Shown: in pieces, positions 1 to 64,000 of the stretch
Position numbering within the stretch: the stretch's first letter is position 1
Layout of the letters: the number at the start of each line of letters is the position of its first letter
Source: Pelagomonas calceolata
Lineage: Eukaryota > Sar > Pelagophyceae > Pelagomonadales > Pelagomonadaceae
Direction of reading: 5' to 3'
Assembly: GCA_918797485.1 (NCBI GenBank)
Contig: CAKKNE010000002.1
Coordinates: forward strand, 3,252,501-3,316,500
Length of the DNA: 64,000 nt
The notes under the pieces: model-generated
Told to the model about the DNA's origin: nothing
The model's database searches: none
The model's input: only the letters and a program-made list of their open reading frames with translations
Made by a program: the position numbers and the translations under genes

Positions 1-2016
1 CATCCGCGGCTGGACAGATGAGGGGCTGTCGAGCTCGCCGCGGCGCGCCTGGATCGCCGAAGCGAGCATGGCCTCGACGCGGCCCGCGACCATGTCGAAC
101 TGCCTCGCGTTCAGGGCCTTCTCGTCGAGCAGCGGGATCAATGAAGGCAGCACGTCTCTCAAGATGCGCGACTGCTCCGGTAATCTTTTAGCGACGAGGT
201 CGAAGCACCCGAGCACGCACATCGCTAAAGCAGGCTGGCCGTGCACTAATCTCACAGAATCGCGCAGCGCCGGCAGAACGACCCTCATCAGGACCTCGGG
301 CGGCGTCGCCGGGGGGCGGTCCAAAGCCGCGGCGAGCGCCTTGTGCGCCGTCACGCGCGTCGCCAAAGCACAAGTCTTCGACGCGACGCACCTACAGACC
401 GCCGGCACGAGATCTGTGGAGACACGACTAGAGACGCCGTTCCGGGCGGCGATCGACGCCTTCGCGATGACCGCGTCCAAGACATCGGACGAAGCCAGCT
501 GTCTCAATGCAGCGTCTCTGAGCCGAGGCCCGGCGTCGTCGCGCAGCGCTCGCGCCAAAGCGTCGACGACGCGCTTCGCCGCCCACGACGCGTCGGCCCG
601 ATCCAACAGCAGCGTGGCGTGCTCGACGACGGCCAGGACGGCCTGGGGCCCCGCCGCGTCGACCAGGAACCGCTCCAAAATGGGCTGGATGCTCTTGCGG
701 AACGCGCGCGCGTCGAGGCGCGCGGCACACGCGAGTAACGCCGGCGCCGCGGGCGCGCAGAGCTTGGGCTGCGCGCGGACGCACGCATCTAATGAAGGCA
801 GGACCACGATCAGCAAAGTGCGGTCCGTGAAGCACTCCCGGTACTCGACGTCCGCGCCACTGTCGAGCATCGACGTCAGGTTGCCCAAAAACGCGGCAGC
901 TAAAGAAGGGTCCCTCGATGGCAGCGCGTCGAGCTCCTTGAGGGCCGCCACGGCCGGCGCGTGGAAGAGGGGGCAGCCTCGTAATGCGGCCGCATCCAAG
1001 CGCGACTGCGGGTGCACGGCCAGAGAGCGCGACACCGCGTCGCGGACGAGCGACGGCAGTTGCGAGGGGTCCAGCTGTTGTAACCGAGAACACGCGCTGC
1101 GGTGGCCGTACAGATTGTCGCATCCTTGTAAAGCTTTGGAACCGGTAAAGACCTCCCACAAGACACACCCCAACGAGAAGACGTCGCACGCGGGCGCCGC
1201 GACGCGGTCGCCATTTTTGGTAAGTTCGGGCGACGTGTACTCGAGCCGGGGCTCGCCCGTCAGCTCTCCCCCAATAGCACCTTCATTAGCAAAGTAGGGG
1301 CTCGCGACGCCGTACTGGCCCGCCGGGATCGATAGCGCCAACCCAAACCCGCCCAACCGCCAGTCGCCCGTCTTCGTCAGCCAGATGCTCTCGGGACTCA
1401 CGCCGAGGTGCGCTCTTTGGACCATGCCGCCCGCACCCTTCAAAGCCTGCAGCGCGTCCGCGAGCGACGCGGCGCCTCTTGCCACTTCAGCTGTCGTGAA
1501 GGCGCCGTCGCGCCAGTGGCTCGGAACCTTATCACTGGCAACGCCGGGCCACGTCTTGTGCAGGGCGTTGCCCAACGAGCACGCGACTCTTTCCCCAACA
1601 AAGACGATGGCCTGCCTCGACTCCAACGTCTCGATGAGCTGGAGGCAACCGGGTGGGGCTTTTCGGGACGCGGTCGCGACGGCCGTGCCGACCCCCAACG
1701 CCGCCGAGGCCATGGCGTCCCTCAAAGACGTGGGGCCCGCCGCGGCGGCCCTCACTTTTTCGAGCTGTCTCCTCTCGATGCCCGCGAGATTTGCTAAAGT
1801 GGCCACGTCGCGCCGCGCCGTCATCACCACCTTTTCGAAGAGGCTCTTCTGGTTTCGCAATTGCTTTTCGAGGGCCGCCTTCTCAAACACGAAGACCGAG
1901 ACCTCGAGGCCGTCCTTCTTGCGCGTCGCCTGGTACGACTTCCACTGGTAGCCGTGGCCGCCGCTCCCGGTCGCGTCCTTGTCGACGTCGTAGCGCTTGC
2001 TGAGCTCGGAGCCCAT
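1..2016 (-). CDS. SCY1-like (SCYL2-type) pseudokinase, C-terminus beyond window
   Basis: An open frame runs from an ATG at 2016 to the left edge (672 codons, no stop seen). The N-terminus has the SCYL2-like stretch YQWKSYQATRKKDG followed by VSVFVFEK. The kinase-fold body includes AHLGVSPESIW in place of a catalytic HRD loop, and EYTSPEL with DVFSLGCVLWEVF. The remainder is a run of Ala/Leu-rich helices like the HEAT repeats that follow the kinase domain in this family. SCYL proteins are catalytically weak scaffolds of clathrin/COPI trafficking at Golgi and endosomes. The divergent catalytic loop agrees with a pseudokinase. The shared dyad motif lies 215 bp upstream of the start. Family assignment is fairly safe; SCYL2 rather than SCYL1 rests on the N-terminal stretch. 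Confidence 0.8.
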   Translation of the reverse strand, partial: MGSELSKRYDVDKDATGSGGHGYQWKSYQATRKKDGLEVSVFVFEKAALEKQLRNQKSLFEKVVMTARRDVATLANLAGIERRQLEKVRAAAAGPTSLRDAMASAALGVGTAVATASRKAPPGCLQLIETLESRQAIVFVGERVACSLGNALHKTWPGVASDKVPSHWRDGAFTTAEVARGAASLADALQALKGAGGMVQRAHLGVSPESIWLTKTGDWRLGGFGLALSIPAGQYGVASPYFANEGAIGGELTGEPRLEYTSPELTKNGDRVAAPACDVFSLGCVLWEVFTGSKALQGCDNLYGHRSACSRLQQLDPSQLPSLVRDAVSRSLAVHPQSRLDAAALRGCPLFHAPAVAALKELDALPSRDPSLAAAFLGNLTSMLDSGADVEYRECFTDRTLLIVVLPSLDACVRAQPKLCAPAAPALLACAARLDARAFRKSIQPILERFLVDAAGPQAVLAVVEHATLLLDRADASWAAKRVVDALARALRDDAGPRLRDAALRQLASSDVLDAVIAKASIAARNGVSSRVSTDLVPAVCRCVASKTCALATRVTAHKALAAALDRPPATPPEVLMRVVLPALRDSVRLVHGQPALAMCVLGCFDLVAKRLPEQSRILRDVLPSLIPLLDEKALNARQFDMVAGRVEAMLASAIQARRGELDSPSSVQPRM

Positions 2017-2230
2017 TTTCTTTTTTTGCGCTTATGACTTTGTGGTTTCGCACCGCTGCGGCGCCCGCTGACTTCGATCGGCGTGGCTCAGGGGTTACGG
2101 CAGCTGGCTATTCCGTCGGCCAACCGCTGTCGCTGTGTGAGATCTGCGGCTACGCAGCGCTTTTATTCCTTTTGCTACGCCGACGCGCGCGACCTCTGGA
2201 CCGCTTGGATTTTGGCCGCGAGATGGAATC

Positions 2231-2256
2231 GCTAGCGGCATGTAAGACACTAGCAA
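2231..2256 (+). promoter_or_regulatory. Shared dyad motif, copy 1
   Basis: Left arm GCTAGCG, core TGTAAGACA, right arm CTAGCAA, 26 bp in all. It sits in the 277-bp spacer between the start of the SCYL-like gene (2016, minus strand) and the 3' end of the exonuclease fusion, so only one promoter can own it. I see nothing else in the spacer. A tRNA A-box-like stretch near 2090 has no matching B-box. Confidence 0.75.
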
Positions 2257-2293
2257 ATTTGCAAACCACGAGCCACGAGCCACAAAACAGACC

Positions 2294-5200
2294 TTAGAAC
2301 AACACCGCACGGCCACCGAGACAAGCGACGAGCGCGTCCGCGTCGACGACGAGCGATCGCCCGACCTCGCCGCACCCGAGCGCGATCGTCCGGCCCGCGA
2401 GGGATCGCGCGACGCGGACGTCTGCCGCGCGGTGCGCGCCTATGGGCCCGAGCGCTCCGCGGGGAAGGCCGAAGAGCCCCACGAGCTCGGCCGCGGGCGC
2501 CAGCGTTTCGTCCGGCGCGAGAGAGAGGCGTTCGCCCGCCGGCAAGACGGCCAGGCGCCGCTCGCCGTTATAGAGCAGCGCCAGCGTCTTGCAGCGGACG
2601 ACGACCGAGAGGTCGATGTCGCCGTCGCTCAACACGCGGAAGTCACCACTAAACGACGCGGCGAGCGCGGCGACGTCGTCCGGCCCGAGCGCCGCCGGAA
2701 ACGGGTACGTCGCGGCGACCTGCAGCAGGACGTGCGCGTCGAGGGCGGCGTACGCCCGCTGCGCTGGCGTGAGCGGCCGCCGGCCCCAGTCCGAGCGCTG
2801 CTCCGCCTTGTCGAGGCGCGTACCGAGGCGCGTCGCACACACGGCCGCGAGGCCCGCCTCGCTGCGCTTGAGGTCGCGGATGCGCCAGGTGGCCGGGTCC
2901 GGCGCGGCGGGCGCCGCGCGCCGCAGCCGAGTCGCGTCCGACGCGAAGCCGTAGGCCAGCACGGCACGCGCACCGGCGACGGCGGCGTAGACGATGGCCG
3001 CCGCGTCGCCGTCGAGCGCCGCCAGATCAACCAGGTAAACTGCTTGCGGCGTCGCGACCTGCAGGAGCGTCGCCGCGGCGGTCCCGGGCGGCCATTCCGC
3101 GTCGACCGCGACCACTGGCTCGCATTCTAGCGCCGCGGCCATCGCCGCGGCGCCCTGGGCGTCGGTGACGTCTTGGACAGCGATATCTGGAAGCGTGAGA
3201 CACTCGCCGTCGGCCGCGGACCGCGGGCACCCGAGCACCAAAGCATGCTCCCGCGGCACGAGCGGCGTCGCGACGTCCTCGTCGGCCGCGTCGCCGAAGA
3301 GGCGCCTCCGGAGCCGCCGCGCCGCGCGCCGGTGGCCGAGGTCCTCCGCCGCGGCGACCAAGGCCGCCGCGGCCACGGCATCGACGGCCACGGCGTCGTC
3401 TTTGGCGTCTTCACCGACCAAGGGCGCCTCGCAGAGCCGCGCTGCGGCCTCCATCGCGTCGTTCTTCGCGAGCGCGACGCACGCGTCCGCGACGATCGTC
3501 GACGAGAGCGCCGGCGGCCGGCCGACGAGCGCCACGTAGCGCGCCGCGAGCTCGAGGCGCCGCGGCGAGTCCGCGAGGCGCCGCGGCGAGTCCGCGCCTA
3601 GAGCCTCCCGGACGACGTCCGCCGCGCACGGGAACTCGGCGCCGAAGCGCCTGGCCGCTTCGACGGCGAGCGCCAGGTCGGGTCCGTTTCGCCCTTCTAC
3701 GAGCGCCCGCCGCAGCAGCGCGCCGGCCGGCGCCGCGGCACTCGGGTCGGGGTCTGCCGCGGCCAGGATCGCGGCGCCGATTTTCGCGCCGAGGGAGCGA
3801 GGCTTCACGACCGCGAGCGCGCCGAGCGCCTCGACGACGAGCGCCGCGCGGCCCTGGCTCGTGTCGCGCGACGCGGTCAAGACGGCGCGGGCGCGCTCGG
3901 CTAGAAGCGCCGAGCCGACGCGGCGCCCATTTCGCGCGTGTTCGTGGGGCCGGCCCTCCAGGCGCTTGACCAGCTGCGCGCCGGTCTCGACGGCGCCGTC
4001 GTCCACCAATAGAGCGTCGTCATCTAGGCAAACGGCCTCGGGCGCGTCGGACGCGTCCCGGAACGCGCCGCGCACGCGCAGGCCCGCGACGGACGGGTGC
4101 GCCGGCGACGGGAAGCCGCCGACCTCGACGACGCGGCCGTCCGCATCCAATGAAGGCGGCTTGCGCTTGTGCTTCTTCCACGTCGTCGCGCCCCGGAGCA
4201 GCGGCTCCGGGTCCCACTCGTCCGGCAGGAGAAAGCCCCGCGACGTCTCGTAGAGCGCGTCTTCATCAAACGGCCGGAGCGAGGCGACCATGATCGGCGT
4301 CGCCGGGCAGCGCTCCGCGAGGCGCGCGAGCTCCGCTGCCAGATGCGCGGCGGCCACGGCGCGCAGCGGCTCCGGCGCGCCGACGAGCTCGCAGGCCGGC
4401 AGGAGGTAGCCGTTTTCTGTTTTCGGCAGGCGGCACGGCGCCAACCAGTGGCTCTTGGGCAGGATGACGAAGTGCGTCGTGTCTGCCGGCACCGCGGCGC
4501 GAACACCGCATATGTCCCGCGCCACCCAGCCCTTCGCGTGGTCTCCACTGAGGACGCTCGACTCGGGCGCCGCGCGGTCGTAGAAGACGAAGCCCCGGAG
4601 CGCGCTGTGCGCGCGCAGGTCGAGGCAGCGGTCGTCCTGCTCGACCTTGGCGAGCGTGCGCGTCGCCCACTTCCTCACGTCGGCCTCGGCCGAGAGGCGC
4701 AGCTTGCGCGCCGACGTCGCGACGCGCGCGTCGAGGTTCTCGTGCAGGAAGGGGCCGACGTACCGCGCGGCGGCGCCGGCCGGCAGCGCCCCTTGCGGCG
4801 GCGCGACGTAGACGAAGAACTTGATGGAGAGCTCCCAGTGTAACAAACAGCGGCGGCCCGGCGCCGGCGCCGTGCCGGGCGGGTCGCAGCCGAGGGACGC
4901 GCGCACGGCTTCATCCGTGGGCGCGCAGCAGAAGACGTACTTCAGGCTCCCGACGACGCCGCGCTGGCCCCGCCGCAGCTGCTGGCCGCACCGCAGTTGC
5001 GTCGTGCGGAGCGCCGGGCACCGCTCGATCCAGAACTCGACGAGCGACTGCGCGTAGAAGCCCAGCCGCGTCGACCGCCGCGACGGCGCCGCGAGGTAGG
5101 CCTCGAGCTCGCTCGGGTCCTCGTCGAGCCGCGCGAGCCAGCCCTGCGACGCGCCTACGATCGAAGCGCCGACCGCGTCGTGTAATGGACGGGCCGCGCT

Positions 5201-5353
5201 CGTCGCGTCGGTTTCACGCAGCATGCCGGGCGACGCCATCATCCACCACAGATCGCGCACGAGCTTGTTGCGCGGGCCGGCGGTCGGGTCGATGTGTGCG
5301 AGCTGTCCATCGTGCACTGCAGACTGGCCATTGCTCTGCTCCGCAGTGATCAT
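2294..5353 (-). CDS. DUF1853 / DEDDy 3'-5' exonuclease / YbaK-like fusion protein
   Basis: 1019 residues with three parts. Residues about 28-260 resemble bacterial DUF1853: NKLVRDLWWMMASPGML, RLGFYAQSLVEFWIE, LLHWELSIKFF and a glycine/aromatic block. Residues about 390-730 are alanine-rich helices with no clear family. Residues about 735-895 are an RNase D/WRN/mut-7-type exonuclease: Exo I VAVDAEW (near 747), Exo II YGFASDATRL (near 800) and Exo III YAALDAHVL (near 868), so all DEDDy acidic residues are present. The last 110 residues, with CKTLALLYNGERRL and GLFGLPRGALGPIG, resemble a YbaK/ProX trans-editing domain. The exonuclease is secure, DUF1853 likely and YbaK tentative. A role in RNA or tRNA quality control is inference. 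A 24-bp duplication near 3555-3600 repeats DSPRRL. Confidence 0.8.
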   Translation of the reverse strand: MITAEQSNGQSAVHDGQLAHIDPTAGPRNKLVRDLWWMMASPGMLRETDATSAARPLHDAVGASIVGASQGWLARLDEDPSELEAYLAAPSRRSTRLGFYAQSLVEFWIERCPALRTTQLRCGQQLRRGQRGVVGSLKYVFCCAPTDEAVRASLGCDPPGTAPAPGRRCLLHWELSIKFFVYVAPPQGALPAGAAARYVGPFLHENLDARVATSARKLRLSAEADVRKWATRTLAKVEQDDRCLDLRAHSALRGFVFYDRAAPESSVLSGDHAKGWVARDICGVRAAVPADTTHFVILPKSHWLAPCRLPKTENGYLLPACELVGAPEPLRAVAAAHLAAELARLAERCPATPIMVASLRPFDEDALYETSRGFLLPDEWDPEPLLRGATTWKKHKRKPPSLDADGRVVEVGGFPSPAHPSVAGLRVRGAFRDASDAPEAVCLDDDALLVDDGAVETGAQLVKRLEGRPHEHARNGRRVGSALLAERARAVLTASRDTSQGRAALVVEALGALAVVKPRSLGAKIGAAILAAADPDPSAAAPAGALLRRALVEGRNGPDLALAVEAARRFGAEFPCAADVVREALGADSPRRLADSPRRLELAARYVALVGRPPALSSTIVADACVALAKNDAMEAAARLCEAPLVGEDAKDDAVAVDAVAAAALVAAAEDLGHRRAARRLRRRLFGDAADEDVATPLVPREHALVLGCPRSAADGECLTLPDIAVQDVTDAQGAAAMAAALECEPVVAVDAEWPPGTAAATLLQVATPQAVYLVDLAALDGDAAAIVYAAVAGARAVLAYGFASDATRLRRAAPAAPDPATWRIRDLKRSEAGLAAVCATRLGTRLDKAEQRSDWGRRPLTPAQRAYAALDAHVLLQVAATYPFPAALGPDDVAALAASFSGDFRVLSDGDIDLSVVVRCKTLALLYNGERRLAVLPAGERLSLAPDETLAPAAELVGLFGLPRGALGPIGAHRAADVRVARSLAGRTIALGCGEVGRSLVVDADALVACLGGRAVLF

Positions 5354-5461
5354 CGCTGCTCAAGACCTCTGCATTGCTGTGACATTTCTCGGTTATCTAT
5401 GCCGGCACCTGCAACCACTCTGGTACCTCTCTCAGGTGAAGGAGGCGCCGGCGCAAAACGA

Positions 5462-5487
5462 GCTAGCGCACTGTAAGACACTAGAAA
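5462..5487 (+). promoter_or_regulatory. Shared dyad motif, copy 2
   Basis: GCTAGCG then CACTGTAAGACA and CTAGAAA; the last arm differs by one base from the usual CTAGCAA. It lies 108 bp upstream of the exonuclease fusion start (5353, minus) and just past the 3' end of the ankyrin-RS gene, so it again marks a one-sided promoter. Confidence 0.75.
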
Positions 5488-5512
5488 ATGAGGGAGCATT
5501 ACCCGCCTAGGC

Positions 5513-6898
5513 CTACTTCGGCGGCCCGCGGCCGTACATGCCACTGGCCGCGACGCCCGAGACCGTGCCTTGTTTCGCGGCCTCGGCGATCTGCTTCATG
5601 GCCGCGCGCGACGCCGGCGACGGCCCGCGCTGGTGCCGCGGCGGCCCGCGCCGCGGGTTGAAGGGCTCCGGCGACCGGCTCCGCGAGCGGTCGCGGCGGC
5701 GGCGCCGGCGGCGGTGGCGGTCGCGCGAGCCGTCCGAGTCGGAGTCGTCGCGGCGGCGGCGGCCCGTCCGCCGGCGGCGCTTGCGCTCCTGCGACGGGCT
5801 CCGCGACGGCTCCCGTTTTTTGGGAGACGGCGCCGGCGCGGGCTCCGGCGCCGCGACAACTTGGGGAGGCTCATCATCATCCAGCTTCTTGAGCGGCTTC
5901 GGCGCGGGCGCCTCCTGCACCGGCGCTTCGTCGGCGTTGCTGAAGGGGACCACGGCCGGCGCGCGGACGTCGAAGCGCGACGGCGCCGCCTCCTGGGAAG
6001 CGGGCGCCGGCGCCGGCTGTGTCGGTGCCGCCGCGGCCCGCTCGGCCTCCTTCTTGGCCTGGTCGGCCTGGTACTGGCGCAGCCAGCCGTCGTCGGCGGG
6101 CTTCGTGGCCGCGGGCGCGGCCTTCTGGGCCTGCTCGGCCGCCTCGACCTGCGTCGCCACGAGCTTCGCCGCCGCGACCTCCTGGGCCTGGCGCCGCGCG
6201 TCCTCCTCGGCGAGTAAGCGCGCCGTCTCGTCGCGCCTAAATGCCTCGGCCTCGCGCTCGGCCTGGGCCACGGCCTCCAGCTCGTCGGCGTCGACGGCCG
6301 CGTCCGCCGCCGTCGGTTCCGCCGGGGCCGCCTTCGCGACGGAAAAGGGCGGCCGGTCGGGCTCCGTCGCTTGCAAGTGCGTCGCGTGGCACCTTAGTAG
6401 AGTCACGATCTTCTGGGACCCTTCGCCCGCCTCCATCGCGACGCGCTCCGGCGTCAAACCGTCCACCGTCGTCGCGCGCTCGTCGGCGCCGTGAAACAAG
6501 AGCCACCGACATAATTTGAGCGAGCCGCCGAGCGCGGCGTGGTGGAGCGGCGTGCCGCCCTGTAGGTCCGGCTGGTTGAGGGCCTCCTTCCGCGACGTCT
6601 TTGCCTTCGTCGCGAGCCAGCGCGCGACGTCCAAGTGGCCGTTGAAGCACGCCGTGTGCAGCGGTAAAGCCCCCTGCGCGTCCGCCGTCGTCACGTCCAA
6701 TCCCTGGTCCGCGCACCAGGCCGCGATATCCAGGTGGCCGCCCAAACACGCCATGTGCAACGGCGTGGCGCCCATGGCGTCGCGCGCGCGCGTCGCCAGC
6801 GCGCCGTGGCGCACGGCGTGCGCGAGCGCGTCCTCGTTGCCCTCGAGGCAGGCCTGGAGGAGGGCGTTGTCGACCTGGGAGATCTGGGCGAGGTCCAT
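5513..6898 (-). CDS. Ankyrin-repeat protein with coiled coil and RS-rich tail
   Basis: 461 residues. Residues about 10-165 hold four ankyrin units, with GATPLHMACLGGHLDIA, GALPLHTACFNGHLDVA and GGTPLHHAALGGSLKLC. Residues about 205-300 are Ala/Glu/Gln/Arg-rich and probably coiled coil. Residues about 360-430 are an Arg/Ser tract (REPSRSPSQERKRRRR and RDRSRSRSPEPF), and the protein ends in GMYGRGPPK. RS tracts are typical of splicing and nuclear-speckle proteins and of SRPK/CLK phosphorylation. Ankyrin plus RS suggests an adaptor in mRNA processing, which is inference. The start at 6898 (MDLAQISQVDNALLQ) leads directly into the first ankyrin helix. Confidence 0.75.
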   Translation of the reverse strand: MDLAQISQVDNALLQACLEGNEDALAHAVRHGALATRARDAMGATPLHMACLGGHLDIAAWCADQGLDVTTADAQGALPLHTACFNGHLDVARWLATKAKTSRKEALNQPDLQGGTPLHHAALGGSLKLCRWLLFHGADERATTVDGLTPERVAMEAGEGSQKIVTLLRCHATHLQATEPDRPPFSVAKAAPAEPTAADAAVDADELEAVAQAEREAEAFRRDETARLLAEEDARRQAQEVAAAKLVATQVEAAEQAQKAAPAATKPADDGWLRQYQADQAKKEAERAAAAPTQPAPAPASQEAAPSRFDVRAPAVVPFSNADEAPVQEAPAPKPLKKLDDDEPPQVVAAPEPAPAPSPKKREPSRSPSQERKRRRRTGRRRRDDSDSDGSRDRHRRRRRRRDRSRSRSPEPFNPRRGPPRHQRGPSPASRAAMKQIAEAAKQGTVSGVAASGMYGRGPPK

Positions 6899-7098
6899 TG
6901 TCGGTTGCGTCCCGCGGCTGCTGCGATTCTAGCTCCCTAGGCGAGGCTTGGGCTGGCTTCGCTCTTCCAGGGCCCCGCGGTTTAGTGAAGCACGAGGCGC
7001 TGCGAGCGGAACGGCTTCGAGGAGTGATAGAACCGAAGCGGGGCAAGCTGCTGTAGCTGTTAGACCTCCGGGCGGCGGCGAGGGTGCCCGGCCGCTTT

Positions 7099-7120
7099 CT
7101 AGTGCCTTTACAGACGCTAG
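7099..7120 (-). promoter_or_regulatory. Degenerate copy of the shared dyad motif
   Basis: CTAGTG, CCTTTACAG and CGCTAG keep both CTAG ends and the 22-bp spacing of the regular copies, but the core has changed. It lies in the 330-bp divergent spacer between the ankyrin-RS gene (start 6898) and the XRCC4-like candidate (start 7229), 108 bp from the latter. No TATA-like sequence is obvious nearby. Confidence 0.5.
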
Positions 7121-7228
7121 GAATCCGGCCGCGCAAAGTGCCGGGGCACCGCTCGCGTGCGTGACCGCGCGTGATCCCTTTTGACCACAGCAGTGCTGCC
7201 TCACCGCCCCGCACGGCACAGAGGAGAA

Positions 7229-8233
7229 ATGGCCGACGCAGAGGCAGAGGTGGCCCTGGCCGCCATCGAGGACGGCGACGGCGTCGAGGGCGTGCAGCTG
7301 TACGTCTGCGGTTCTGGTGGAGAGCTCGAGTTATTAGCATTGGAAGGCACGGCGGGCGGCCGGCGCTGGCACCTGCAAGCACGGGCGGCGGATTTGGTGA
7401 CGGCGCCGAACGACGCCCGCTACCCGGACCAAGCGTGCCGCATCGCGCGCGAGGCCGCCGACGGCTGTTCAAGGGGCGACCGCCTCACGGCATCTATTGA
7501 ACACGGCGCCCTCAAGGTATCCATCAAACGCAAAATCGGCGGCACCGGCGTCACGGCTTCTCGATTGGCGCGCGTCCTCGCCGCGACTTTAGTTCCAGTC
7601 CGCGGCGACGCCGCGGCGGCGGCCGAGCAAAGGTGCCGCACGGCAAGCGGCAAAGCGCTGCGAGCCGCGGACGCCCGCATCAAGGCGCTCGAGCAGCGCA
7701 CTGCTGAATTGGAAGCCGCGCAAAAAACGATGGAGGAGACTCTCGAGAAACACGTGGAAGCGGTCAAAGCCGCGGACCTGGCGCCGGACTTCGCGCGCAT
7801 TTTGGCGACGCGCGCGCCGGCTTCTGCTCCGGCCCCGCCTCCGCCGCCGCACGACGGCGAGAGTTCGTCGGACGAGGACGACGACTCCGACGCCGAGTGC
7901 CCGGACACGCCCGAACGAGCGCCCTTGCCGCCCCCCTCAAAGCCGGGCTTCGTGCCGGGGACGAAGACGCAGGTCGTGGCCTTCGACCTCGATCAATTGG
8001 ACGACATCTGCGGCCCCGTCAAAAGTGAGCCGCGTATTAAAAGGGAGGTCAAGAAGGAAGTCAAAAAGGAGGTGAAGCGGGAGAAGAAGCGCAAGTCCGA
8101 CATCCTCTCGGACAGCGACTCGCAGCGCGACGCGCCGCCGCCGCCCGCTCGCCGCAAGGTCAAGCCCGAGCCTCCGCAAAAGAAGAAGAAGCGGGACATC
8201 CTCTCGGACTCTGATTCTGATGAGTTCGACTAG
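7229..8233 (+). CDS. Possible XRCC4/XLF-superfamily protein with SUMO-consensus tail
   Basis: 334 residues from ATG 7229 (MADAEAEVALAAIEDG); an in-frame upstream ATG at 7181 looks like 5' leader. The layout is a small beta-rich head (about 1-125), a short coiled coil (about 135-180, ALRAADARIKALEQRTAELE), a Pro/acidic linker (SSDEDDDSD) and a basic/acidic tail. Head plus coiled coil plus unstructured tail is the XRCC4/XLF/PAXX plan of NHEJ repair factors, but residue identity is too weak to claim it firmly. The tail has a run of SUMO-type psi-K-x-E sites (VKSE, IKRE, VKKE, VKPE) and a duplicated DILSDSDS motif that fits casein-kinase-2 sites. Its stop is 12 bp from that of the next gene. Alternative: an unrelated nuclear coiled-coil protein. 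Confidence 0.6.
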   Translation: MADAEAEVALAAIEDGDGVEGVQLYVCGSGGELELLALEGTAGGRRWHLQARAADLVTAPNDARYPDQACRIAREAADGCSRGDRLTASIEHGALKVSIKRKIGGTGVTASRLARVLAATLVPVRGDAAAAAEQRCRTASGKALRAADARIKALEQRTAELEAAQKTMEETLEKHVEAVKAADLAPDFARILATRAPASAPAPPPPPHDGESSSDEDDDSDAECPDTPERAPLPPPSKPGFVPGTKTQVVAFDLDQLDDICGPVKSEPRIKREVKKEVKKEVKREKKRKSDILSDSDSQRDAPPPPARRKVKPEPPQKKKKRDILSDSDSDEFD

Positions 8234-8245
8234 AGATCTAAGTTG

Positions 8246-8941
8246 TTAGTTGTGACGGACGTCGGCCGCCCGGACTTCGTTGGAAGACTCCTCGTCGGCC
8301 CAGGCTATCTCGTACCCGCCCTCGACAATCTCGTCGACGACGCCGGCGAACCACCGCCTGCCCCAGCGCGCCTGGACGCGGTCGCCGACTTTGAAGGGCG
8401 TCGCTGGGCGGCCCCACGTGCGAGCGCCGCCCTTGGGCACGCACGGGTCGAGGCGCGGCGGCGTCGTGACCTTGCGCTTGCGCGGCAACGATGGGGTCTC
8501 GGAGGCCTTGCGCAGCGCCGCCTTATCGCTCGCGACGGCCGCGGTGTACGCCTCGGCGAGCGCGTCGGCGACGTCGGCGCGGATCTGGGGCGGGGCGTCT
8601 CGCACGACCTGCGTTTCACGAACCGGTGTCTTATTGAGGACCTCACTTGTTTCCACACCGCACGCGACGGCGTTGAACGCGACCGGGTCGTTGATGTCCC
8701 CGAGCACGACGGCCGCGCCGCCACCGGCCACCCAGGCCCGGAAGCGTTTACCCCGCATCCCGGCCCGCGTCAGCGCCTCGTGCGCGGCCTGAGACAACGG
8801 GTCCCGCGGGACGCCGAGGAGCGTCGCGGCGTCGCAGAGTGCCCCCCAGTCCCGGCGGTAGCTCGTTATACCGAGCGGGACGACACGGCTGGCCTTCTCG
8901 ACGATTCGGTCTTGCATCGACATTGGCCTGCGCGCGCGCAT
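8246..8941 (-). CDS. Tudor/Agenet-like domain protein
   Basis: 231 residues. Residues 15-100 (RRDWGALCDAATLLGVP and later) are helical and unrecognised. The C-terminal 50 residues (FKVGDRVQARWGRRWFAGVV, then YEIAWADEESSNEV) have the aromatic/acidic pattern of a Tudor or Agenet fold, which binds methyl-lysine or methyl-arginine. A basic patch PRKRKV could act as a nuclear localisation signal. ATGs at 8941, 8923 and 8917 are all possible starts. A chromatin or RNA-reader role is inference. Converges tail to tail with the XRCC4-like candidate. Confidence 0.65.
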   Translation of the reverse strand: MRARRPMSMQDRIVEKASRVVPLGITSYRRDWGALCDAATLLGVPRDPLSQAAHEALTRAGMRGKRFRAWVAGGGAAVVLGDINDPVAFNAVACGVETSEVLNKTPVRETQVVRDAPPQIRADVADALAEAYTAAVASDKAALRKASETPSLPRKRKVTTPPRLDPCVPKGGARTWGRPATPFKVGDRVQARWGRRWFAGVVDEIVEGGYEIAWADEESSNEVRAADVRHN

Positions 8942-9406
8942 TTAATTGTTCTCTGGTGTGGAGGTAGCCAATGGGGCTTTTGGTGCGGCCACGCGGCGAC
9001 GCTCGCGCGGACAGCGCATGGGGGGTAAAAAGGCTGCCTCCGCGCAGGAATTGCGCCGCCTGCAGAACGCACGAAGGCCGCGCGGCGCCACCCTCCTGTG
9101 ACCCAAAACCCCACAAGCTTTTGACCCAGGCCGGCATGGTCTATACAGCCCGAGGGCGAGCCAGGCGTCGCACGCAGCACATCCATGAACATCCCGGAGC
9201 TCCTCTAGCAGCATCTTGCCCGTTCTAAACCTAGAGCTCTTATCTAGAGCTAAACTTGAGGATACACACACGAGCTCTCCGGTTTAAAGGGCGTGAAACT
9301 CAGTGCCATTCGTGCGCTGGTCTCGTCGCGCTGCTCGGCGGAGCTAGGGACGTGTTGACACGCGAAGCGCTGGTCGGCTGAGCCGCCAGCAAGGAAGATA
9401 GGAGCC
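8942..9406. other. Divergent spacer without a clear shared motif
   Basis: 465 bp between the Tudor gene and the plastid repeat protein. I see no ORF, RNA gene or convincing copy of the dyad motif. A TCTAGCAGCAT stretch at 9204 resembles only its left half. Repeated CTAGAGCT-type words occur around 9230-9250. Confidence 0.5.
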
Positions 9407-12400
9407 ATGGTGAGGCTGCTCCAAGTAGCAGCGCTCGCCGCCGCGGCGCACTCGTTCGTGCCGCTGCAGCGCCTCGCGAGGCCCGTGCACACCAGCAAGC
9501 CCTGGGCCCTGTGGGCGAGCGACGGCGACGGCGAAGAGCCGGCGGTCGTCGCGCCGGAGGCCGAGGACTCGGGCCCGGAGCCCGGGGAGGAGGGCTACGA
9601 GGCGCCCAAGATCGCGGTCGCGCCCGCGCCCGCGCCCGCGCCGAAGAAGCCGGCGGAGCCCGAGGCCCCGGACTTCTTCGGCATGTTCGGCAAGGTCGTC
9701 GCCGGCGCGGCCGAGGCCGCGGGCGGCCTGGCGGACGAGCTGCTCAAGGAGGCGCCCGCTCCGGCGCCGGCGCCCCGGCCCGCGCCCAAGCCCGCGCCCA
9801 AGCCCGCGCCCAAGCCCGCGCCCAAGCCCGCGCCCAAGCCCGCGGAGCCCGTCGCCGAGAAGGATCCCGTCAAAGAGGCGGTGCTCGAGGAGGCGCTGGC
9901 GCCGAAGGAGGAGCAGGCCCCCGCGCCCGCGCCGAAGCCGGCGCCCGCGCCCGCGCCGGTCGCCGAGGCGCCCGCGCCCGCGCCCGCCGAGAGGCCCGTG
10001 ACGCCCAAGGGCGAGGGCGCCGCGCCGCGGGGCCGCGCCGAGGACGCGCCGGCGGCCACTGACCAAGGGAATTACATAGAAGCCCAAAAGGCCGCTCTGA
10101 AAAAACAGCAGGAGGCCAAGGCAGAAGAAGAAGCGAAAGCTGCCAAGGCCGCCGAGGCCGCGGCGGCCAAGGCCGCCAAGGCCGAGGCCCAGGCCCTCAT
10201 CGAGCGCGAGCTCGCGGCGGCCGCGCGCGAGAACGAGGCTCAGGAGGCCGCGCGGCAGCGCGCCGCGGCGGCGCGCGCGCAGGAGGCCAAGTTCGCCCAG
10301 CAACGGGCCGAGGCCCAGAAGGCGGCCGAGGCGCGCAAGGCCGAGGCGGAGCGCGCGCGGCAGGCGCAGCGCGAGGAGGCGGAGCGCGCGAATAGGGAAC
10401 GCGCGCAGCAGCAGCAGGCCGCCGCCGAGCGGGCCGCCGCCGAGCGCGCGGCGGCCGAGGAGGCCGCGGCGCAGGAGCGCGCCGCGCGCCAGGTCCAGAA
10501 GGGCAAGGCGGCGGAGCAGAGCCCCGCCGCCGTTACGAAGAAGGCCGCGCCGGTGGAGTTCAAGCTGCCCTCGTTCCTATCTGGTTTAGCGGCGGCGCCC
10601 AAGGCCCCGACGCCCGCTCCTGCGCCGGTCGCCGAGAAGCCGGCGCCGGCGCCGAAGCCCGCGCCGAAGCCCGCGCCGAAGCCCGTCGAGCTGCCCAAGT
10701 TCGAACTGCCAAAGTTCGAGCTGCCCAAGCCCCAGCCGCCCTCGAAGCAGGAGCTCGCGCAGCAGGCGCAGCGCAAGCGCGAGCGCGAGGCGAAGGTGGC
10801 GCGCGAGCGCGCCGAGCGCGAGGCCGAGAAGGCGGCGGCCCAGGCGCGCCTCGACGCGCAGAAGGAGGCCGCCGCGACGGCGGCGGCCGCCGCGGCGAGG
10901 GCCCGGAGGGAGGCCGAGGAGCAGAAGGCGCGCGCCGAGGCCGCGCGCGCCAAGGCCGAGGCGGCGCCGCCGCGGCCCGACCTCCCGCGCGCGCCGTCCG
11001 TGCCGGCGCCGGTCACGAAGGCGCCGAAGGCCCCGGCCTTCAGCTTCCCCAAGTTCGAGCTGCCGAAGGCGGCGCCGGCGCCCGCCCCGGCGCCCGCGCC
11101 GGCCCCGGCGCCCGCGCCGGCGCCGCGGCCCGCGTTCTCGCTCTTCGGCGGTGCCAAGCCCGCCGCGCCCAAGCCCAAGGCGGCGCCCAAGGCGGACGAC
11201 GCCGCGGCGGCCCGCGCGGCCGCGCAGCGCCAGGCCGAGCAGGCCAAGGCGGCGCAGGCGCAGCAGGCCGCCGCCGCGCGCGCCGCCGCCGCCGAACAGG
11301 CCGCGGCCGCGCGCGAGGCGGCCGCGAAGAAGGCGGCGGCCGACCGCGAGGCGGCCGCGCAGCGCGCCGCGGCGGAACGCGCCGCGAAGGACAAGCAGGC
11401 CGCCGCCGCGGCCGCGCCGCCGGCGCCCGCGGCGCCCGCGGCGCCCAAGGCCCCCGCGTTCTCGTTCTTCGGCAGCGCCCCGCGGCCGACGCCGCGGCCG
11501 GCTGCCCCGCCGGCGCCCGCGGCGCCGAAGGCGCCGCCCGCGCCGAGGCGCTCGGTGGCCACGGTCGGCCGCTACGCGTCCATCGACGCGGCGCCGTCGC
11601 GGCCCGCGGGCGCGCCGACGCCGGCGCCGCGGACCTTCAGCGCGCCGCCGGCGGGCGCGTCGGCGGAGCAGATCGGCCGCGCGCCGCCGCCGCCGCGCGC
11701 CGCCCCGGCGAAGGGCCGCGCGATGACGAGCGACATCCCGCGCCAGGAGTTCAAGTCCACGCGCGGCGGCTCCTTCCAGAGCGCGTTCGCCCGGGTCCAG
11801 GCGTCCGCCGGCCAGCGGCAGCCGCTCCAGCGGCGCGCGCCACCGCCGCCGCCGCGGCCCGCGGCCCGGGCCCCGCCGCCGCGCCCGGCGCCGCGGCCGA
11901 CGCCCCGGCCCGCTCCCGTGGCGCGGAAGCCGCCGCCGCCCAAGGCCGCGCCCGCGCCGGCGCCGAGGCCCGCGTTCTCTCTCTTCGGCGGCGCGCCGCG
12001 CCCGGCGCCCCAGCCGGCGCCGGCGCCCGCCCCGAAGCCGGCCTTCTCGTTCTTCGGCGCGCCGAAGCCGACGCCGGCGAAGACGGCCGACCCGGCCGCC
12101 GCCCAGAAGGCCAAGGCCGCCGCCGACCGCGCGCGCGCCGCCGAGGCGGCCAAGGCCAAGGCCGCGGCCGAGGCGAAGGCCCGCGCCGCCGCGGAGGCCG
12201 CGAAGGCCAAGGCGGCCCAGGAGGCGAAGGCCCGGGCCGCGCAGGAGGCCGAGAAGGCCCGCGCCGCCCAGGAGGCCAAGGCGCGCGCCGCCGCCGACGC
12301 GGCCAAGGCCAAAGCCGCCCAGGCGGCGAAGGCGCGGGCCGCCGCCGCCGCGCGCGCGCCCGCGCCGGCGCCCGTCAAGAAGCCGGCCTTCTCCTTTGGT

Positions 12401-12645
12401 GCTCCTAAGAAGGCGGCGCCCGCGCCCGCGCCCGCCCCGGCGCCCAAGCCGGCGTTCAGCTTCTTTGGTGGTGCGAAGCCGGCCCCGAAGCCGACGCCCG
12501 CGCCCGCGCCGAAGCCGGCGCCGAAGCCGTTCAGCTTCTTCGGCGGCGCGAAGCCCGCCGCGAAGGCGCCGCCGCCGCCGAAGCCGGCCGCCCGCGCGCC
12601 GCCGCCGAAGCCCGCCCCCAAGCCCCGGGCGCCCCCGCCGAAGCC

Positions 12646-12677
<32 letters not shown>

Positions 12678-12805
12678 AGCCCGTGGCGAAGCCGCCGCCG
12701 CCGAAGCCGGTCTTCCAGCAGAAGGCGGTCCAGAAGGAGTTCAAGAGCGCCAAGTACTCGAACGCCGCCGACGCCGCGCGCGCGATCCGCGAGCGGCGCC
12801 GCTAG
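9407..12805 (+). CDS. Plastid-directed disordered repeat protein with FS(L/F)FG motifs
   Basis: 1132 residues, almost all Ala, Pro, Lys, Glu and Arg. The N-terminus is a signal peptide (MVRLLQVAALAAAAHS) followed directly by FVPLQRLARP, the heterokont ASAFAP-type bipartite plastid signal. Then come Pro-Lys tracts (APKP repeats, residues about 125-145), long charged Ala-rich helices (about 225-365 and 900-985) and a recurrent aromatic motif, PAFSLFGG or PAFSFFGG. That motif appears near residues 575, 683, 855, 878, 1015 and 1040, with relatives FSFG near 993, FSFPKFELP near 543 and DFFGMFG near 89. EFKS recurs near 780 and at the C-terminus. No enzyme domain is visible. Evenly separated aromatic stickers in a disordered plastid protein would suit a scaffold, for example a pyrenoid linker; this is inference. 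Confidence 0.8.
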
Positions 12806-12845
12806 GGACTGGGGCACCTCCGCGTAACGCAGTCACTAGGTATTT

Positions 12846-14207
12846 TTAGAGATCTAACGGCACGAAGTCCGAGTCGTCCTCCAGGTCCGCGAGGACGCGA
12901 TCCAACGCGGCGAGGAACGCCTCGACCTCCGCCTCGGTGTTGTAGAGCGCGAGCGACGCGCGCACCGTGCCGCCGTCGGCGCCCAGCCGTTTATGCAAAG
13001 GCTGCGTGCAGTGGTGGCCCGCGCGCACCGCGACGCCCTCCTGGTCGAGGAAGAAGGCTAAATCTGAAGAATGCACGCCGTCGCACGTGAACGCGCACAG
13101 CGCCGCTCCTCGTTCCGAGGGCGGCGGCCCCACGATGCGGATGCGGTCGCCGAAGCCTATCAAACCTTCATAGAGCTTCGCGCCCAGCTGCTGTTCGTAC
13201 GCGGCGATACGGTCCATGCCGACCTCCGTCAAAAATTCGCAGGCCGCGCCCAGCCCGACGGCCTCGGCGATGGGCGGCGTCCCCGCCTCGAAGCGCGCCG
13301 GCGGCGCCGCGTACGTCGTGACGCCGTCGTCCAAAAACACGTCGCCGATCATTTCCCCGCCGCCCTGCCACGGCCGCATCTCCTCGAGGCGCTTCGACAA
13401 ACCCCACAAGACGCCGATGCCCGTCGGCCCGCACATCTTGTGGCCGCTGAACGCGACGAAGTCGACCCCCAAAGCTTGCACGTCGAGTGGCTTGTGCGGA
13501 GCGCTCTGGCACGCGTCGAGCAGAATAATGGCCTCGGGGGCCACTTTTCTCACTTTTTCTACTACTTGTTGTACAGGTGCGACACATCCCAAAACGTTGG
13601 ACACGTGGCACAGCGCGACGACTTTTGTGGAAGGTGTTATGAGCTCGAGGAGTTTATCCGTATCGAGCTGTTCTTGCTTGTCATTTAACGGCGCGTATTT
13701 AATCGTGCAGCCCGTCCTTTTTGATAATAACTGCCAAGGAACCAAATTGGAGTGGTGCTCTAGCGCGCTCAGCACAATTTCGTCGCCACTGGACACATAG
13801 GCGTCGCCCCACGCGTGCGCGACCAAATTGATCGCTTCGGTAGCGCCGCGCGTCCACACGACTTCGTTTCTCGAAAACGCATTGATGAACTTGGCCACGA
13901 TGTCGCGCGCGCCCTCGTACGCGTCGGTCGCCCTTTGTGCGAGGTCGTGCGCGCCGCGGTGGACGTTCGCGTTGTCCTCCTCGTAGTATTTGGTTGTGGC
14001 GTCGAGGACGCTCTGCGGCTTCTGGGACGTGGCGCCGCTGTCGAAGTAGACGAGGTCGTGGCCGCGGCTCTTTTGTTTGAGCGCGGGGAACTCTTGTCGT
14101 AATACGTCGGCGTCGACGGCGTGTAGTGCTGTGGCTTTGGGTTGCCTTGTTGGTGGTATATAGGCTGCGCACGCCGTCGTTGTCGTTACGAGGAGGAGTG
14201 CGCGCAT
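12846..14207 (-). CDS. sufS: Cysteine desulfurase, SufS type, plastid-directed
   Basis: 453 residues, a full-length class V aminotransferase fold. PLP-binding Lys lies in SGHKMCGPTGIG (about residue 256), and the catalytic Cys in RAGHHCTQPLH (about 400) with the SufS-type short loop. Other family blocks are YFDSGATSQKP, NVHRGAHDLAQRATDAYE and LLDACQSAPH. The N-terminus MRALLLVTTTTACAAYIPP reads as a signal peptide followed by a Tyr variant of the ASAFAP motif, pointing to plastid import. It takes sulfur from cysteine, as persulfide, for Fe-S assembly with SufE/SufBCD; none of those partners is in the window. Stops of this gene and the repeat protein are 40 bp apart. Confidence 0.95.
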   Translation of the reverse strand: MRALLLVTTTTACAAYIPPTRQPKATALHAVDADVLRQEFPALKQKSRGHDLVYFDSGATSQKPQSVLDATTKYYEEDNANVHRGAHDLAQRATDAYEGARDIVAKFINAFSRNEVVWTRGATEAINLVAHAWGDAYVSSGDEIVLSALEHHSNLVPWQLLSKRTGCTIKYAPLNDKQEQLDTDKLLELITPSTKVVALCHVSNVLGCVAPVQQVVEKVRKVAPEAIILLDACQSAPHKPLDVQALGVDFVAFSGHKMCGPTGIGVLWGLSKRLEEMRPWQGGGEMIGDVFLDDGVTTYAAPPARFEAGTPPIAEAVGLGAACEFLTEVGMDRIAAYEQQLGAKLYEGLIGFGDRIRIVGPPPSERGAALCAFTCDGVHSSDLAFFLDQEGVAVRAGHHCTQPLHKRLGADGGTVRASLALYNTEAEVEAFLAALDRVLADLEDDSDFVPLDL

Positions 14208-14386
14208 CGTTCAGGCCGTGCGGTGCCCAGCGCTGAGGTGAGGTGGCTCCAAAATGCTCAGCTCAGTCCACACCGCGGGCGTCGACAGCGTTGCAATCGC
14301 TGTCACTATCACGTATGCAGTTGTACGCGTGCGCACGCGACCCCACACTCAGCTATGCAGCACTTTCAGCGTCCTTTGCAGTACGT

Positions 14387-14412
14387 GCTAGCGCACTGTA
14401 AGACACTAGCAA
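14387..14412 (+). promoter_or_regulatory. Shared dyad motif, copy 3
   Basis: GCTAGCG, CACTGTAAGACA, CTAGCAA; a perfect-looking copy. It sits almost exactly midway in the 386-bp divergent spacer: 179 bp from the SufS start and 181 bp from the small secretory protein start. It is the only notable element in that spacer. Confidence 0.8.
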
Positions 14413-14593
14413 GCAAATGCCGCGAAGACCTCCAAGCATCCATAGACCGGCACCATGTCGCCTGAAGCATCGTATGCGAGCGGCGAGAGGCGCCCTCTGA
14501 TGAAATACGCGCCCTCCAAATGGCAGAATGATCTGCAAAACCCGAGGGTTATAGATCTGAGATCGAGCGCACACGCTGCCCATCTGCCACAAG

Positions 14594-15043
14594 ATGAGGC
14601 GACTCTTGCTGCCCCTGCTCCTCGCCAGCACAACGGCGGCGAAGAGCACCTACTGGAAAGAAGTGGAAGCCAAGAAGCGGCGGCCGGCCGCCGCGGCCTA
14701 TTGTCCCAAAAGGTGCTTCACGACGGAAGCGAGCGGCGACGAGAAGAGGGAAGTAGCCGACTTGACATGCTGCTCGTCGGCGCAGGGGACGATTTTCGAG
14801 CTGGCCGCGTTCGTCGCGGCGACGACGGAGACGGCGGTGCGAGGCTTCTCCCTGGGTTTCGGCTACGTCCTCGTCAAGGCGACGCTGCGGGCGGCCGACA
14901 GTGACGAGGGCCCGCGGAGCGGCCACGACTTCGGGCCGGCGTACCGCTTCGCGCGCATGGCGGGCCTCGGCGTCGCCTGCTCGTTCGTCGGCCTTTCCAT
15001 GTTCGTGCCGGTGGGCCTGAGGCTGGGCCACCGGCTGGCCTAG
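14594..15043 (+). CDS. Small protein with signal peptide and one membrane segment
   Basis: 149 residues, no family recognised. MRRLLLPLLLASTTAA is a clear signal peptide. Five cysteines follow, including an adjacent pair (YCPKRCF, LTCCSS), in a short soluble part. A hydrophobic stretch, GLGVACSFVGLSMFVPVGL, near residues 121-142 could span a membrane and is followed by a short basic end. A lumenal or thylakoid/ER membrane protein is possible. No phenylalanine motif follows the signal peptide, so plastid import is not supported. Confidence 0.6.
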   Translation: MRRLLLPLLLASTTAAKSTYWKEVEAKKRRPAAAAYCPKRCFTTEASGDEKREVADLTCCSSAQGTIFELAAFVAATTETAVRGFSLGFGYVLVKATLRAADSDEGPRSGHDFGPAYRFARMAGLGVACSFVGLSMFVPVGLRLGHRLA

Positions 15044-15144
15044 GACGCGTCTTTCGTCTTTCCTCCCCTTCCTCACGTCTTACTAAGTTTGTTGAATTCT
15101 AGTCGTCTTGCTTCTTAGGTCTTCTTGGGTCTTCGTGGGGGGGC

Positions 15145-15570
15145 CTACGACGCGGCCGCGGCGGCCGCGGCCCGCTTGGCCTCCTTGGCGGCCTTCTTGC
15201 GCGCGCGGCGCTCCTTCTCCGCGCGGATGCGGCGGTTGCGCTCGCGCTTCGCCTCCTTGGCGCGGCGGCGCGCCTCGGCCTCGACGTCGGCTTGCGAGGG
15301 CGCCGCTTGGGCCGCGGCGGCCGCGACGCGCCGGCGGAAGTCCGCGAGCGCCGCGCCGGCCGCGGGCGCCGGCGCCGGGTCGCCGGGCAGGTCGAGGGCC
15401 ACGTCGCGTAATCCCGACACGGCGCGGAGCTTAGGCCGCGACGACGCTCGAAGACGCGGAACGGATTGCGCGGCGCGTGTTTGGCGGCGCGCACCCGACC
15501 ACAGCGGGGATTGAGAAAGCCCTGCGAGGCGCGCGAGCCGCGCTCCGCGCCCGCGAAGCGCCGCCGCCAC
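15145..15570 (-). CDS. Small basic protein, possibly mitochondrial
   Basis: 141 residues. The N-terminus MAAALRGRGARLARLAGLS is Arg/Ala/Leu-rich with no acidic residue, as in a mitochondrial presequence. The last 60 residues are an Ala/Lys/Arg/Glu helix (RRRAKEAKRERNRRIRAEKE) ending in poly-Ala. The composition would fit a small mitoribosomal protein, but I recognise no specific family. Overlapping frames are open here because of composition, so the call depends on the presequence-like start and on its position in tandem with the methyltransferase gene. Confidence 0.45.
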   Translation of the reverse strand: MAAALRGRGARLARLAGLSQSPLWSGARRQTRAAQSVPRLRASSRPKLRAVSGLRDVALDLPGDPAPAPAAGAALADFRRRVAAAAAQAAPSQADVEAEARRRAKEAKRERNRRIRAEKERRARKKAAKEAKRAAAAAAAS

Positions 15571-15660
15571 CGCCGCCGACGCCGCCCCTTTACGGCGAGG
15601 ACGAGCTTGATTAAGTAAAGCTTAGACAATCACCAACATATCTCACAACAACGTATCTTA

Positions 15661-16626
15661 TTAGGACGGGTGATCCGCGGCGGCCTCCGCATCGAGCCGC
15701 GCGGCCTCGGCCTCGAGCTCCGCGACGCGCCGCTCCGCCTCGAGCGCGCGGATGCGCGCGTCGGCCTGGCCCGCCGCCGCCGCCGAGAGCGCGCCGAGGA
15801 GCCTCTGCATGTCGGCCTCCATGGTCACGGCCATGGTCCGCAGATCGTCCTTCAAACCCACCATACACGCCCGGCAGTCCGCGAGCTCGCCGCGCTTCGC
15901 CGCGAGCTCGTCGAGGAGCTGCCCCCGGCCTTTGCTCCGGTAGACTTTTAGGACGTGGTCGCCCTCCTCCTTCGCTTCGACTTCTTCCATTGCATCGGCC
16001 ATCGACTCCCAGAACGCGGCGACGCCCCGCCGGCCACTCTTGCAGCAGACGTAGACAGAGGCGCCCGGCTTCGCTATATGCAAAATTGCTTTCTGCAGTA
16101 ACGGCGCGGCTCCTTCGGAATACACACAGTCCGCGCATAAGACGACGTCCGCTTCTCTCCTTAAACCCTCAAGCTCGTCCCAATCGAACACACGCGTCTC
16201 CACACCTGCATCATTCAACGACGCCGTCCGCGCCGCGCGCCTCAATACAGCTTGAGACGCGTCCGTCGCGACGACGCGCGCCGCGCCGCGCCTCGCCGCG
16301 ACGACGGCGGGCACGGCGCACCCGCACCCGAGCTCCACAACCGTCGCGCCCGCGAAGCGCTCTCCGCCAATGCGCTCCGCGAGGACCCGCGCGGCGCCCC
16401 ACACCACGTTACCCGACTGGTCGGCCCCGCTCGCGCCGAAGGCGTGCGTCGCCTCCTGCGTGACTATGTCGAGGTCTCCGAACGTGACCGTCGTGACCGT
16501 CGCCCGGTCCTCGGCGTCCGGGTCCTCGCTGCCCGTGCTGGCCGTGTCGTCGTCCTCGCGCATCAATGCGCGCAGCTCACTCATCGTGCTCGTAACCAGT
16601 CTCAGGGCTGCAGGTGCTTGGACCAC
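15661..16626 (-). CDS. METTL21-like protein methyltransferase with C-terminal coiled coil
   Basis: 321 residues from 16626, or 307 from the better-looking ATG at 16584 (MSELRALMREDDD). Family blocks in order: GNVVWGAARVLAE, motif I VVELGCGCAVPAVVAA, motif II RVVATDAS, and VVLCADCVYSEG (in place of the usual DxxY). This is the seven-beta-strand lysine methyltransferase family (METTL21/EEF1AKMT3/EFM), which modifies chaperones and elongation factors. After about residue 235 an acidic/basic coiled coil (RIRALEAERRVAELEAEAAR) is appended, which most family members lack. The substrate cannot be told from sequence. Confidence 0.8.
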   Translation of the reverse strand: MVQAPAALRLVTSTMSELRALMREDDDTASTGSEDPDAEDRATVTTVTFGDLDIVTQEATHAFGASGADQSGNVVWGAARVLAERIGGERFAGATVVELGCGCAVPAVVAARRGAARVVATDASQAVLRRAARTASLNDAGVETRVFDWDELEGLRREADVVLCADCVYSEGAAPLLQKAILHIAKPGASVYVCCKSGRRGVAAFWESMADAMEEVEAKEEGDHVLKVYRSKGRGQLLDELAAKRGELADCRACMVGLKDDLRTMAVTMEADMQRLLGALSAAAAGQADARIRALEAERRVAELEAEAARLDAEAAADHPS

Positions 16627-16736
16627 TTATTGAGCCGCGATGCGTCGTCGCTTCGCTTGGATTGTTATGTAGAGCTATAATTAGAGCGTAAACGCGTGCG
16701 TGCCGTAGCAATGCGTCCTTATGGCGCTTGGACGCA

Positions 16737-16761
16737 GCTAGCGGCAGTAAGACACTAGACA
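16737..16761 (+). promoter_or_regulatory. Shared dyad motif, copy 4
   Basis: GCTAGCG, GCAGTAAGACA, CTAGACA: one base shorter than most copies. It is in the 285-bp divergent spacer, 110 bp from the methyltransferase ORF start (152 bp from its second ATG) and 150 bp from the alpha-kinase start. Confidence 0.75.
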
Positions 16762-16911
16762 GGCGCGGGCATCAAATGACGCAGTGCGTAAAGCACAGCA
16801 GTGGCAAAGCATAAGTGCTCGTTGTGCTGACGTTCCGCACTGGTAGCCTGCCCTGCGTCGTCTCGAAACGGTCGCGAAACACACAAAACACTCCAGATCA
16901 AAAGATCCCAG

Positions 16912-18405
16912 ATGGCTGGCACACGCGACGCACGCGAAGCACGCGACGAGCTGCCCGACTTCCTGAGCGCCGCCTCGGAGAACGAGCTGAGCGATTCCAA
17001 TATTTGCATAAGATGCAAGACGCCCGCTAAAAAACGCCACGCGCGCGAGCTCTGGCGACGCGCCGCGCGCATGGCGCGCGAGCAGCTCTTCGCTACTGAT
17101 CCTCTCCAACATGTTGAGTTAGGAGAACCGGAGCACGTCGTGCGACGGCGATGGATCAATGATAGATGGGTCGAAGATATCGCGGAAATAAGGATGTCCA
17201 AGACCCCCTTCGCCGAAGGTAGTTTGAGAATATGCTACCACGCCAAGAAGATGTCGTCGCGGTGCACGTTACGCCACCGCCAGCAGAACTCGAAGCACGC
17301 GCAGTGGGCCTACCAGCGCAATTACGTTCTCAAAGTGTATAAGTCGACTTCCGTGAGGGGCGGCGGCCAGAGATTGAGGGATATGCTCGAAGGCGACGTC
17401 AAGGTCCAGGGCGAGGCCAAGGCTTTGGCGGACCAGTACAACAAGGAGTTACGAGCTTTGCTGAAAGCGGGCCGGTTTGATCGCCGATCTCCGCAACCGA
17501 TGAAGTTCAAGTGCGTCGACATGCTGGAAGCATCTTTGGTAACCTTCATACATAGACCAAATAAACCGACCTACTTCATGGAGTCCTATATTGAAGGACA
17601 TTTCAGCAAGTACAACGGTAACGCGGGCTATGTCGATCGGGCGTCGCCGCGACTAAGAGCCACCCCACAAGCCTTCTCGCACTTCACGTTCTGTCGAACG
17701 GGTGGAGAAAAGATCGTCGTCGACGTGCAGGGCGTCGGCGATCTCCTGACGGACCCGCAGCTCCACACGCGGGAAGGGAATTCGGGCCCCGGCGACGGCG
17801 GCCCTCGCGGTTTTGGATTGTTCTTCGCGACGCACAAATGCAACCGCATCTGCCGACGGATGGGTCTCCGAACCTTTCGGACGAACGAGGAGAGCCTCAT
17901 GAGCGGCTCGGACACGGAACTGGAAGATGAGAGGGAGGACGAGGTGGGGTACGACGACGTGTTGCGACGATTAGCACGGACGTTGGACGACGTGGAGAAG
18001 CTGGACGTCGGTCTGAAAACAGCTGACGATCTTGGTAGTGTCCTGCCGGACGTTGTGGTGGACGCGTTGCCCTTAGAACCGATTCTTGATGCGTCAAAGG
18101 ACTCGGCCGCAGTACTCTTAAGGGAGCCGCACCGCGAGCTGGGCAAGATGCTCTTGGACGATGATGATGGATTGACGCGCGCGCGGCCCGAGGCGGCGCT
18201 GTACCACCTCGCGGCCGCGGCTCTGGGCGGCGACGGGGAGGCTCTGGAGTTCCTGCGGGCCGTGCGCGCGGCGCGGGACGAGCGGCGCCGGTGGAGCGAG
18301 GCGCACGCGCGCGCGGCGGCGCTGCGCTCCGTGGCCGCGGTGGCCATTTTGGCCGCCGCTTTATATAATGCCGGCTCGCTACTGGCGCGGCGGCGGCGGC
18401 GGTGA
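16912..18405 (+). CDS. Alpha-kinase, eEF2-kinase-like, with C-terminal membrane anchor
   Basis: 497 residues. The alpha-kinase (MHCK/eEF2K) fold is marked by PFAEGSLRICYHA, YVLKVYKS (ATP-binding Lys), DVKVQGEAKALADQYN, FMESYIEGHFSKYNGN, AFSHFTFCRTGGEKIVVDVQ, a catalytic-loop-like GDLLTDPQLHT, and GFGLFFATHKCNRIC, whose two Cys complete the zinc site. Residues about 430-465 (ALYHLAAAALGGDGEALEF) look like the SEL1-like unit found at the eEF2K C-terminus. The protein then ends in SVAAVAILAAALYNAGSLL plus five Arg, a single hydrophobic span with a basic end. eEF2K inhibits elongation by phosphorylating eEF2. No clear calmodulin site is seen. The apparent tail anchor is unusual for this family. 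Confidence 0.85.
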   Translation: MAGTRDAREARDELPDFLSAASENELSDSNICIRCKTPAKKRHARELWRRAARMAREQLFATDPLQHVELGEPEHVVRRRWINDRWVEDIAEIRMSKTPFAEGSLRICYHAKKMSSRCTLRHRQQNSKHAQWAYQRNYVLKVYKSTSVRGGGQRLRDMLEGDVKVQGEAKALADQYNKELRALLKAGRFDRRSPQPMKFKCVDMLEASLVTFIHRPNKPTYFMESYIEGHFSKYNGNAGYVDRASPRLRATPQAFSHFTFCRTGGEKIVVDVQGVGDLLTDPQLHTREGNSGPGDGGPRGFGLFFATHKCNRICRRMGLRTFRTNEESLMSGSDTELEDEREDEVGYDDVLRRLARTLDDVEKLDVGLKTADDLGSVLPDVVVDALPLEPILDASKDSAAVLLREPHRELGKMLLDDDDGLTRARPEAALYHLAAAALGGDGEALEFLRAVRAARDERRRWSEAHARAAALRSVAAVAILAAALYNAGSLLARRRRR

Positions 18406-18561
18406 GGTTTTGTCTGCTTAATGTTTGTGTGTCTCTACTACTCCTCCTTGCGTGCGGGGACAGCGCCGTGTGCAGCGCCGTGCGTCTCACGCTCCCACCG
18501 CGCCCGCTCGGGCTCTGTAGCGCCGTCGACGCGACCGACAGTCGCAAGCACTCCTCCAGAA

Positions 18562-19533
18562 ATGCGTTCGGGCAGCCAGATGGCCTCCGAAGCGAAGGCG
18601 CCGCCCCCATCCCACGTTGCCCAGGACAGACCGGCAGCCAAGGCCCCGCCGCCGGCCCACGTCGCCCAGGACGGGACGCCGAAGCCGCCGAGGAAACCGC
18701 ACGCCGACACCCCAGCCGCCGGTGCCGTCGCGAAGGCGGCGGCGGAAGCGCTCATGGCGGCGCCGGACGGGACGCCGACGCCGCGGCCGCCGGGGAGCGG
18801 CTCGCCACGGGCCACCGCTGCGATGGTCGCGGCGGCGCGGGGAATTCGGACGAAGGAGCGCGACGAGCACGCTGGCGACGCGCTCCGAGCGGCGGCAGCA
18901 GAGGTCGAGGCGGCTACGGGGGAAGCGGCCGCGCCGGGACTGCGCGCGTCGGCCGAGGAGGTCGCCGACGCGGCGCGTGGGCAAGCAGAAACCGCCATGA
19001 AGGAAGTCGCAGTGGCGCAGCAGGCCGAGGCGAAGTCCGTTCTGAAGCGCGCCGCCGCGGAGGCCGACGCGCCCGCCGAGAAGGCGGTGGCCGTCCTCGA
19101 GGCGAAGGCGAAGGCCGTCGAGCCAGCGAGGCCGCGGGCTGCCGCGCGCGCGAAGCCGCCGCCCCGAATCGATGACGACGACGACGACGTCGCTCCATCA
19201 CGACGGAGGCGCTGCGACTGGAAGGGAATGGACATCAAATTCGACCTGCTCCTAGATCAACTCGAGGACGCGTGCCAGATTTCCAAGCATGCCCTCGCCA
19301 TTTTACCGACGGAGGAGGAGAAGAGGGAAATCGATGCGGAGTTAGTGAGGAGGTCGTACGACGAGATGCTCGATAGAGTACGATTGGCGCACGACCGCGC
19401 GACCGACATATTGAAGGAGGCCGGGCCGCCGAAACCGAAGCCTCCTCGACCACCGCCACCCCCACCATACGTCCCCGGCGCCCCGTTCGTCCCGTTCTGC
19501 GGCGAGGGGAACGTGTTGGGGGGAGAGTGGTAA
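18562..19533 (+). CDS. Hypothetical Ala/Pro-rich protein with conserved-looking C-terminal helix
   Basis: 323 residues from ATG 18562; the frame is open from 18421, only 15 bp after the alpha-kinase stop, so the leader must be short. Two near-identical Pro units (AKAPPPSHVAQD and AKAPPPAHVAQD) precede long Ala/Glu/Lys helices. A poly-Asp run is followed by a distinct block, CDWKGMDIKFDLLLDQLEDA to RVRLAHDRATDILKEAG, that has ordinary composition and is probably the folded part. A proline-rich end (PPPPPYVPGAPFVPF) closes the protein. No family recognised. It is one of the few same-strand neighbours in the window, so read-through from the kinase gene is possible. Confidence 0.6.
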   Translation: MRSGSQMASEAKAPPPSHVAQDRPAAKAPPPAHVAQDGTPKPPRKPHADTPAAGAVAKAAAEALMAAPDGTPTPRPPGSGSPRATAAMVAAARGIRTKERDEHAGDALRAAAAEVEAATGEAAAPGLRASAEEVADAARGQAETAMKEVAVAQQAEAKSVLKRAAAEADAPAEKAVAVLEAKAKAVEPARPRAAARAKPPPRIDDDDDDVAPSRRRRCDWKGMDIKFDLLLDQLEDACQISKHALAILPTEEEKREIDAELVRRSYDEMLDRVRLAHDRATDILKEAGPPKPKPPRPPPPPPYVPGAPFVPFCGEGNVLGGEW

Positions 19534-19553
19534 CATTGTGTTAAAAATCAAAA

Positions 19554-20579
19554 CTAGGTCGGCGGCGGCGGCGGCGCAGCCGCACGAGCCGCCCGCTCGG
19601 CGCGCGCCGCGGCGAGCGCGGCCTCGAACCGCTTCGAGTAGACCTTCGTGAAGCCCACACACTCCGAAGAGGAGCGCGGGACGCCGTCCGTGACCGGGCA
19701 CTTGCCCTTTAAAATCTCTTTCTTGGTGAGGCCCCACATGCCCATGGAGGGTTCCGGGTTGAACTCCAAAAGGACCAGTTGGTTATCTGGCGTGACCATC
19801 GCGTCGACGCCGAACAGCTCCCAGGCGTTCGGCAGCGCGAAGAAGTGGCGCTTCTCGCCGGTTGTTGACGGTGGCGGCGGCGCTCCATTCACACCGCGTC
19901 GCAACGCGTCTGCTTTAGCCAATCTTTTAGCGACGCCGGCGATCAGCGTTCTAGCTTGCTTGAGTAATGCGGCACCGTCAAGCTCACCACAAACCCGGAG
20001 GGACTGGTTGTGCTTGGCCGCGTCGTAGGCCGCGTGGTCCACGTTGAAGCTTCTGTTGGTAATGCGCGCATGGTCGTTGTCATCGCTCATCGGTACCGGC
20101 GAGACCAACACTCGAGCATCATCAAAAACAAAACACTCGAGGTCGCCCACGACCAACGCTAATAATCGCAGGTGGAACTTGTTCCCTTGCATCAGAGGCA
20201 GCGAGGGAATGGCCCGCTGCGCGACCCAGAGCGACCGCTCGTCGCCGGCTCTCGCCTCGTTATACGTCTTTTCGAGATCATCGTCCGCACAGAACCGAAT
20301 GCCGAAAGCATTAGAAGAGTCCGCCGGCTTCAGGCACCAGCCCTCCTCGTAGAAGACGCCGTCCTCGTTCAGCGGCCCCTCGCGCCGCTCCGCCCGTCGG
20401 CAATCCGCCTCGCCGGCTATCGTCCAAGTGAGCGGCATGCGCGGCGCGTACCTCGGCAGCAGATCTTTCCTAATCAGCGCGCTCCGCAGGAACAACCTGT
20501 CCGCAACAATCTCCTGCGCGAAGACCCGCGGCCAGGGGACGCCCTTCCAGGCGCTGCTCACGTCGCGGGCGTTGATCAT
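19554..20579 (-). CDS. Tubulin-tyrosine-ligase-family (TTL) ATP-grasp protein
   Basis: 341 residues from ATG 20579 (MINARDVSSAWKGVPWPRVF). TTL-type blocks: EEGWCLKPADSSNAFGIRF (ATP-binding Lys), WVAQRAIPSLPLMQGNKFHL, RLLALVVGDLECFVFDDARV, and the terminal metal-binding block DNQLVLLEFNPEPSMGM. The family ligates Tyr, Glu or Gly to tubulin and other proteins; this short form lacks the N-terminal extension of TTLLs. An in-frame ATG at 20675 would add a segment with two LVLVPAA units encoded by a 21-bp direct repeat, which I take to be leader. It converges on the hypothetical gene with 20 bp between stops. Confidence 0.85.
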   Translation of the reverse strand: MINARDVSSAWKGVPWPRVFAQEIVADRLFLRSALIRKDLLPRYAPRMPLTWTIAGEADCRRAERREGPLNEDGVFYEEGWCLKPADSSNAFGIRFCADDDLEKTYNEARAGDERSLWVAQRAIPSLPLMQGNKFHLRLLALVVGDLECFVFDDARVLVSPVPMSDDNDHARITNRSFNVDHAAYDAAKHNQSLRVCGELDGAALLKQARTLIAGVAKRLAKADALRRGVNGAPPPPSTTGEKRHFFALPNAWELFGVDAMVTPDNQLVLLEFNPEPSMGMWGLTKKEILKGKCPVTDGVPRSSSECVGFTKVYSKRFEAALAAARAERAARAAAPPPPPT

Positions 20580-20608
20580 GGCTGCTCTTGGAAGCGGTGA
20601 TGAGTGGC

Positions 20609-20674
20609 GCGCGGCAGGCACCAGTACCAGTCTTCGTGGAGCTGTGACGAAAGGCGCGGCAGGCACCAGTACCA
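20609..20674. repeat. Two 21-bp perfect direct repeats, 45 bp apart
   Basis: GCGCGGCAGGCACCAGTACC and one further base occur at 20609-20629 and 20654-20674, immediately upstream of the TTL start. They could be leader sequence or paired protein-binding sites. They also keep the TTL frame open. Confidence 0.8.
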
Positions 20675-20746
20675 AAAAATTGAACGTTTCCCAGCCACTA
20701 AGCTGTGTTTGAGCGGTTTGCGACCGTTTTTGGCAGCTTGCCCGAA

Positions 20747-20770
20747 TGCTAGTGTCTTACTGCCGCTAGC
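20747..20770 (-). promoter_or_regulatory. Shared dyad motif, copy 5
   Basis: On the minus strand: GCTAGCG, GCAGTAAGACA, CTAGCA. It is in the divergent spacer between TTL (167 bp from 20579) and the arylsulfatase (187 bp from 20958). Confidence 0.8.
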
Positions 20771-20957
20771 AAGTCGACGCTGGATTTTGCAAGGTGATAC
20801 GCCCCACGACCTTCCAATTTGTTTTCTGAGACACCTCAGCTTCCGAACGTATCGCCCCAAGCGCTCGGAGAAGTGCAACTTTTAACGCTAGCTGTAGCCA
20901 GCACTCACCAGCCAGGCCTCTGGGAGAGGCTGCCAAAACCGCGCGTCGGAGCGAGAG

Positions 20958-22909
20958 ATGAAGCGCGGCACGCGCCTGCTCGTGGGGCTCCTCGGCCTCA
21001 TCACGGCCCTGCAGCTGTTCCACTCCTACGTCACCTTTACGCGGCACGCGGCGGAGACCGCGGACGCGCACCCGGCCGAGCTGCGCCCCAAGCCGCCGGG
21101 CTGGCGCGAACGCTTGCCCAGTGAGAATGCGCCGCCGCTCGAACGTGAAGAACAACCAGTCAGGGACGCTCGAGGAACAAAACCGCACATCGTCTACCTG
21201 CTCGCGGACGACCTGGGCTGGCACGGCGTCGGCTGGCGGAACCCGGAAGTGCAGACCCCGAATTTGGATAGACTCGCGACGAGGGAAGGCTTGCGACTCA
21301 GCCAGCACTATACCTATAGGACGTGCTCGCCGAGCCGCTCGGCCTTGCTCAGTGGGCGACTCGCGCATCACGTCAATCAAGCGAATCCGAATCACCGCCA
21401 CCCGGGCGGCACGATCGCGGCGTCCCGCGATTCACGCCATCGACGCGCGTCGTCTCCAGGAATGATGGAATGAGGTTCCGCGCAGGCGGCGTCGACCTGG
21501 GCATGACGCTATTACCGCAAGCGCTGAAGGAGCGGGGCTATGCTACACACATGCTCGGCAAGTGGCACTTAGGCTTGGGGACCTCGGACCTGGTCCCGAC
21601 GAAGCGCGGCTTCGACACCTGGCTGGGGTTCTTCGCGGGCGCAGAGGACCACTGGAATCATAGAAGGACGGAATTACGGCGGAGTCTTATCGATTTGTGG
21701 TTCGACGACGGTCGGGGCGGCGGGCCCGCTACACAATTCGCGCGGAAGGATCAGTACGGCGACGAGCTCTTCACGGCGCGCTTCGAGAAATTAATCAAGG
21801 AGCACCCTCCCCAGAAACCGTTGTTCGTGTACTACGCGTACCAGGTGCCCCACGAGCCGCTGCAGTCGCCGCGCAAGTTCCTGGCGAAGTACACTGAATT
21901 CCGAGATATCAAGGGAGATAATGATTGGCACTACGTGGAACGGAACGGTCTAGGATTGTCCAGGCAAGAAGCTCCGAAAAGGCGGGCGCAATACCACGCC
22001 ATGGTGTCGTACCTCGACCATTCTGTTGGTAGGGTCGAGCGCGCCCTGAAAAGTAGACAAATGTGGGATTCCTCCCTGATAGTGTTCGCGACGGACAACG
22101 GCGGCGCGACGGGCCACGACGCCGACGTCGGGAACAACTGGCCGTTGAGGGGCGCCAAGTACGCAGATTACGAGGGCGGCGTGCGCGGCGTCTGCTTCGT
22201 GACGGGTGGTGTTTTACCTGTTGATAGGTGGGGCCTGGACCTTACGAACCGACGACATAGGGTGTCGATCGCGGACTGGTACGCCACTTTTGTGGAATTA
22301 GCCGGGGGCGTTCTTGAAGATAGACGCGCGGCCAAAGAACGCCTGCCTCCCTTGGACTCGCGGAGTTTATGGCCGACGATTTCGAAGGGGGAGGACGGGC
22401 CCCGCTCGCAAGAACTGCCGCTGACGGTGCCCGCGCGCGACGCGATGCCGGGAAGTGGAGGTGGCCTCATCCAGGGCCGCCACAAGCTCCTCATAGGCAA
22501 CCAGAAGTCGGCGGTGCTCAATGGGCCTACGTACCCAAATGGCACAATACCAAAGCCGCTCGTCGAGTTCTGCAAGCGCGGCTGCCTCTACGATCTGGAC
22601 GAGGATCCGGGCGAGGTCCGCGACTTGGCTTCAGAAAGGAGCGACGTGCTCGAGGTCATGTTGACGCGCTTCCGCGAGTTGCAGAAAACGGCCTACGCGA
22701 CGCCGCGCTACGCCGTCTGGCCGGACGAAGCGGCGATGGCGAGACATATCGCCGTCGTCGAGCGCGACTACGCGGGCTTCTGGGGCCCCTATACCTCTCT
22801 CTCTGCTGTTGAGAGGGCGGGGTTCGTCGATGGGAACTTCCAGCCGTGGGATAAGCACCACCGGCCCGATCTGGTGGAGGCGCAAAAGAAGCAGTTGTTG
22901 TCTAAATAA
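20958..22909 (+). CDS. Arylsulfatase (ARSB-like), type II membrane anchor, one probable short intron
   Basis: MKRGTRLLVGLLGLITALQL is an N-terminal signal anchor. Sulfatase blocks: IVYLLADDLGWHGVGW (metal Asp pair), CSPSRSALLSGR (the Cys that becomes formylglycine), THMLGKWHLG, RRGFDTWLGFFAGAEDHW-like text, and FATDNGGATGHDADVGNNWPLRG. The first 145 codons and the last 475 are in different frames. No GT-AG intron joins them. Two non-GT choices do: a GC-AG intron 21397-21485 (89 nt, ending in CGCGCAG like the other introns here) or a GA-AG intron 21389-21459 (71 nt, giving a more family-like spacing). A plain frameshift remains possible. The enzyme would remove sulfate esters, for example from sulfated polysaccharide, in the secretory pathway or outside the cell. 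Confidence 0.85.
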
Positions 22910-22920
22910 ATGTTAGCTGT

Positions 22921-23253
22921 CTATCCCTTGGGCCGCGCGGCCTTCTCGGCGATGCCCGACGTGCCCTCGCGGCGGCGCAGCTCGGCGTAGACCTGCTCCG
23001 GCTCGACGCCCGTCGCCGCCCACAGCACCTCGAGGTGGTAGAGCAGGTCGGCGCTCTCGCTCACGACGCCGGCCGCGTTGCCGCTCGCCGCCTCGATGAC
23101 GACTTCCGTCGCCTCCTCGCCGACCTTCTGGGCGCACTTGTTGACGCCCTTGGACAGGAGTTTCGCGGTCCACGACGAGGCCGGGTCCGCGCCCTTGCGC
23201 GACGAGACCGTGGCCCAGAGCTGGTCGAGCGCGTGGGGCTGCATCGAGGCCAT
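22921..23253 (-). CDS. hisE: Phosphoribosyl-ATP pyrophosphatase (HisE), stand-alone
   Basis: 110 residues covering a complete HisE/MazG-like domain: SWTAKLLSKGVNKCAQKVGEE (metal-binding Glu cluster), ATEVVIEA, ESADLLYHLEVLW and RREGTSGIAEKAARPKG at the C-terminus. It hydrolyses phosphoribosyl-ATP to phosphoribosyl-AMP, step 2 of histidine synthesis. It is not fused to HisI, unlike the bifunctional HisIE common in plants and bacteria. No transit peptide is visible from this ATG. The 11-bp gap to the sulfatase stop is among the tightest here. Confidence 0.93.
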   Translation of the reverse strand: MASMQPHALDQLWATVSSRKGADPASSWTAKLLSKGVNKCAQKVGEEATEVVIEAASGNAAGVVSESADLLYHLEVLWAATGVEPEQVYAELRRREGTSGIAEKAARPKG

Positions 23254-23498
23254 CTTGTGCTACGGCAAGCGTACCAGACCACTGCTATAATTGCTGCGCG
23301 TCACGTGTCGCAAACGTCGCGTTTACGCAGCGCTGCAGCAAAGCGATGGCTTTTGACTGTGCTGGCTACGCAACAGATTGCGAGAAACGCAGCAGTGCGA
23401 GGAGTAACGCAGCGAGCAGTAAGCCGCGAGCAACGAGCTTCCAGTGATTCGCACTCAGTGAGCCAATCTCGTCGGCTTGACGCAAAACGTAGGCATTA

Positions 23499-23522
23499 TT
23501 AGCGCAACACACATACTAGGAA
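23499..23522 (+). promoter_or_regulatory. Probable degenerate copy of the shared dyad motif
   Basis: TTAGCGCAACACACATACTAG then GAA: the ends and ACA core words match copy 11 (GTTAGCG ... ACACACTAG), but about one third of positions differ. It lies in the 568-bp divergent spacer between HisE and bL33. The rest of that spacer shows Ala/Gln-codon-like GC repeats but no gene. Confidence 0.35.
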
Positions 23523-23712
23523 TTGCTCGACAGCCGTCGTCTGGAGCAGCAGCCATATCTGAGGCGTGACCGCCTCGTAGCGATCACAGCGATCGCAGCA
23601 ATCGGCTTGCGCCAGCTCTGCCTCCCGCGGTTGCCTGCGCCAAAGCTCTCACGAGGCTGCTGGTGCACCTGGCGCCAGCATCGCGCGGCCGCATACGCCG
23701 TCGCCGCGCCGC

Positions 23713-23723
23713 ATATATATATA
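23713..23723 (+). promoter_or_regulatory. TATA-like run upstream of bL33
   Basis: An 11-bp AT alternation in otherwise GC-rich sequence, 99 bp before the bL33 ATG. The position suits a core promoter; no transcript data support it. Confidence 0.35.
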
Positions 23724-23821
23724 GACAGGGCGTAGCTCCCGAGCTGTGCTCACTCTTTGGACGCCCGCACGCAAATTTCTCTCCGTCGCCGCCGCGACGC
23801 CCGCGACACAGCGGCGGCGCC

Positions 23822-24007
23822 ATGGGCCAAAAGGGCAAGTCCGTGCTCCTGCGCCTCGTGAGCGAGGCCGGCACGGGCTTCTTCTACACTACAAGGAAAA
23901 ATCCGGTCAAAACCCCCCACAAGCTCGCGTTCGTGAAATACGACCCCGTCGTCCGCCGCCGCGTACTCTTCACGGAGAAGAAGATGCCCTCGGGGAAGAA
24001 GCGATAA
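23822..24007 (+). CDS. rpmG: Ribosomal protein bL33 (organellar type)
   Basis: 61 residues, the usual bL33 length: SVLLRLVSEAGTGFFYTTRK, NPVKTPHKLAFVKYDPVVRR, VLFTEKKMPS. It is a component of the bacterial-type large ribosomal subunit near the E site. Lack of the Cys pair is common in mitochondrial forms. The frame is open upstream to 23663 but ATG 23822 gives the standard length, and mitochondrial bL33 usually has no cleaved presequence, so I favour the mitochondrial ribosome. Confidence 0.9.
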   Translation: MGQKGKSVLLRLVSEAGTGFFYTTRKNPVKTPHKLAFVKYDPVVRRRVLFTEKKMPSGKKR

Positions 24008-24031
24008 CGATGATGTTTTAACTTAGTGCCC

Positions 24032-24922
24032 TTAGAGGGAGCGCGAGGTCATCGCCTCGAAGGAGTAGACGCGCGGGAGCGGGTCGATCTGGACGGAGTC
24101 GAGGCGCTGGAGCGGCGAGCCGGCGCCGACGACGGCCGAGGCGGTCGAGGCATAATAGTCTTGCGGCGGCGAGGACGGCGGCGTCGTGGACCAGGAGTCC
24201 GCCGGCGAGGCCGGCGACATGCGCGGGCGGAAGGCCGCCGCCGCAGTCGTTGCGTAGTAGTCGAAGGCCCGCGGGCATCTCACGTGGGCATAGCCGCGGC
24301 CGACGCGCACGCGCGGCTCATTGCTCCAGACTGAGTCGCCGCAGCGCGCGCACGCCCCTTTGCACATCGACACGGGGCGCCGGCCGGCCGCGACGAAGAC
24401 CGGCGTCGTCGGTGGCGGTGTTTGAGGCGGGGAAGACGGCGGCGTCGTGGACCAGGAGTCCGCCGGCGAGGTGAGGCCGCCGAAGCGAGGGCGATCGCGA
24501 CACGTCGATCGCGGCGGCGTCGAGGCCGCCGACGAGAGCGACGAGAGCGACGCTTGCGAATCGCCGCGCTCGTCGAAGTCGCCGACGGCCCAGACGTCGA
24601 CCGGCGACTCGCGCGGCGGCGTCGGCTGGACCGTGGCCTTACGCGGCGTCCCGTCCTCCGACGACGACAGCTCTGAATCGACCTCGAGTGGCGCGAAGGA
24701 CTGGTACGGGTCCGCCGTGTAGTAGTCGTCGCGCGTCCAGCGGTCGGGCCCCGCGGCGCCGACGGTAGCGATCTTCTTGGGCGCTTGCGCGGCGCGTTTC
24801 AGGTTCGGCGGCGGCGGCGGCGCGTAGTGCTCCTCCCAGTCGGCGTCGTAGTCACCGCCGCCGGCGACGCGCGCGTATGTTGAGTCCCTGGGCGTGCGCA
24901 TGAGAAGCAATTTAAACTGCAA
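24032..24922 (-). CDS. Hypothetical Ser/Pro-rich protein with CxxC-HxxC motif
   Basis: 296 residues (275 from a second ATG at 24901 variant start region). Mostly disordered: DSWSTTPPSSPPQ occurs twice, near residues 150 and 247, each preceded by SPA, alongside Ser-rich clusters that resemble proline-directed kinase sites. A compact Cys/His segment (CKGACARCGDSVW, then GYAHVRCP, about residues 190-220) could bind one zinc, in the style of a small zinc ribbon. DYYA/DYYT short motifs recur. No family recognised. A signalling or adaptor role is only a guess. Confidence 0.6.
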   Translation of the reverse strand: MQFKLLLMRTPRDSTYARVAGGGDYDADWEEHYAPPPPPNLKRAAQAPKKIATVGAAGPDRWTRDDYYTADPYQSFAPLEVDSELSSSEDGTPRKATVQPTPPRESPVDVWAVGDFDERGDSQASLSSLSSAASTPPRSTCRDRPRFGGLTSPADSWSTTPPSSPPQTPPPTTPVFVAAGRRPVSMCKGACARCGDSVWSNEPRVRVGRGYAHVRCPRAFDYYATTAAAAFRPRMSPASPADSWSTTPPSSPPQDYYASTASAVVGAGSPLQRLDSVQIDPLPRVYSFEAMTSRSL

Positions 24923-25055
24923 AGCCTGAGAGCCACACGCCGCCGTTACGGTTCTCCCGCGTTAACTTGTGAAGTTTAGGACGCGACGTGCGTAATTTTA
25001 GCGGGCGAGATGCAAGTAAGCCTGGACTACTTTCAATTTTCACTAAATCCTCGCA

Positions 25056-25080
25056 GCTAGCGGTAGTAAGACACTAGCAA
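25056..25080 (+). promoter_or_regulatory. Shared dyad motif, copy 6
   Basis: GCTAGCG, GTAGTAAGACA, CTAGCAA. It ends only 59 bp before the ATG of the Gly/His-rich gene, the shortest distance found, and 133 bp from the start of the Ser/Pro-rich gene on the other strand. Confidence 0.78.
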
Positions 25081-25139
25081 GAAAAATTCTCCTTCCACTC
25101 TGCCCCAGGACGAGAAGGCAGCCCAAACACGACGAAATC

Positions 25140-25404
25140 ATGGGCAAAGGCGCCCACGGCGGACACCGGGGCGGCCACCGGGGCCACCATGGGTTCCACG
25201 GCCGCGGCCACGGCGGCGGGCCCTTCGGCCCCCTGGGGCTGCTCTGCGAGATGATCTGCCTCTGTGGCCGCCCGCGCGGCACGAATCATTCGAAGCACTC
25301 GCGTCGGCAGCGCCACCACCGGCGGATGCAAACGTTCGCCGCAGACGAGAGCATCGATCGAGCGTCGATTCCCACGCAGGCGGCCTCTGCGCGACGCTCT
25401 TCGG

Positions 25405-25441
<37 letters not shown>

Positions 25442-25504
25442 TACGGCCAGGCGCCGGTCGCGCAGAACCCCATGTACCAGGCGCCGCCGCCCTACAACGG
25501 CTAG
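25140..25504 (+). CDS. Small Gly/His-rich, Cys-rich protein with PPPY end; two exons
   Basis: The single-frame reading ends in Arg-rich nonsense, but splicing 25140-25263 to 25380-25504 gives a sensible 82-residue protein. The intron is GT-AG, 116 nt. The parts are a Gly/His run (HGGHRGGHRGHHGFHGRGHG), a hydrophobic Cys core (GLLCEMICLCGLCATLFG, with the junction inside it), a proline run encoded by a CCG microsatellite, and YGQAPVAQNPMYQ then APPPYNG. The Cys core could be a palmitoylated or membrane-inserting segment. PPPY is a WW-domain ligand motif, and a WW protein is encoded at 51.4 kb, though a link is speculative. Confidence 0.65.
25264..25379 (+). other. Spliceosomal intron, GT-AG, 116 nt
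   Basis: GTGGCCGCCC at the donor and CCCACGCAG at the acceptor, phase 1. Removing it restores a Pro-rich C-terminal exon with an in-frame TAG. Confidence 0.65.
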
Positions 25505-25705
25505 GGCGCGACGACGCTCCGGGGCGCGCGTAAGCGAGGCGTCGTACTAGTGGAGAGTCGTAACACGAAGGCTTAGCTTCGAAAGCGGCGGCGGCGCGGG
25601 AGACGACGGCGCGACGAATGTCGTCGGCGGGCCGGGCCAGGTTGGGGTTGTTGTTGGGATCGTAATCGTGGGGGCGGAACTAGAACACACAGAGCCGTCG
25701 CCGGC

Positions 25706-26840
25706 TCAGTCCAGGACCTTGAGCGGCATCGTCGCGACCGTGCCGTACTTCTCCGACGAGTACTTCTTCTTCACGGCCGCGAGCGAGCCCTTCGTCGAGT
25801 GGAGGACGCCGTGCATGTCCTTGAGGCAGGCGTGCAGGTCGCTCTCGGGGTACTGCGCGTAGTGGAGCAGCGTCGGGCTCCACGCGTTGCGGCCCAGGTT
25901 CTTGCGCGCGACGTAGACGGCGCACGCGGCGACCATCGAGGGCAGGTACTTGAGCATCGAGTACTCCTGGAGCATGCGCTCCGCGACGTAGGAGGCGAGC
26001 CAGACCATGCGCCGGTCCGCGTGGCCCGCCTTGAGGTAGCGCATCATGAAGCAGTGGACCTGCGCGCGTCGGAGCGGGTGGGCGCAGAGCCGTCGACGTC
26101 TCGCGTCGATGGCGGGCCGACGAAACACGTCGCGTCGGCGTCGTCATCTCACGTCCGCGGCGCCGCCACCGAAAAACGAACCTCGGACGCGGCGCGCGGA
26201 CGGAGGCGATCGTCATCTTGTATTTGAGCGCCTTGACCATCTTCTCCTCCATGCCGAGGATCTGCTCCTGCGTGTAGGCCTTGTCCGTGATGTAGACCAG
26301 GTCCTTGAGCTCCGGCGGGTAGATCTCCTCGTACTTGCTCGCGAGGAGCAGCGCCGACACGCCGACGAGCTGCAGGTTCGACCGCTCGACGGGCGACCCG
26401 AGCAGGTAGCGGTCGATGAGGTTCACCGTGAGGTACAGCGTCTCGGGCACGAGCTTGAACTTGAGGTGCACCTCGACCAGCCAGTCGATGAGGATCGCGC
26501 GCATCTTCTCGTTGATGTGCGCCTGCTGCCGCATGTACGTCGGGCTCACGCTCGTCTCCAGCTCCTTCTCCCGGAAGTGGACGTACCTGTGTTTGCGGCG
26601 GCGCGTGAGTGTGACGGCGGCGGGCGCCGCGGCGGCGAAGAAAAGCCGGTAAAAAACGGACGCGGCGGCGCGCATGTCATTCACGTACTCGGTGACGGCC
26701 TGGGGGTTCGAGGCGTCCCGCGCGTCGACATCGTCGGCCTTGCGCTCCGACTTGAGCGGCTTCTTGCCGGCGAGCGCGGCGACCGAGTCGCCCGCGTTGG
26801 TGATGTCGCCAAAAACTGCTCGGCTGGTTCTGGTCGCCAT
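25706..26840 (-). CDS. B-type mitotic cyclin, three exons
   Basis: Exons 26840-26674, 26586-26202 and 26059-25706 join to 301 residues. RAVFGDITN near the N-terminus is a destruction-box variant (Phe for Leu). The first junction gives EYVNDMYVHFREKELE, the normal cyclin B linker. The cyclin box follows: EKMRAILIDWLVEVHLKF, LYLTVNLIDRYL, LVGVSALLLASKYEE. The second junction gives KMTIASVHCFMMRYLKAGHAD, then SYVAERMLQEYSML and SMVAACAVYVARKN. It activates CDK1 at mitosis. At 301 residues it is shorter than animal cyclin B, mainly in the N-terminal region. Read without splicing, both introns would be translated and the last third of the protein lost. Confidence 0.92.
26060..26201 (-). other. Cyclin B intron 2, GT-AG, 142 nt
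   Basis: On the minus strand GTCCGCGCGCC at the donor and GACGCGCGCAG at the acceptor, phase 0. Its removal moves the frame to the one that encodes the C-terminal cyclin fold. Confidence 0.85.
26587..26673 (-). other. Cyclin B intron 1, GC-AG, 87 nt
   Basis: Donor GCGCGCCGCC and acceptor CAAACACAG on the minus strand, phase 2. The length is a multiple of three and the intron has no stop, so a gene finder could leave it in. Splicing restores the invariant-like VNDMY linker. Confidence 0.8.
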
Positions 26841-27571
26841 GGTTGAGAGTGTGGCGGCGCGGCGGCTACTGTTTTCTCGTCGTGGGGCGCGGCCTTGTGC
26901 AAGCGCGGTACGAGCGAGACAGTTGCGTCTAGAGAAAAGCGGCGGCGGCGGCCTGCGGGGGGCGTCGAGTCGGCTGCGGTGGCCGCGTGGGTCGCCGCGG
27001 TGCGTGTGGCGGGTCCAGGAGGCCGCGCGGCGCGCGCAGCGGCGCGTCTCGGCCGCACGTTAGGCGTGCAGCGCAGCTGCGGTTTCGCGTTCGGCGCGGC
27101 GCGCGGGGGCGCGCAAAGCCTGCTCTGCGGCCCCTGACAGCCCGGGGGCGCAAGCAGCGAAGAAACTTGGGTGCGCTGGCATTTTACGGCGTCTGCGGCG
27201 ACTAATGGCGTGATCGCAAGCTGAGCAAAACGGCTTTAGCGGCGGGTATTGTGGGAACAGTTTTCTGCTGAACCCCTCTCGTTCTACGTGCAGGGAGCCC
27301 TCTGCAGGCCTGTATGAAGCCCAAGACGCGTTTCAGCACGCGGCGCCGAAAACCCGTGCAGCCCAGGCGCGACTTGCGCCGCTTATTAACGGGCTATTTG
27401 CCGCACGTGGCGCGTGCTGGAGACGTGCTAAGCGTTAATAATCACTCATAGGACGGCCAGCTCGAAAAGCAGACCAAAATAAGCCGAAATAGAGGCTGTA
27501 GAGTCGATAAACCATTTAGAGCGACAAAAAACGCTACGCGGCCGCGCCGGGACGAAAGGACCTAACCAACC
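26841..27571. other. 731-bp divergent spacer
   Basis: Lies between cyclin B and the CW protein. Open frames here are composition shadows without recognisable protein. GCTAAGCG ... CACTCATAG at 27427-27452 is at best a remnant of the shared motif and I do not count it. Confidence 0.5.
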
Positions 27572-29356
27572 ATGTCCTCGCTCCGCCTCGCCATCCTCGC
27601 GTCCATGCGCGAGGCGGGCATCACGAGCCCGCAGCAGGCGCCCTCGGCGTCGCCGCCGCGCAAGCGCAAGAGCCCGCAGCCCAAGAAGGACTCGCAGCCC
27701 AAGAAGAAGAGCCGCCCCGCCGCCTCGCCGCCGCCGCCCAAGAAGAGCCCCGCCAAGAAGGCCCGGCCGCCGCCGTCGTCCTCGTCGAGCGACGACGACG
27801 ACGACAGCAGCGACGACGAGCCCGTCGGCCTGCGGCCCGCGGCCAAGCTGCCGCGCGCGCCGTCGCTGCCGGACCTCAAGACGCCGAAAGCGCCCAAACC
27901 CAAGCCGACGCCCAAGCCCAAGCCGGCGCCGAAGCCGCGGCCGTCGCCCAAGCCCGAGGCGCCGCCGCGGACGCCGGGCTCGCCCGCGCCGCCCAAGAAG
28001 AAGAAGCCCCCGGTCAAGCGCAGCGTCTCGGCGCCCGTGCTCTCGCCGCCGCCTGCCGAGGCCCCAGCGGGCGGGCCGCGGCCGGGCCGGTCGGCGGCCA
28101 AGGAGGCGGCGCGGCGCATCGCGAGCCACGACTACCAGAGCCCCGAGGCCAAGGCCGCCGCCGCCCAGGCCGCGGCCCTGGCGGCCGAGAAGGAGCGGCG
28201 GCGGCCGCCGCGGCCGCCGCCGAAGCCGCGGACGCCCCAGGAGGACCAGAAGTGGGCGCAGTGCGACCGCTGCGGCACGTGGCGGCGGCTGCCGCCCCAC
28301 GTCGACGTCGACCGCCTGCCCGAGCGCTGGTTCTGCGAGATGAACGTCTGGGACGCGGCGCGCGCGCGCTGCGACGCGCCCGAGCCCGGCGCGACGACGC
28401 CCGAGGCGGCGGCGGCGCCGCTCGAGTCGCCGGGCGCGGAGCCGCAGTGGGTCCAGTGCGACGGCTGCCAGAAGTGGCGCCGCGTGCCCCATTACGTCGA
28501 CGTCGCTTCGTTGCCGGACCGCTGGTTCTGCGCCATGAACCGCTGGGACCCGCTCCGGAACTCGTGCGCCGCGCCCGAGGAGACCGCGGAGGAGCAGCTC
28601 GCTCCCAAAAAACGGCGCGGTCCGGCACCGGGCAAGCCCGCGCGGCGCGCGCCCGAGTCCGCCGGCGCGAAGCGGGGCCGGAACCAGTACACGGCGCGGC
28701 GCGACGCCGAGGAGCGCGCGCGCGCCGAGGCGCGCGCGGCGGGCCGGCCCTGGCCGCCGCCCGGCGGCTTCCGCTGGGAGCCCGCGCGGCCGTCTCCACA
28801 AAGGCCGCCGCGGAGCCCGCCGCGCGGGCCCGCCGCCGCCTCTTCTGCACAGCCGCGCGGCGGCGCGCCGTACCTCCAGGCCGCGCGGCCGCCCAAGCCC
28901 AAGCCGGTCTGGAACTGGGTCCAGTGCGAGCGCGCGGCCTGCCGGAAGTGGCGGCGTTTGCCCTTGTCGCTCAAGCCCGAGGCCCTGCCGGACGCCTGGG
29001 TCTGCTCGATGAACACGTGGGACCAGCGGTTCGCGTCGTGCGAGGCCGCCCAGGAGGACGAGGACGCGATCGACGACGGCCAGTCGGAAAAAAAGCTCAG
29101 CTTCCGCGAGATCATTTTCAACGCCGAGGGCAAGTACCGGCCGCCCTTCTCGGAGCGCTCCGCCGTGTCGTCGATCTTCGCCGTGGGCACGACGACGGTC
29201 AACGGGCGGACGCGCGACGTCGCGGCCTACGAGGACTCGCCCGTCTACGTCGACGCGCACGCCTTCCTGTCGCCCCTCCCGCGGCGGAGCTCCGCGGAGC
29301 AGCTCCAGCCGCTGCTGCCGCGGCGGTCGAGCGAGCCCGACCGGCTCGGGGCCTAG
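27572..29356 (+). CDS. Protein with three CW-type zinc fingers
   Basis: 594 residues. A long Ser/Pro/Lys-rich N-terminus (poly-Ser/Asp SSDDDDDSSDDEPVG; PKPTPKPKPAPK) is followed by CW domains near residues 228-270, 291-334 and 449-491. Each has W-x-QC-x2-C (or C-x4-C)-x3-W-R-R and the distal Cys pair (WAQCDRCGTWRRLP, WVQCDGCQKWRRVP, WVQCERAACRKWRRLP; distal WFCEMN, WFCAMN, WVCSMN). CW domains read histone H3 lysine-4 methylation. The C-terminus (KKLSFREIIFNAEGKYRPPF) has ordinary composition and may be a separate conserved region. Likely a nuclear chromatin factor; no enzymatic domain is seen. Confidence 0.9.
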   Translation: MSSLRLAILASMREAGITSPQQAPSASPPRKRKSPQPKKDSQPKKKSRPAASPPPPKKSPAKKARPPPSSSSSDDDDDSSDDEPVGLRPAAKLPRAPSLPDLKTPKAPKPKPTPKPKPAPKPRPSPKPEAPPRTPGSPAPPKKKKPPVKRSVSAPVLSPPPAEAPAGGPRPGRSAAKEAARRIASHDYQSPEAKAAAAQAAALAAEKERRRPPRPPPKPRTPQEDQKWAQCDRCGTWRRLPPHVDVDRLPERWFCEMNVWDAARARCDAPEPGATTPEAAAAPLESPGAEPQWVQCDGCQKWRRVPHYVDVASLPDRWFCAMNRWDPLRNSCAAPEETAEEQLAPKKRRGPAPGKPARRAPESAGAKRGRNQYTARRDAEERARAEARAAGRPWPPPGGFRWEPARPSPQRPPRSPPRGPAAASSAQPRGGAPYLQAARPPKPKPVWNWVQCERAACRKWRRLPLSLKPEALPDAWVCSMNTWDQRFASCEAAQEDEDAIDDGQSEKKLSFREIIFNAEGKYRPPFSERSAVSSIFAVGTTTVNGRTRDVAAYEDSPVYVDAHAFLSPLPRRSSAEQLQPLLPRRSSEPDRLGA

Positions 29357-29760
29357 TTTTTTAGTGGAGTAATTTGTACTCGCACTACTACTAGTATCCG
29401 CCTCGATAGCGTAAAATAATCGAGGCCATGGGTTTCCTAGTGTGTCGATACGCTAGCTCGCTAGGTCTTGCGGCTCGCCAAAATACACCAGCGATTGAAG
29501 GTGCCTTCTACTGTCCATATAGTACATCATATACACTCCAGCCCAGTTTTCATACAAGTTCGACGGAACCGGAGCCGACGGCCCGCGCTCGGAGGGCGGG
29601 AGAAGAATTCTACTAGACAACTCTCGCGTTTATGTTCGTTTCCTTCCGTTTGTTGGTGGTAGAGTCCATCCAACCCGCATCAGCGCCCACTGAGCTATTT
29701 TAGATCTTCCGTTAGAGCCGCGCGGATCGGCGACTTCGGTCCCCCGCGTTTTCATGAAAA

Positions 29761-30144
29761 TGGGCAAAAGACCTAGACCTGCGAGTATCAGCGACGACAC
29801 TATCCGGATGGACCATAACGCCGTTGTTCTATTCACGATCGACCGACTTGCCCGTTCTCCGCGGACGACGGTGCGTACGCGGGGCACTGGAAAGGCCCCA
29901 GACCCGTGAGTTGTAAAATAAATTTGCGTTTTAGGCGCTTCTGTTATGGGACGGGCCAGCTAACCGGGCTGAACACGCACTACATTCGATTAATTGTACC
30001 GTAGGCTCCCGGTGGCACGTCAGTATCCCGACCCCAACATCGATCGAATTTGGGCAAATTACTTGGACCTGCGACCATCAGCGCGTGTATCATCACCATG
30101 GACCATGACGCGATCATTTGTTGCATGAACGACCGACTTGCGCG
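29761..30144 (+). repeat. Diverged duplicate pair, two 94-bp units 290 bp apart
   Basis: Units 29761-29854 and 30051-30144 both begin TGGGCAAA and end GACCGACTTG plus four bases, have identical length and share GGACCTGCGA-like, ATCAGCG and ATGGACCAT blocks. Similarity fades out upstream. Read on the plus strand both encode MDH(N/D)A and DRLAR, so they may be remnants of a duplicated short coding segment. Confidence 0.7.
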
Positions 30145-30620
30145 GGGTCCAGATCAAGATGTTCACGTCCCGAGCGTAGGCAGCCAAAAGTACCCTTCTC
30201 GTGGTGTAGATGTCATATACTCGTAATTGACTATCGGTGGGGTAGTATGGGGTCCGACGAGAGCGCTACGGCGACTACTGGAGGGCCTCGGGTAATTGAC
30301 GTTTTTGACGGGAACGGGGCGCCATCGAGTGAGATGCCTGGCCAAGAGAATTGCCATATGTATATACCGAGGGAAGCCGCCACGCATGCGGCGTAGGCGA
30401 TTGCACATGTCTAGTAGCGATCCTAAAACGACCTCCGGGAGACCTCAGGACCACGAATTGACAGGATTCAGCCGGCGCGGCCGCCATGGCGGCGTCGTCA
30501 ATTTCGCGAATTAAAAAAATTATTTTTTTCGGCCCCCAGTAAGTGTCCCATTGATCTCTTTGGACCAGTAGGGAACTGAAGGCCACTCAAACAGCTGCAT
30601 GCCGCGTGCTTCAATGCGTC

Positions 30621-30644
30621 CTAGTGGTCTTACACGACGCTAGC
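30621..30644 (-). promoter_or_regulatory. Shared dyad motif, copy 7 (variant)
   Basis: Plus-strand reading CTAGTGGTCTTAC then ACGACGCTAGC; one extra G and some drift relative to consensus. It is 166 bp upstream of the carrier ATG, and the gene-poor island lies on the other side, so it serves one promoter. Confidence 0.65.
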
Positions 30645-30810
30645 TAACTTTTGGAGCACGCGCTTTATTGAGAGCCAAGCTCCACTTGGCGAGAGCCTAC
30701 CAGTTGCAGCACGTCGCGAGACGTTTCGCAGTGATATTTGGCGCGGGCAACAGAATTACTGGAACTGACACGGACGCACAGCCGCTGAAGTCGCCCTACT
30801 CTCAACAAGC

Positions 30811-31812
30811 ATGTCAGCGGGCTCCGAGGGCGAGCTCGCGCTGCACGAGCGCATGGCGGCCGCCTCCGGCGGCGCGGCGCTCACGGCGCTCGCGGTGACG
30901 CCTTTCGACGTCGTCAAGACGCGCATGCAGCTCGCCGCCGAGGCGCCGCGCGGCGTGGGCGCGATGGCGACGTGCCCGAGCTGCGGCGTCTTCGTGCTGA
31001 ACAACGGGTTGATGGAGCACGTGCTCGAGAAGAAGGAGTGCTCCAACGTCTTCCCGCGGGGGAGGGTCGAGGCGGCGCCGTCGACGCTCCGGTCCATGAC
31101 GCTCGTCGCGCGCGCCGAGGGCGTGCGGGGCCTCTATGCGGGCCTGGGTCCTACATTAATCATGGCCGTGCCGAACACGGCCCTGTATTTCACGGCTTAC
31201 GATGAGTTGCGGAGAGTGGGGCCGGACCACTGGTCCGCTCCAATAATTTGCGGCGCGTCCGCTCGACTACTAGCGGCGACGGCCGTCGCGCCCTTTGAGC
31301 TCGCTAGGACGCAATTACAAGCACTGAGCGGCGCGAATCGGAGCGGCTACTTCTCGGTGTTGCGGGACAGCGTGCGGCAGCGAGGTCTGGGCACGCTCTG
31401 GCGGGGTCTCGCGCCGACGCTGTGGCGCGACGTGCCCTTCTCCGGGTTATACTGGGCGGGCTTCGAGAGCTTTCGACGGGCGCTGACGCCGACTTGGTAC
31501 CGGACCGCCGAGGACCCGTCGCTGTCCGCGCTGCGGTCGGCCGTCGCGGGCCTGGGCGCGGGCGCGCTCGCGGCGCTCCTCACGACGCCGGCCGACGTCG
31601 CGAAGACGCGGTTGCAAGTGGCGGCCTACGACGTGCCCGGCTCGAGCGTGCCCCGGGGCTCCACGGGGGCGCTCCTCGCGTCCATCGCGCGGACCGAGGG
31701 GCCCGCTTCACTGTTCGCCGGTGCGGGACCGCGCTTGTTGAAGGTGGCGCCGGCCTGCGCCATCATGATCGGCTCCTACGAGTACGCCAAGGCGCTGTTC
31801 CGGCCGCGGTGA
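30811..31812 (+). CDS. Mitochondrial carrier, SLC25A39/40 (glutathione) type
   Basis: 333 residues with the three carrier signatures PFDVVKTRMQ, PFELARTQLQ and PADVAKTRLQ, and six expected membrane helices. Matrix loop 1 holds CPSCGVFVLNNGLMEHVLEK followed by ECSNVFPRG: the NGLMEH block and clustered Cys are the mark of the SLC25A39/40/MTM1 branch, where the Cys loop senses iron-sulfur status. Transport of glutathione into mitochondria is known for this branch; specificity here is inferred. The gene starts at the first ATG after the dyad motif and converges on the LOTUS protein with 23 bp between stops. Confidence 0.9.
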   Translation: MSAGSEGELALHERMAAASGGAALTALAVTPFDVVKTRMQLAAEAPRGVGAMATCPSCGVFVLNNGLMEHVLEKKECSNVFPRGRVEAAPSTLRSMTLVARAEGVRGLYAGLGPTLIMAVPNTALYFTAYDELRRVGPDHWSAPIICGASARLLAATAVAPFELARTQLQALSGANRSGYFSVLRDSVRQRGLGTLWRGLAPTLWRDVPFSGLYWAGFESFRRALTPTWYRTAEDPSLSALRSAVAGLGAGALAALLTTPADVAKTRLQVAAYDVPGSSVPRGSTGALLASIARTEGPASLFAGAGPRLLKVAPACAIMIGSYEYAKALFRPR

Positions 31813-31835
31813 CTTAAATGATATTGTGCTTAGGC

Positions 31836-33662
31836 CTAGGCCGCGATGACCTTCCGTTTCAGGGCGGCGAACTCTTCGGCGGTCAGCGCGCCGCACGTGA
31901 GGAGCTCGTGGAGCTTCTTGATCTGCACGAAGTCCGGCACCGCCGCGGGCGCCGGCGTCGGGGGAGCCCGCGCGGCGGCCGGTCGCCGCTCGTAGTCCGA
32001 GTCGATCGTCGGCGGCGAAGGTCGCGGCTTCCGCGCGGCGTCCGGCGACGCGTCCGGCGTCACGGCCGGCGCCCCCCGCGGCGCTGAGTCAGGCTTGCGA
32101 CGCGCCTCGCTCGTCGGTCGCCGTGCCGGCGCCGGCCGTTGCGGCTCGTCCTCGGACGCCGTCGCCGCGGTCTTCGCGTTCCGCGCCGCCGCCGCCACCG
32201 CTTCCCGCGGGGCGGTCGTCGTCGTGGCGCCCGTGTCCTGAGCCGGTGCGCCGGTCTTCGGGTCGTGGCCCAGCGTCGAAAAGTCGATCTTCCCGTCGTC
32301 CTTGATCCGCAATACGCGGACGAAGAGCCGATCGCGCTTGGCCGGGAGGATCGGCGCGCCCGCCGCGTCCAGTCGGCAATTGGACCGGTGCAACAGGCCT
32401 CGGCCGCCGCTGTCGAGCTCCACAAAAGCGCCGAACGTGGCTTTGTCCGAGCAGGTGCCGGCGTAAAAGCCGCCGACCTCAACAACGGGGGCGTCCGCGG
32501 ACCCGTCGGCCGACGCGTCGTCCCGCCGCAGAATCCGTTTCGGCGTCGGACGCTCGGGCCGTAGCGTGGCGCCGAGGTCCGCCTCGATCTCGCCCATGAG
32601 CACCGGCGTCGGCACGGAGCGGTGCGGCCGCGCCGGTGGCGGCGGCGAGGCGACCGACGCCGGCGCGGTTGACTTCTCGTCGGCGTTCGATGAGACCGCG
32701 GGCGCCGGCGCGGCCGCGGCGGGCGCGGCTTGCGCGTCGCCATCCGCATCCGGTGACCGCAGTTCCTCCTCGCAGCGCGCGCGCCGTACGATCCCACCGT
32801 GCTGGCCGGGTTGCAGGGAGACGCCGGGGAGGCGTTCGACGAGCAGCTTAAGCCGCTCGAAGCCCAGGGCCCGGTAGTCGAGGTCCTTTCCGTGTACCCG
32901 TCGGTAGCTGGGAGGAAGGTGTGACATAAAGATCTCGCCGGTGTCGTCAAGGACCGCCAGGACGTCGCGTTCCATGGCGTTCAGGGGCAATACAGGCTCG
33001 TCTGCGGCAGGCGTCGACGCCGATGCCGCGGCGTCAGAAGCGGACGGTATAGGCTTTGCGGCGTCCGCCGCCGCTTCGGGCGCGCGCGGCGCGACGGGCG
33101 GGTCCCGAGCGACGCTCTTGGCGGGGCGCGTTCGCCGCGGGCGCTCCGGGCTCGGCGGCCGCCGCGCGTGGCGCGTCAGGGCCCGCACGACCGCCCGCTG
33201 GGCGTTGCGCCGGTCCTTGCCGGCGGCCGCAGCGGCCGCGCTCCGGCACTCGTACGCGCTGCGGTCGCGCAGGAACGCGACGAGGTCCGCCGGGTAGCTC
33301 ACCTCGCGGCAGCCCAGGGTCGTGGCCGCCGCGGCCGCCCGCGCGTTCGCCCGCCGGACCGCCGCGAGGTCCGCGGCGTCGAGCGCCACCGTCTCCGTCG
33401 CGACGGCGGCGCGGCGCGGCGGCGTTTTCTCCTCGGGTTCCGCTTCGAGCACCTGCACCGCGACGCGGCCGAGGCGCCGGAGGAGGCCCTGCAGCGCCAC
33501 CGCGTCGGGCGCGCCGGGGGCGGCGCGCGCGGCCGCGGCCGCGGCGTCTCGGATGGCGCCGAGGGCCTCGTCGTGCGCCGGCGGCAGCGGTTGCTTTTCT
33601 TGCGTCTTCGCCGTGCGCGGCGGGCTGGCGAAGCGCACGCGCATGCCATTTCCTTTCCCCAT
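31836..33662 (-). CDS. LOTUS (OST-HTH) + S1 + SHOCT protein
   Basis: 608 residues from ATG 33662 (MGKGNGMRVRFASPP); the frame is open up to 33836 but that leader has no conserved look. Residues about 30-160 are helical and might be a PUB-like fold (weak). The LOTUS/OST-HTH domain, about 235-305: MERDVLAVLDDTGEIFMSHL, PPSYRRVHGKDLDYRALGF. The S1-like RNA-binding barrel, about 395-475: VVEVGGFYAGTCSDKATFGA, FVELDSGGRGLLHRSN. The C-terminal 35 residues, IKKLHELLTCGALTAEEFAA, match SHOCT. LOTUS domains bind RNA G-quadruplexes or helicases in RNP granules. Together with S1 this points to RNA regulation; the exact job is unknown. Confidence 0.82.
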   Translation of the reverse strand: MGKGNGMRVRFASPPRTAKTQEKQPLPPAHDEALGAIRDAAAAAARAAPGAPDAVALQGLLRRLGRVAVQVLEAEPEEKTPPRRAAVATETVALDAADLAAVRRANARAAAAATTLGCREVSYPADLVAFLRDRSAYECRSAAAAAAGKDRRNAQRAVVRALTRHARRPPSPERPRRTRPAKSVARDPPVAPRAPEAAADAAKPIPSASDAAASASTPAADEPVLPLNAMERDVLAVLDDTGEIFMSHLPPSYRRVHGKDLDYRALGFERLKLLVERLPGVSLQPGQHGGIVRRARCEEELRSPDADGDAQAAPAAAAPAPAVSSNADEKSTAPASVASPPPPARPHRSVPTPVLMGEIEADLGATLRPERPTPKRILRRDDASADGSADAPVVEVGGFYAGTCSDKATFGAFVELDSGGRGLLHRSNCRLDAAGAPILPAKRDRLFVRVLRIKDDGKIDFSTLGHDPKTGAPAQDTGATTTTAPREAVAAAARNAKTAATASEDEPQRPAPARRPTSEARRKPDSAPRGAPAVTPDASPDAARKPRPSPPTIDSDYERRPAAARAPPTPAPAAVPDFVQIKKLHELLTCGALTAEEFAALKRKVIAA

Positions 33663-33869
33663 GGTGAATATGTGTTTGGGCTTGTTTGTGCGCGTTACGG
33701 CGGCGCGCGGCGCAACCGCTGCCCGCAGGCCTGCACCAGCAAAGTCTCCACCGATTTCACGCGGCGCAACGAGTCGGCTGCGTCTACAATTCGTGTTAGC
33801 AGAGCAGCAATTCGTGTTTGGGAAGTGGCCTACCAAAAAGCTTGCGTACGGGTCCGGACTTACAACGCC

Positions 33870-35036
33870 CTAGTGCCGCGCCCCGACCATCTCCAAACCA
33901 GCCAGCGGCGCCGGCAGGCCCAGCAGGTCGACGAAGCGCGCGTTGCCGGCGACGGAGATGCGCCACGCGCGCCGGTCGCCCGCCGCGTCGCCCGAGTGCT
34001 GGAACGGGTAGCACTCGTCGTCGAGGAGCGTCACCCGGAAGTCGTCGCCCACGAAGTCCAGGGCCAGCGTGTCGTGGCGGTAGGTCCCTTTGAAAATACC
34101 ATAAACGTTCGGGACGAAGCGCCAGGGCGACATGACCGCGATGCGCAAATGGCAGCCGCCGCCCCCCTTGTCGGAGCGCGCGAAGGGGAAGAGGCGCATG
34201 CCGCCGCCGTAGAACGGGGTACTTCCGGCGCACGCGAGCGTCGCGCTCCCTTCATATAACAAACCCGTCTCGACGGGGATCGCCGCGTCGCCGCGCCGCG
34301 GATCGACGTAGGCGCACTCTGATAAGGCTTCCACTCGGACGCGCATCTGCCTCTTCCTTCTCAAGTACGCGGGCAGCGTCCGGAGCGCCATCGCGAAGAA
34401 ATAGCCCCCTACGCTCCTCATGAGCGGCCCGATGATCGTGTTCTGCGTGGCCTTCGCCTGGCGCTTGTAGTCGTCCAACAGGAACGCATCGAAGCCCTGG
34501 CCCGCGATGAAACAAAGTTCGTTCTGGTCGGTCGACAGGACGGGCACGGACAACGTGGCGTTGACTCCATGCTTCAAAGCAGCACAGGCCCTGCGCACGC
34601 CCTTCGACCCGCACCACCGTCTGTAATGGCGGCCTAGGGCGTACCTCGAAACGGCATTGCCGGTGCCCAGCGGCAACGTACAAATCGCCGGCAGGTCGTC
34701 TATACTCGCATATTCCTGGCTCAGGTCCCTTAGGAGAGCCCCGAGGGTCCCGTCTCCCCCACACGCCACGACCGTCGCGTAGCGCCTCTCATAAATTTTC
34801 TTCGCGGCGACGTGCGCCTCGGTCAGCGACTTCGTCGCGAACACGTTCTCGGCGCCCAATTCCTCTTCGGCGGCCGCGACGGCGCGCTTCGTGACGCCCC
34901 GCGCGTTCAGGGAGAGCAGCGCGCACACGCTCGAGTCCGTAGCTTGGAGCGGCGCGGCGCGCAATACTGGTTTGCTGCGCGGCGCGTGGAAGGCCTGGTT
35001 GAGGTGGAGCAGGGCGAGGACGAGTAACGATTGCAT
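33870..35036 (-). CDS. DAG-kinase/sphingosine-kinase-fold lipid kinase, plastid-directed
   Basis: 388 residues from ATG 35036. MQSLLVLALLHLNQAFHAPR is a signal peptide with an AFHAP plastid motif; the upstream ORF extension to 35150 would destroy this. The NAD-kinase-like catalytic domain has VVACGGDGTLGALL (glycine loop near residue 91), CTLPLGTGNAVSRYALGR and GQGFDAFLLDDY. The C-terminal beta domain has ETGLLYEGSATLACAGSTPF and GGGMRLFPFA. The closest type is the DAGK_cat/LCB-kinase family, which phosphorylates diacylglycerol, ceramide or sphingoid bases; the lipid here is unknown. A TATA-like run lies 105 bp upstream. Confidence 0.88.
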   Translation of the reverse strand: MQSLLVLALLHLNQAFHAPRSKPVLRAAPLQATDSSVCALLSLNARGVTKRAVAAAEEELGAENVFATKSLTEAHVAAKKIYERRYATVVACGGDGTLGALLRDLSQEYASIDDLPAICTLPLGTGNAVSRYALGRHYRRWCGSKGVRRACAALKHGVNATLSVPVLSTDQNELCFIAGQGFDAFLLDDYKRQAKATQNTIIGPLMRSVGGYFFAMALRTLPAYLRRKRQMRVRVEALSECAYVDPRRGDAAIPVETGLLYEGSATLACAGSTPFYGGGMRLFPFARSDKGGGGCHLRIAVMSPWRFVPNVYGIFKGTYRHDTLALDFVGDDFRVTLLDDECYPFQHSGDAAGDRRAWRISVAGNARFVDLLGLPAPLAGLEMVGARH

Positions 35037-35457
35037 GGCTGTTGCTGCAGGAGTCGTGCTCTTGCTCTTTGTGCTTGCACTGGAAGTGCAATCCGAAGCG
35101 GCAGACGCTGCTGCAGCCGAAAACGTCGGATGCAGGCAATTATATAGCAACGGCAGGGATCACGCAGTGTGGCTGTTGGCCATATGGTGTCTGCACTGCC
35201 CTCAATTGGCATGCACACTACGGCCTACTGGTAGGATACCAAGCCCCCCTAGTTACATTATGTATTGCAGTAACTTGTAGGAAAACCAGGGGGTAGCTGA
35301 GCGCCCAGCGGCGCTGCTAAAAGCGCTGCGATCTCGGTCCAGCTGCATCGCATTAAAACTTGATTGGGGGAGGCAGCCCACACGCAGCTGCTGCGCAGCA
35401 TACTCTAATCAAGTTTTAATAACTTGTTCACAGCCCGAGAACGTTGGTGCTGCCACG
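35037..35457. other. 421-bp spacer with a TATA-like run and a hairpin
   Basis: Between the lipid kinase and the interrupted block. It holds a TATATA run at 35141-35146, suited to the minus-strand gene, and a 14-bp inverted repeat at its right end. The shared dyad motif is absent. Confidence 0.5.
35352..35420. repeat. 14-bp perfect inverted repeat around a 41-nt loop
   Basis: ATTAAAACTTGATT at 35352-35365 and its exact complement at 35407-35420. AT-rich arms enclose a GC-rich loop with GCAGCTGCTGC. It ends 37 bp before the first ATG of the interrupted block. No flanking target duplication is visible, so a miniature transposon is not supported. Confidence 0.8.
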
Positions 35458-36569
35458 ATGCCGCGGGTGTGGAAGCCCGCGGCGGACGATCAGCACATCT
35501 TCGACGCCCTGCCAATGCCGGAGGGGGACGTCTTCCTCAGCGACGACGAGCTCCTCATGGAGATGGACGGCGTGGCGACGCGCGCCGCGCTCAACGCGGC
35601 GCTCGGTCCCACCGCGAGGACAAGGGTGACCTTTGATGCCGAGGGTCGGTACTGGCGGAAGTCGTACGAAATTGATAAGGAGCCGCGGTGCATCTACTTC
35701 TTGCCAGCCGTGCAGAACCCGCGCGCGCGCTCGAGGAGTACCCGATGGCGTCGAGCCGCCGTTCCCGCGACCAGAGGAGAAGTTCCAGTGCAAGAGGAAG
35801 CAGCCGCCCCGAGCGCCGCGCAAGCCGTCGAAGACGACGGCGCGGTCCGGCGAGAAGCGCCCGACGTCCGCGCGGCCTAGGATGTACACGACGCCCGGCG
35901 AGAAGGTCACGCGCGTGGATCCGGTTGATGATGCTGAGCTGCTCGTGCCGGACGAAGACGTGGTCGACCTCGACGAAGTCGCGCCAGTACCACGGCCCGT
36001 GACACGACGAGATTTAATGGCCCTAGAGCAGCGCGCCGAAGACGCGCTCGCGGCGTGCGACCGCGCGGAAGCCGCGCGCGCCGCGGCCGTCGCGGCCCAC
36101 GCGGAGCTACGCGACAGACAGGACGCAGTCTTCGCGAGGAGCGCCACCGACTCGGCAAGACTTATGCTTCTCTCTCTGGACCGCGAGGCGAACGCGCTCT
36201 CCGCGGAGAGAGCGGCACGACGGCGCGACGTTGATCGCCTTAGAGCCAAATTTTCACAAGAGAAAAGAACGCATGGAAAAAGACTGTGAGAGCGCGCGGC
36301 GGCGCGGCTAGACGAGGAGCGGCGGCGATTGGAGGAGGGTTTGGACAAACACGCGCGAGTTGCAGCGGCAACTCGACGCGCAAACTGAAGTCGCCGATTT
36401 GAAAAAGAAACAAAGCCAGCTCAACCTCGAGCTTTATGGCCTTCGACGGCTTCGAGGCGCCTGGCTGGGTTCTCGTGTTGCGTATTTACCGGAGGAGCCG
36501 CCGCCGGATTCGGACTTCGAAGGCGTCGTTGTGGCCCGTGGTCCACGCCGTCGGCGACTTTCTCAGTAG
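35458..36569 (+). pseudogene. Interrupted coding region, coiled-coil protein, unrecognised
   Basis: Begins with a protein-like start (MPRVWKPAADDQHIFDALPM, LSDDELLMEMDG) and continues as Pro/Lys-rich, acidic (DEDVVDLDEVAPVPRP) and then coiled-coil text (LMALEQRAEDALAACDRAEA). It is broken in a few places, unlike every confident gene around it. No family recognised. It could be a decaying host gene, a gene with introns I cannot place, or the left part of an inserted element that includes the next block. Confidence 0.45.
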
Positions 36570-38750
36570 AATTTGTGGTGGTACGCTCAAAAGAAAGCAA
36601 CAGAAGTGTCTGCGTCTCCTAGCCGACTACGCGTGGTGTCACACACTCGCGGGCGGGGAGATTGGCCTCGTGCGAGCTCACTTTGCGTGCGCGGAGTACC
36701 GGCGCCTCCAGGCATTTTGCCTCTCCAGCCGAACTACTGAAGACCATGGACGTGGAGATGACGGGGAACTACGCTGCGAGCGAGGCCATGCGGGCCAGAG
36801 AGCGGGCGGCTCTCGTTGCGCTCGGGAGACGTTGGGCAAGCACGTGATGCTGTTATTCCCCACGAAGTTCGCGCTCCAGGAAACAGCCAAGCTGGTAGAG
36901 AGAGTTGCTGATGGCCACAAGGTTTCGGTTACGAAACGTCGCGGGCGACGGCACTTACGAGGCGGTCGGCATTGCGACGGGCGCGGTCCTCGACGTCATC
37001 ATCGGAAAGCAGCGTGGGCTCCTTGAGACTGGACGCAGTCCCGCGGATCCGCGGAGGATCAGAGGCACGCAAGACGGCAGCAACATCACGAAAAGCGACG
37101 ACTTTACGATGCAAGGGATCCACGTCAACGACAGCCGCGCGGTCGACCCGATCACTGGCAAGCCCACCGACTTCCAGTCGCCTGATCGGGTTCATATTGC
37201 GCGTTAGCCGTTGGCCACGAGAGCCATGCCCTGTACGAAGCTTTAGACGACGTGACGGATCACTTCAGTACAGCGGCGACGGCGCAAACCGATGGTGTCT
37301 ACCAGTCAGAGGCAGAGGGCCGCGCCGTTCACGTTGATTACGTCTGCTCGGGCGACATGGCCAACCTCCAGACGGTGTCGAAGAAGGGCTTCGCGACTGG
37401 GACGTCGGAGAACGCGCGGCCGTGTTATTGTTGCGCGCAGACCAACAGGCAGATGACGACGCCCAAGGTAGTTGACGACCTTTGCGACGTCTGCAGAGCA
37501 GCGGGTCGGTTAGTGTGCTACCACGCGGAGATGTCGACGCCGGCTGCCGTAGACGAGTGGCGCGCTACGGCTGCCGCTGCGCTCACGGAGCTCAGAGGGA
37601 GCTGCCCCAGCCTACCGCTACATGCGCGAGGCCAAGACTTTAAGTGCGGCGCAGCTGCGCGAGCTCGCCGCGGAGGCTGGGCTCGATGCGGGCGGCACCT
37701 CGGCCCACTTGCACGCGCGCTTCGCTGCTTATTGCGGTCAGCATTGCTTGGAATTGGAAAACCCCAACCAAAACGGGTTTTACGCAAAGTTCGACTGTCG
37801 AACTGCGACCCCAGCACAAAAAACGCAATTTTTTCGCTGGTCGTGAACGATTGTCTTGTTGATTTCGGCCTGGCGGTGACGGGCAACCTCGGTTCGCGCG
37901 TCGAAGCTGACGACGCGCCTGAAATTGGTTGACCAATATTACGAACTTCAAGCGCAATTAGAACACGCCACGCCAAATTCTGATGCGCTCATCTCCCTGG
38001 TCGAGCATATGGTCCCGTGCGTCTTGCATTTAGAAAACCGGACGCGCGCGCGTTGCGGCTCATCCTCAACAATTTTTTGGATCTACGAGAAGAGCGTGGC
38101 CCTGGCGAAGCTGCGGCCGCTGGCAAATTGATTAGAACGAAAGGCTTCGGCTGCCCGAACGGCCGCGAGGGCAAGTGGACGGCGCCGCTCTCCAAGGACG
38201 AAGATTCCGTCGAAGATCAATCCGTTGAATTGCGGCCGCGCCCGGAAGATCTTTGCTAACGTCGGCACGGGCTCATCGGGCGTGCTTCCCGGACGACGCC
38301 AAGCGGCGGGTCGTCCTCGACCTCGTCCGCGGCTACGGGTTCGATGGTGCTATATCGAAAACGAGAAGATCTCACGGACGTCGAGATTGCCAAAGCCGAC
38401 GACCTCGCCCAGGAGACCGCCATCGGCTACTGACGGCTTTCACGGCGAAGGCCTCACGAACTAAGCACATGATCGGCGGGCCACATTATCTGGCTTATTT
38501 GCGAAAGTACCGGAACTTGGCGCCGCGCTCGAACCAGGGGCGAGGCGTGAACCGCTTGATCGGCGGCGCTTCCTCACGCGGACGCAGCGCGGCGGCCACT
38601 GCGGCCACGAGGCGACGCGGGCGACGCGCGTCGCCGCGCTGGGCAAGTGGATGCAGCGGCGGATGATGTGGCTCACAGGCCTGGTCAAGCCCGGCGAGCT
38701 CAAGGTCATCGGCTGGAAGCAGAAGCGCGTGATAGACTGGTAAATTGTGA
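36570..38750 (+). pseudogene. Broken coding block, possible old mobile or virus-like element
   Basis: About 2.2 kb of plus-strand protein-like segments in several frames, with roughly half a dozen breaks. Recognisable texture includes a Cys-rich zinc-type cluster (CYCCAQTNRQ, then CDVCRAAGRLVCYHAEM), a SAP-like helix pair (LSAAQLRELAAEAGL) and VEHMVPCVLHLENRT. Compositions are ordinary rather than Ala/Pro-rich, which argues for once-real protein. I do not recognise the family. No terminal repeats that would bound an element were found. Age cannot be dated from one copy; the number of breaks suggests it is not recent. Confidence 0.4.
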
Positions 38751-38751
38751 C

Positions 38752-40383
38752 TTACTCTTCGTAGGCTGCGACGAGTGCATGGACTTCAGACGTTGGACGC
38801 GTGAGCGTCGGCACGTCCGCGCCGGCGACCGGGTAGGCCTCCCTAAACTCGCACGACGCCGCCGTCGCCGCCGTGATAGTGTAAACGACGCCGTCGAGCT
38901 CGAACGACCATCTGCAACTCCGCGACGACCGTCGCGGAGCGGTGTCTTCGACGGGCGCGACGGGCTCGACGGCCGTCTCCGGCGGTGGCAACGGCGACGG
39001 CGCCGTCAGATTCGTCACGTTCGTGGCACCGGCCTCGGCGGGCGACTTGACCTCGAAGCGGGCGTTGAGCTTCAATTCGCCGGTGTCGACGTTGTAAGTG
39101 CACGTCACCCGCACGAGCTTGTTGAACTCGTCCAGCGTCGTCGGCACCCTCGTCTCCTTGAAGCCGCCTTTTAGGGGTACTCGTGACCGCGTCGCCGCGC
39201 CAAGATCCGGAACTCGCTCTCCAGGGCGCACCGTCATCGCCGCTAAGCGAGAACCGCTCGAAACGGTAGAACTGGAGGCGCGTCACGTCGGCGCCGCCTG
39301 GCCGCCCGCGCGCCACGACGCGCTTCGCCGTGAACTGCCGATCCACATGCCCGACGGCGGAGGTAGGCCCAGTACAACTTCGAAAAACACCGTCGTAACG
39401 GGGCCGCTCTTCTTTTTCCCGCGGAGGAGCTCGCCGACGGCATCAGCAACGGCGGCGACGCGCACGTTTAACAAGTCCCACAAGCCGCTCATCGTCGACG
39501 GCCGTCGTCGATCAGCGACGCGACGCGCGCTGGAAGCGGTCGCAGCGCCGGCGACGTACCATCAAACCACTGGTCGAGGGTGTAGACTCGCGCGAGGCCG
39601 TCGTAGGCACCACTTCTGGCCTTGTCCTGCGACACGACCCCACAGGCCCCACGACGGAGGTCACCGAGACCTCTCTAGAAGTCGACGAGAGGACGACATC
39701 GCAGGTGGACGCAGTCGACCTGTTGATGTGTTTGGGCAACGCGTCGATCTTGTAGAGCTCCAAGACCTCGATCCTGAGGACGACGAGGGCTGCAGGAAGA
39801 CGACCATGCTGCCGTCCTTGAGCAACAGCGAGTCGCCCGAGAAGATGGGTCCGACCTTCGGGGCGAAGAACGGCGTCCGTCGCGCGGCGAGGACGTCCTC
39901 GAGCGCCTCGGGAGCGCGCGCCACCGTGACGGCGGTCTCCTCCTTCTTCACGACGAGCGGTTCCGAGCCCTGCGCGAACGGCTGGACCTGCACAGTGTCG
40001 CCGACGACGGCAATGGCGGTGCCCTCGACGCGCTCGTCGTCGCAGGCGACGACGACGCTGTCCAGGGACTGCGGGGCGCGGTTTGTTATGGTCTGAAGGA
40101 CCCGCGGCCGCGCCGCGCCGTCGCCGCGCGAGCGCTTCTGGGACGACGAGGGCAGCTTTTCCCACGTCTCGCGGCGCCTCTTCAGCCCCTGTTTCTTGGG
40201 GGCGGGGTCCGGGGACGGCGGCGGCGCGCGGCGCGACCGCGCGGCGCGGGGCAGCAGCTCGGTGGGCTTTACCCAGCCGCGCGAGCGCGCCTCATCCTCG
40301 ACGTACTTCTGGAAGGTGGCCTGGTCCGGCGCGAGGCCCTCCAGGTACTTCAGCCTGCCCGGGGGCAGCGTATTTGCGGCCAT
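38752..40383 (-). pseudogene. Broken minus-strand coding region, possible chromatin-type protein
   Basis: Starts at ATG 40383 (MAANTLPPGRLKYLEGLAP) and gives a good protein for about 180 codons: a basic nuclear-type linker (GLKRRRETWEKLPSSSQKRS) and then VGPIFSGDSLLLKDGSMVVF, which vaguely recalls a BAH-type domain. Later segments of similar quality lie in other frames down to 38752 (RVTCTYNVDTGELKLNARFE; CRWSFELDGVVYTITAAT). The coding text is therefore interrupted several times. Whether this is one decayed gene or part of the adjoining element is undecided. Confidence 0.4.
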
Positions 40384-40762
40384 CGTCCAGTTAACTGATA
40401 CCAGCAAACGACCAGTCTCTACATCTAATAAAGTCAACCAAACAAAAAGTCAACTTTGTCAAATCCCACTAGTCGGCCGTAGTGATCGCGCAGCTAAAAT
40501 GTGCGGGTTTTCCCGCGAGCTGAGCATCGTTCTCCGGACGCCTCGCGAGGCAAGGGGAAGCGCCTCTCCGCCGGGGACCATCATCGTCGCGTCCTTTGCT
40601 CTGATAGTGATGAGCTCGACAGGAGGCCGGCAATTATTGTTCATTAGCAGCCCCCGACGCAGCCCCCCGGGCCCCCGTCGGAAGCAGCCGCCGTCGAGCC
40701 ACGCGCCGACACAACCACGTGCGACCGACGCCGCAGCGAGGCTCCGGAACCGAGAATCAAAC
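40384..40762. other. 379-bp divergent spacer
   Basis: Between the broken minus-strand region and the coiled-coil gene. It is AT-richer next to 40400-40470. I see no shared motif copy and no gene; the frame open from 40196 reads through it without conserved text. Confidence 0.45.
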
Positions 40763-41569
40763 ATGAGCTCCACACCAACTCACAGACGGAGCAACTCCCT
40801 CGAGGAGCAGATCTCGTCGGGCCGGTCGAAGTTGCGGAAGACGCCCCAGTCCGACGGCAGCCGCCGCTCGAGCTTTAGCGAGGGCGAGCGGGCCGACGAG
40901 GTGATGGGCGACGCGCCGCCACCGGTCGCGCCCGAGGCCGTCGCGGCGGCGGCGGCGCGGCGCGCGGCCGAGGACGCGGCACGCGAGCGCGCGCTCGAGG
41001 AGGCCGCGGCGCGCGCGGCCGACGCCGCCGCGGCGCGGGAGCTCGCGAGCCGGACGGAGGTTAGCTTGGACCGCACGCTGAGCGCGGAGACGGCGGAGCC
41101 GGCCGCGCCCGTAACGCCGCCGGCGGCCGGCGACGGCGACGACGCGTCCGACGGTGAGGGCTACGCGTCCGACCGCGCGTCGCACTCGACCGTCGAGCCG
41201 GACGCCGTCGCGGGCCGCATCGCGCGGCGCGACGCGGCGCGCGCCGCCGCGGCGCGCCTCCGCGCCGAGCAGGACGCTCAAGCGGAACTTGAGGCCCAGG
41301 TCGCCGCCGACCGCGAGGCCGCCGCGCGCGAGGTCGCGGCGCGGCAGAAAAATGATGAAATGCCCGCGCCGGCGCCGGCGCCCGCCGCGGCCGAGGCGCC
41401 GCAGCGCAAGCGGAACCGCGGCGCGCTCGCGGCGCGCTGGACCGAGGCCGTCCGCGAGCGCGAGAGCGAGGCGGCGGCGCGCGCGGACCGGTTCAAGGAG
41501 GAGGCCGTCTCGAGCGACACGCCCGTCGGCGAGATCTTCCGGCCCCAGCAGGCCGTGCGGACGAAGTAA
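40763..41569 (+). CDS. Hypothetical coiled-coil protein
   Basis: 268 residues from ATG 40763 (MSSTPTHRRSNSLEEQISSG); the frame is open upstream but without conserved look. HRRSNSLEE is a good basophilic-kinase or 14-3-3-type site. The middle is Ala/Glu/Arg-rich helix, interrupted by an acidic Ser/Asp segment (DGDDASDGEGYASDRAS). The C-terminus, RKRNRGALAARWTEAVRERE to VGEIFRPQQAVRTK, is the least repetitive part. No family recognised. Stops of this gene and the transporter are 28 bp apart. Confidence 0.6.
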   Translation: MSSTPTHRRSNSLEEQISSGRSKLRKTPQSDGSRRSSFSEGERADEVMGDAPPPVAPEAVAAAAARRAAEDAARERALEEAAARAADAAAARELASRTEVSLDRTLSAETAEPAAPVTPPAAGDGDDASDGEGYASDRASHSTVEPDAVAGRIARRDAARAAAARLRAEQDAQAELEAQVAADREAAAREVAARQKNDEMPAPAPAPAAAEAPQRKRNRGALAARWTEAVRERESEAAARADRFKEEAVSSDTPVGEIFRPQQAVRTK

Positions 41570-41597
41570 CTTGACCTGTTCGGAGTTGACAAAATTC

Positions 41598-42500
41598 TTA
41601 GACGAGCGTCTCCGGCGGCGGCGGCGGCGGCGGTCGCGATAAATGACCGTAGAGCGCGGCGCCGCCGCACGCGAGCGCGATGCCGCACGCATTTAGGGAC
41701 GTAATCTCGTTGCCGAACTGCAGCCACCCCGCGAGGATGACGACCGGCCGCCGCATCGCGTTGCAGACGCTGTGCGTCACGGCGGTCACGCGCGCGAGGA
41801 CGAGCCAGCTCAGCTGCAGGTAAGCCCAGAACGCGACGCCGTTTACGACGAGGATGGGCGTCGAGTCCGGGAGGATTATAGGGGCGCCGGACGCGACGAC
41901 GTACCCACCCGCCATGAGCGCGCCGATCACGTTGATGTGCAAAAACAGCGAGTAGTTGTCCGCGGCGTGGCGCGCTCTTATAAGTTTCGTCAGCACGCCG
42001 CGCGCCGCGAAGCACGCGTTCGAGGCGGCGCAGGCGACCGCGCCCGCGACCGTCGCGTCCGCCGACCCGAGCGCCGACATCGACGCGCCGCAGACGACCG
42101 GGATTAAGCTAATGAGCCTTCTTAGTCCATTGTCGTTGCCGAACACAACCGTTGATAATGCAAGCGTAAAGAGGGGCTCCGTCGCCCGCAGCGTCATCAC
42201 GAGACTCACGTGCATGTGCCTTAGTGCCGCATTCAACGTGACAAACCCGAGCATGAACGCGAAGGCTAACAAGGACGTCGTCTGCAGCTCCTCGCGGCTG
42301 GTCATGGGCCGGTAGGGCTTGAGCTTGAGTATTCGCAGTAATAAGAAGGAGCAGCCGCTCGCGATGAGTAATTGCGACAGCGTCAGGACCGCGGCGTCCA
42401 TTTCCAGGGATTTGGAGGTATTGGTGGCGACGATGCTCGTCGCGTACCACAGGGCGATCATGGCGGCGGTCTCGGACCAGCGGTGCTGCTCAGCAGCCAT
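41598..42500 (-). CDS. Drug/metabolite-type transporter, TPT/nucleotide-sugar family
   Basis: 300 residues, about ten hydrophobic helices. It begins ETAAMIALWYATSIVATNTS (cf. the YN...N-K start of TPT proteins). It continues LTLSQLLIASGCSF, LGFVTLNAALRHMHVSLVMT, LRATEPLFTLALS and AMRRPVVILAGWLQFGNEIT, all at positions expected of triose-phosphate/nucleotide-sugar antiporters. No plastid signal is visible, so Golgi/ER or a plastid outer membrane is more likely. Substrate unknown. A poly-Pro tail (RPPPPPPPETLV) ends the protein. Confidence 0.85.
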   Translation of the reverse strand: MAAEQHRWSETAAMIALWYATSIVATNTSKSLEMDAAVLTLSQLLIASGCSFLLLRILKLKPYRPMTSREELQTTSLLAFAFMLGFVTLNAALRHMHVSLVMTLRATEPLFTLALSTVVFGNDNGLRRLISLIPVVCGASMSALGSADATVAGAVACAASNACFAARGVLTKLIRARHAADNYSLFLHINVIGALMAGGYVVASGAPIILPDSTPILVVNGVAFWAYLQLSWLVLARVTAVTHSVCNAMRRPVVILAGWLQFGNEITSLNACGIALACGGAALYGHLSRPPPPPPPETLV

Positions 42501-42678
42501 GATGCTGGGTGGCAGTGCTAGCTGCTATCTATTTTGGGTGCCGGATTGATGCGGCCGAATCTCGAATCTCGATTCGCTGGGAGCTGTTCAAAACATGCAA
42601 GTGCACAAGACTGCACCTTGTATTTCAATTCGTATTGCTCGTATGTATGAGTTTGCGGCCGCTCCCATGAAGCCAGGC

Positions 42679-42704
42679 TTGCTAGTGTCTTACAGGGCGC
42701 TAGA
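42679..42704 (-). promoter_or_regulatory. Shared dyad motif, copy 8
   Basis: Plus-strand TTGCTAG, TGTCTTACA, GGGCGCTAGAC. It is 178 bp from the transporter start and 280 bp from the PDZ gene start, in a 484-bp divergent spacer that also has a palindrome built from two motif cores. Confidence 0.78.
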
Positions 42705-42745
42705 CCAAGCATGAAATGTGATAAATAGAATACTTTCTTGAAAAT

Positions 42746-42759
42746 TAAGACGCGTCTTA
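42746..42759. promoter_or_regulatory. 14-bp palindrome made of two TAAGAC cores
   Basis: TAAGACGCGTCTTA is perfectly self-complementary, and the following CA extends one half to GTCTTACA, the core of the shared motif located 41 bp away. Probably a related binding site, by inference. Confidence 0.5.
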
Positions 42760-42984
42760 CATTTTTACGTGAAAGTCGCCGCGCTCTCCGGCGCTTGCGT
42801 TCACGAGTTTGCTGGAAGCAAAAGGCCTTTTCACCAGCCGACCCAGCGTCGCCTGAGCACTGAGATTGACCTACGTAACCAGCATTCCTCATTCCTCTAA
42901 CTTTCCTCCGCGAAAATCGCGTCCAAACCTCGACTTTCGAGACCTGCCTCGAAACTTGCCTCTCCAGCCAGAGCGCGAGACACA

Positions 42985-43530
42985 ATGGCGCGCACACCCA
43001 GCGAGGACCTCCACCCGACCCCAGAAGACGCCCGCTCGCCCGAGGACGCGCGCTCCCCGGAGGGCTCGCAGACGCCGACGACGTTCGACGTGCTCCTCGA
43101 CGACCTCAGCCGCATCACCGTCGACGAGCGCGGCACGGTGACGGCCGTCGCCGCGGATTTAATAAGGCAAGTGCGGCCCGGCGACCGCGTCGCGGGCGTT
43201 AACCAGGGGAACCGGCCGCTCGACGTCGCCCTGCTCGCGCGGCGACTCGTCGCCGTGAGCGAGGGCCGCTGCGTCCTCACCATAGAGCGCGACGACCGCT
43301 CCGAGCCGCAGTCGCCGCGGTCGCCCTGGTCGCCCGGGAGCATGTCGCGCCAGTCGCCGACGAGCCCGCGGTCGCCGCGCTGGTCGCCGGGCACGCCGTC
43401 TCGTCGATTGCGCATGCCCGAGCCGCCGCGGCCACGGGGAGGCTTCCTCGCGCCGCAGACGACGCCGACGTCGCCCTTTACCTTCTCCTCATCACTGCGG
43501 GACAAGTTCCGCGCGAGGAGCCGGCTCTGA
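42985..43530 (+). CDS. Small PDZ-domain protein with SP-rich tail
   Basis: 181 residues. A PDZ-like core (residues about 32-95) has GTVTAVAADLIRQVRPGDRV, AGVNQGNRPLDVALLARRL and GRCVLTIERDD. It is preceded by a Glu/Asp/Pro leader with two DARSPE units and followed by a tail of repeated SPR, SPW and SPT sites suited to CDK/MAPK phosphorylation. A scaffold protein in the cytosol is the simplest reading; ligands unknown. Start chosen as the first ATG after the divergent spacer. Confidence 0.7.
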   Translation: MARTPSEDLHPTPEDARSPEDARSPEGSQTPTTFDVLLDDLSRITVDERGTVTAVAADLIRQVRPGDRVAGVNQGNRPLDVALLARRLVAVSEGRCVLTIERDDRSEPQSPRSPWSPGSMSRQSPTSPRSPRWSPGTPSRRLRMPEPPRPRGGFLAPQTTPTSPFTFSSSLRDKFRARSRL

Positions 43531-43575
43531 GACGCAACGCTCGGGACCCTTCGCAAGCCTAACTTTGGAAATCGA

Positions 43576-45423
43576 CTATTTACTCCGCTCCGTCACCGTC
43601 ATCCAGAGCCCGTTCCGCGTGTGGATCGTCGCGCCCGTGTTCGTCCCGACCTTATCGGGCGTGTCCGTCTTGCCCGCGAACTCGAAGTCGTAGTTCCGCA
43701 GGAAGCCGGCCAGCGCCACGGTGGCCTCCATCATGGCGAACTGGTCGCCGACGCACTTGCGCGCGCCGCCGCCGAACGGCATGAACGCGAAGTCGGTCGC
43801 CGTCTCCGTGGGATACAACGTGCCGATGGACCCCATCCACTTGTCCGGGTCGTAGCCCGCCCAGTTCGGCTCGTCCGGATTTTTATAGGGCTTGAGCCAC
43901 CGGTGCGGATCAAATTTATCGGGTTCGGGCCAGTACCGAGGGCTTCTATGTATAGAATAGACCGCGATAAAGACGTCCGACGCGCGCTGCATCTTCACTT
44001 CTACATCGTTATTCCTCAGATCATCGGACAAGTCCTCGGAGTCCGGCATGCGAGCCGCCGGCAGGCTGTCGTCGTCCACCGCTCTCCTTATTAACAAAGG
44101 AGGCTGGGGGTACATCCTTAAAGATTCCGCTACAGTGAGTCGTGTCAACTGCAAGGCTTCTATTTGTTCCCTAGTAGCAGGAGCCTTGCCGTCCGGCAGC
44201 ACCTTATCAAGTTCCTCTCTTAATTCAGCAAGTAACCCAGGATTCTGCGCCAACTCAAACACGCACCAAGTTAAGGCAGAAGCGGTTGTTTCATGACCAG
44301 CAATCAACATCGTCATCAAATCGTCGCGTAGTTGCGTTCCTGTCGCTTCCTCCCCGCGCTGATCGACCAAAAATCTCAGTAACGAAGGATTCTCCATGGT
44401 CTCATAATCCATGTTCTCCTGCAGGTCCTCCGTGTCCATCTCGACTCGATCTTCAAACGCGCCCGCGATGGCGTTGTTCAGCTGGTCATTGAGTAGATTC
44501 ATATTGGCCGTGAAGGCCCGCTGTCTAGGTACCAATTGCATGGCGCCGGGGATCTTCCAGTAGGGCGCGGGCGTCATGGACCGGTGCTCCGCCTCCCTTA
44601 ACGTGTCGATGGCCGCTTGGACGACCTTCGACGGCTTCAGCGTCGAATCGAACTCGTAGTTGAAGACCGCAGACCCGATGATATCCAACGCCAAAGAACC
44701 GAACCTCTCTTCCAGATCGACGGGTCCACTGGTAGTTTTGAGATCGTCGTTGAGCACGTCGACTTTAAGCGCGAACATGCTGATCATCCGCTGCAGCCAG
44801 CGCTTGTGGAACGCCGGCACGATGGCTCTTCTACGACTGGTCCAGGTGACGGGGTCCGCGGGAATCAGGCCCTTGCCCATGATATCTTCGAGGATCTCCG
44901 CCAGGACGCCCTTGTTGTAGCCTTTGTTGTTCGTGGCTAAGACATAACGTGCGAGTGACGCGTCCGACAACACTATAAAGGACTTGGGCCCAAAACATAA
45001 CTTGTAGGCCGGGCCGAACCTTCGGGCATATTCATGCAATCCCAAGTATAGCGTACCGTCGGCCAACCCACTAATGTCACCCTCGGCTAAAGGAGCACCA
45101 TCCGCCGACGGCGCGTCGCCATAAATCTGCTCGATGTTGCTCTTAAAAATCCTCATCGTGTCCCCGAGCTTGAGCTCCGTGCCCGGCTTGCCGGACTCCG
45201 TGAACGGCAGCGCCCAGAAGCCGTCCCACCACCACGGTAGACCCTCTTCGTCGTCGGACTTGGCCGTGTTCGTCGGGCCCTTGACGTTGTAGAGCATCGT
45301 GCCGTCGCCCTTCGCGTCGACCTTGTCCTCGACTTGCGATCGTAGTATGGTGGACGGCTTCGGCGCCGGGAGGACGAAGGCCGCGGCCGTCGCCGCCAGC
45401 GCGAGGAGGCGGAGCGGGGCCAT
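43576..45423 (-). CDS. Cytochrome P450, CYP97 family (carotenoid hydroxylase), plastid-directed
   Basis: 615 residues from ATG 45423, chosen because it gives MAPLRLLALAATAAAFVLPA, a signal peptide with an AFVLP plastid motif; the ORF continues to 45549. CYP97-type text: GPAYKLCFGPKSFIVLSD, KGLIPADPVTWTSRRRAIVP and FHKRWLQRMISMF. Catalytic blocks: I-helix MLIAGHETTASALTW, K-helix ESLRMYPQPPLLIRRA, PERF region DKFDPHRWL, and heme Cys loop FMPFGGGARKCVGDQFAMME. An insert of about 20 residues (DSEDLSDDLRNNDVEV) follows the K-helix region. CYP97 enzymes hydroxylate beta or epsilon rings on the way to lutein/zeaxanthin-type xanthophylls. Which ring is used here is not shown. Confidence 0.93.
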   Translation of the reverse strand: MAPLRLLALAATAAAFVLPAPKPSTILRSQVEDKVDAKGDGTMLYNVKGPTNTAKSDDEEGLPWWWDGFWALPFTESGKPGTELKLGDTMRIFKSNIEQIYGDAPSADGAPLAEGDISGLADGTLYLGLHEYARRFGPAYKLCFGPKSFIVLSDASLARYVLATNNKGYNKGVLAEILEDIMGKGLIPADPVTWTSRRRAIVPAFHKRWLQRMISMFALKVDVLNDDLKTTSGPVDLEERFGSLALDIIGSAVFNYEFDSTLKPSKVVQAAIDTLREAEHRSMTPAPYWKIPGAMQLVPRQRAFTANMNLLNDQLNNAIAGAFEDRVEMDTEDLQENMDYETMENPSLLRFLVDQRGEEATGTQLRDDLMTMLIAGHETTASALTWCVFELAQNPGLLAELREELDKVLPDGKAPATREQIEALQLTRLTVAESLRMYPQPPLLIRRAVDDDSLPAARMPDSEDLSDDLRNNDVEVKMQRASDVFIAVYSIHRSPRYWPEPDKFDPHRWLKPYKNPDEPNWAGYDPDKWMGSIGTLYPTETATDFAFMPFGGGARKCVGDQFAMMEATVALAGFLRNYDFEFAGKTDTPDKVGTNTGATIHTRNGLWMTVTERSK

Positions 45424-45690
45424 GGCTGTCCTTGGTGTCGAGGTGCCTGGCGTTGGCGCTGCGGTGACTGCTGCGGGAGCAGTGCGCAAGAGAGCAACGC
45501 GCAAAGAGCAATGCCGCAAGAGGTAGGGTGTGAGCTGCTGCAGCCGCACGCCTCAAGCAGTGGTGCGAGCGCTACACTAGCCGCACGCGACGCTCCGTGA
45601 GGTTCCCGTAAAGCCGTTGTCCGCTCACGTCGCGTAGAGACGGCCTCTATAGCACAGCCTTGCAGAGGTTGATCATACATCAGCCAGGCC

Positions 45691-45715
45691 TTGCTAGTGT
45701 CTCAAGGCCGCTAGC
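45691..45715 (-). promoter_or_regulatory. Shared dyad motif, copy 9 (variant)
   Basis: Plus-strand TTGCTAG, TGTCTCAAG, GCCGCTAGC; both arms intact, core changed from TTAC to TCAA. It is almost central in the 557-bp divergent spacer: 267 bp from CYP97 and 265 bp from the IFT54-like gene. The rest of the spacer shows no gene. Confidence 0.72.
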
Positions 45716-45980
45716 GCGCAGATCAAAGGTACAAGGAGCACTCATCCACACACCTCCCGCGCCCAACAAGCCGTCCCGGAAGGGCGCCGGCCCCGCCACG
45801 GTTCGTGCCGGCCGGTGTGCTCGTTACGGGCCAATCCGCGCTGCGTGCGCGGCACCGACCATCGCATTGATACGCGTAGCTTCGTTCGACGGATCACAAA
45901 CCAAAATCGTGTGGCAGTCGTAACGGGGCAGCCGTTCGAGGTCTGGGGCTGCCATAAACAGCCCAACCTAAGGTCGAAGG

Positions 45981-48900
45981 ATGCCCGAGAGCAGCCAGCT
46001 CGAGCGCGACGACGTCGCGGCCTGGACGGCCGCGCGCGACGCCGTGATAGCCGACCGCCACTGCTGGGACCGCGAAGCGTTACAAAGTGAACACGCCCGG
46101 AAAGCTTATGCGGCGGACGCCTTGCGATGGAAGAAGCAGCAGGAGCGGCCCCCCTCGGACCAGATGATCACGGCCGCCGTCGTTTCCTCAAAAGCACTGC
46201 TGGGCCAAATCGTCCAGGAGGAGCTGCCCGAGCGGCTGCTGCGGAAGCCGCCCGTCAAGTACATCCACGCGATCTTCGTCGCCGTGAGAAGCGCCACGGG
46301 GCTTGGAGCGGGCTTATTTGACGAGAACCAGCACATCGAGGAAGAGCTAAGGGGCAACGAGCGGCACCGGCACGCGGAGCGGGCGCCGCAGACGCGCGCC
46401 GAGAAGACGAAATTTCTGGTCAACCTCGTGGCTTGTGTGTCGCAAATATTGGACGAGACGTGGATCGCAGCCAGGTGCGCGCCAAATCCCATTATCTCGG
46501 GAGAAGACGCGCTCGGGGCGAATTTTTTATTACAAAATCTCGCGAGGGCCGCCCTGCGCGGCCAGAAGGCCTCGGAGCGCGCCGTGAAGCGTGTCAAGAG
46601 GATCGGCGAGCAGGAGCTGTACGGGCGGAGCATCGCGATACGGCGCGCGGTGGTCAAGTCGCAAGCAAAATGTAGAGGAGACACGTGTCGACGACGACGG
46701 TTGGTCATAAGGCCGCGGCCTGATAGTCCGCCGGCCGAGGCGCCGCCCAAGCGAGTTTTTGTTAGAGACACGCGGGAACAGGACGCCGCCGACACGGCGA
46801 TCAGCAAGGCCATGCGCATGCGGAATTTGTTAAGAGATGCTGCGTTAGCCGCCGAGACGGCGCACAACGCCCAGGCCTTCCTCAAGGAGCTCGAGACCGC
46901 CCGCAAATTACAAAGAGAATGTAGAAAGAAGCTCTCAGCGTTAGATGCGCGGAAGAAGCACCTCGAGGTCCAGGAGGTGTTGTTAGCCGACAAAGATGAA
47001 CAAATAAGGAAAAGAGAAACACGGGCGAAAAGACTCACTGATAGGGCCCAGCGCGAACTGAAAAAGCTCGAAAAACAAAAACAGGACTGGGAGGAGATGA
47101 CGGCGACCGTCCGCGAGAAGAATAGCATCGACTCCGACGGGAATTCGACGATCGCTTCCGTCCAAACGTTTCAATCTAGAACGTCGACGTTCCAGCGGGG
47201 GGCGTCCGTCGATTCGCGCGCTTCTTCCAAGTCGAAGACGAGCGTCTCGGGCACGGGCGCGCAGTACGCGCGGGCGGCCCGGTTACGGGCGAAGAAGCGG
47301 CAACGTAAAAAAATGAACCAAGAGATCAAGCTGCAGGGCGATTTGGACATCGCGCGGGACGCCTTGACCCAGACGCCGTCGGGCGAAATTAATAGAGCGA
47401 TGCGCGCGCTGGGCGGCGCGCGCGGCGTCTTCGGCGAATTTCTGCGGGAGCAGCTCGTCGAGGTGCGCGACGAGATCGCGCGCATGCCCGAGGAGGCGAT
47501 GCGGCCGCGCGCGGCGCCGACGCGCGACGACCGCGGGGCGCCGGCCATGGCGTTCCCGCTGCCGCTCAAGGCGCCGCCGTCGTCGGAGTACGTCCTGCCG
47601 ATGGACGGCTTCGCGCCGCCGGCGGATTTGGGATTGGCGTCCGTCGCGCGGCTCGCGCGGACGCCGGAAGTGCCGAAGCAGCGGACGACCCAGCGGCGGC
47701 AGTCGTTGCACGACGCCTTCGCGCCGCCGCGGGCCTACGTTAAGGAAGAGCACGAGCTCGCGATGAAGGGGCTGGACGGCGTCGAGCCGCCGCGGCCGGA
47801 CGCCGAGGAGCGGCCGCCGGCGATGGGGCTCGACGGCTTCGAGCCGCCGCGGCCGGACGCGGAGGAGCGGCCGCCGGCCATGGGTCTGGACGGGTTCGAG
47901 CCGCCGGCCGACGACGACGCGCCGTCGACGGCGGCGCCGCCCGAGTCGCCGAATCGCCCCGAGCACGCGGTGCACGCCGACCACGTCGAAGACGGCCGCG
48001 TCCTCGTCCACCACGACACTGAAAATAATTACGGCGGCGACGACAGCGAGGACGACTACGCCGAAGACGACTTCGACGACGTCTTCGACGACGTCTTCGA
48101 CGCCGAGGACATCGCCGCGGACGAGGCCGCGGCCGATGAGCCGGCGGAGCCGGCGCAGGAGACGCCGGCCGCGGGCCTCCGGACCGCGGAGCCCGTGGAG
48201 CCGGCTCCGCGGGGAAGCATTAGCGGGGAAGGCGTGTGCTTTGAAGGCCAAGAGCCCGCAACGAAGGAGAGCGCGGCCTACTGGCGGCAGCGCAAGATGC
48301 ACGAGCCCGACGCGAAGCCCGGGTCCCGGAGCGACCTCCGCAAAATCGTGGCGCGGCGAGGTCACGTCCCCCTGGAAGACACGGAGATGAGCCTCGAGGC
48401 CGGCGCGGCCGTCGTCGTCCTGAAGAGCGAGCTCTCCGACGAGCCGGGCTGGATCTTCGCGACGAGGGGCAACGACGAGTGTGGCTACGTGCCGCGCACC
48501 TACCTGCTGCGCGACAGCTCGCCAACGAAGAAACCTCTGGACCGCCAACGTGTGGTGGACATCTGGACCGCGGAGCCCGAGGTCCCGGGCTACGCCGACG
48601 GCGCCGCCGACGAGGCCCGGGCGTTCCTGGAGCAGGCGCGCGCGCGGCGCGGCGTGCGCGACGTCTTCCGCGAGGACGAGCCCAAAAAAGACGAGGCCGA
48701 GGCGCGCGCGGCCGAGGCGGGGAAGTTGCGCGACGCGGTCGCGCAGCTGGGCGACTCCGAGTCGGCGCCGTCGACGGCCGCCGCGGTGGAAGGCATCGAC
48801 GACGACGCGTCGTTCACCCAACACATCGCCGACGAGGCGAATGCGTCGGAGGACGAGAACCCGGCCTGGGACTCGTCGGACTACTCGTCCGGCGATTTTG

Positions 48901-49136
48901 ATTATCCCGTGGACCCGAGCACGGCGGGGAACTCGCCCGCGCGGCAGCGTCTACGGAGCGGCCCGGGGCTAGGGGACGGCGACGTCGCGTCGCCGCCGGC
49001 GCGCAACGACGACGACGACTGGTTCGCGGCCGAGGAGCCGCCCAAAAAGCCAGCGCCCAAGGAAGTCGCCGGCTACCTGTCGAAGTTCGACGCGGACTTT
49101 GAAAGAGCCATGGCGAAGCACCGGCGGCACCTTTGA
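45981..49136 (+). CDS. IFT54/TRAF3IP1-like N-domain protein with SH3 domain
   Basis: 1051 residues. Residues about 60-200 match the MIP-T3 N-terminal (calponin-homology-like) domain of IFT54: VSSKALLGQIVQEELPERLL, RKPPVKYIHAIFVAVRSATG, GLFDENQ and KTKFLVNLVACVSQI. A long basic coiled coil follows (about 270-500, RKKHLEVQEVLLADKDEQIR). Then come 57-bp repeats encoding GLDGFEPPRPDAEERPPAM, acidic runs (DDVFDDVFDAED) and a single SH3 domain at about 800-850 (LEDTEMSLEAGAAVVVLKSE, GWIFATRGNDECGYVPRTYL). IFT54 is a subunit of intraflagellar transport complex B. The SH3 domain and the long tail are not part of animal IFT54, and the C-terminal IFT20-binding coiled coil is not obvious, so this may be a paralogue rather than the core IFT subunit. 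Confidence 0.78.
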   Translation: MPESSQLERDDVAAWTAARDAVIADRHCWDREALQSEHARKAYAADALRWKKQQERPPSDQMITAAVVSSKALLGQIVQEELPERLLRKPPVKYIHAIFVAVRSATGLGAGLFDENQHIEEELRGNERHRHAERAPQTRAEKTKFLVNLVACVSQILDETWIAARCAPNPIISGEDALGANFLLQNLARAALRGQKASERAVKRVKRIGEQELYGRSIAIRRAVVKSQAKCRGDTCRRRRLVIRPRPDSPPAEAPPKRVFVRDTREQDAADTAISKAMRMRNLLRDAALAAETAHNAQAFLKELETARKLQRECRKKLSALDARKKHLEVQEVLLADKDEQIRKRETRAKRLTDRAQRELKKLEKQKQDWEEMTATVREKNSIDSDGNSTIASVQTFQSRTSTFQRGASVDSRASSKSKTSVSGTGAQYARAARLRAKKRQRKKMNQEIKLQGDLDIARDALTQTPSGEINRAMRALGGARGVFGEFLREQLVEVRDEIARMPEEAMRPRAAPTRDDRGAPAMAFPLPLKAPPSSEYVLPMDGFAPPADLGLASVARLARTPEVPKQRTTQRRQSLHDAFAPPRAYVKEEHELAMKGLDGVEPPRPDAEERPPAMGLDGFEPPRPDAEERPPAMGLDGFEPPADDDAPSTAAPPESPNRPEHAVHADHVEDGRVLVHHDTENNYGGDDSEDDYAEDDFDDVFDDVFDAEDIAADEAAADEPAEPAQETPAAGLRTAEPVEPAPRGSISGEGVCFEGQEPATKESAAYWRQRKMHEPDAKPGSRSDLRKIVARRGHVPLEDTEMSLEAGAAVVVLKSELSDEPGWIFATRGNDECGYVPRTYLLRDSSPTKKPLDRQRVVDIWTAEPEVPGYADGAADEARAFLEQARARRGVRDVFREDEPKKDEAEARAAEAGKLRDAVAQLGDSESAPSTAAAVEGIDDDASFTQHIADEANASEDENPAWDSSDYSSGDFDYPVDPSTAGNSPARQRLRSGPGLGDGDVASPPARNDDDDWFAAEEPPKKPAPKEVAGYLSKFDADFERAMAKHRRHL
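47769..47906 (+). repeat. In-frame 57-bp tandem repeat, 2.4 copies
   Basis: Units at 47769-47825 and 47826-47882 and a partial 47883-47906 encode GLDG(V/F)EPPRPDAEERPPAM. Units differ at a few, mainly silent, positions, so the repeat is not brand new. Confidence 0.9.
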
Positions 49137-49158
49137 GTAATCCTACTAGTAGTGTTAC

Positions 49159-50994
49159 TCACGTCTCGTCCATGACGTCGCGGCCGCGCTTCTTTTCTAT
49201 GATCTCAAACTTCGCGGTGCGCAGCCGATTGAGCGCGGCCGCGACTTCATACCGCCGCGGCCGCGAGAGGTCGCCGTCCCTGCGGCCCGCCGGCTGGATC
49301 GCGTCGAGGTCGAGGCCGTCAAGGGCGTCGAGCAAGGATGCGACGCTCGCGTGCCGCTGCTTCGCGGCGTGTATAATCGCAGCGCAGCAGGCCCGCGTCT
49401 GGCCGACCTCGACGAGCTGCTCGACGCCAGACACGTCGCAGTCGTTGTTGTCGCCGTACTGGAAGCTAGATAAAGCTTTGCAGCCCGTGCGGCCGTCGGG
49501 GACGCCCGGTTTAGGCGTGCGCGGCGTCGCGCGGAAGGCGTCGGCAGGCATCGGGGGCGGATCTCCGGCGAGCGCCTTCGCGTCCGCTGTTGCGTCGCGC
49601 GGCGAGAACGCGTCCATCACAACAACAGCGTCCGCTATCGAGAAGTAGTCGCCAGTGCCGCCGAGCACGAGAATAGACGAGACGCCATGCTTCGTGGAGA
49701 GCGCCGCAGCCCGTCTGACGAAGGGCACGATCGGTTCTCGATCGTCAGCCACGAGGCGCGCCATCCGCTCGTCGCGAATCATGAAATTCGTCGCGCAGGT
49801 GTCCTCGTCAAACAGCAACGTCGTCGCGCCGGCCTCGACGGCCTCGCAGATCGCCGCGGCCTGCGACGTGCTCCCCGACGCGTCTGAGGTGCTGAACCTT
49901 CGCGTGAAGCCGGCCGGACGGCCCGGGACGTCTCCAATAAAACTGGAGATGTCCACGCTCTGCACGCTCCGGCCGTCCTCGGCTCTTACCTTGACGCAGT
50001 TCGGATCACTGACACATAACTCCCTCCCATCTCCCGGGACCTTGTCGAAGCAGCCGACCTGCAGCGCTTGTAAGAGCGTCGACTTGCCGTGGAAGCCGCC
50101 GCCACAAATCAGCGACAGGCCCAGCGGCAATCCTAAGCCCGTGACGCCATTCAACTCAACTCTCAAACCGCCGCACTTCTTGGAGTCGAACGCGACGGCG
50201 CCGTCGACCATGGGCCTATCATCATTCCCCGCCCGCCTTGCTAGTAAAGCGCCGTCGCCGATGAACGCCACGAGGCCCTTCGCAGCTAGAGCGTCTCGTA
50301 ACGATCTCTGCTTGATAACGGACGCAATGTGCCTCGCCAGATCAGCATCCTCGCGCGCGACGACCGCCTTCAATGCGAGATCCAAGGCTCGTTCACAAAG
50401 CACGCGCGCGCACCAGATGCCCTCGATGCTCCGCCCGGACGCGGGCAGCGCCACGGTAAACCTTACCTCGACGCCTCCACTACCATCCACGAGGCACGCC
50501 GTCCGTTCGAGCACGAACTGCGAGCAGACCGCAATTCTTAGCTCGCCGCCCTTCTTGCCGCCCCAGCCGCCCGTCTCCGTCCTCTTATCATCGCCCGCCG
50601 ACCGCGCCGCGTCGAAGAATTTACGAGAAATCCAGTCGCCGGTCGCGATGCGCGAGACCTTCGTCGCGTAGGCTTCATTAGGGAGTTGGGCGGCTGCCCC
50701 CTCAAAGACGACGCGGCACCTCGACGGAGGCGCGAAGGCGTCCTTCTGGCACTGGTCGATCTTCAGTTGCACGCCGCGCTGGAGCGTCCAGGCCGTGCCC
50801 CGCAGCTCTTGGTAAGCTCCATAAGACTGGCGTTCGAGACTCCTCAGGAAGGCGCGCAGGTCCTCGCCCGTGCCGCCCCGCGCCTGCCCGGGCGGCGGCG
50901 GCGGTAAGTGGCCGCCGCGGCCGCCCTTGCGCCCGCCGCCGCGCCCGCGCCCGCCGCCGTACTTCGCTTTGTAATACGCGCCGCGGCCGCCCAT
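49159..50994 (-). CDS. ABC-class ATPase (PF09818 type) with RGG N-terminus
   Basis: 611 residues from ATG 50994, which starts MGGRGAYYKAKYGGGRGRGG; the ORF continues to 51114. The ATPase core has a P-loop variant LSLICGGGFHGKSTLLQALQ, then KVPGDGRELCVSDPNCVKVR, a signature-like FSTSDASGSTSQAAAICEAV and Walker B TTLLFDEDTCATNFMIRD. This is the bacterial and eukaryotic predicted ABC-ATPase family that includes trypanosome MRB1590, an RNA-editing-complex ATPase that binds RNA. Bacterial members lack the RGG box, which suggests RNA binding. The extra N-terminal codons to 51114 look like a hydrophobic leader, so the start and any organelle targeting are uncertain. Confidence 0.85.
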   Translation of the reverse strand: MGGRGAYYKAKYGGGRGRGGGRKGGRGGHLPPPPPGQARGGTGEDLRAFLRSLERQSYGAYQELRGTAWTLQRGVQLKIDQCQKDAFAPPSRCRVVFEGAAAQLPNEAYATKVSRIATGDWISRKFFDAARSAGDDKRTETGGWGGKKGGELRIAVCSQFVLERTACLVDGSGGVEVRFTVALPASGRSIEGIWCARVLCERALDLALKAVVAREDADLARHIASVIKQRSLRDALAAKGLVAFIGDGALLARRAGNDDRPMVDGAVAFDSKKCGGLRVELNGVTGLGLPLGLSLICGGGFHGKSTLLQALQVGCFDKVPGDGRELCVSDPNCVKVRAEDGRSVQSVDISSFIGDVPGRPAGFTRRFSTSDASGSTSQAAAICEAVEAGATTLLFDEDTCATNFMIRDERMARLVADDREPIVPFVRRAAALSTKHGVSSILVLGGTGDYFSIADAVVVMDAFSPRDATADAKALAGDPPPMPADAFRATPRTPKPGVPDGRTGCKALSSFQYGDNNDCDVSGVEQLVEVGQTRACCAAIIHAAKQRHASVASLLDALDGLDLDAIQPAGRRDGDLSRPRRYEVAAALNRLRTAKFEIIEKKRGRDVMDET

Positions 50995-51259
50995 TTGTGA
51001 TAGGCCCGCCGCCGCCGCGGCGCAGAGGACTACTAGGAGACGCGTCGACCGCGTCTTGCTGTGCCGCTGCCCGATGCGTGCGGCACGCAGCTGACTGCCA
51101 GCACTTGGCTGCACAGGAGCTCTTGAAATTAGTCCAGTCTTGGCACCGAAACGCAGCCGTGCAGCCGCCAGAGGCCAAAATCAGTCTGAAACCCAAATCT
51201 GCGATGCCAGATGGTGCTTTAGCAAGGCAGCGAGGCCCTTTTTAGCGCGAGGCAGTCGA

Positions 51260-51285
51260 GCTAGCGGCATGTAAGACACTAGCAA
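51260..51285 (+). promoter_or_regulatory. Shared dyad motif, copy 10
   Basis: GCTAGCG, GCATGTAAGACA, CTAGCAA: identical to copy 1 over the full 26 bp. It lies 132 bp from the WW/Tudor gene start and 265 bp from the ATPase start at 50994 (145 bp from its upstream ATG). Confidence 0.82.
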
Positions 51286-51417
51286 ACACAGCGCAGCGCG
51301 GCGCAGGAGCCACAGCAGGGACATACCAGGCTCTACCGGTCCCCACAGGCCACCCAGGCTGCCACCAGACCACACCCATACGACTCCACCAGGCAAGCCC
51401 GTCTGGGGCAGCCTACC

Positions 51418-53976
51418 ATGGCTACCCCCCAAGCAGAGGCGCCGGCCCCGGCGCGAAGAGTGGAAGAGGCCCCCGCCGACCCGCTCCACGCCTTCCGCCT
51501 CGCGACGAAGCGCGAAAAGCTCAAACGGCGCAAAGCGGAGGCCGCCGCCTACCGGCCCGGCGCCGGGCAGCTGAAGGCGCGGCACCGGCGCCAGGACGCC
51601 GACAAACCGAAGCTCAAGCCCAAGACGCTGGATGTGGAGCGCTTCCGGAAAGCCGTACAAGAGGGCGACGTCGACGACGCCATTCAACAGCTCGGCTCGT
51701 GGGCGTCGCAGAGCACTTGTGAAAGGCGCGAAACCGCGGCGACGGCGCGAAAAAAACTCGAGGCGAACGCCACGTATCGACGCCAAATGCGAGAAGAGGC
51801 GACGGCACGTGTTAAAGATATGGTCGAGGACGCGCGCGTGCTCACACAGTTACCGTCGGTTGACTCGTTCTTCGAGAAGAGCCGGGCCTTCCAGGAGGCT
51901 CATTCGGTTTCGAGCTGCCCGACGAAGAGCAAGAGCTATCGGGGCGCCGTGCCGCGGCGGCGGCCGCCGCCGTCGCCCGTCAAAAAGGCGCTTTATCCGC
52001 AGCGCTGCGACCTGCCGCCCGTCGACGCGCCGGCGCCGGCGCCCTCCACTAATCTCTGGTGGGGCCCCGCGGAGGAATCCGAATCCGAGGAGGAGGAGGA
52101 ACGAGAGGAGGCGGTGCACTTCTGGGGCGCCGCGTCCGACGCCGAGTCCGAAAGTTCGGAAGAGGCCGAGCCGTGGATCAGGGACCCGGAGCTGCTCCTT
52201 TCCCCAAATGCTCTGCTCGAGCAGCAGCAGGGCTCGCCCCAGGACGCGCTGGCCGCGGCATTAAACGCCCAGGCCGCATCAAAAGACCGCCAGGCCTCCG
52301 AGTGCGAGCGCCACGCGCGCGCGTTGATGGGCGAGGTCCGGTCTACGCGGTCGAACTACGCGCGGAGCATATTATCAAGGCACGCGGCGCGCTGGCGCCT
52401 CGTGGGCGCGCGGCATTGTGTAAAGGCGGCGGAATTGAGAAGGGACGCCGCCGAGGCGGCGCGGGACGGCGTCGCGGCGCCCTTCGACCGCCTCGTGGCG
52501 CGGGCGCGTGTGGTGGTTGCGGACGAGCAGAAGAAGTGCGCGCGGCACGCCGCGCCGCGGGGCAACGTGCCCTGGTTGCGACGGGAACGAACGGAGAGCC
52601 AGCTGGCGCGCGCGGAGGCCGTCGAGGAGGAGCTGCGGGAGAGGAAACGCGGGGCGCTGCGGGACCATTTAGAATTTTGCGAGGACATGCGGGACGGCGT
52701 CCGCGCGGCCGAGGCCGTTTTAAATGCTCGGCACGCGGCCCACGGCCGCGCGGCGGGGCGGTCCGGCATGCACCGTTTCGCGGCGCGGCTCATCGGGCGC
52801 GCGCGCCGCCGCATCTGGCGGCGGCGGAAGCGGCTCCACAAGGTCGCCAAGATCCAGGCGGTCCAGCGCGGCGTCGCCCTGCGAGCGCGGCACCTGGCCT
52901 CCGACGCCGACTCGTACCACTCGCTCCGTTCGCAACGGACCATGCGGTCCGCGGCGACGGCGCCGTCGTATCGCACCTTTCATTCCGAGACGACGGCGCC
53001 GTCGCGGGCCGGGCGCTCCTACACGGCGTCGCCCCTCACGGTGCCGTCGACCTTCGGCGGGCCGTACCGACGGCCCGCGGGCCCGCGCCGCGCCGCGCCG
53101 GACGACGGCTACCGCGCCGCGCCGGCCCCGGCCCCGGCGCCCGCGCCGGCGCCCGCGCCGGCCGGCGCGCCAGCCGGCGCGCCGGGGCCGGCCCCGGCGC
53201 CGGCCCCGGCGCCGGCGCCCGCCGGCGCGCGGGCGCCCAGCCCCGCGCGACGGTCCGTGACGCCCGTGTCGTCGACGGCGCTCGTCGCGTACCGGTGGCG
53301 CCGCGGCGACGCGTGCCTGGCCATCTGGGACGACGGCCTCTGGTACGACGCGCGCATCGCCGATTATGGAGACGACGAGGACACCTTCGACATCCTGTAC
53401 AAGGACGGCGACTTCCGGCCGAACGTGCCGTTGGTGGACATCGCGCCCCTCGACCAGCGCGATTTCTTGGACGAGTCGACGGTGGCGACGGCGCCGACGC
53501 AAGAGGACGCGCTGAGCTACGAGGACTTCGGCGAGCGGTCCCTCGTGCTCTCGGACCTGGACGACGGCTCGCGCGTGCCCGACGTCGACGACGGCCAGGG
53601 CCTGGAATGGGAGACGGTCGCCGACGAGCAGGGCCGGACCTTCTACTTCAACCGGTTGACCGGAGAGTCGGCCTGGGCGCTGCCGCCGTCGCGCGCGGCG
53701 TCGCCGCCCCAGTCGCCGCCGCCGCCGGAACCCTACGACGAAACCGTCCACATCGACGAGTTCGGCGTCGTCCGGGCCCAGCCGTCCTCGGCGCGGCGCA
53801 CCGAGTCCTTCCGCTCCTACTCGTCGCGGGCCTCCTCGCGCCAGACGACGCCGCGGTCCAACCCGTACTGGGACGACGACTCCTACTCCTACGACCCGTC
53901 GGGCTCCCAGGCGCCGGCGCTGTCGCGCGTGCCCTCGAACGCGTCCAACTACTCGTTCGCGTCCTCGACCGGGTAA
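51418..53976 (+). CDS. Large adaptor with IQ-like, Tudor-like and WW domains
   Basis: 852 residues. The N-terminal half is basic and helical (FRLATKREKLKRRKAEAAAY) with acidic clusters (EESESEEEEEREEAVHFW). An IQ-like calmodulin motif, KIQAVQRGVALRARH, is near residue 480. An Ala-Pro run (about 560-610) leads to a Tudor-like fold, WRRGDACLAIWDDGLWYDAR, then ADYGDDEDTFDILYKDGDFR. A WW domain follows at about 725-755 (LEWETVADEQGRTFYFNRLT, then SAWALPPS) with both Trp in place. The tail is Ser/Tyr-rich. The WW domain binds Pro-rich ligands and the Tudor-like fold may bind methylated peptides or RNA. No enzymatic domain is seen. Confidence 0.8.
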   Translation: MATPQAEAPAPARRVEEAPADPLHAFRLATKREKLKRRKAEAAAYRPGAGQLKARHRRQDADKPKLKPKTLDVERFRKAVQEGDVDDAIQQLGSWASQSTCERRETAATARKKLEANATYRRQMREEATARVKDMVEDARVLTQLPSVDSFFEKSRAFQEAHSVSSCPTKSKSYRGAVPRRRPPPSPVKKALYPQRCDLPPVDAPAPAPSTNLWWGPAEESESEEEEEREEAVHFWGAASDAESESSEEAEPWIRDPELLLSPNALLEQQQGSPQDALAAALNAQAASKDRQASECERHARALMGEVRSTRSNYARSILSRHAARWRLVGARHCVKAAELRRDAAEAARDGVAAPFDRLVARARVVVADEQKKCARHAAPRGNVPWLRRERTESQLARAEAVEEELRERKRGALRDHLEFCEDMRDGVRAAEAVLNARHAAHGRAAGRSGMHRFAARLIGRARRRIWRRRKRLHKVAKIQAVQRGVALRARHLASDADSYHSLRSQRTMRSAATAPSYRTFHSETTAPSRAGRSYTASPLTVPSTFGGPYRRPAGPRRAAPDDGYRAAPAPAPAPAPAPAPAGAPAGAPGPAPAPAPAPAPAGARAPSPARRSVTPVSSTALVAYRWRRGDACLAIWDDGLWYDARIADYGDDEDTFDILYKDGDFRPNVPLVDIAPLDQRDFLDESTVATAPTQEDALSYEDFGERSLVLSDLDDGSRVPDVDDGQGLEWETVADEQGRTFYFNRLTGESAWALPPSRAASPPQSPPPPEPYDETVHIDEFGVVRAQPSSARRTESFRSYSSRASSRQTTPRSNPYWDDDSYSYDPSGSQAPALSRVPSNASNYSFASSTG

Positions 53977-53988
53977 CTATGTGTCTGT

Positions 53989-55116
53989 TTACCGCACCTG
54001 CCCCGACCGCACGGACACGACCTCGGGCCACGCCATTCGGAGCGGCGCCTCCTCGCCTCCGTCGGACTCGGACGACGTCGACGCGGCGTCGTCGTCGACG
54101 GCCTCGCAGCCGAGCGCCTCGCCGAGCCGATCCCGGACGTCGTCCGCGTCGTCGTCTTCGCCCACGACTACCGCCCCCGCGACGGCGTGGACGCCGAACG
54201 CCAGCGGTTTTGGTTTTGGTTCCGTCGCCCAGCGGAGGCCCGCGGCGCCGCGGAGCTTCGTCGCGACCTCCTCGGCCGCGTCGAGGCCATTTCGGCGGCC
54301 TCGCAAACCAACACTGAGCTCGACGACGCGGACGGTCGTCGATGGTTGCCGTGCTTTGATTCGCTCGTCGACCGCTCGCCACAGCGCGGCCCAGTCCGCG
54401 ACTCGTTGGCCCGCGGTCAAAGCGTCGTCGCCGACGGCGAGCGTCTCATGTTCACACCGGAGGCGCAGGCAGAACGGCACGAGCGTCGCTCGTTCCGTCG
54501 ACGCGGGCGCCGCGTCGACGCTCCATGCGCCGTCGCACGCGCGCTCGACCAACGAGCGAACATGGCCCTGGAGCATGCTGACTAATACAAAGCATCCACC
54601 GGGCCTGAGCACGCGCCTTAACGTCGCGAAGAGCTTCCCGACGCTCCTCCGACTCGCGTCGTCGTCGCGCGGGTGCAGCGCGTCCACGAGGCCCTTATCA
54701 AAAATAACGTCGACGCTCGCGTCGGACACGCCCGGCAGGGCCAGCGCGTCCATCACTTCAAAGTCGAGCGCGACGAGGTCGGTCGACTGCTGCGCCGCGC
54801 GGCTCCGGGTCACGCACTCCTCGCTCACGTCGACGCTGAGCACGCGGAGTTTGTGCGGCCCCCGCCATCGCTCCGCAAGCCCTCGCGGCACCTCGCACGT
54901 GCCGCACCCCAGATTCACGACGAGCCGCTCGCCGTCGCTGCTGTTGACATCAGCCAGCGCCGCGTCGACGAGCGCGGCGCCGCGCGCGCCGTCGACGTAC
55001 CAGTGGAAGACCGCGTCGCCGCGCTTCCGGTAGAAGGCGTCCCAGTAGTCGACGGTCCCGAACTCGTCGGCGGACCTGGGCAGCAGGTCCCGCGCGGCCT
55101 CGGAGAGCTCGGACAT
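53989..55116 (-). CDS. METTL13/EEF1AKMT4-like methyltransferase fused to eEF1B exchange-like domain
   Basis: 375 residues. The N-terminal 210 are a SAM methyltransferase of the EEF1AKMT4/METTL13 N-domain type: FGTVDYWDAFYRKRG, VFHWYVDG, motif I VVNLGCGTCEVPRGL, LRVLSVDVSEECV, DVIFDKGLVDALHP, and LRRVLRPGGCFVLVSM. Residues about 265-345 resemble the eEF1B alpha/delta nucleotide-exchange domain: VRVVELSVGL, then LDAAEEVATKLRGAAGLRWA, LAFGVHAVAGAVVVGEDDDA and ALGCEAVDD. Known family partners of both halves act on eEF1A, so a methyltransferase steered to eEF1A is the natural inference. The exchange half lacks an obvious catalytic Lys end and may only bind. Stops of this gene and the WW gene are 12 bp apart. 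Confidence 0.82.
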   Translation of the reverse strand: MSELSEAARDLLPRSADEFGTVDYWDAFYRKRGDAVFHWYVDGARGAALVDAALADVNSSDGERLVVNLGCGTCEVPRGLAERWRGPHKLRVLSVDVSEECVTRSRAAQQSTDLVALDFEVMDALALPGVSDASVDVIFDKGLVDALHPRDDDASRRSVGKLFATLRRVLRPGGCFVLVSMLQGHVRSLVERACDGAWSVDAAPASTERATLVPFCLRLRCEHETLAVGDDALTAGQRVADWAALWRAVDERIKARQPSTTVRVVELSVGLRGRRNGLDAAEEVATKLRGAAGLRWATEPKPKPLAFGVHAVAGAVVVGEDDDADDVRDRLGEALGCEAVDDDAASTSSESDGGEEAPLRMAWPEVVSVRSGQVR

Positions 55117-55323
55117 GTCTTTGCACGCGTCTTTTTATGAGCTCTCTGATCTGTGAGCGGCTTGCAGTGGCGTGCAGCTGGCAGCGAGTGGTGCAGCGTT
55201 GCAGCCGCAGCGATGGCGGTCGCTGTGCCACGCAGGCCGGTCCAGGCGTAAGATGCAGCTCTGGTACTCCCGTTGCGCACCGCGACAAACCAAAAGGACA
55301 TCGACGATTATATTAGGCACGCA

Positions 55324-55349
55324 GTTAGCGTACTGTAACACACTAGCAA
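55324..55349 (+). promoter_or_regulatory. Shared dyad motif, copy 11 (variant)
   Basis: GTTAGCG, TACTGTAACACA, CTAGCAAG. It is 207 bp from the methyltransferase fusion start and 117 bp from the RING-CH start, in a 350-bp divergent spacer. Confidence 0.72.
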
Positions 55350-55466
55350 GCTCTCAGATCGTCGGATTGCGGAGCTTTTCGCACCTCCTCTCCTCCCATA
55401 ACGCAGCCCCCGACGCGTAAGGGTGGCCCCGAGCACCGGCGGGGCAGCCCCGCCTGAGACTAGAAC

Positions 55467-56575
55467 ATGGAAGAGGAAAGTATGATGATGCCCGTGCGGC
55501 CGCCGCGGGGCATGACGGCGCGCCAGGTGACGATGTTACGGCGCCTCTACACCATGCACATCGAGCAGCAGGAAGCCATTTTCGCGCAGCCGCCCTCACC
55601 GGCGCCGGCGCCGGAAGCGGTGGTCACGGCGACGCGCGCCGAGGCGCGGAAGGCGACGTGCCGCATCTGTTTCTCCGAGACCTACGCGCCGGACGGCCGC
55701 GAGCGTTCTGATGAACAGCCGCGGCCGGAAACGATGGTTGCGCCGTGCAAGTGCGACGGCTCGCTGAAGTGGGTCCACGTCGGGTGTTTGCGGCGGTGGC
55801 AGCGGCAGATCGGCCGCGACAACGCCGGGGCCCTGCCGGCGATCCCGCGGGGCCCGCCACAACGCCCGGGCGGCGGCGCGGCGCGGGCGACGACGTGCAA
55901 CGTCTGCAACGCGCCGTTCGCGCTCGCGCCGCCGCGCGCGAAGGACATGTGGGAGGATTTGAGAGCTGGGTGCCTGCTCGTGGCGCGGGACCACGACCGC
56001 TTCTCGGAGAAGGGCGGCTTCCGGAAGAGCGTGATTTTGGTGTTGGAGCTGACGCGGACGCAGGCCGTGGGCGTGTGCCTCGCGAGCGCGCTCGGCGAGA
56101 CGGCCGCGCGCCAGGGACCCATGTGGAAGGACGTGGACGACGACGTGAAGGCCGCCGCGGAGGAGGCCGCTTCCAGTACAATCCACTGGCGGCGGGGCGG
56201 ACCCGTGGGCGGCGGGCGCATCGGCGCGCCGCGCTTCCTCGTCGTCGGCGGCGCCGGCGAGACGCTGCGCCTCGACGACGGGTCCGCGGTCGACGTCCTG
56301 GGCGGCCTCCGGGCCGACGACCTGCCCGAGGCGCTGGCGGAGGCGGACCACGCCGTGGCGGCGCGGACCCGGGCGTGAAAATTGAAACCGCCTCCGACGC
56401 TTTTTGCGCCGCGCAGGTCTATAAGGGCTACTGCCGATGGGGCCGCCAGCAACTCGCGCAGGAGTTCGAGGGAGGTGACTGGGACATCGTGCCGAGCGAG
56501 CGCGGCGACGTGGCGCCACAGCTAATTGGCGAGGGCCTCTGGACACGGTGTAGGAGACGAATAAACACATCATGA
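55467..56575 (+). CDS. RING-CH (MARCH-type) domain fused to AlgH/DUF179 domain, two exons
   Basis: Exons 55467-56354 and 56417-56575 give 348 residues. The RING-CH finger (about 52-150) has CRICF, CKCDGSLKWVHVGCLRRWQ and CNVC, the C4HC3 order of membrane-associated E3 ligases, but no membrane helix follows. Residues about 170-348 match AlgH/UPF0301: GCLLVARDHDRFSEKGGFRK, SVILVLELTRTQAVGVCLAS, RRGGPVGGG. Only after the 62-nt GT-AG intron is removed does the hallmark end, VYKGYCRWGRQQLAQEFEGG, then DWDIVP, appear. AlgH is found in bacteria and plastids with unclear function. The stop touches that of the SNARE gene. Confidence 0.82.
56355..56416 (+). other. Spliceosomal intron, GT-AG, 62 nt
   Basis: Donor GTGGCGGCGC and acceptor TTGCGCCGCGCAG, phase 0. 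Unspliced, the frame stops at 56378 and loses the conserved AlgH C-terminal block. Confidence 0.82.
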
Positions 56576-57346
56576 GTAAATTACGAGGAACACCATGACT
56601 ATCAGCACGACGGTCAGCGCGACGATGGTCCAGAGCTGGCACGTGTCCTTCGTTTTCAATAGCTTGGAGAGCTTGCCCATGACGAAGTTCATCTTCTCGG
56701 TCGTCTCGTCGAGCTCGTCCTCCATGTCGTCGAGCATCCTAGCTTGCGCGCTCAGTTCTCCGTGGATCTCCTCGGCCATGCCGTGGATGCGGTCGACGGC
56801 GCCGTCGAGCTGCTCCAAGCCCTCGTCCTGCTCCTGGATGGTCGCCGCCACGCGCGCGTGGGACGAGTGGATGAAGGCCGTGTTCTGCATCTCGAGGTCG
56901 CCACTGGCATCGTACGCGCCCCGCTGCGACGCTAAAGCAGCTTGCTCGTCGGCCTCGATCTTCGCGCGCGCGCGCGGGCCCGCGACGGCGTCTCGAGCGG
57001 ACGCGACGTCGCGCTTGGCCTTGTCGACGAAGGCTTTGCGCTGGTTCAGCTCCGCGTCGTTGATGTGAGGGAACGCGCCACGGTCGCGTTCGACGTATTC
57101 CACTGTTAAAGCTAAATCTCTCAGCTGCGCCTCGGCGGCGCGCACCTCGCGCGCGACGGCCTTTTTGGCTTCCCGAAACCTGGGGTTCCCGTGCGTCGTG
57201 CCGCTGCCATATAATAGGGTAGTGAACGTCGCGACGCGGCCCTCGATGGACCGCAATTTCACCACCAACTCGTCCTTCACGACGTGGAAGGGGTCGCCGC
57301 CGGCCGACGCCATGAGCGGCACCGACGCGAGCGGGTCGTTGGACAT
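56570..57346 (-). CDS. Qc-SNARE, syntaxin 6/10/61-like
   Basis: 258 residues. An N-terminal three-helix-type region starts DPFHVVKDELVVKLRSIEGR, as in syntaxin 6/SYP61. The SNARE motif, about 170-230, contains IQEQDEGLEQLDGAVDRIHG with a Gln/Glu zero-layer region, then DDMEDELDETTEKMNFVMGK. The C-terminal 20 residues, LWTIVALTVVLIVMVFLVIY, form a tail anchor with one Ser behind it. It would act in trans-Golgi/endosome fusion. Its TGA and the TGA of the RING-CH gene form the palindrome TCATGA with no base between them. Confidence 0.88.
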   Translation of the reverse strand: MSNDPLASVPLMASAGGDPFHVVKDELVVKLRSIEGRVATFTTLLYGSGTTHGNPRFREAKKAVAREVRAAEAQLRDLALTVEYVERDRGAFPHINDAELNQRKAFVDKAKRDVASARDAVAGPRARAKIEADEQAALASQRGAYDASGDLEMQNTAFIHSSHARVAATIQEQDEGLEQLDGAVDRIHGMAEEIHGELSAQARMLDDMEDELDETTEKMNFVMGKLSKLLKTKDTCQLWTIVALTVVLIVMVFLVIYS

Positions 57347-57598
57347 AGACGCGCGGCCCGCGCCGCGCCTGGTGGGCGTCGCCGACGCGGTGCCTCCCGT
57401 CGCGCGCGCGCTCGCGCGGCTCCCAGCTGGCCACCACCCCTGGTGGCTGCTTGTGAAGCTCGCAGCCGCTCGTGCGAAGCCCGCGCTCGTATCCGGAGGC
57501 GACGGCTGGTTGTTAGCTCTCAGTAGACGAGCCCTGCGAGCCTGAGACGCCTGGCAATTGCCAAAAACTGCCGAGGCGTGCGCACATTTCAGCAGGAA

Positions 57599-57623
57599 CT
57601 AGCGGCTGTAAGACACTAGCAAG
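57599..57623 (+). promoter_or_regulatory. Shared dyad motif, copy 12
   Basis: CTAGCG, GCTGTAAGACA, CTAGCAAG; only the first G of the left arm is missing. It is 252 bp from the SNARE start and 174 bp from the coiled-coil gene start (57798). Confidence 0.78.
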
Positions 57624-57797
57624 CTCCTTTGCAACCCTTCTCTGGACCCCGTTGCCCCGACGTCTCTTCGACCGCAAGGCGCGCCAACTTGTAGCGGCGT
57701 ATAACGTTCGGGTTCAGACTGTTTGGGCGCGTTTCACAAAAAAATCGCGGCGGGGCAGCAGGACCGCAGCCCTCGGCTGCGTACCGAATTAGTAACG

Positions 57798-59669
57798 ATG
57801 GCCGCCCCACCGCTCCAGTGCCAGGCCGTGCTCCACCAGGCCGCGCACCGCGGGATCGACCTACAAAGGTGGTTCGGACCGGCGGTGATTCCAAGTGGCG
57901 ACTTCGAGAAGAAGATGATGGGCCTGGGTTTGGGCGTGGCGGCGGGCCTGCCGGCCGAGGCGGCCCAGTGCGTGGAGCGCGGGCTGGCGCGCGGCGCGCT
58001 GGACGAAGCCGTAGCCGCGGCGGCCGCGGGTGATGATCAGGTGGACGTGGCCAAGCTCCTGAGCCTCGCCAAGGTTTCGGTAGGACGACCGCCGGCGCGC
58101 CAGAAGCCCTGGACCGCGCCGCGGCCGAGGACGGCGCCGGTGCCGTCTTCTCGGAAAGCTGCGACGGCGCTGGCTGCGACCGAGCTCCAGCGGCAGAAGG
58201 TGACGCCGTCGAGACTAAGAGGTTTGAAGGTAGCTCTACGGAGATCCGGCGAGACCATCGACGTCGATGCGTTACAGAAAGCTTTGGGGACACAAAACCT
58301 GCGGCTGAGGGACGCGAACGCCGCCGCTCTTGTGAGAGAGGCGGCGTGGCGGTCCCAGAACAATGAAGAGGGCGCGCCGACGAAGGCGCCGCTCATAGGC
58401 ATCATCTCCCTGGTCGAGGACCTCTTCGCGCCCTCGGAAAAGCCGCCCGCCCCCTCCTACGAGGCCTGGAAGAAGCATAAGGACGAGGCCCAGAAGGGCC
58501 GAGCTAGAATTCAATTCCGACGGGCCTTGGGTGGCTTATCTCATGCGTTAGATGCCCCGGAGCTGAAGGACATGCTTCTGAAATATCAAGTGTTGAACGA
58601 AGACGCGTTGACGGAGGAGATCCGGGCCTCAGCGAGGGAGTGGGCGCGGTCGCCGGACGGCCACTTTGCGCAGCTCAAGGCGGGCCTGAAGAATAGTGAT
58701 AGTGACGTCGAGGAGGGCCGGCGGAAAGTTCTGAGAGATCTCGAACAGAAGACCGGTTTTGTGACTCTAGAAACGTGGAAGCGCTACGAACTGGCTCTGA
58801 AACGACGGGACGCCTGCGAAGGACCGCTACCCTTCGAGACCTACCTCGCGTCGATCAAAGCAGAAAGGCAGAAGGCCGAGAAGGTTGTCGAGGAGTGGAC
58901 GAAGAGCAAAGACGAGGAAGAGAAGCTGCGGAAGGAGGATAGGATGCGCCGCGCGCCCGTCGACAAGGTGGTCGACGAGATGCGGTCGCTATATGATCAA
59001 GCCCACGATGAGCTGGACGGCCAATACAAGGCTTCGCGGATCTGCCCCTCGATCGAAGCGAAGCTGCGAGGATTCACCGAAAAAGCGCAAAATGGACTCG
59101 TGACGAAGGCCCAGTTCGACGACACCTTCGGCAAGGAGGCCTTTTCGTTGTTGGCAGACAAGCGCGTCGCGCCGAAGGCGTTGGCGCTGGCCGATGCGTC
59201 GGTGCGGCAGTCTATTACCGCAAGAAGATCTAGTGGCGAGAAGCCCACGTCCGAGGTCTTCGGCATGTCGTCGGAAGAAGCCTCGAAGCACGCGAAAGAG
59301 CTGTCGGAAAAGAAAGAAAACGAAACGAACGAAGAGTACACGAAGTGGGTCGCGGCGAAAGCTGAAGAGCGCAAGAAAAATCTCAAGGCGCGCAAGGAGA
59401 AGGCCAAAGCTTTAAAGCAGGGCCTGGACTCGACGCGCTCCGACGTCGAGGCGAAGCTGACGGCGTGGCGCAAGGCCCAGGCCAAAGCCTCGAAGGCCCT
59501 GAAGAAGCGCGCGGCCTACACCGGCGACGACGCGGAGACGATTACCAAATTAGAGGACGCCGTCGACGCGGCGAACAAGCTGCGGGCGGAGACCGGCGTC
59601 GCGGCGACCGCGGCGACGAAGCGGTGGAAGGCCCTCAAGAGCGCGCGGAAGGTCGCGCGGGGGAAGTAA
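57798..59669 (+). CDS. Long coiled-coil protein, unrecognised
   Basis: 623 residues from ATG 57798 (MAAPPLQCQAVLHQAAHRGI); an in-frame ATG at 57723 is possible. The body is charged helix of ordinary composition (YEAWKKHKDEAQKGRARIQF, LQKALGTQNLRLRDANAAAL, EWTKSKDEEEKLRKEDRMRR), not the Ala/Pro low complexity of its neighbours, so it is likely conserved. Paired helices with Asp/Glu-rich loops recall EF-hand or cytoskeletal/flagellar coiled-coil proteins, but no calcium loop is convincing. C-terminal Lys/Ala-rich end. Stops of this gene and the DUF5710 gene are 18 bp apart. Confidence 0.75.
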   Translation: MAAPPLQCQAVLHQAAHRGIDLQRWFGPAVIPSGDFEKKMMGLGLGVAAGLPAEAAQCVERGLARGALDEAVAAAAAGDDQVDVAKLLSLAKVSVGRPPARQKPWTAPRPRTAPVPSSRKAATALAATELQRQKVTPSRLRGLKVALRRSGETIDVDALQKALGTQNLRLRDANAAALVREAAWRSQNNEEGAPTKAPLIGIISLVEDLFAPSEKPPAPSYEAWKKHKDEAQKGRARIQFRRALGGLSHALDAPELKDMLLKYQVLNEDALTEEIRASAREWARSPDGHFAQLKAGLKNSDSDVEEGRRKVLRDLEQKTGFVTLETWKRYELALKRRDACEGPLPFETYLASIKAERQKAEKVVEEWTKSKDEEEKLRKEDRMRRAPVDKVVDEMRSLYDQAHDELDGQYKASRICPSIEAKLRGFTEKAQNGLVTKAQFDDTFGKEAFSLLADKRVAPKALALADASVRQSITARRSSGEKPTSEVFGMSSEEASKHAKELSEKKENETNEEYTKWVAAKAEERKKNLKARKEKAKALKQGLDSTRSDVEAKLTAWRKAQAKASKALKKRAAYTGDDAETITKLEDAVDAANKLRAETGVAATAATKRWKALKSARKVARGK

Positions 59670-59687
59670 TGATTCAACTATACAATC

Positions 59688-61697
59688 TTAGGCGAGCCAG
59701 CCCCGGCTGCGGCAGTAGTCGAGGTTCCGCGCGCAGAGGCACTCTTCCGGGATGTACCACTTCCTCCGACTCCCGTCGAAGCGCGCGCCGACCTCGCGCT
59801 TCACTTCCTCGTTCTTGGAGAAGGGGTGGCAGAGGTACCGCTTGGACCCAGTCACGCGGACCCATGGCGCAAACTTCTTGCGGTCGCCGCCCTCCGGAGC
59901 CATCCAATTTCTTGTCGCCGCGTTCCACCAGGCGCCCAGGGCCTTTACCGTCTCCCGTTTCTCGTAGGACACGCCCAGCGGCGTCGCCTCGGCATACTCT
60001 TCGTCGTCGTCCTCCTCTTCCTCCTCTTCCTCCTGCTCCTGCGGCGCCTCCTGGACCTCCTCCGCGCCATCGGAGTCGCTGTCGCCGCCGCCCGCGCGCA
60101 GCAATTTGACGTACGCCGCCACCAGTTCGGACTTTTCTACCATTCCGACCGTCGACACGCCGCGCGCCGCCAAAACAGCCTTGAGGTCCTTGGTGGGCAT
60201 CGCCCTCACTCGCGCCTCGACGTCGCCGTCGCCGCTGCTGTCGCCATCGTTGCTGCCGTCGCCGTCGCGGTAGCTCCCGCCGTCGTCGGCGGCGCCGACG
60301 CCAGCGCTATCATCATCATCATCATCGCACGACGCCTGCCCACCGTCGTCCTGCGTGACCTTGGGCCGCAGGACCCGGTTCACGTAGTCCGTCTGCTGCG
60401 ACGCGTGCTCCTCCAAGCAGAACGGCTCTGTCATGTACTTGCCGTAGTCGCCGCGCCGCACAGCGCGACTGAAGTTGTCGACGGGCTGGCAGTAGCCGTC
60501 GCGGAAGCCATTTTCCGACGAGCCGTACTTGGGCTTGCCGCGCCAGCGGCAGCAGGCGCACGTCATCAGCTCGCGGCCGCGCAGCTCCCGCGGCCGGTCC
60601 GCGTCGTCCTCCGACTCGGCGGCCGACGAGTCCGCGTCCGCGTCCGCGGACGCGTCCGAGCTCGCGCCCGAGCCGGTGCGCGCGCGGACGTTCTCGGCGT
60701 CGACGAAGACGGTACGCGCGCGGACCATTTCGGGGTCGACGACGTTGCACTTGTCGCGGTCCGCCCCGGTCCACCGGACCTCGTATTTGCGTGCCAGGAC
60801 CCGTTCGATCGTCGCGTCGTACCACGTCTCCCCCCAGCCCGGGCACTGCGCCTCGACCTCGTCGCCGACGGCAAAGCGCCCTCCCGCGGCGCCCTCGGCG
60901 GCCTTGGCACCCCCGCCGAAGTCGAACTCCTCCTCGGGGTCGCCGTCTTCTCCAGCAGCCCGCCGCCGCGCCTCCGCCGCCGCCACCGCCTCGTCGTCGT
61001 CGTCGCTAAAGTCGCCCGCCAGGTTGCGCCGGACATCGTCGTCGTCGTCGGCCTCGTCCCGCGGCTGGCGCCGCCGCTTCTTCTTCCGCGGCGCCGGCGG
61101 CGGCGCGGCCTCGGCCTCGTCGTCGCTGCTCGCGATGAAGTCGTCCTTCTCGTAGCCGTGGCTCTTCTCCTTCCGGGGGCGCCGCTTCGTTTTCTTCTTC
61201 CGCGACGGCGTGCGGTGGCGCGCCGCGTCGTCCTCGTCGTCGTCGCTGGCGGCGACGGGATCGTCGTCGTCGACGACGAAGCCGTCGTCGGAGCCGTAGC
61301 CGCTCCGCCGCCGCCCGCTCCGCCGCCGCTTGCCGCGCTTCGGCGTCCGCGGCGGCGGCGCGGCCTCGTCACTATCGTCCTCGTCGTCGGGGCTCGGCTG
61401 GCGGCGCGGCGACAGCGGCGGCGCGGCCTCGCCGCCGCCGCCGACGAAGGGGGACGCGTCCTCGCCAGTATCGGGCTCGGCCGCCGCCGCCGCCGCCGTC
61501 GACCCGCGCCGGCCTGCGAAGTAGGCCATGTAGCTCGTGTCGGTGTCCTGCCCTTGCGCCGGCGTCGACTCCTGGCTGCAGAGGTCGAACGCGTTGCCGC
61601 TGGCCTCGGCCGCGGCGCGGTCGCGCTCGCGCGCGGCGTCGGCGTCGAGCGTACCGGTGAACTGCACCTCGTCGTCGTCGGACGAGAGGCCGTCCAT
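59688..61697 (-). CDS. Nuclear-type protein with Tudor-like, SAP-like and two DUF5710 domains
   Basis: 669 residues. Residues 1-270 are acidic/basic disorder rich in DDDED and KKKKRRR blocks. A Tudor-like fold at about 283-330: FAVGDEVEAQCPGWGETWYD, RKYEVRWTGADRDKCNVVD. A Cys cluster, MTCACCRWRGKPKYGSSENG, then PFCLEEHAS, may bind zinc (about 380-430). A SAP/MANF-like helix pair (PTKDLKAVLAARGVSTVGMV) is near 510. Two DUF5710 units end the protein: ETVKALGAWWNAATRNWMAP and EEVKREVGARFDGSRRKWYI. DUF5710 occurs in DNA primases and mobilisation or repair proteins and may bind nucleic acid. A chromatin or DNA-repair role is inference. Confidence 0.78.
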   Translation of the reverse strand: MDGLSSDDDEVQFTGTLDADAARERDRAAAEASGNAFDLCSQESTPAQGQDTDTSYMAYFAGRRGSTAAAAAAEPDTGEDASPFVGGGGEAAPPLSPRRQPSPDDEDDSDEAAPPPRTPKRGKRRRSGRRRSGYGSDDGFVVDDDDPVAASDDDEDDAARHRTPSRKKKTKRRPRKEKSHGYEKDDFIASSDDEAEAAPPPAPRKKKRRRQPRDEADDDDDVRRNLAGDFSDDDDEAVAAAEARRRAAGEDGDPEEEFDFGGGAKAAEGAAGGRFAVGDEVEAQCPGWGETWYDATIERVLARKYEVRWTGADRDKCNVVDPEMVRARTVFVDAENVRARTGSGASSDASADADADSSAAESEDDADRPRELRGRELMTCACCRWRGKPKYGSSENGFRDGYCQPVDNFSRAVRRGDYGKYMTEPFCLEEHASQQTDYVNRVLRPKVTQDDGGQASCDDDDDDSAGVGAADDGGSYRDGDGSNDGDSSGDGDVEARVRAMPTKDLKAVLAARGVSTVGMVEKSELVAAYVKLLRAGGGDSDSDGAEEVQEAPQEQEEEEEEEDDDEEYAEATPLGVSYEKRETVKALGAWWNAATRNWMAPEGGDRKKFAPWVRVTGSKRYLCHPFSKNEEVKREVGARFDGSRRKWYIPEECLCARNLDYCRSRGWLA

Positions 61698-62050
61698 CTC
61701 TATCTAGCTCTTCCAAGTGGAACAGTCAACTTGCTCCGTGTTGAGCGCAAACAAGCGGTTTTTCTTGTGACCGCTGGCTGTGAGGAGTCCGCACGAGTGC
61801 TTCGCTGCCTTGCCACCACGTGGGCCCACGAATGCGGCCTATATGGACAGCGCTGGAGCAGCGCTTTGGCAGAGGCCTCAGATCGAGAGCCGCACCTTCA
61901 CGCAGCCGGATATGCGTCTGGAACCGTGCAGAGAGCTCTGCCAGCGGATCCCGCGGCCTGCCAAGCCGCATCGTGCTAGTCGATGCCGCGACATTTTTTG
62001 GAGGTTGCCTGTGGTGTGCCCATGCGGACGAAGGCTAAGCCTGGAACACA
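61698..62050. other. 353-bp divergent spacer
   Basis: Between the DUF5710 gene and the LRR gene. No gene seen. TGCTAGT followed by CGATGCCGC at 61974 might be a deleted copy of the shared motif, but I do not count it. Confidence 0.45.
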
Positions 62051-64000
62051 ATGAATCGACGACGACGACGACGACCCGTCGCGTTCCTCTGCACCGCGTG
62101 CGCTACGGCGCGGTCCGTGGTCCATGAGGCGCCACCACCGGCAGCCGCAGCCCACCGGGCACTGGCAGACTGCCCCTCCGAGACGTACACCATAGACGGA
62201 GTAGGCGGCTGGGAGGACCACTACCCCGGCAGCCAGCAGACCCCGATCGTGCTGAAGAGCGGCTGCCCCGTGTCCGTCAGTATCGCGGCTGGCGAGCACG
62301 CGTTCCTGCGGGTCAGCGGTTTTAACGAGACGTTCGAGGACCGCCACCCGAGGCTGCAATGGACGTGGAGTGTAACGGACGGCCCGGTGCCGCTGATGGG
62401 CTACACCTGGTCCTCGCATTTCTGGCCGGTCTGGCTCGGAGCTGGTAAGGACACTTCGGAGTTTGACTGGTACTGGTGGCCCCAGGACCGGCCAAACGGG
62501 GACGTGGTGTTCCCGGAGGGCGATAGTGATTTCGACATTTACCATTGTTTTGGAGAGTCCGTCGACGGCTACTATCAAATGTGCCAGGCCGAAGGGCAGA
62601 CCTGCGACGAAGGGCAGACCTGCGAGGGCCTGCCGGCGGACTACGACTTGGATTTTTGCGGCGACGAACATTGCCAGGAAGACTGTTGCGGCGACAAGGA
62701 CCTGAGGGAGCGCGGGTGCAACGACGACGACGACGACAGCGGCGGGTGCGGCGACCTGCGCGTGGGGATCTCCGCCTGGGAGTTTGATAACGCGACGCAG
62801 CTGGAAGTGACCGCGACTCTGATATTTCACGAGCCAGTGAACATCGCCGAGGGCGACCTGGCGGCCCTCAACGAGCTCTGGGACGCGACGTGCGGGCCCT
62901 GGTCCAGCGCCAAGGCCCCAGAGGACGGTGGACCAGCGACGGACTGGTGCCGGGGAGATGACGAGGACGACGACGACGAGTGCGGGCCCTGGGATTGGGA
63001 AGCGTACCAAGCGCTGGCGTCGGCCGACCGGGGCGAGCGCGACTCGCGGCACAAGCCTTATTGTGATTGGGACATCGGGGGCAGCGGGCAGCGGGACTGC
63101 AAGGACGTCGGCGGCATCGTCTGCGAGGAGGGGCGCATCACGGAGCTGAACTTCGAGGGGCTCGGCCTGCGCGGGGTTATTACGCCAAAGCTGCTGAACA
63201 TCTCGACGTTGAAAAGCGTGAGGTTGGGCAACAACCGTTTATCAGGCCCCTTGCCTCAATTCGCATCCACGAAACTGGAGCGCCTTTTATTATCGAACAA
63301 TTATTTTAACGGGACCATCGGTTGTGACTATGCGACTCTCAAAGATTTGGAGTTGGATAGAAACGACCTCGAGGGCTCGGTGCCCGAGTGTTTGCTGAAT
63401 TCCGCTACTCTACAAACGCTGGACCTCGGCCACAACCGCCTCGACGGGCCGCTTCCTGTTGTAACGCAGCCGCACTCGCCGATGCTGACGTTGCGGCTGC
63501 CGCAGGCGGGCCTGAGCGGCTCCCTAAATAACCTGGCGAAGCTTACTGAATTGAGACACCTGGATTTGTCAAGGAACTTCCTGACGGGCACGCTGGACAC
63601 GGCGCTTGTACAAAGCTGGACGTGGCTCATGGATTTGGACCTGAGCTGGAACTATCTGGAAGGATCCATACCAGAATTCCCTTCTATAAACACGAAAAAA
63701 ATAGACCTGGGCCACAACGCCTTCTCCGGCGAGCTCTTGACCCAATTCCAGACCTTCGCCGAGAACCAGCGCCACGGCGAGGCCGGCTGGCTGCACCTCG
63801 ACTCGAACTCGTTTTGCGGGCCGCTGCCCGAGGTCTTATACGATCTCCTGTACGACACGCACACCATAACAAACATGGACGTCGCGGGCAATCATTTTAG
63901 ATGCGCCGTGCACAACCGGCACTTCGACGGCTGGGCGCGCGTGACGGGCCACGACTGGGGCGAGTGCACGCCGGTGGCCGTCGTCGCCGCCGCGGCGCCG
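62051..64000 (+). CDS. Leucine-rich-repeat protein, C-terminus beyond window
   Basis: 650 codons open to the right edge from ATG 62051 (MNRRRRRRPVAFLCTACATA, an Arg-led hydrophobic start that may act as a signal anchor). Residues about 40-270 are Trp/Asp/Cys-rich and unrecognised, with a tandem EGQTCDEGQTCEG and runs of Asp. An LRR N-cap-like block follows (ALNELWDATCGPW and later YCDWDIGG, CKDVGGIVCEEGRITELNFE). Plant-type LRRs start near residue 365: LGLRGVITPKLLNISTLKSV, LGNNRLSGPLPQF, LLLSNNYFNGTIG, LDLGHNRLDGPLP, LDLSRNFLTGTLD, LDLSWNYLEGSIPEF. Probably a secreted or cell-surface recognition protein; any kinase or membrane domain would lie beyond the edge. Confidence 0.82.
   Translation, partial: MNRRRRRRPVAFLCTACATARSVVHEAPPPAAAAHRALADCPSETYTIDGVGGWEDHYPGSQQTPIVLKSGCPVSVSIAAGEHAFLRVSGFNETFEDRHPRLQWTWSVTDGPVPLMGYTWSSHFWPVWLGAGKDTSEFDWYWWPQDRPNGDVVFPEGDSDFDIYHCFGESVDGYYQMCQAEGQTCDEGQTCEGLPADYDLDFCGDEHCQEDCCGDKDLRERGCNDDDDDSGGCGDLRVGISAWEFDNATQLEVTATLIFHEPVNIAEGDLAALNELWDATCGPWSSAKAPEDGGPATDWCRGDDEDDDDECGPWDWEAYQALASADRGERDSRHKPYCDWDIGGSGQRDCKDVGGIVCEEGRITELNFEGLGLRGVITPKLLNISTLKSVRLGNNRLSGPLPQFASTKLERLLLSNNYFNGTIGCDYATLKDLELDRNDLEGSVPECLLNSATLQTLDLGHNRLDGPLPVVTQPHSPMLTLRLPQAGLSGSLNNLAKLTELRHLDLSRNFLTGTLDTALVQSWTWLMDLDLSWNYLEGSIPEFPSINTKKIDLGHNAFSGELLTQFQTFAENQRHGEAGWLHLDSNSFCGPLPEVLYDLLYDTHTITNMDVAGNHFRCAVHNRHFDGWARVTGHDWGECTPVAVVAAAAP

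Follow-up and report, generated by a model that had tools for sequence, protein, structure and literature searches.

A recurrent bipartite element of ~26 bp in the 5' spacers of a 64-kb, probably algal window, a putative binding site of a general promoter factor

Predicted coding DNA takes up 51,789 of the 64,000 bases (81%) of the window, the whole stretch of DNA that was analysed, in which gene strands alternate (15 divergent, 14 convergent and 6 tandem junctions). The gene map was drawn from the first ATGs of codon-scored ORFs, that is, from predicted starts, with several weak ORFs excluded; 25070-25504, 25074-25679, 42897-43592 and several small ones were left out, ORF 15145-15621 was removed from the junction list and kept in the coding map, and ORFs were merged into three multi-exon genes (20958-22909, 35458-38743 and 38752-40383). 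The spacers between these genes contain 15 copies of a bipartite element of ~26 bp (Table 1), comprising the twelve listed in an earlier note, all of which are present within 3 bp of where they had been placed, and three further copies at 7096, 23498 and 29434. The genes served are functionally unrelated, as had been claimed, and their predicted products include a kinase, a class-V aminotransferase, TTL, a sulfatase, a P450, a MIP-T3/IFT54-like protein and a syntaxin.

Table 1. Copies of the element in the window, with distances to predicted gene starts.
Position	Strand	Spacer	Distance and orientation	Remarks
2231..2256	+	tandem	215 bp upstream of (-) kinase gene start 2016; antisense	
5462..5487	+	tandem	109 bp upstream of (-) gene start 5353; antisense	
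7096..7121	-	divergent, 6899-7228		variant TAAAGGCACTAG; newly added
14387..14412	+	divergent, mid-spacer	180/182 bp	
16737..16761	+	divergent, mid-spacer	153/151 bp	
20746..20770	-	divergent	167/188 bp	
23498..23522	+	divergent, 23254-23821		degenerate TAGCGCAACACACATACTAG; two weakly supported ORFs; newly added; missed by model R1
25056..25080	+	tandem	155 bp upstream of predicted (-) start 24901; antisense	
29434..29457	-	tandem, 29357-30810		variant TCGACACACTAGG; newly added
30618..30644	-		167 bp upstream of (+) mitochondrial-carrier start 30811; antisense	extra right-block base
42679..42704	-	divergent	179/281 bp	no Pfam match for the predicted ORF on the (+) side
45691..45715	-	divergent, mid-spacer	268/266 bp	TTGAGACACTAG
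51260..51285	+	divergent	266/133 bp	matches 2231 copy over full 26 bp
55324..55349	+	divergent	208/118 bp	GTTAGCG, GTAACAC
57598..57622	+	divergent	252/176 bp	

The element consists of GCTAGCG, a flexible linker of 2-4 nt and GTAAGACACTAGCAA. In the 29-row alignment from which model R1 was built, and which includes the G002 and G004 copies, the linker varies in length and the blocks are nearly fixed; copy 30618 also has an extra base in the right block. At E 10 the model misses two copies, window 23498 and 8484 on L036. The identity of the 2231 and 51260 copies, asserted in the earlier note, was borne out, and the shared blocks were recognisable, although looser than described: GCTAGCG is exact in 9/12 and CTAGCAA in 8/12 of the listed copies, and the core TGTAAGACA is exact in 6/12, has one mismatch in 5/12 and departs further in 45691. 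The proposed outer dyad, GCTAG/CTAGC, is not supported as an RNA stem; it is largely trivial because CTAG is its own reverse complement, and the outer bases (G in 25/29 rows, C in 20/29) vary without matching changes. CTAGYG...CRCTAG makes a better dyad, as it is the inner positions that are conserved.

The window contains 15 matches to the minimal form TAGCG-N8..12-ACTAG, against a mean of 0.1 in 30 order-4 simulations, and eight control arrangements of it gave 0 or 1 match each. With at most one mismatch, TGTAAGACA was matched 14 times (11 in listed copies) against 2.8 expected; 14 matches were reached in 0/100 shuffles. At 17 or more matches out of 22, the two-block consensus recovered 13 copies, namely 11 of the 12 listed together with 7096 and 29434, and had no counterpart in 20 order-3 Markov windows; copy 30618 scores only 15/22 because of its extra base, in a range (14-16) where chance matches are common. 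All 13 pairs of CTAG lying 16-20 bp apart are element copies, compared with 0-2 such pairs in each of 20 simulations. The best other k-mer common in 5' spacers, once element pieces and common GC-rich words were set aside, was ACGCAGC, which has 22 occurrences in the window and is present in 11 of the 19 spacers examined.

None of the 15 copies overlaps predicted coding DNA, in line with the earlier claim for confident coding sequence; copy 25056 enters two weakly scoring open frames (18.6 and 16.1) whose first ATGs lie further in and which were not counted as genes. The element is found in 14 of the 21 spacers in which at least one gene begins, 10/15 divergent and 4/6 tandem, and one of the seven spacers lacking it is only 15 bp long. 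Its absence from convergent spacers (0/14), also claimed before, was reproduced and is weak evidence because these total only 1,071 bases. A predicted start lies within 300 bp of 14/15 window copies. Copy 29434, 78 bp beyond the stop codon of a (+) zf-CW gene and with the next start 1,354 bp away, is therefore not promoter-proximal; a search of the DNA between it and copy 30618 for a hidden RNA or gene found none. In 13 divergent spacers (nine from the window and four from the metagenome-assembled genome, or MAG, described below), start-codon distances range from 89 to 302 bp and the copies are central, with a mean offset of 0.083 of spacer length against 0.25 for uniform placement (0/20,000 draws); with margins of 60 and 80 bp, P was 0.0005 and 0.005, respectively. 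The dip in GC content within 75 bp of copies (0.51-0.62) gives no evidence for the element, since spacers sorted as element-free have 0.54-0.64; six spacers so sorted were read by eye, and one of them, 23254-23821, holds the degenerate copy.

Outside the window, five contigs of one marine MAG carry at least 11 full copies in 46 kb, with the same variants as the window; three recurrent variants are common to both sets. These counts come from 150 of the 267 to 578 first-look candidates scored per MAG. All five contigs look mis-binned, and three of them bear eukaryote-type genes. Every mappable MAG copy (10/10) lies upstream of a predicted gene, and one contig has four successive full copies along a row of same-strand genes; of two weak ORFs not treated as genes, one (score 12.2) is overlapped by copy 9062 on L031 and the other (score 14.2) encloses copy 98 on L037. 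Single matches in G002 C13, G004 C32 and the insect symbiont L007 were excluded from the evidence. Exact matches numbered 8 in 7 loci, against ~30 expected by chance for a collection of this size at uniform composition, and the viral contigs gave 0 matches to four element patterns.

The element is probably the binding site of a sequence-specific, putative general promoter factor. The earlier suggestion of a general promoter or initiation element is thus partly supported: location, central placement and recurrence in a second contig set argue for a general promoter element of unrelated genes, whereas a role in initiation is less likely because tandem orientation is mixed, though cleanly split by source, and start distances are spread. 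One module of the factor would read GCTAGCG and a second the nearly rigid GTAAGACACTAG(CAA) block, and the 2-4 nt linker between them suggests two DNA-binding domains or subunits, flexibly joined. The factor could sit in mid-intergenic space in either orientation and keep the DNA nucleosome-free, and RNA polymerase II may then start transcription on one side or on both, ahead of the start codons. By analogy with yeast Reb1/Abf1 or fly M1BP, we infer that such a factor may keep promoters open; protein binding, chromatin opening and action on transcription are each putative.

The element might instead be an initiator-like core promoter element, read by the general transcription machinery itself, which would begin transcribing at a set position and on a single strand. 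The closeness of most window copies to a predicted start fits this possibility, as do the MAG tandem copies (6/6 full copies and one half copy sense) and the divergent spacers, in 9/13 of which the nearer start is the sense one; however, that difference in distance is not significant (Wilcoxon P = 0.13), and all five window tandem copies are antisense, which leaves 6 sense and 5 antisense among full tandem copies of both sources. The wide range of start-codon distances also speaks against it, as does the comparison with the core motifs of Phytophthora infestans, which, according to passages of one study, are strand-biased (5.9 to 1 for INR+FPR) and nearer to the start codon, being commonest at 50-100 nt (PMC3599244). 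We therefore regard an initiator as rather unlikely. An insulator or chromosome-architecture site, which would separate divergent genes or organise nucleosome arrays at promoters without activating them, would agree with central placement and with the excess of divergent and convergent over tandem junctions in the window, but the element also occupies tandem spacers there and the four-copy row on the MAG contig, and same-strand rows contain no divergent pair to separate, which makes this explanation unlikely.

The spread of near-identical copies over 64 kb could also point to a mobile element surviving as terminal remnants or short copies that were retained only between genes, and two MAG pairs have similar flanks (83% shared over the 95 bp upstream in a neighbouring pair and 82.5% over 40 bp in the other). 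Between window copies, by contrast, the flank homology expected of transposable element ends was not seen, their 250 bp flanks sharing only six matches of 14-22 bp, and the linker varies in length while the blocks are near-constant; on the flank comparison a transposon origin is disfavoured, and we consider it very improbable. As for an RNA element in the 5' leader, either a hairpin or a splice donor, RNAalifold draws 5 pairs and most copies carry GTAAG, which resembles a donor, yet none of the 5 pairs shows compensatory changes, the energy is -2.2 kcal/mol and variant copies are devoid of GTAAG. An Rfam search of the window returned no family at its cut-off. A structured RNA was rejected on the lack of compensatory pairs and on the five window tandem copies lying on the strand opposite to the gene, and an RNA element of any kind is hardly to be expected. 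Taken with the central placement in divergent spacers, the mixed tandem orientation, split by source as it is, speaks for the binding site of a general factor rather than for an initiator, a transposon end or an RNA element.

If the element is such a site, it may, as we propose with some doubt, be the predominant signal by which promoters are defined in a lineage of marine algae, perhaps the pelagophytes, with which the GC content agrees, and in which a lineage-specific master factor at about two thirds of promoters would set up bidirectional promoters where other lineages use short factor sites or TATA/initiator elements. Extrapolation of the window's density (15 per 64 kb) to a genome of tens of megabases would put the number of copies at many thousands. 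If most promoters of a GC-rich alga carried such a long and readily recognised element, it would offer a direct handle on the promoter-defining protein and an independent case of how lineages replace general promoter factors, and it would aid gene annotation and the construction of expression vectors for picoalgae. To our knowledge, promoter architecture is poorly known beyond animals, fungi, plants and a few parasites.

Among the matches listed for pelagophyte, Aureococcus, Pelagomonas and stramenopile promoter literature, no title pointed to a described counterpart, and among those listed for the letter strings of the element no title concerned promoters or algae. The string CTAGTGTCTTAC occurs once in an article on diphthamide (PMC3709272). 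The words 'motif' and 'promoter' occur 0 times in the Pelagomonas genome paper (PMC9481584), as does CTAG at the start of a word in the main text of an oomycete motif catalogue (PMC3520976). No description of a general promoter factor for such a site was found in the literature searched. Among stramenopiles, passages on P. infestans present INR, FPR and DPEP as lineage-specific, strand-biased promoter motifs that coincide with the transcription start or closely follow it, with YCATTYY as an earlier INR definition and TATA boxes undetected, and motifs free of strand bias that precede the transcription start by 75-300 nt as probable enhancers or proximal elements (PMC3599244). In contrast to INR, FPR and DPEP, the element is unbiased overall, probably lies further upstream and is unrelated in sequence. 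The consensus of Drosophila Ohler motif 1 has ACACTA in common with the element, an overlap of six letters that may be due to chance, and the fly motif is short and, unlike the element, has no second CTAGCG block. In yeast, where Rap1 is a further general regulatory factor, the site sequences of Reb1, Abf1 and Cbf1 are unrelated to the element. Ohler motif 1 is presented in passages of one source as a promoter motif near the transcription start that is bound by the dedicated protein M1BP (PMC8461331), and sections of another relate that the proteins at Reb1, Abf1 and Cbf1 sites help to set promoter nucleosome-free regions at many genes and that the repertoire of such factors turns over between species (PMC2897762). 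Like these yeast sites, the element, whose role towards nucleosomes is putative, lies at the predicted promoters of many genes, and it differs from them in its greater length of ~26 bp and its flexible linker.

All twelve copies of the two-block element listed in the earlier note were recovered in the window within 3 bp of the positions assigned to them, and their consensus consists of a GCTAGCG block and a GTAAGACACTAGCAA block that lie 2-4 bases apart. Scoring of the window for both blocks with a cut-off of 17 of 22 matches returned 11 of these twelve together with two further copies, at 7096 and 29434, and nothing in 20 simulated windows; the copy at 30618 scored only 15 because of an extra base inside its right block, which places its CTAG words 19 bp apart. 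The minimal form TAGCG-N8..12-ACTAG occurs 15 times against 0.1 expected, adding a copy at 23498, and eight control arrangements, in which letters were reversed, the order was swapped, spacings were altered or different blocks were paired, had no match or a single one apiece. Every one of the 13 CTAG pairs spaced 16-20 bp apart in the window is a copy of the element.

In an alignment of 29 copies, 14 from the window and 15 from metagenome-assembled genomes (MAGs), TAGCG, a single central A and ACTAG are invariant, the invariance among the MAG copies being partly selected because the search patterns included parts of these letters. The inter-block length varies, so that 16-18 bp separate the two CTAG words. 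The outer GCTAG/CTAGC dyad described earlier calls for a caveat: CTAG equals its own reverse complement, so any two such words resemble an inverted repeat. Conservation of the adjoining bases is on the inner side, in CTAGCG and CACTAG (CTAGYG inverted). RNAalifold applied to the element copies found compensatory changes in none of five pairs.

Variants of the element that recur in the alignment
Variant	Window copy	MAG copies
CGACACACTAG	29434	two
TAAAGGCACTAG	7096	one
GTAACACACTAG	55324	one

The window genes are of eukaryotic nuclear type (cyclin, syntaxin, TTL, P450, a MIP-T3/IFT54-like protein and others) and were mapped as codon-usage ORFs, with starts selected and some rows merged or dropped; gene starts are predicted, and introns may displace some. 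On this map, predicted coding sequence covers 51,789 of the 64,000 bases and overlaps none of the 15 copies, in agreement with the earlier placement of the element outside confident coding sequence. The predicted gene strands alternate strongly over positions 1-64000, the 35 junctions between adjacent genes comprising 15 divergent and 14 convergent against 6 tandem ones, with spacers of 327-731 bp at divergent junctions and 8-45 bp at 12 of the 14 convergent ones. A copy is present at 10 divergent and four tandem junctions, one of the latter holding two, and seven of the 21 spacers that contain a gene 5' end lack the element. Convergent junctions hold no copy, as had been claimed, but their spacers sum to 1,071 bases, so their emptiness tells little. 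GC content falls to 0.51-0.62 near the window copies; since spacers listed as free of the element are comparably low (0.54-0.64), this dip is a spacer property and lends the element no support. The 1.45 kb tandem spacer at 29357-30810, with copies 29434 and 30618 at its two ends, yielded no ORF over the coding-score cut-off and no Rfam match, and might contain an unannotated transcript.

Within 13 divergent spacers (nine from the window, the 23498 copy left out, and four from MAGs), the element is central, with a mean offset of 0.083 of spacer length versus 0.25 under uniform placement, or 0.14 when margins of 80 bp are imposed (P = 0.005). Its distance to the predicted start codons there is 89-302 bp (median 181), and orientation at such spacers is uninformative. 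At tandem spacers the pooled orientation is mixed, yet it divides by source: six full MAG copies (461, 2198, 4290 and 5352 in locus L032, 2685 in L035 and 5363 in L036), and likewise the half copy at L032 7633, are sense to the gene, whereas all five window copies (2231, 5462, 25056, 29434 and 30618) are antisense to the downstream gene. This split is odd and unexplained. Between the sense and antisense sides, distances to starts show no significant difference (P = 0.13). Three MAG copies (L032 461, L032 2198 and L036 5363) have a separate repeat (TGTTAC.GTGC...TAGTGGGCGG-like) on their upstream side, and the L032 spacers upstream of 461 and 2198 are 83% alike across 95 bp.

When a genome collection of 84,980 prokaryotic species was scanned for CTAGCG-N2..5-GTAAGACACTAG, eight matches emerged at seven loci, of which six belong to MAG contigs whose isolate names indicate a marine source; the ERR numbers are of Tara origin. 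Profile search of four of those MAGs found at least 13 matches in G001 ('Spirochaeta sp. MED672', 4.0 Mb), at least four in G003 and at least one each in G002 and G004. Twelve of the G001 matches (11 full, one half) fall within five contigs summing to 45,880 bases, and the other, on C170, is weak. Of the 11 full copies, ten are flanked by two visible neighbours, and every one of these ten sits upstream of a predicted gene; the remaining copy, L033 7906, is close to a contig end. Genes for eukaryote-type proteins occur on three of the five, namely an importin-5-like protein (C169), a multi-domain acetyl-CoA carboxylase (C182) and PTPA with DHHC (C146); C141 carries non-diagnostic enzymes, and C18 no enzyme above a Pfam cut-off. 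All five are interpreted as being of eukaryotic origin and mis-binned into a bacterial genome. The GTDB-set bacterial record of isolate MED672 (loci L031-L036 except L034) includes contigs with eukaryote-type genes, an apparent contamination.

The five G001 contigs have a dinucleotide signature close to that of the window, at a mean distance of 84, with within-set distances of 67 and 62, and distances to four pieces of G002 and G004 contigs are 179-211. Two more short G003 contigs with a strong copy, C634 and C536, have a signature further away. Third-position GC is lower in the G001 contigs (0.70, with individual genes at 0.62 to 0.82) than in the window (0.82), and overall GC is 56-63% versus 67.2%. 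For comparison, the published GC contents (PMC9481584) are 67.4% in Aureococcus anophagefferens and 63.6% in Pelagomonas calceolata. The GC values fit two pelagophytes, and the window and the G001 contig set could also come from one single species.

No description of the element was found among the matches listed from the open-licence literature. Its most economical reading, which we consider rather probable, is a putative site for a general sequence-specific promoter factor. Such a factor would contact the element through two DNA-contacting modules and, sitting mid-promoter, would work in either direction, probably by excluding nucleosomes. In the excerpted oomycete study, motifs without strand bias that lie 75-300 nt upstream of where transcription starts were termed probable enhancers or proximal elements, whereas core motifs are strand-biased (PMC3599244); the element pattern appears nearer the former, a rough comparison because its distances run to start codons and the oomycete ones to the transcription start. 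As far as an extract on fungal general regulatory factors describes them, the putative role of the element would be analogous to theirs (PMC2897762).
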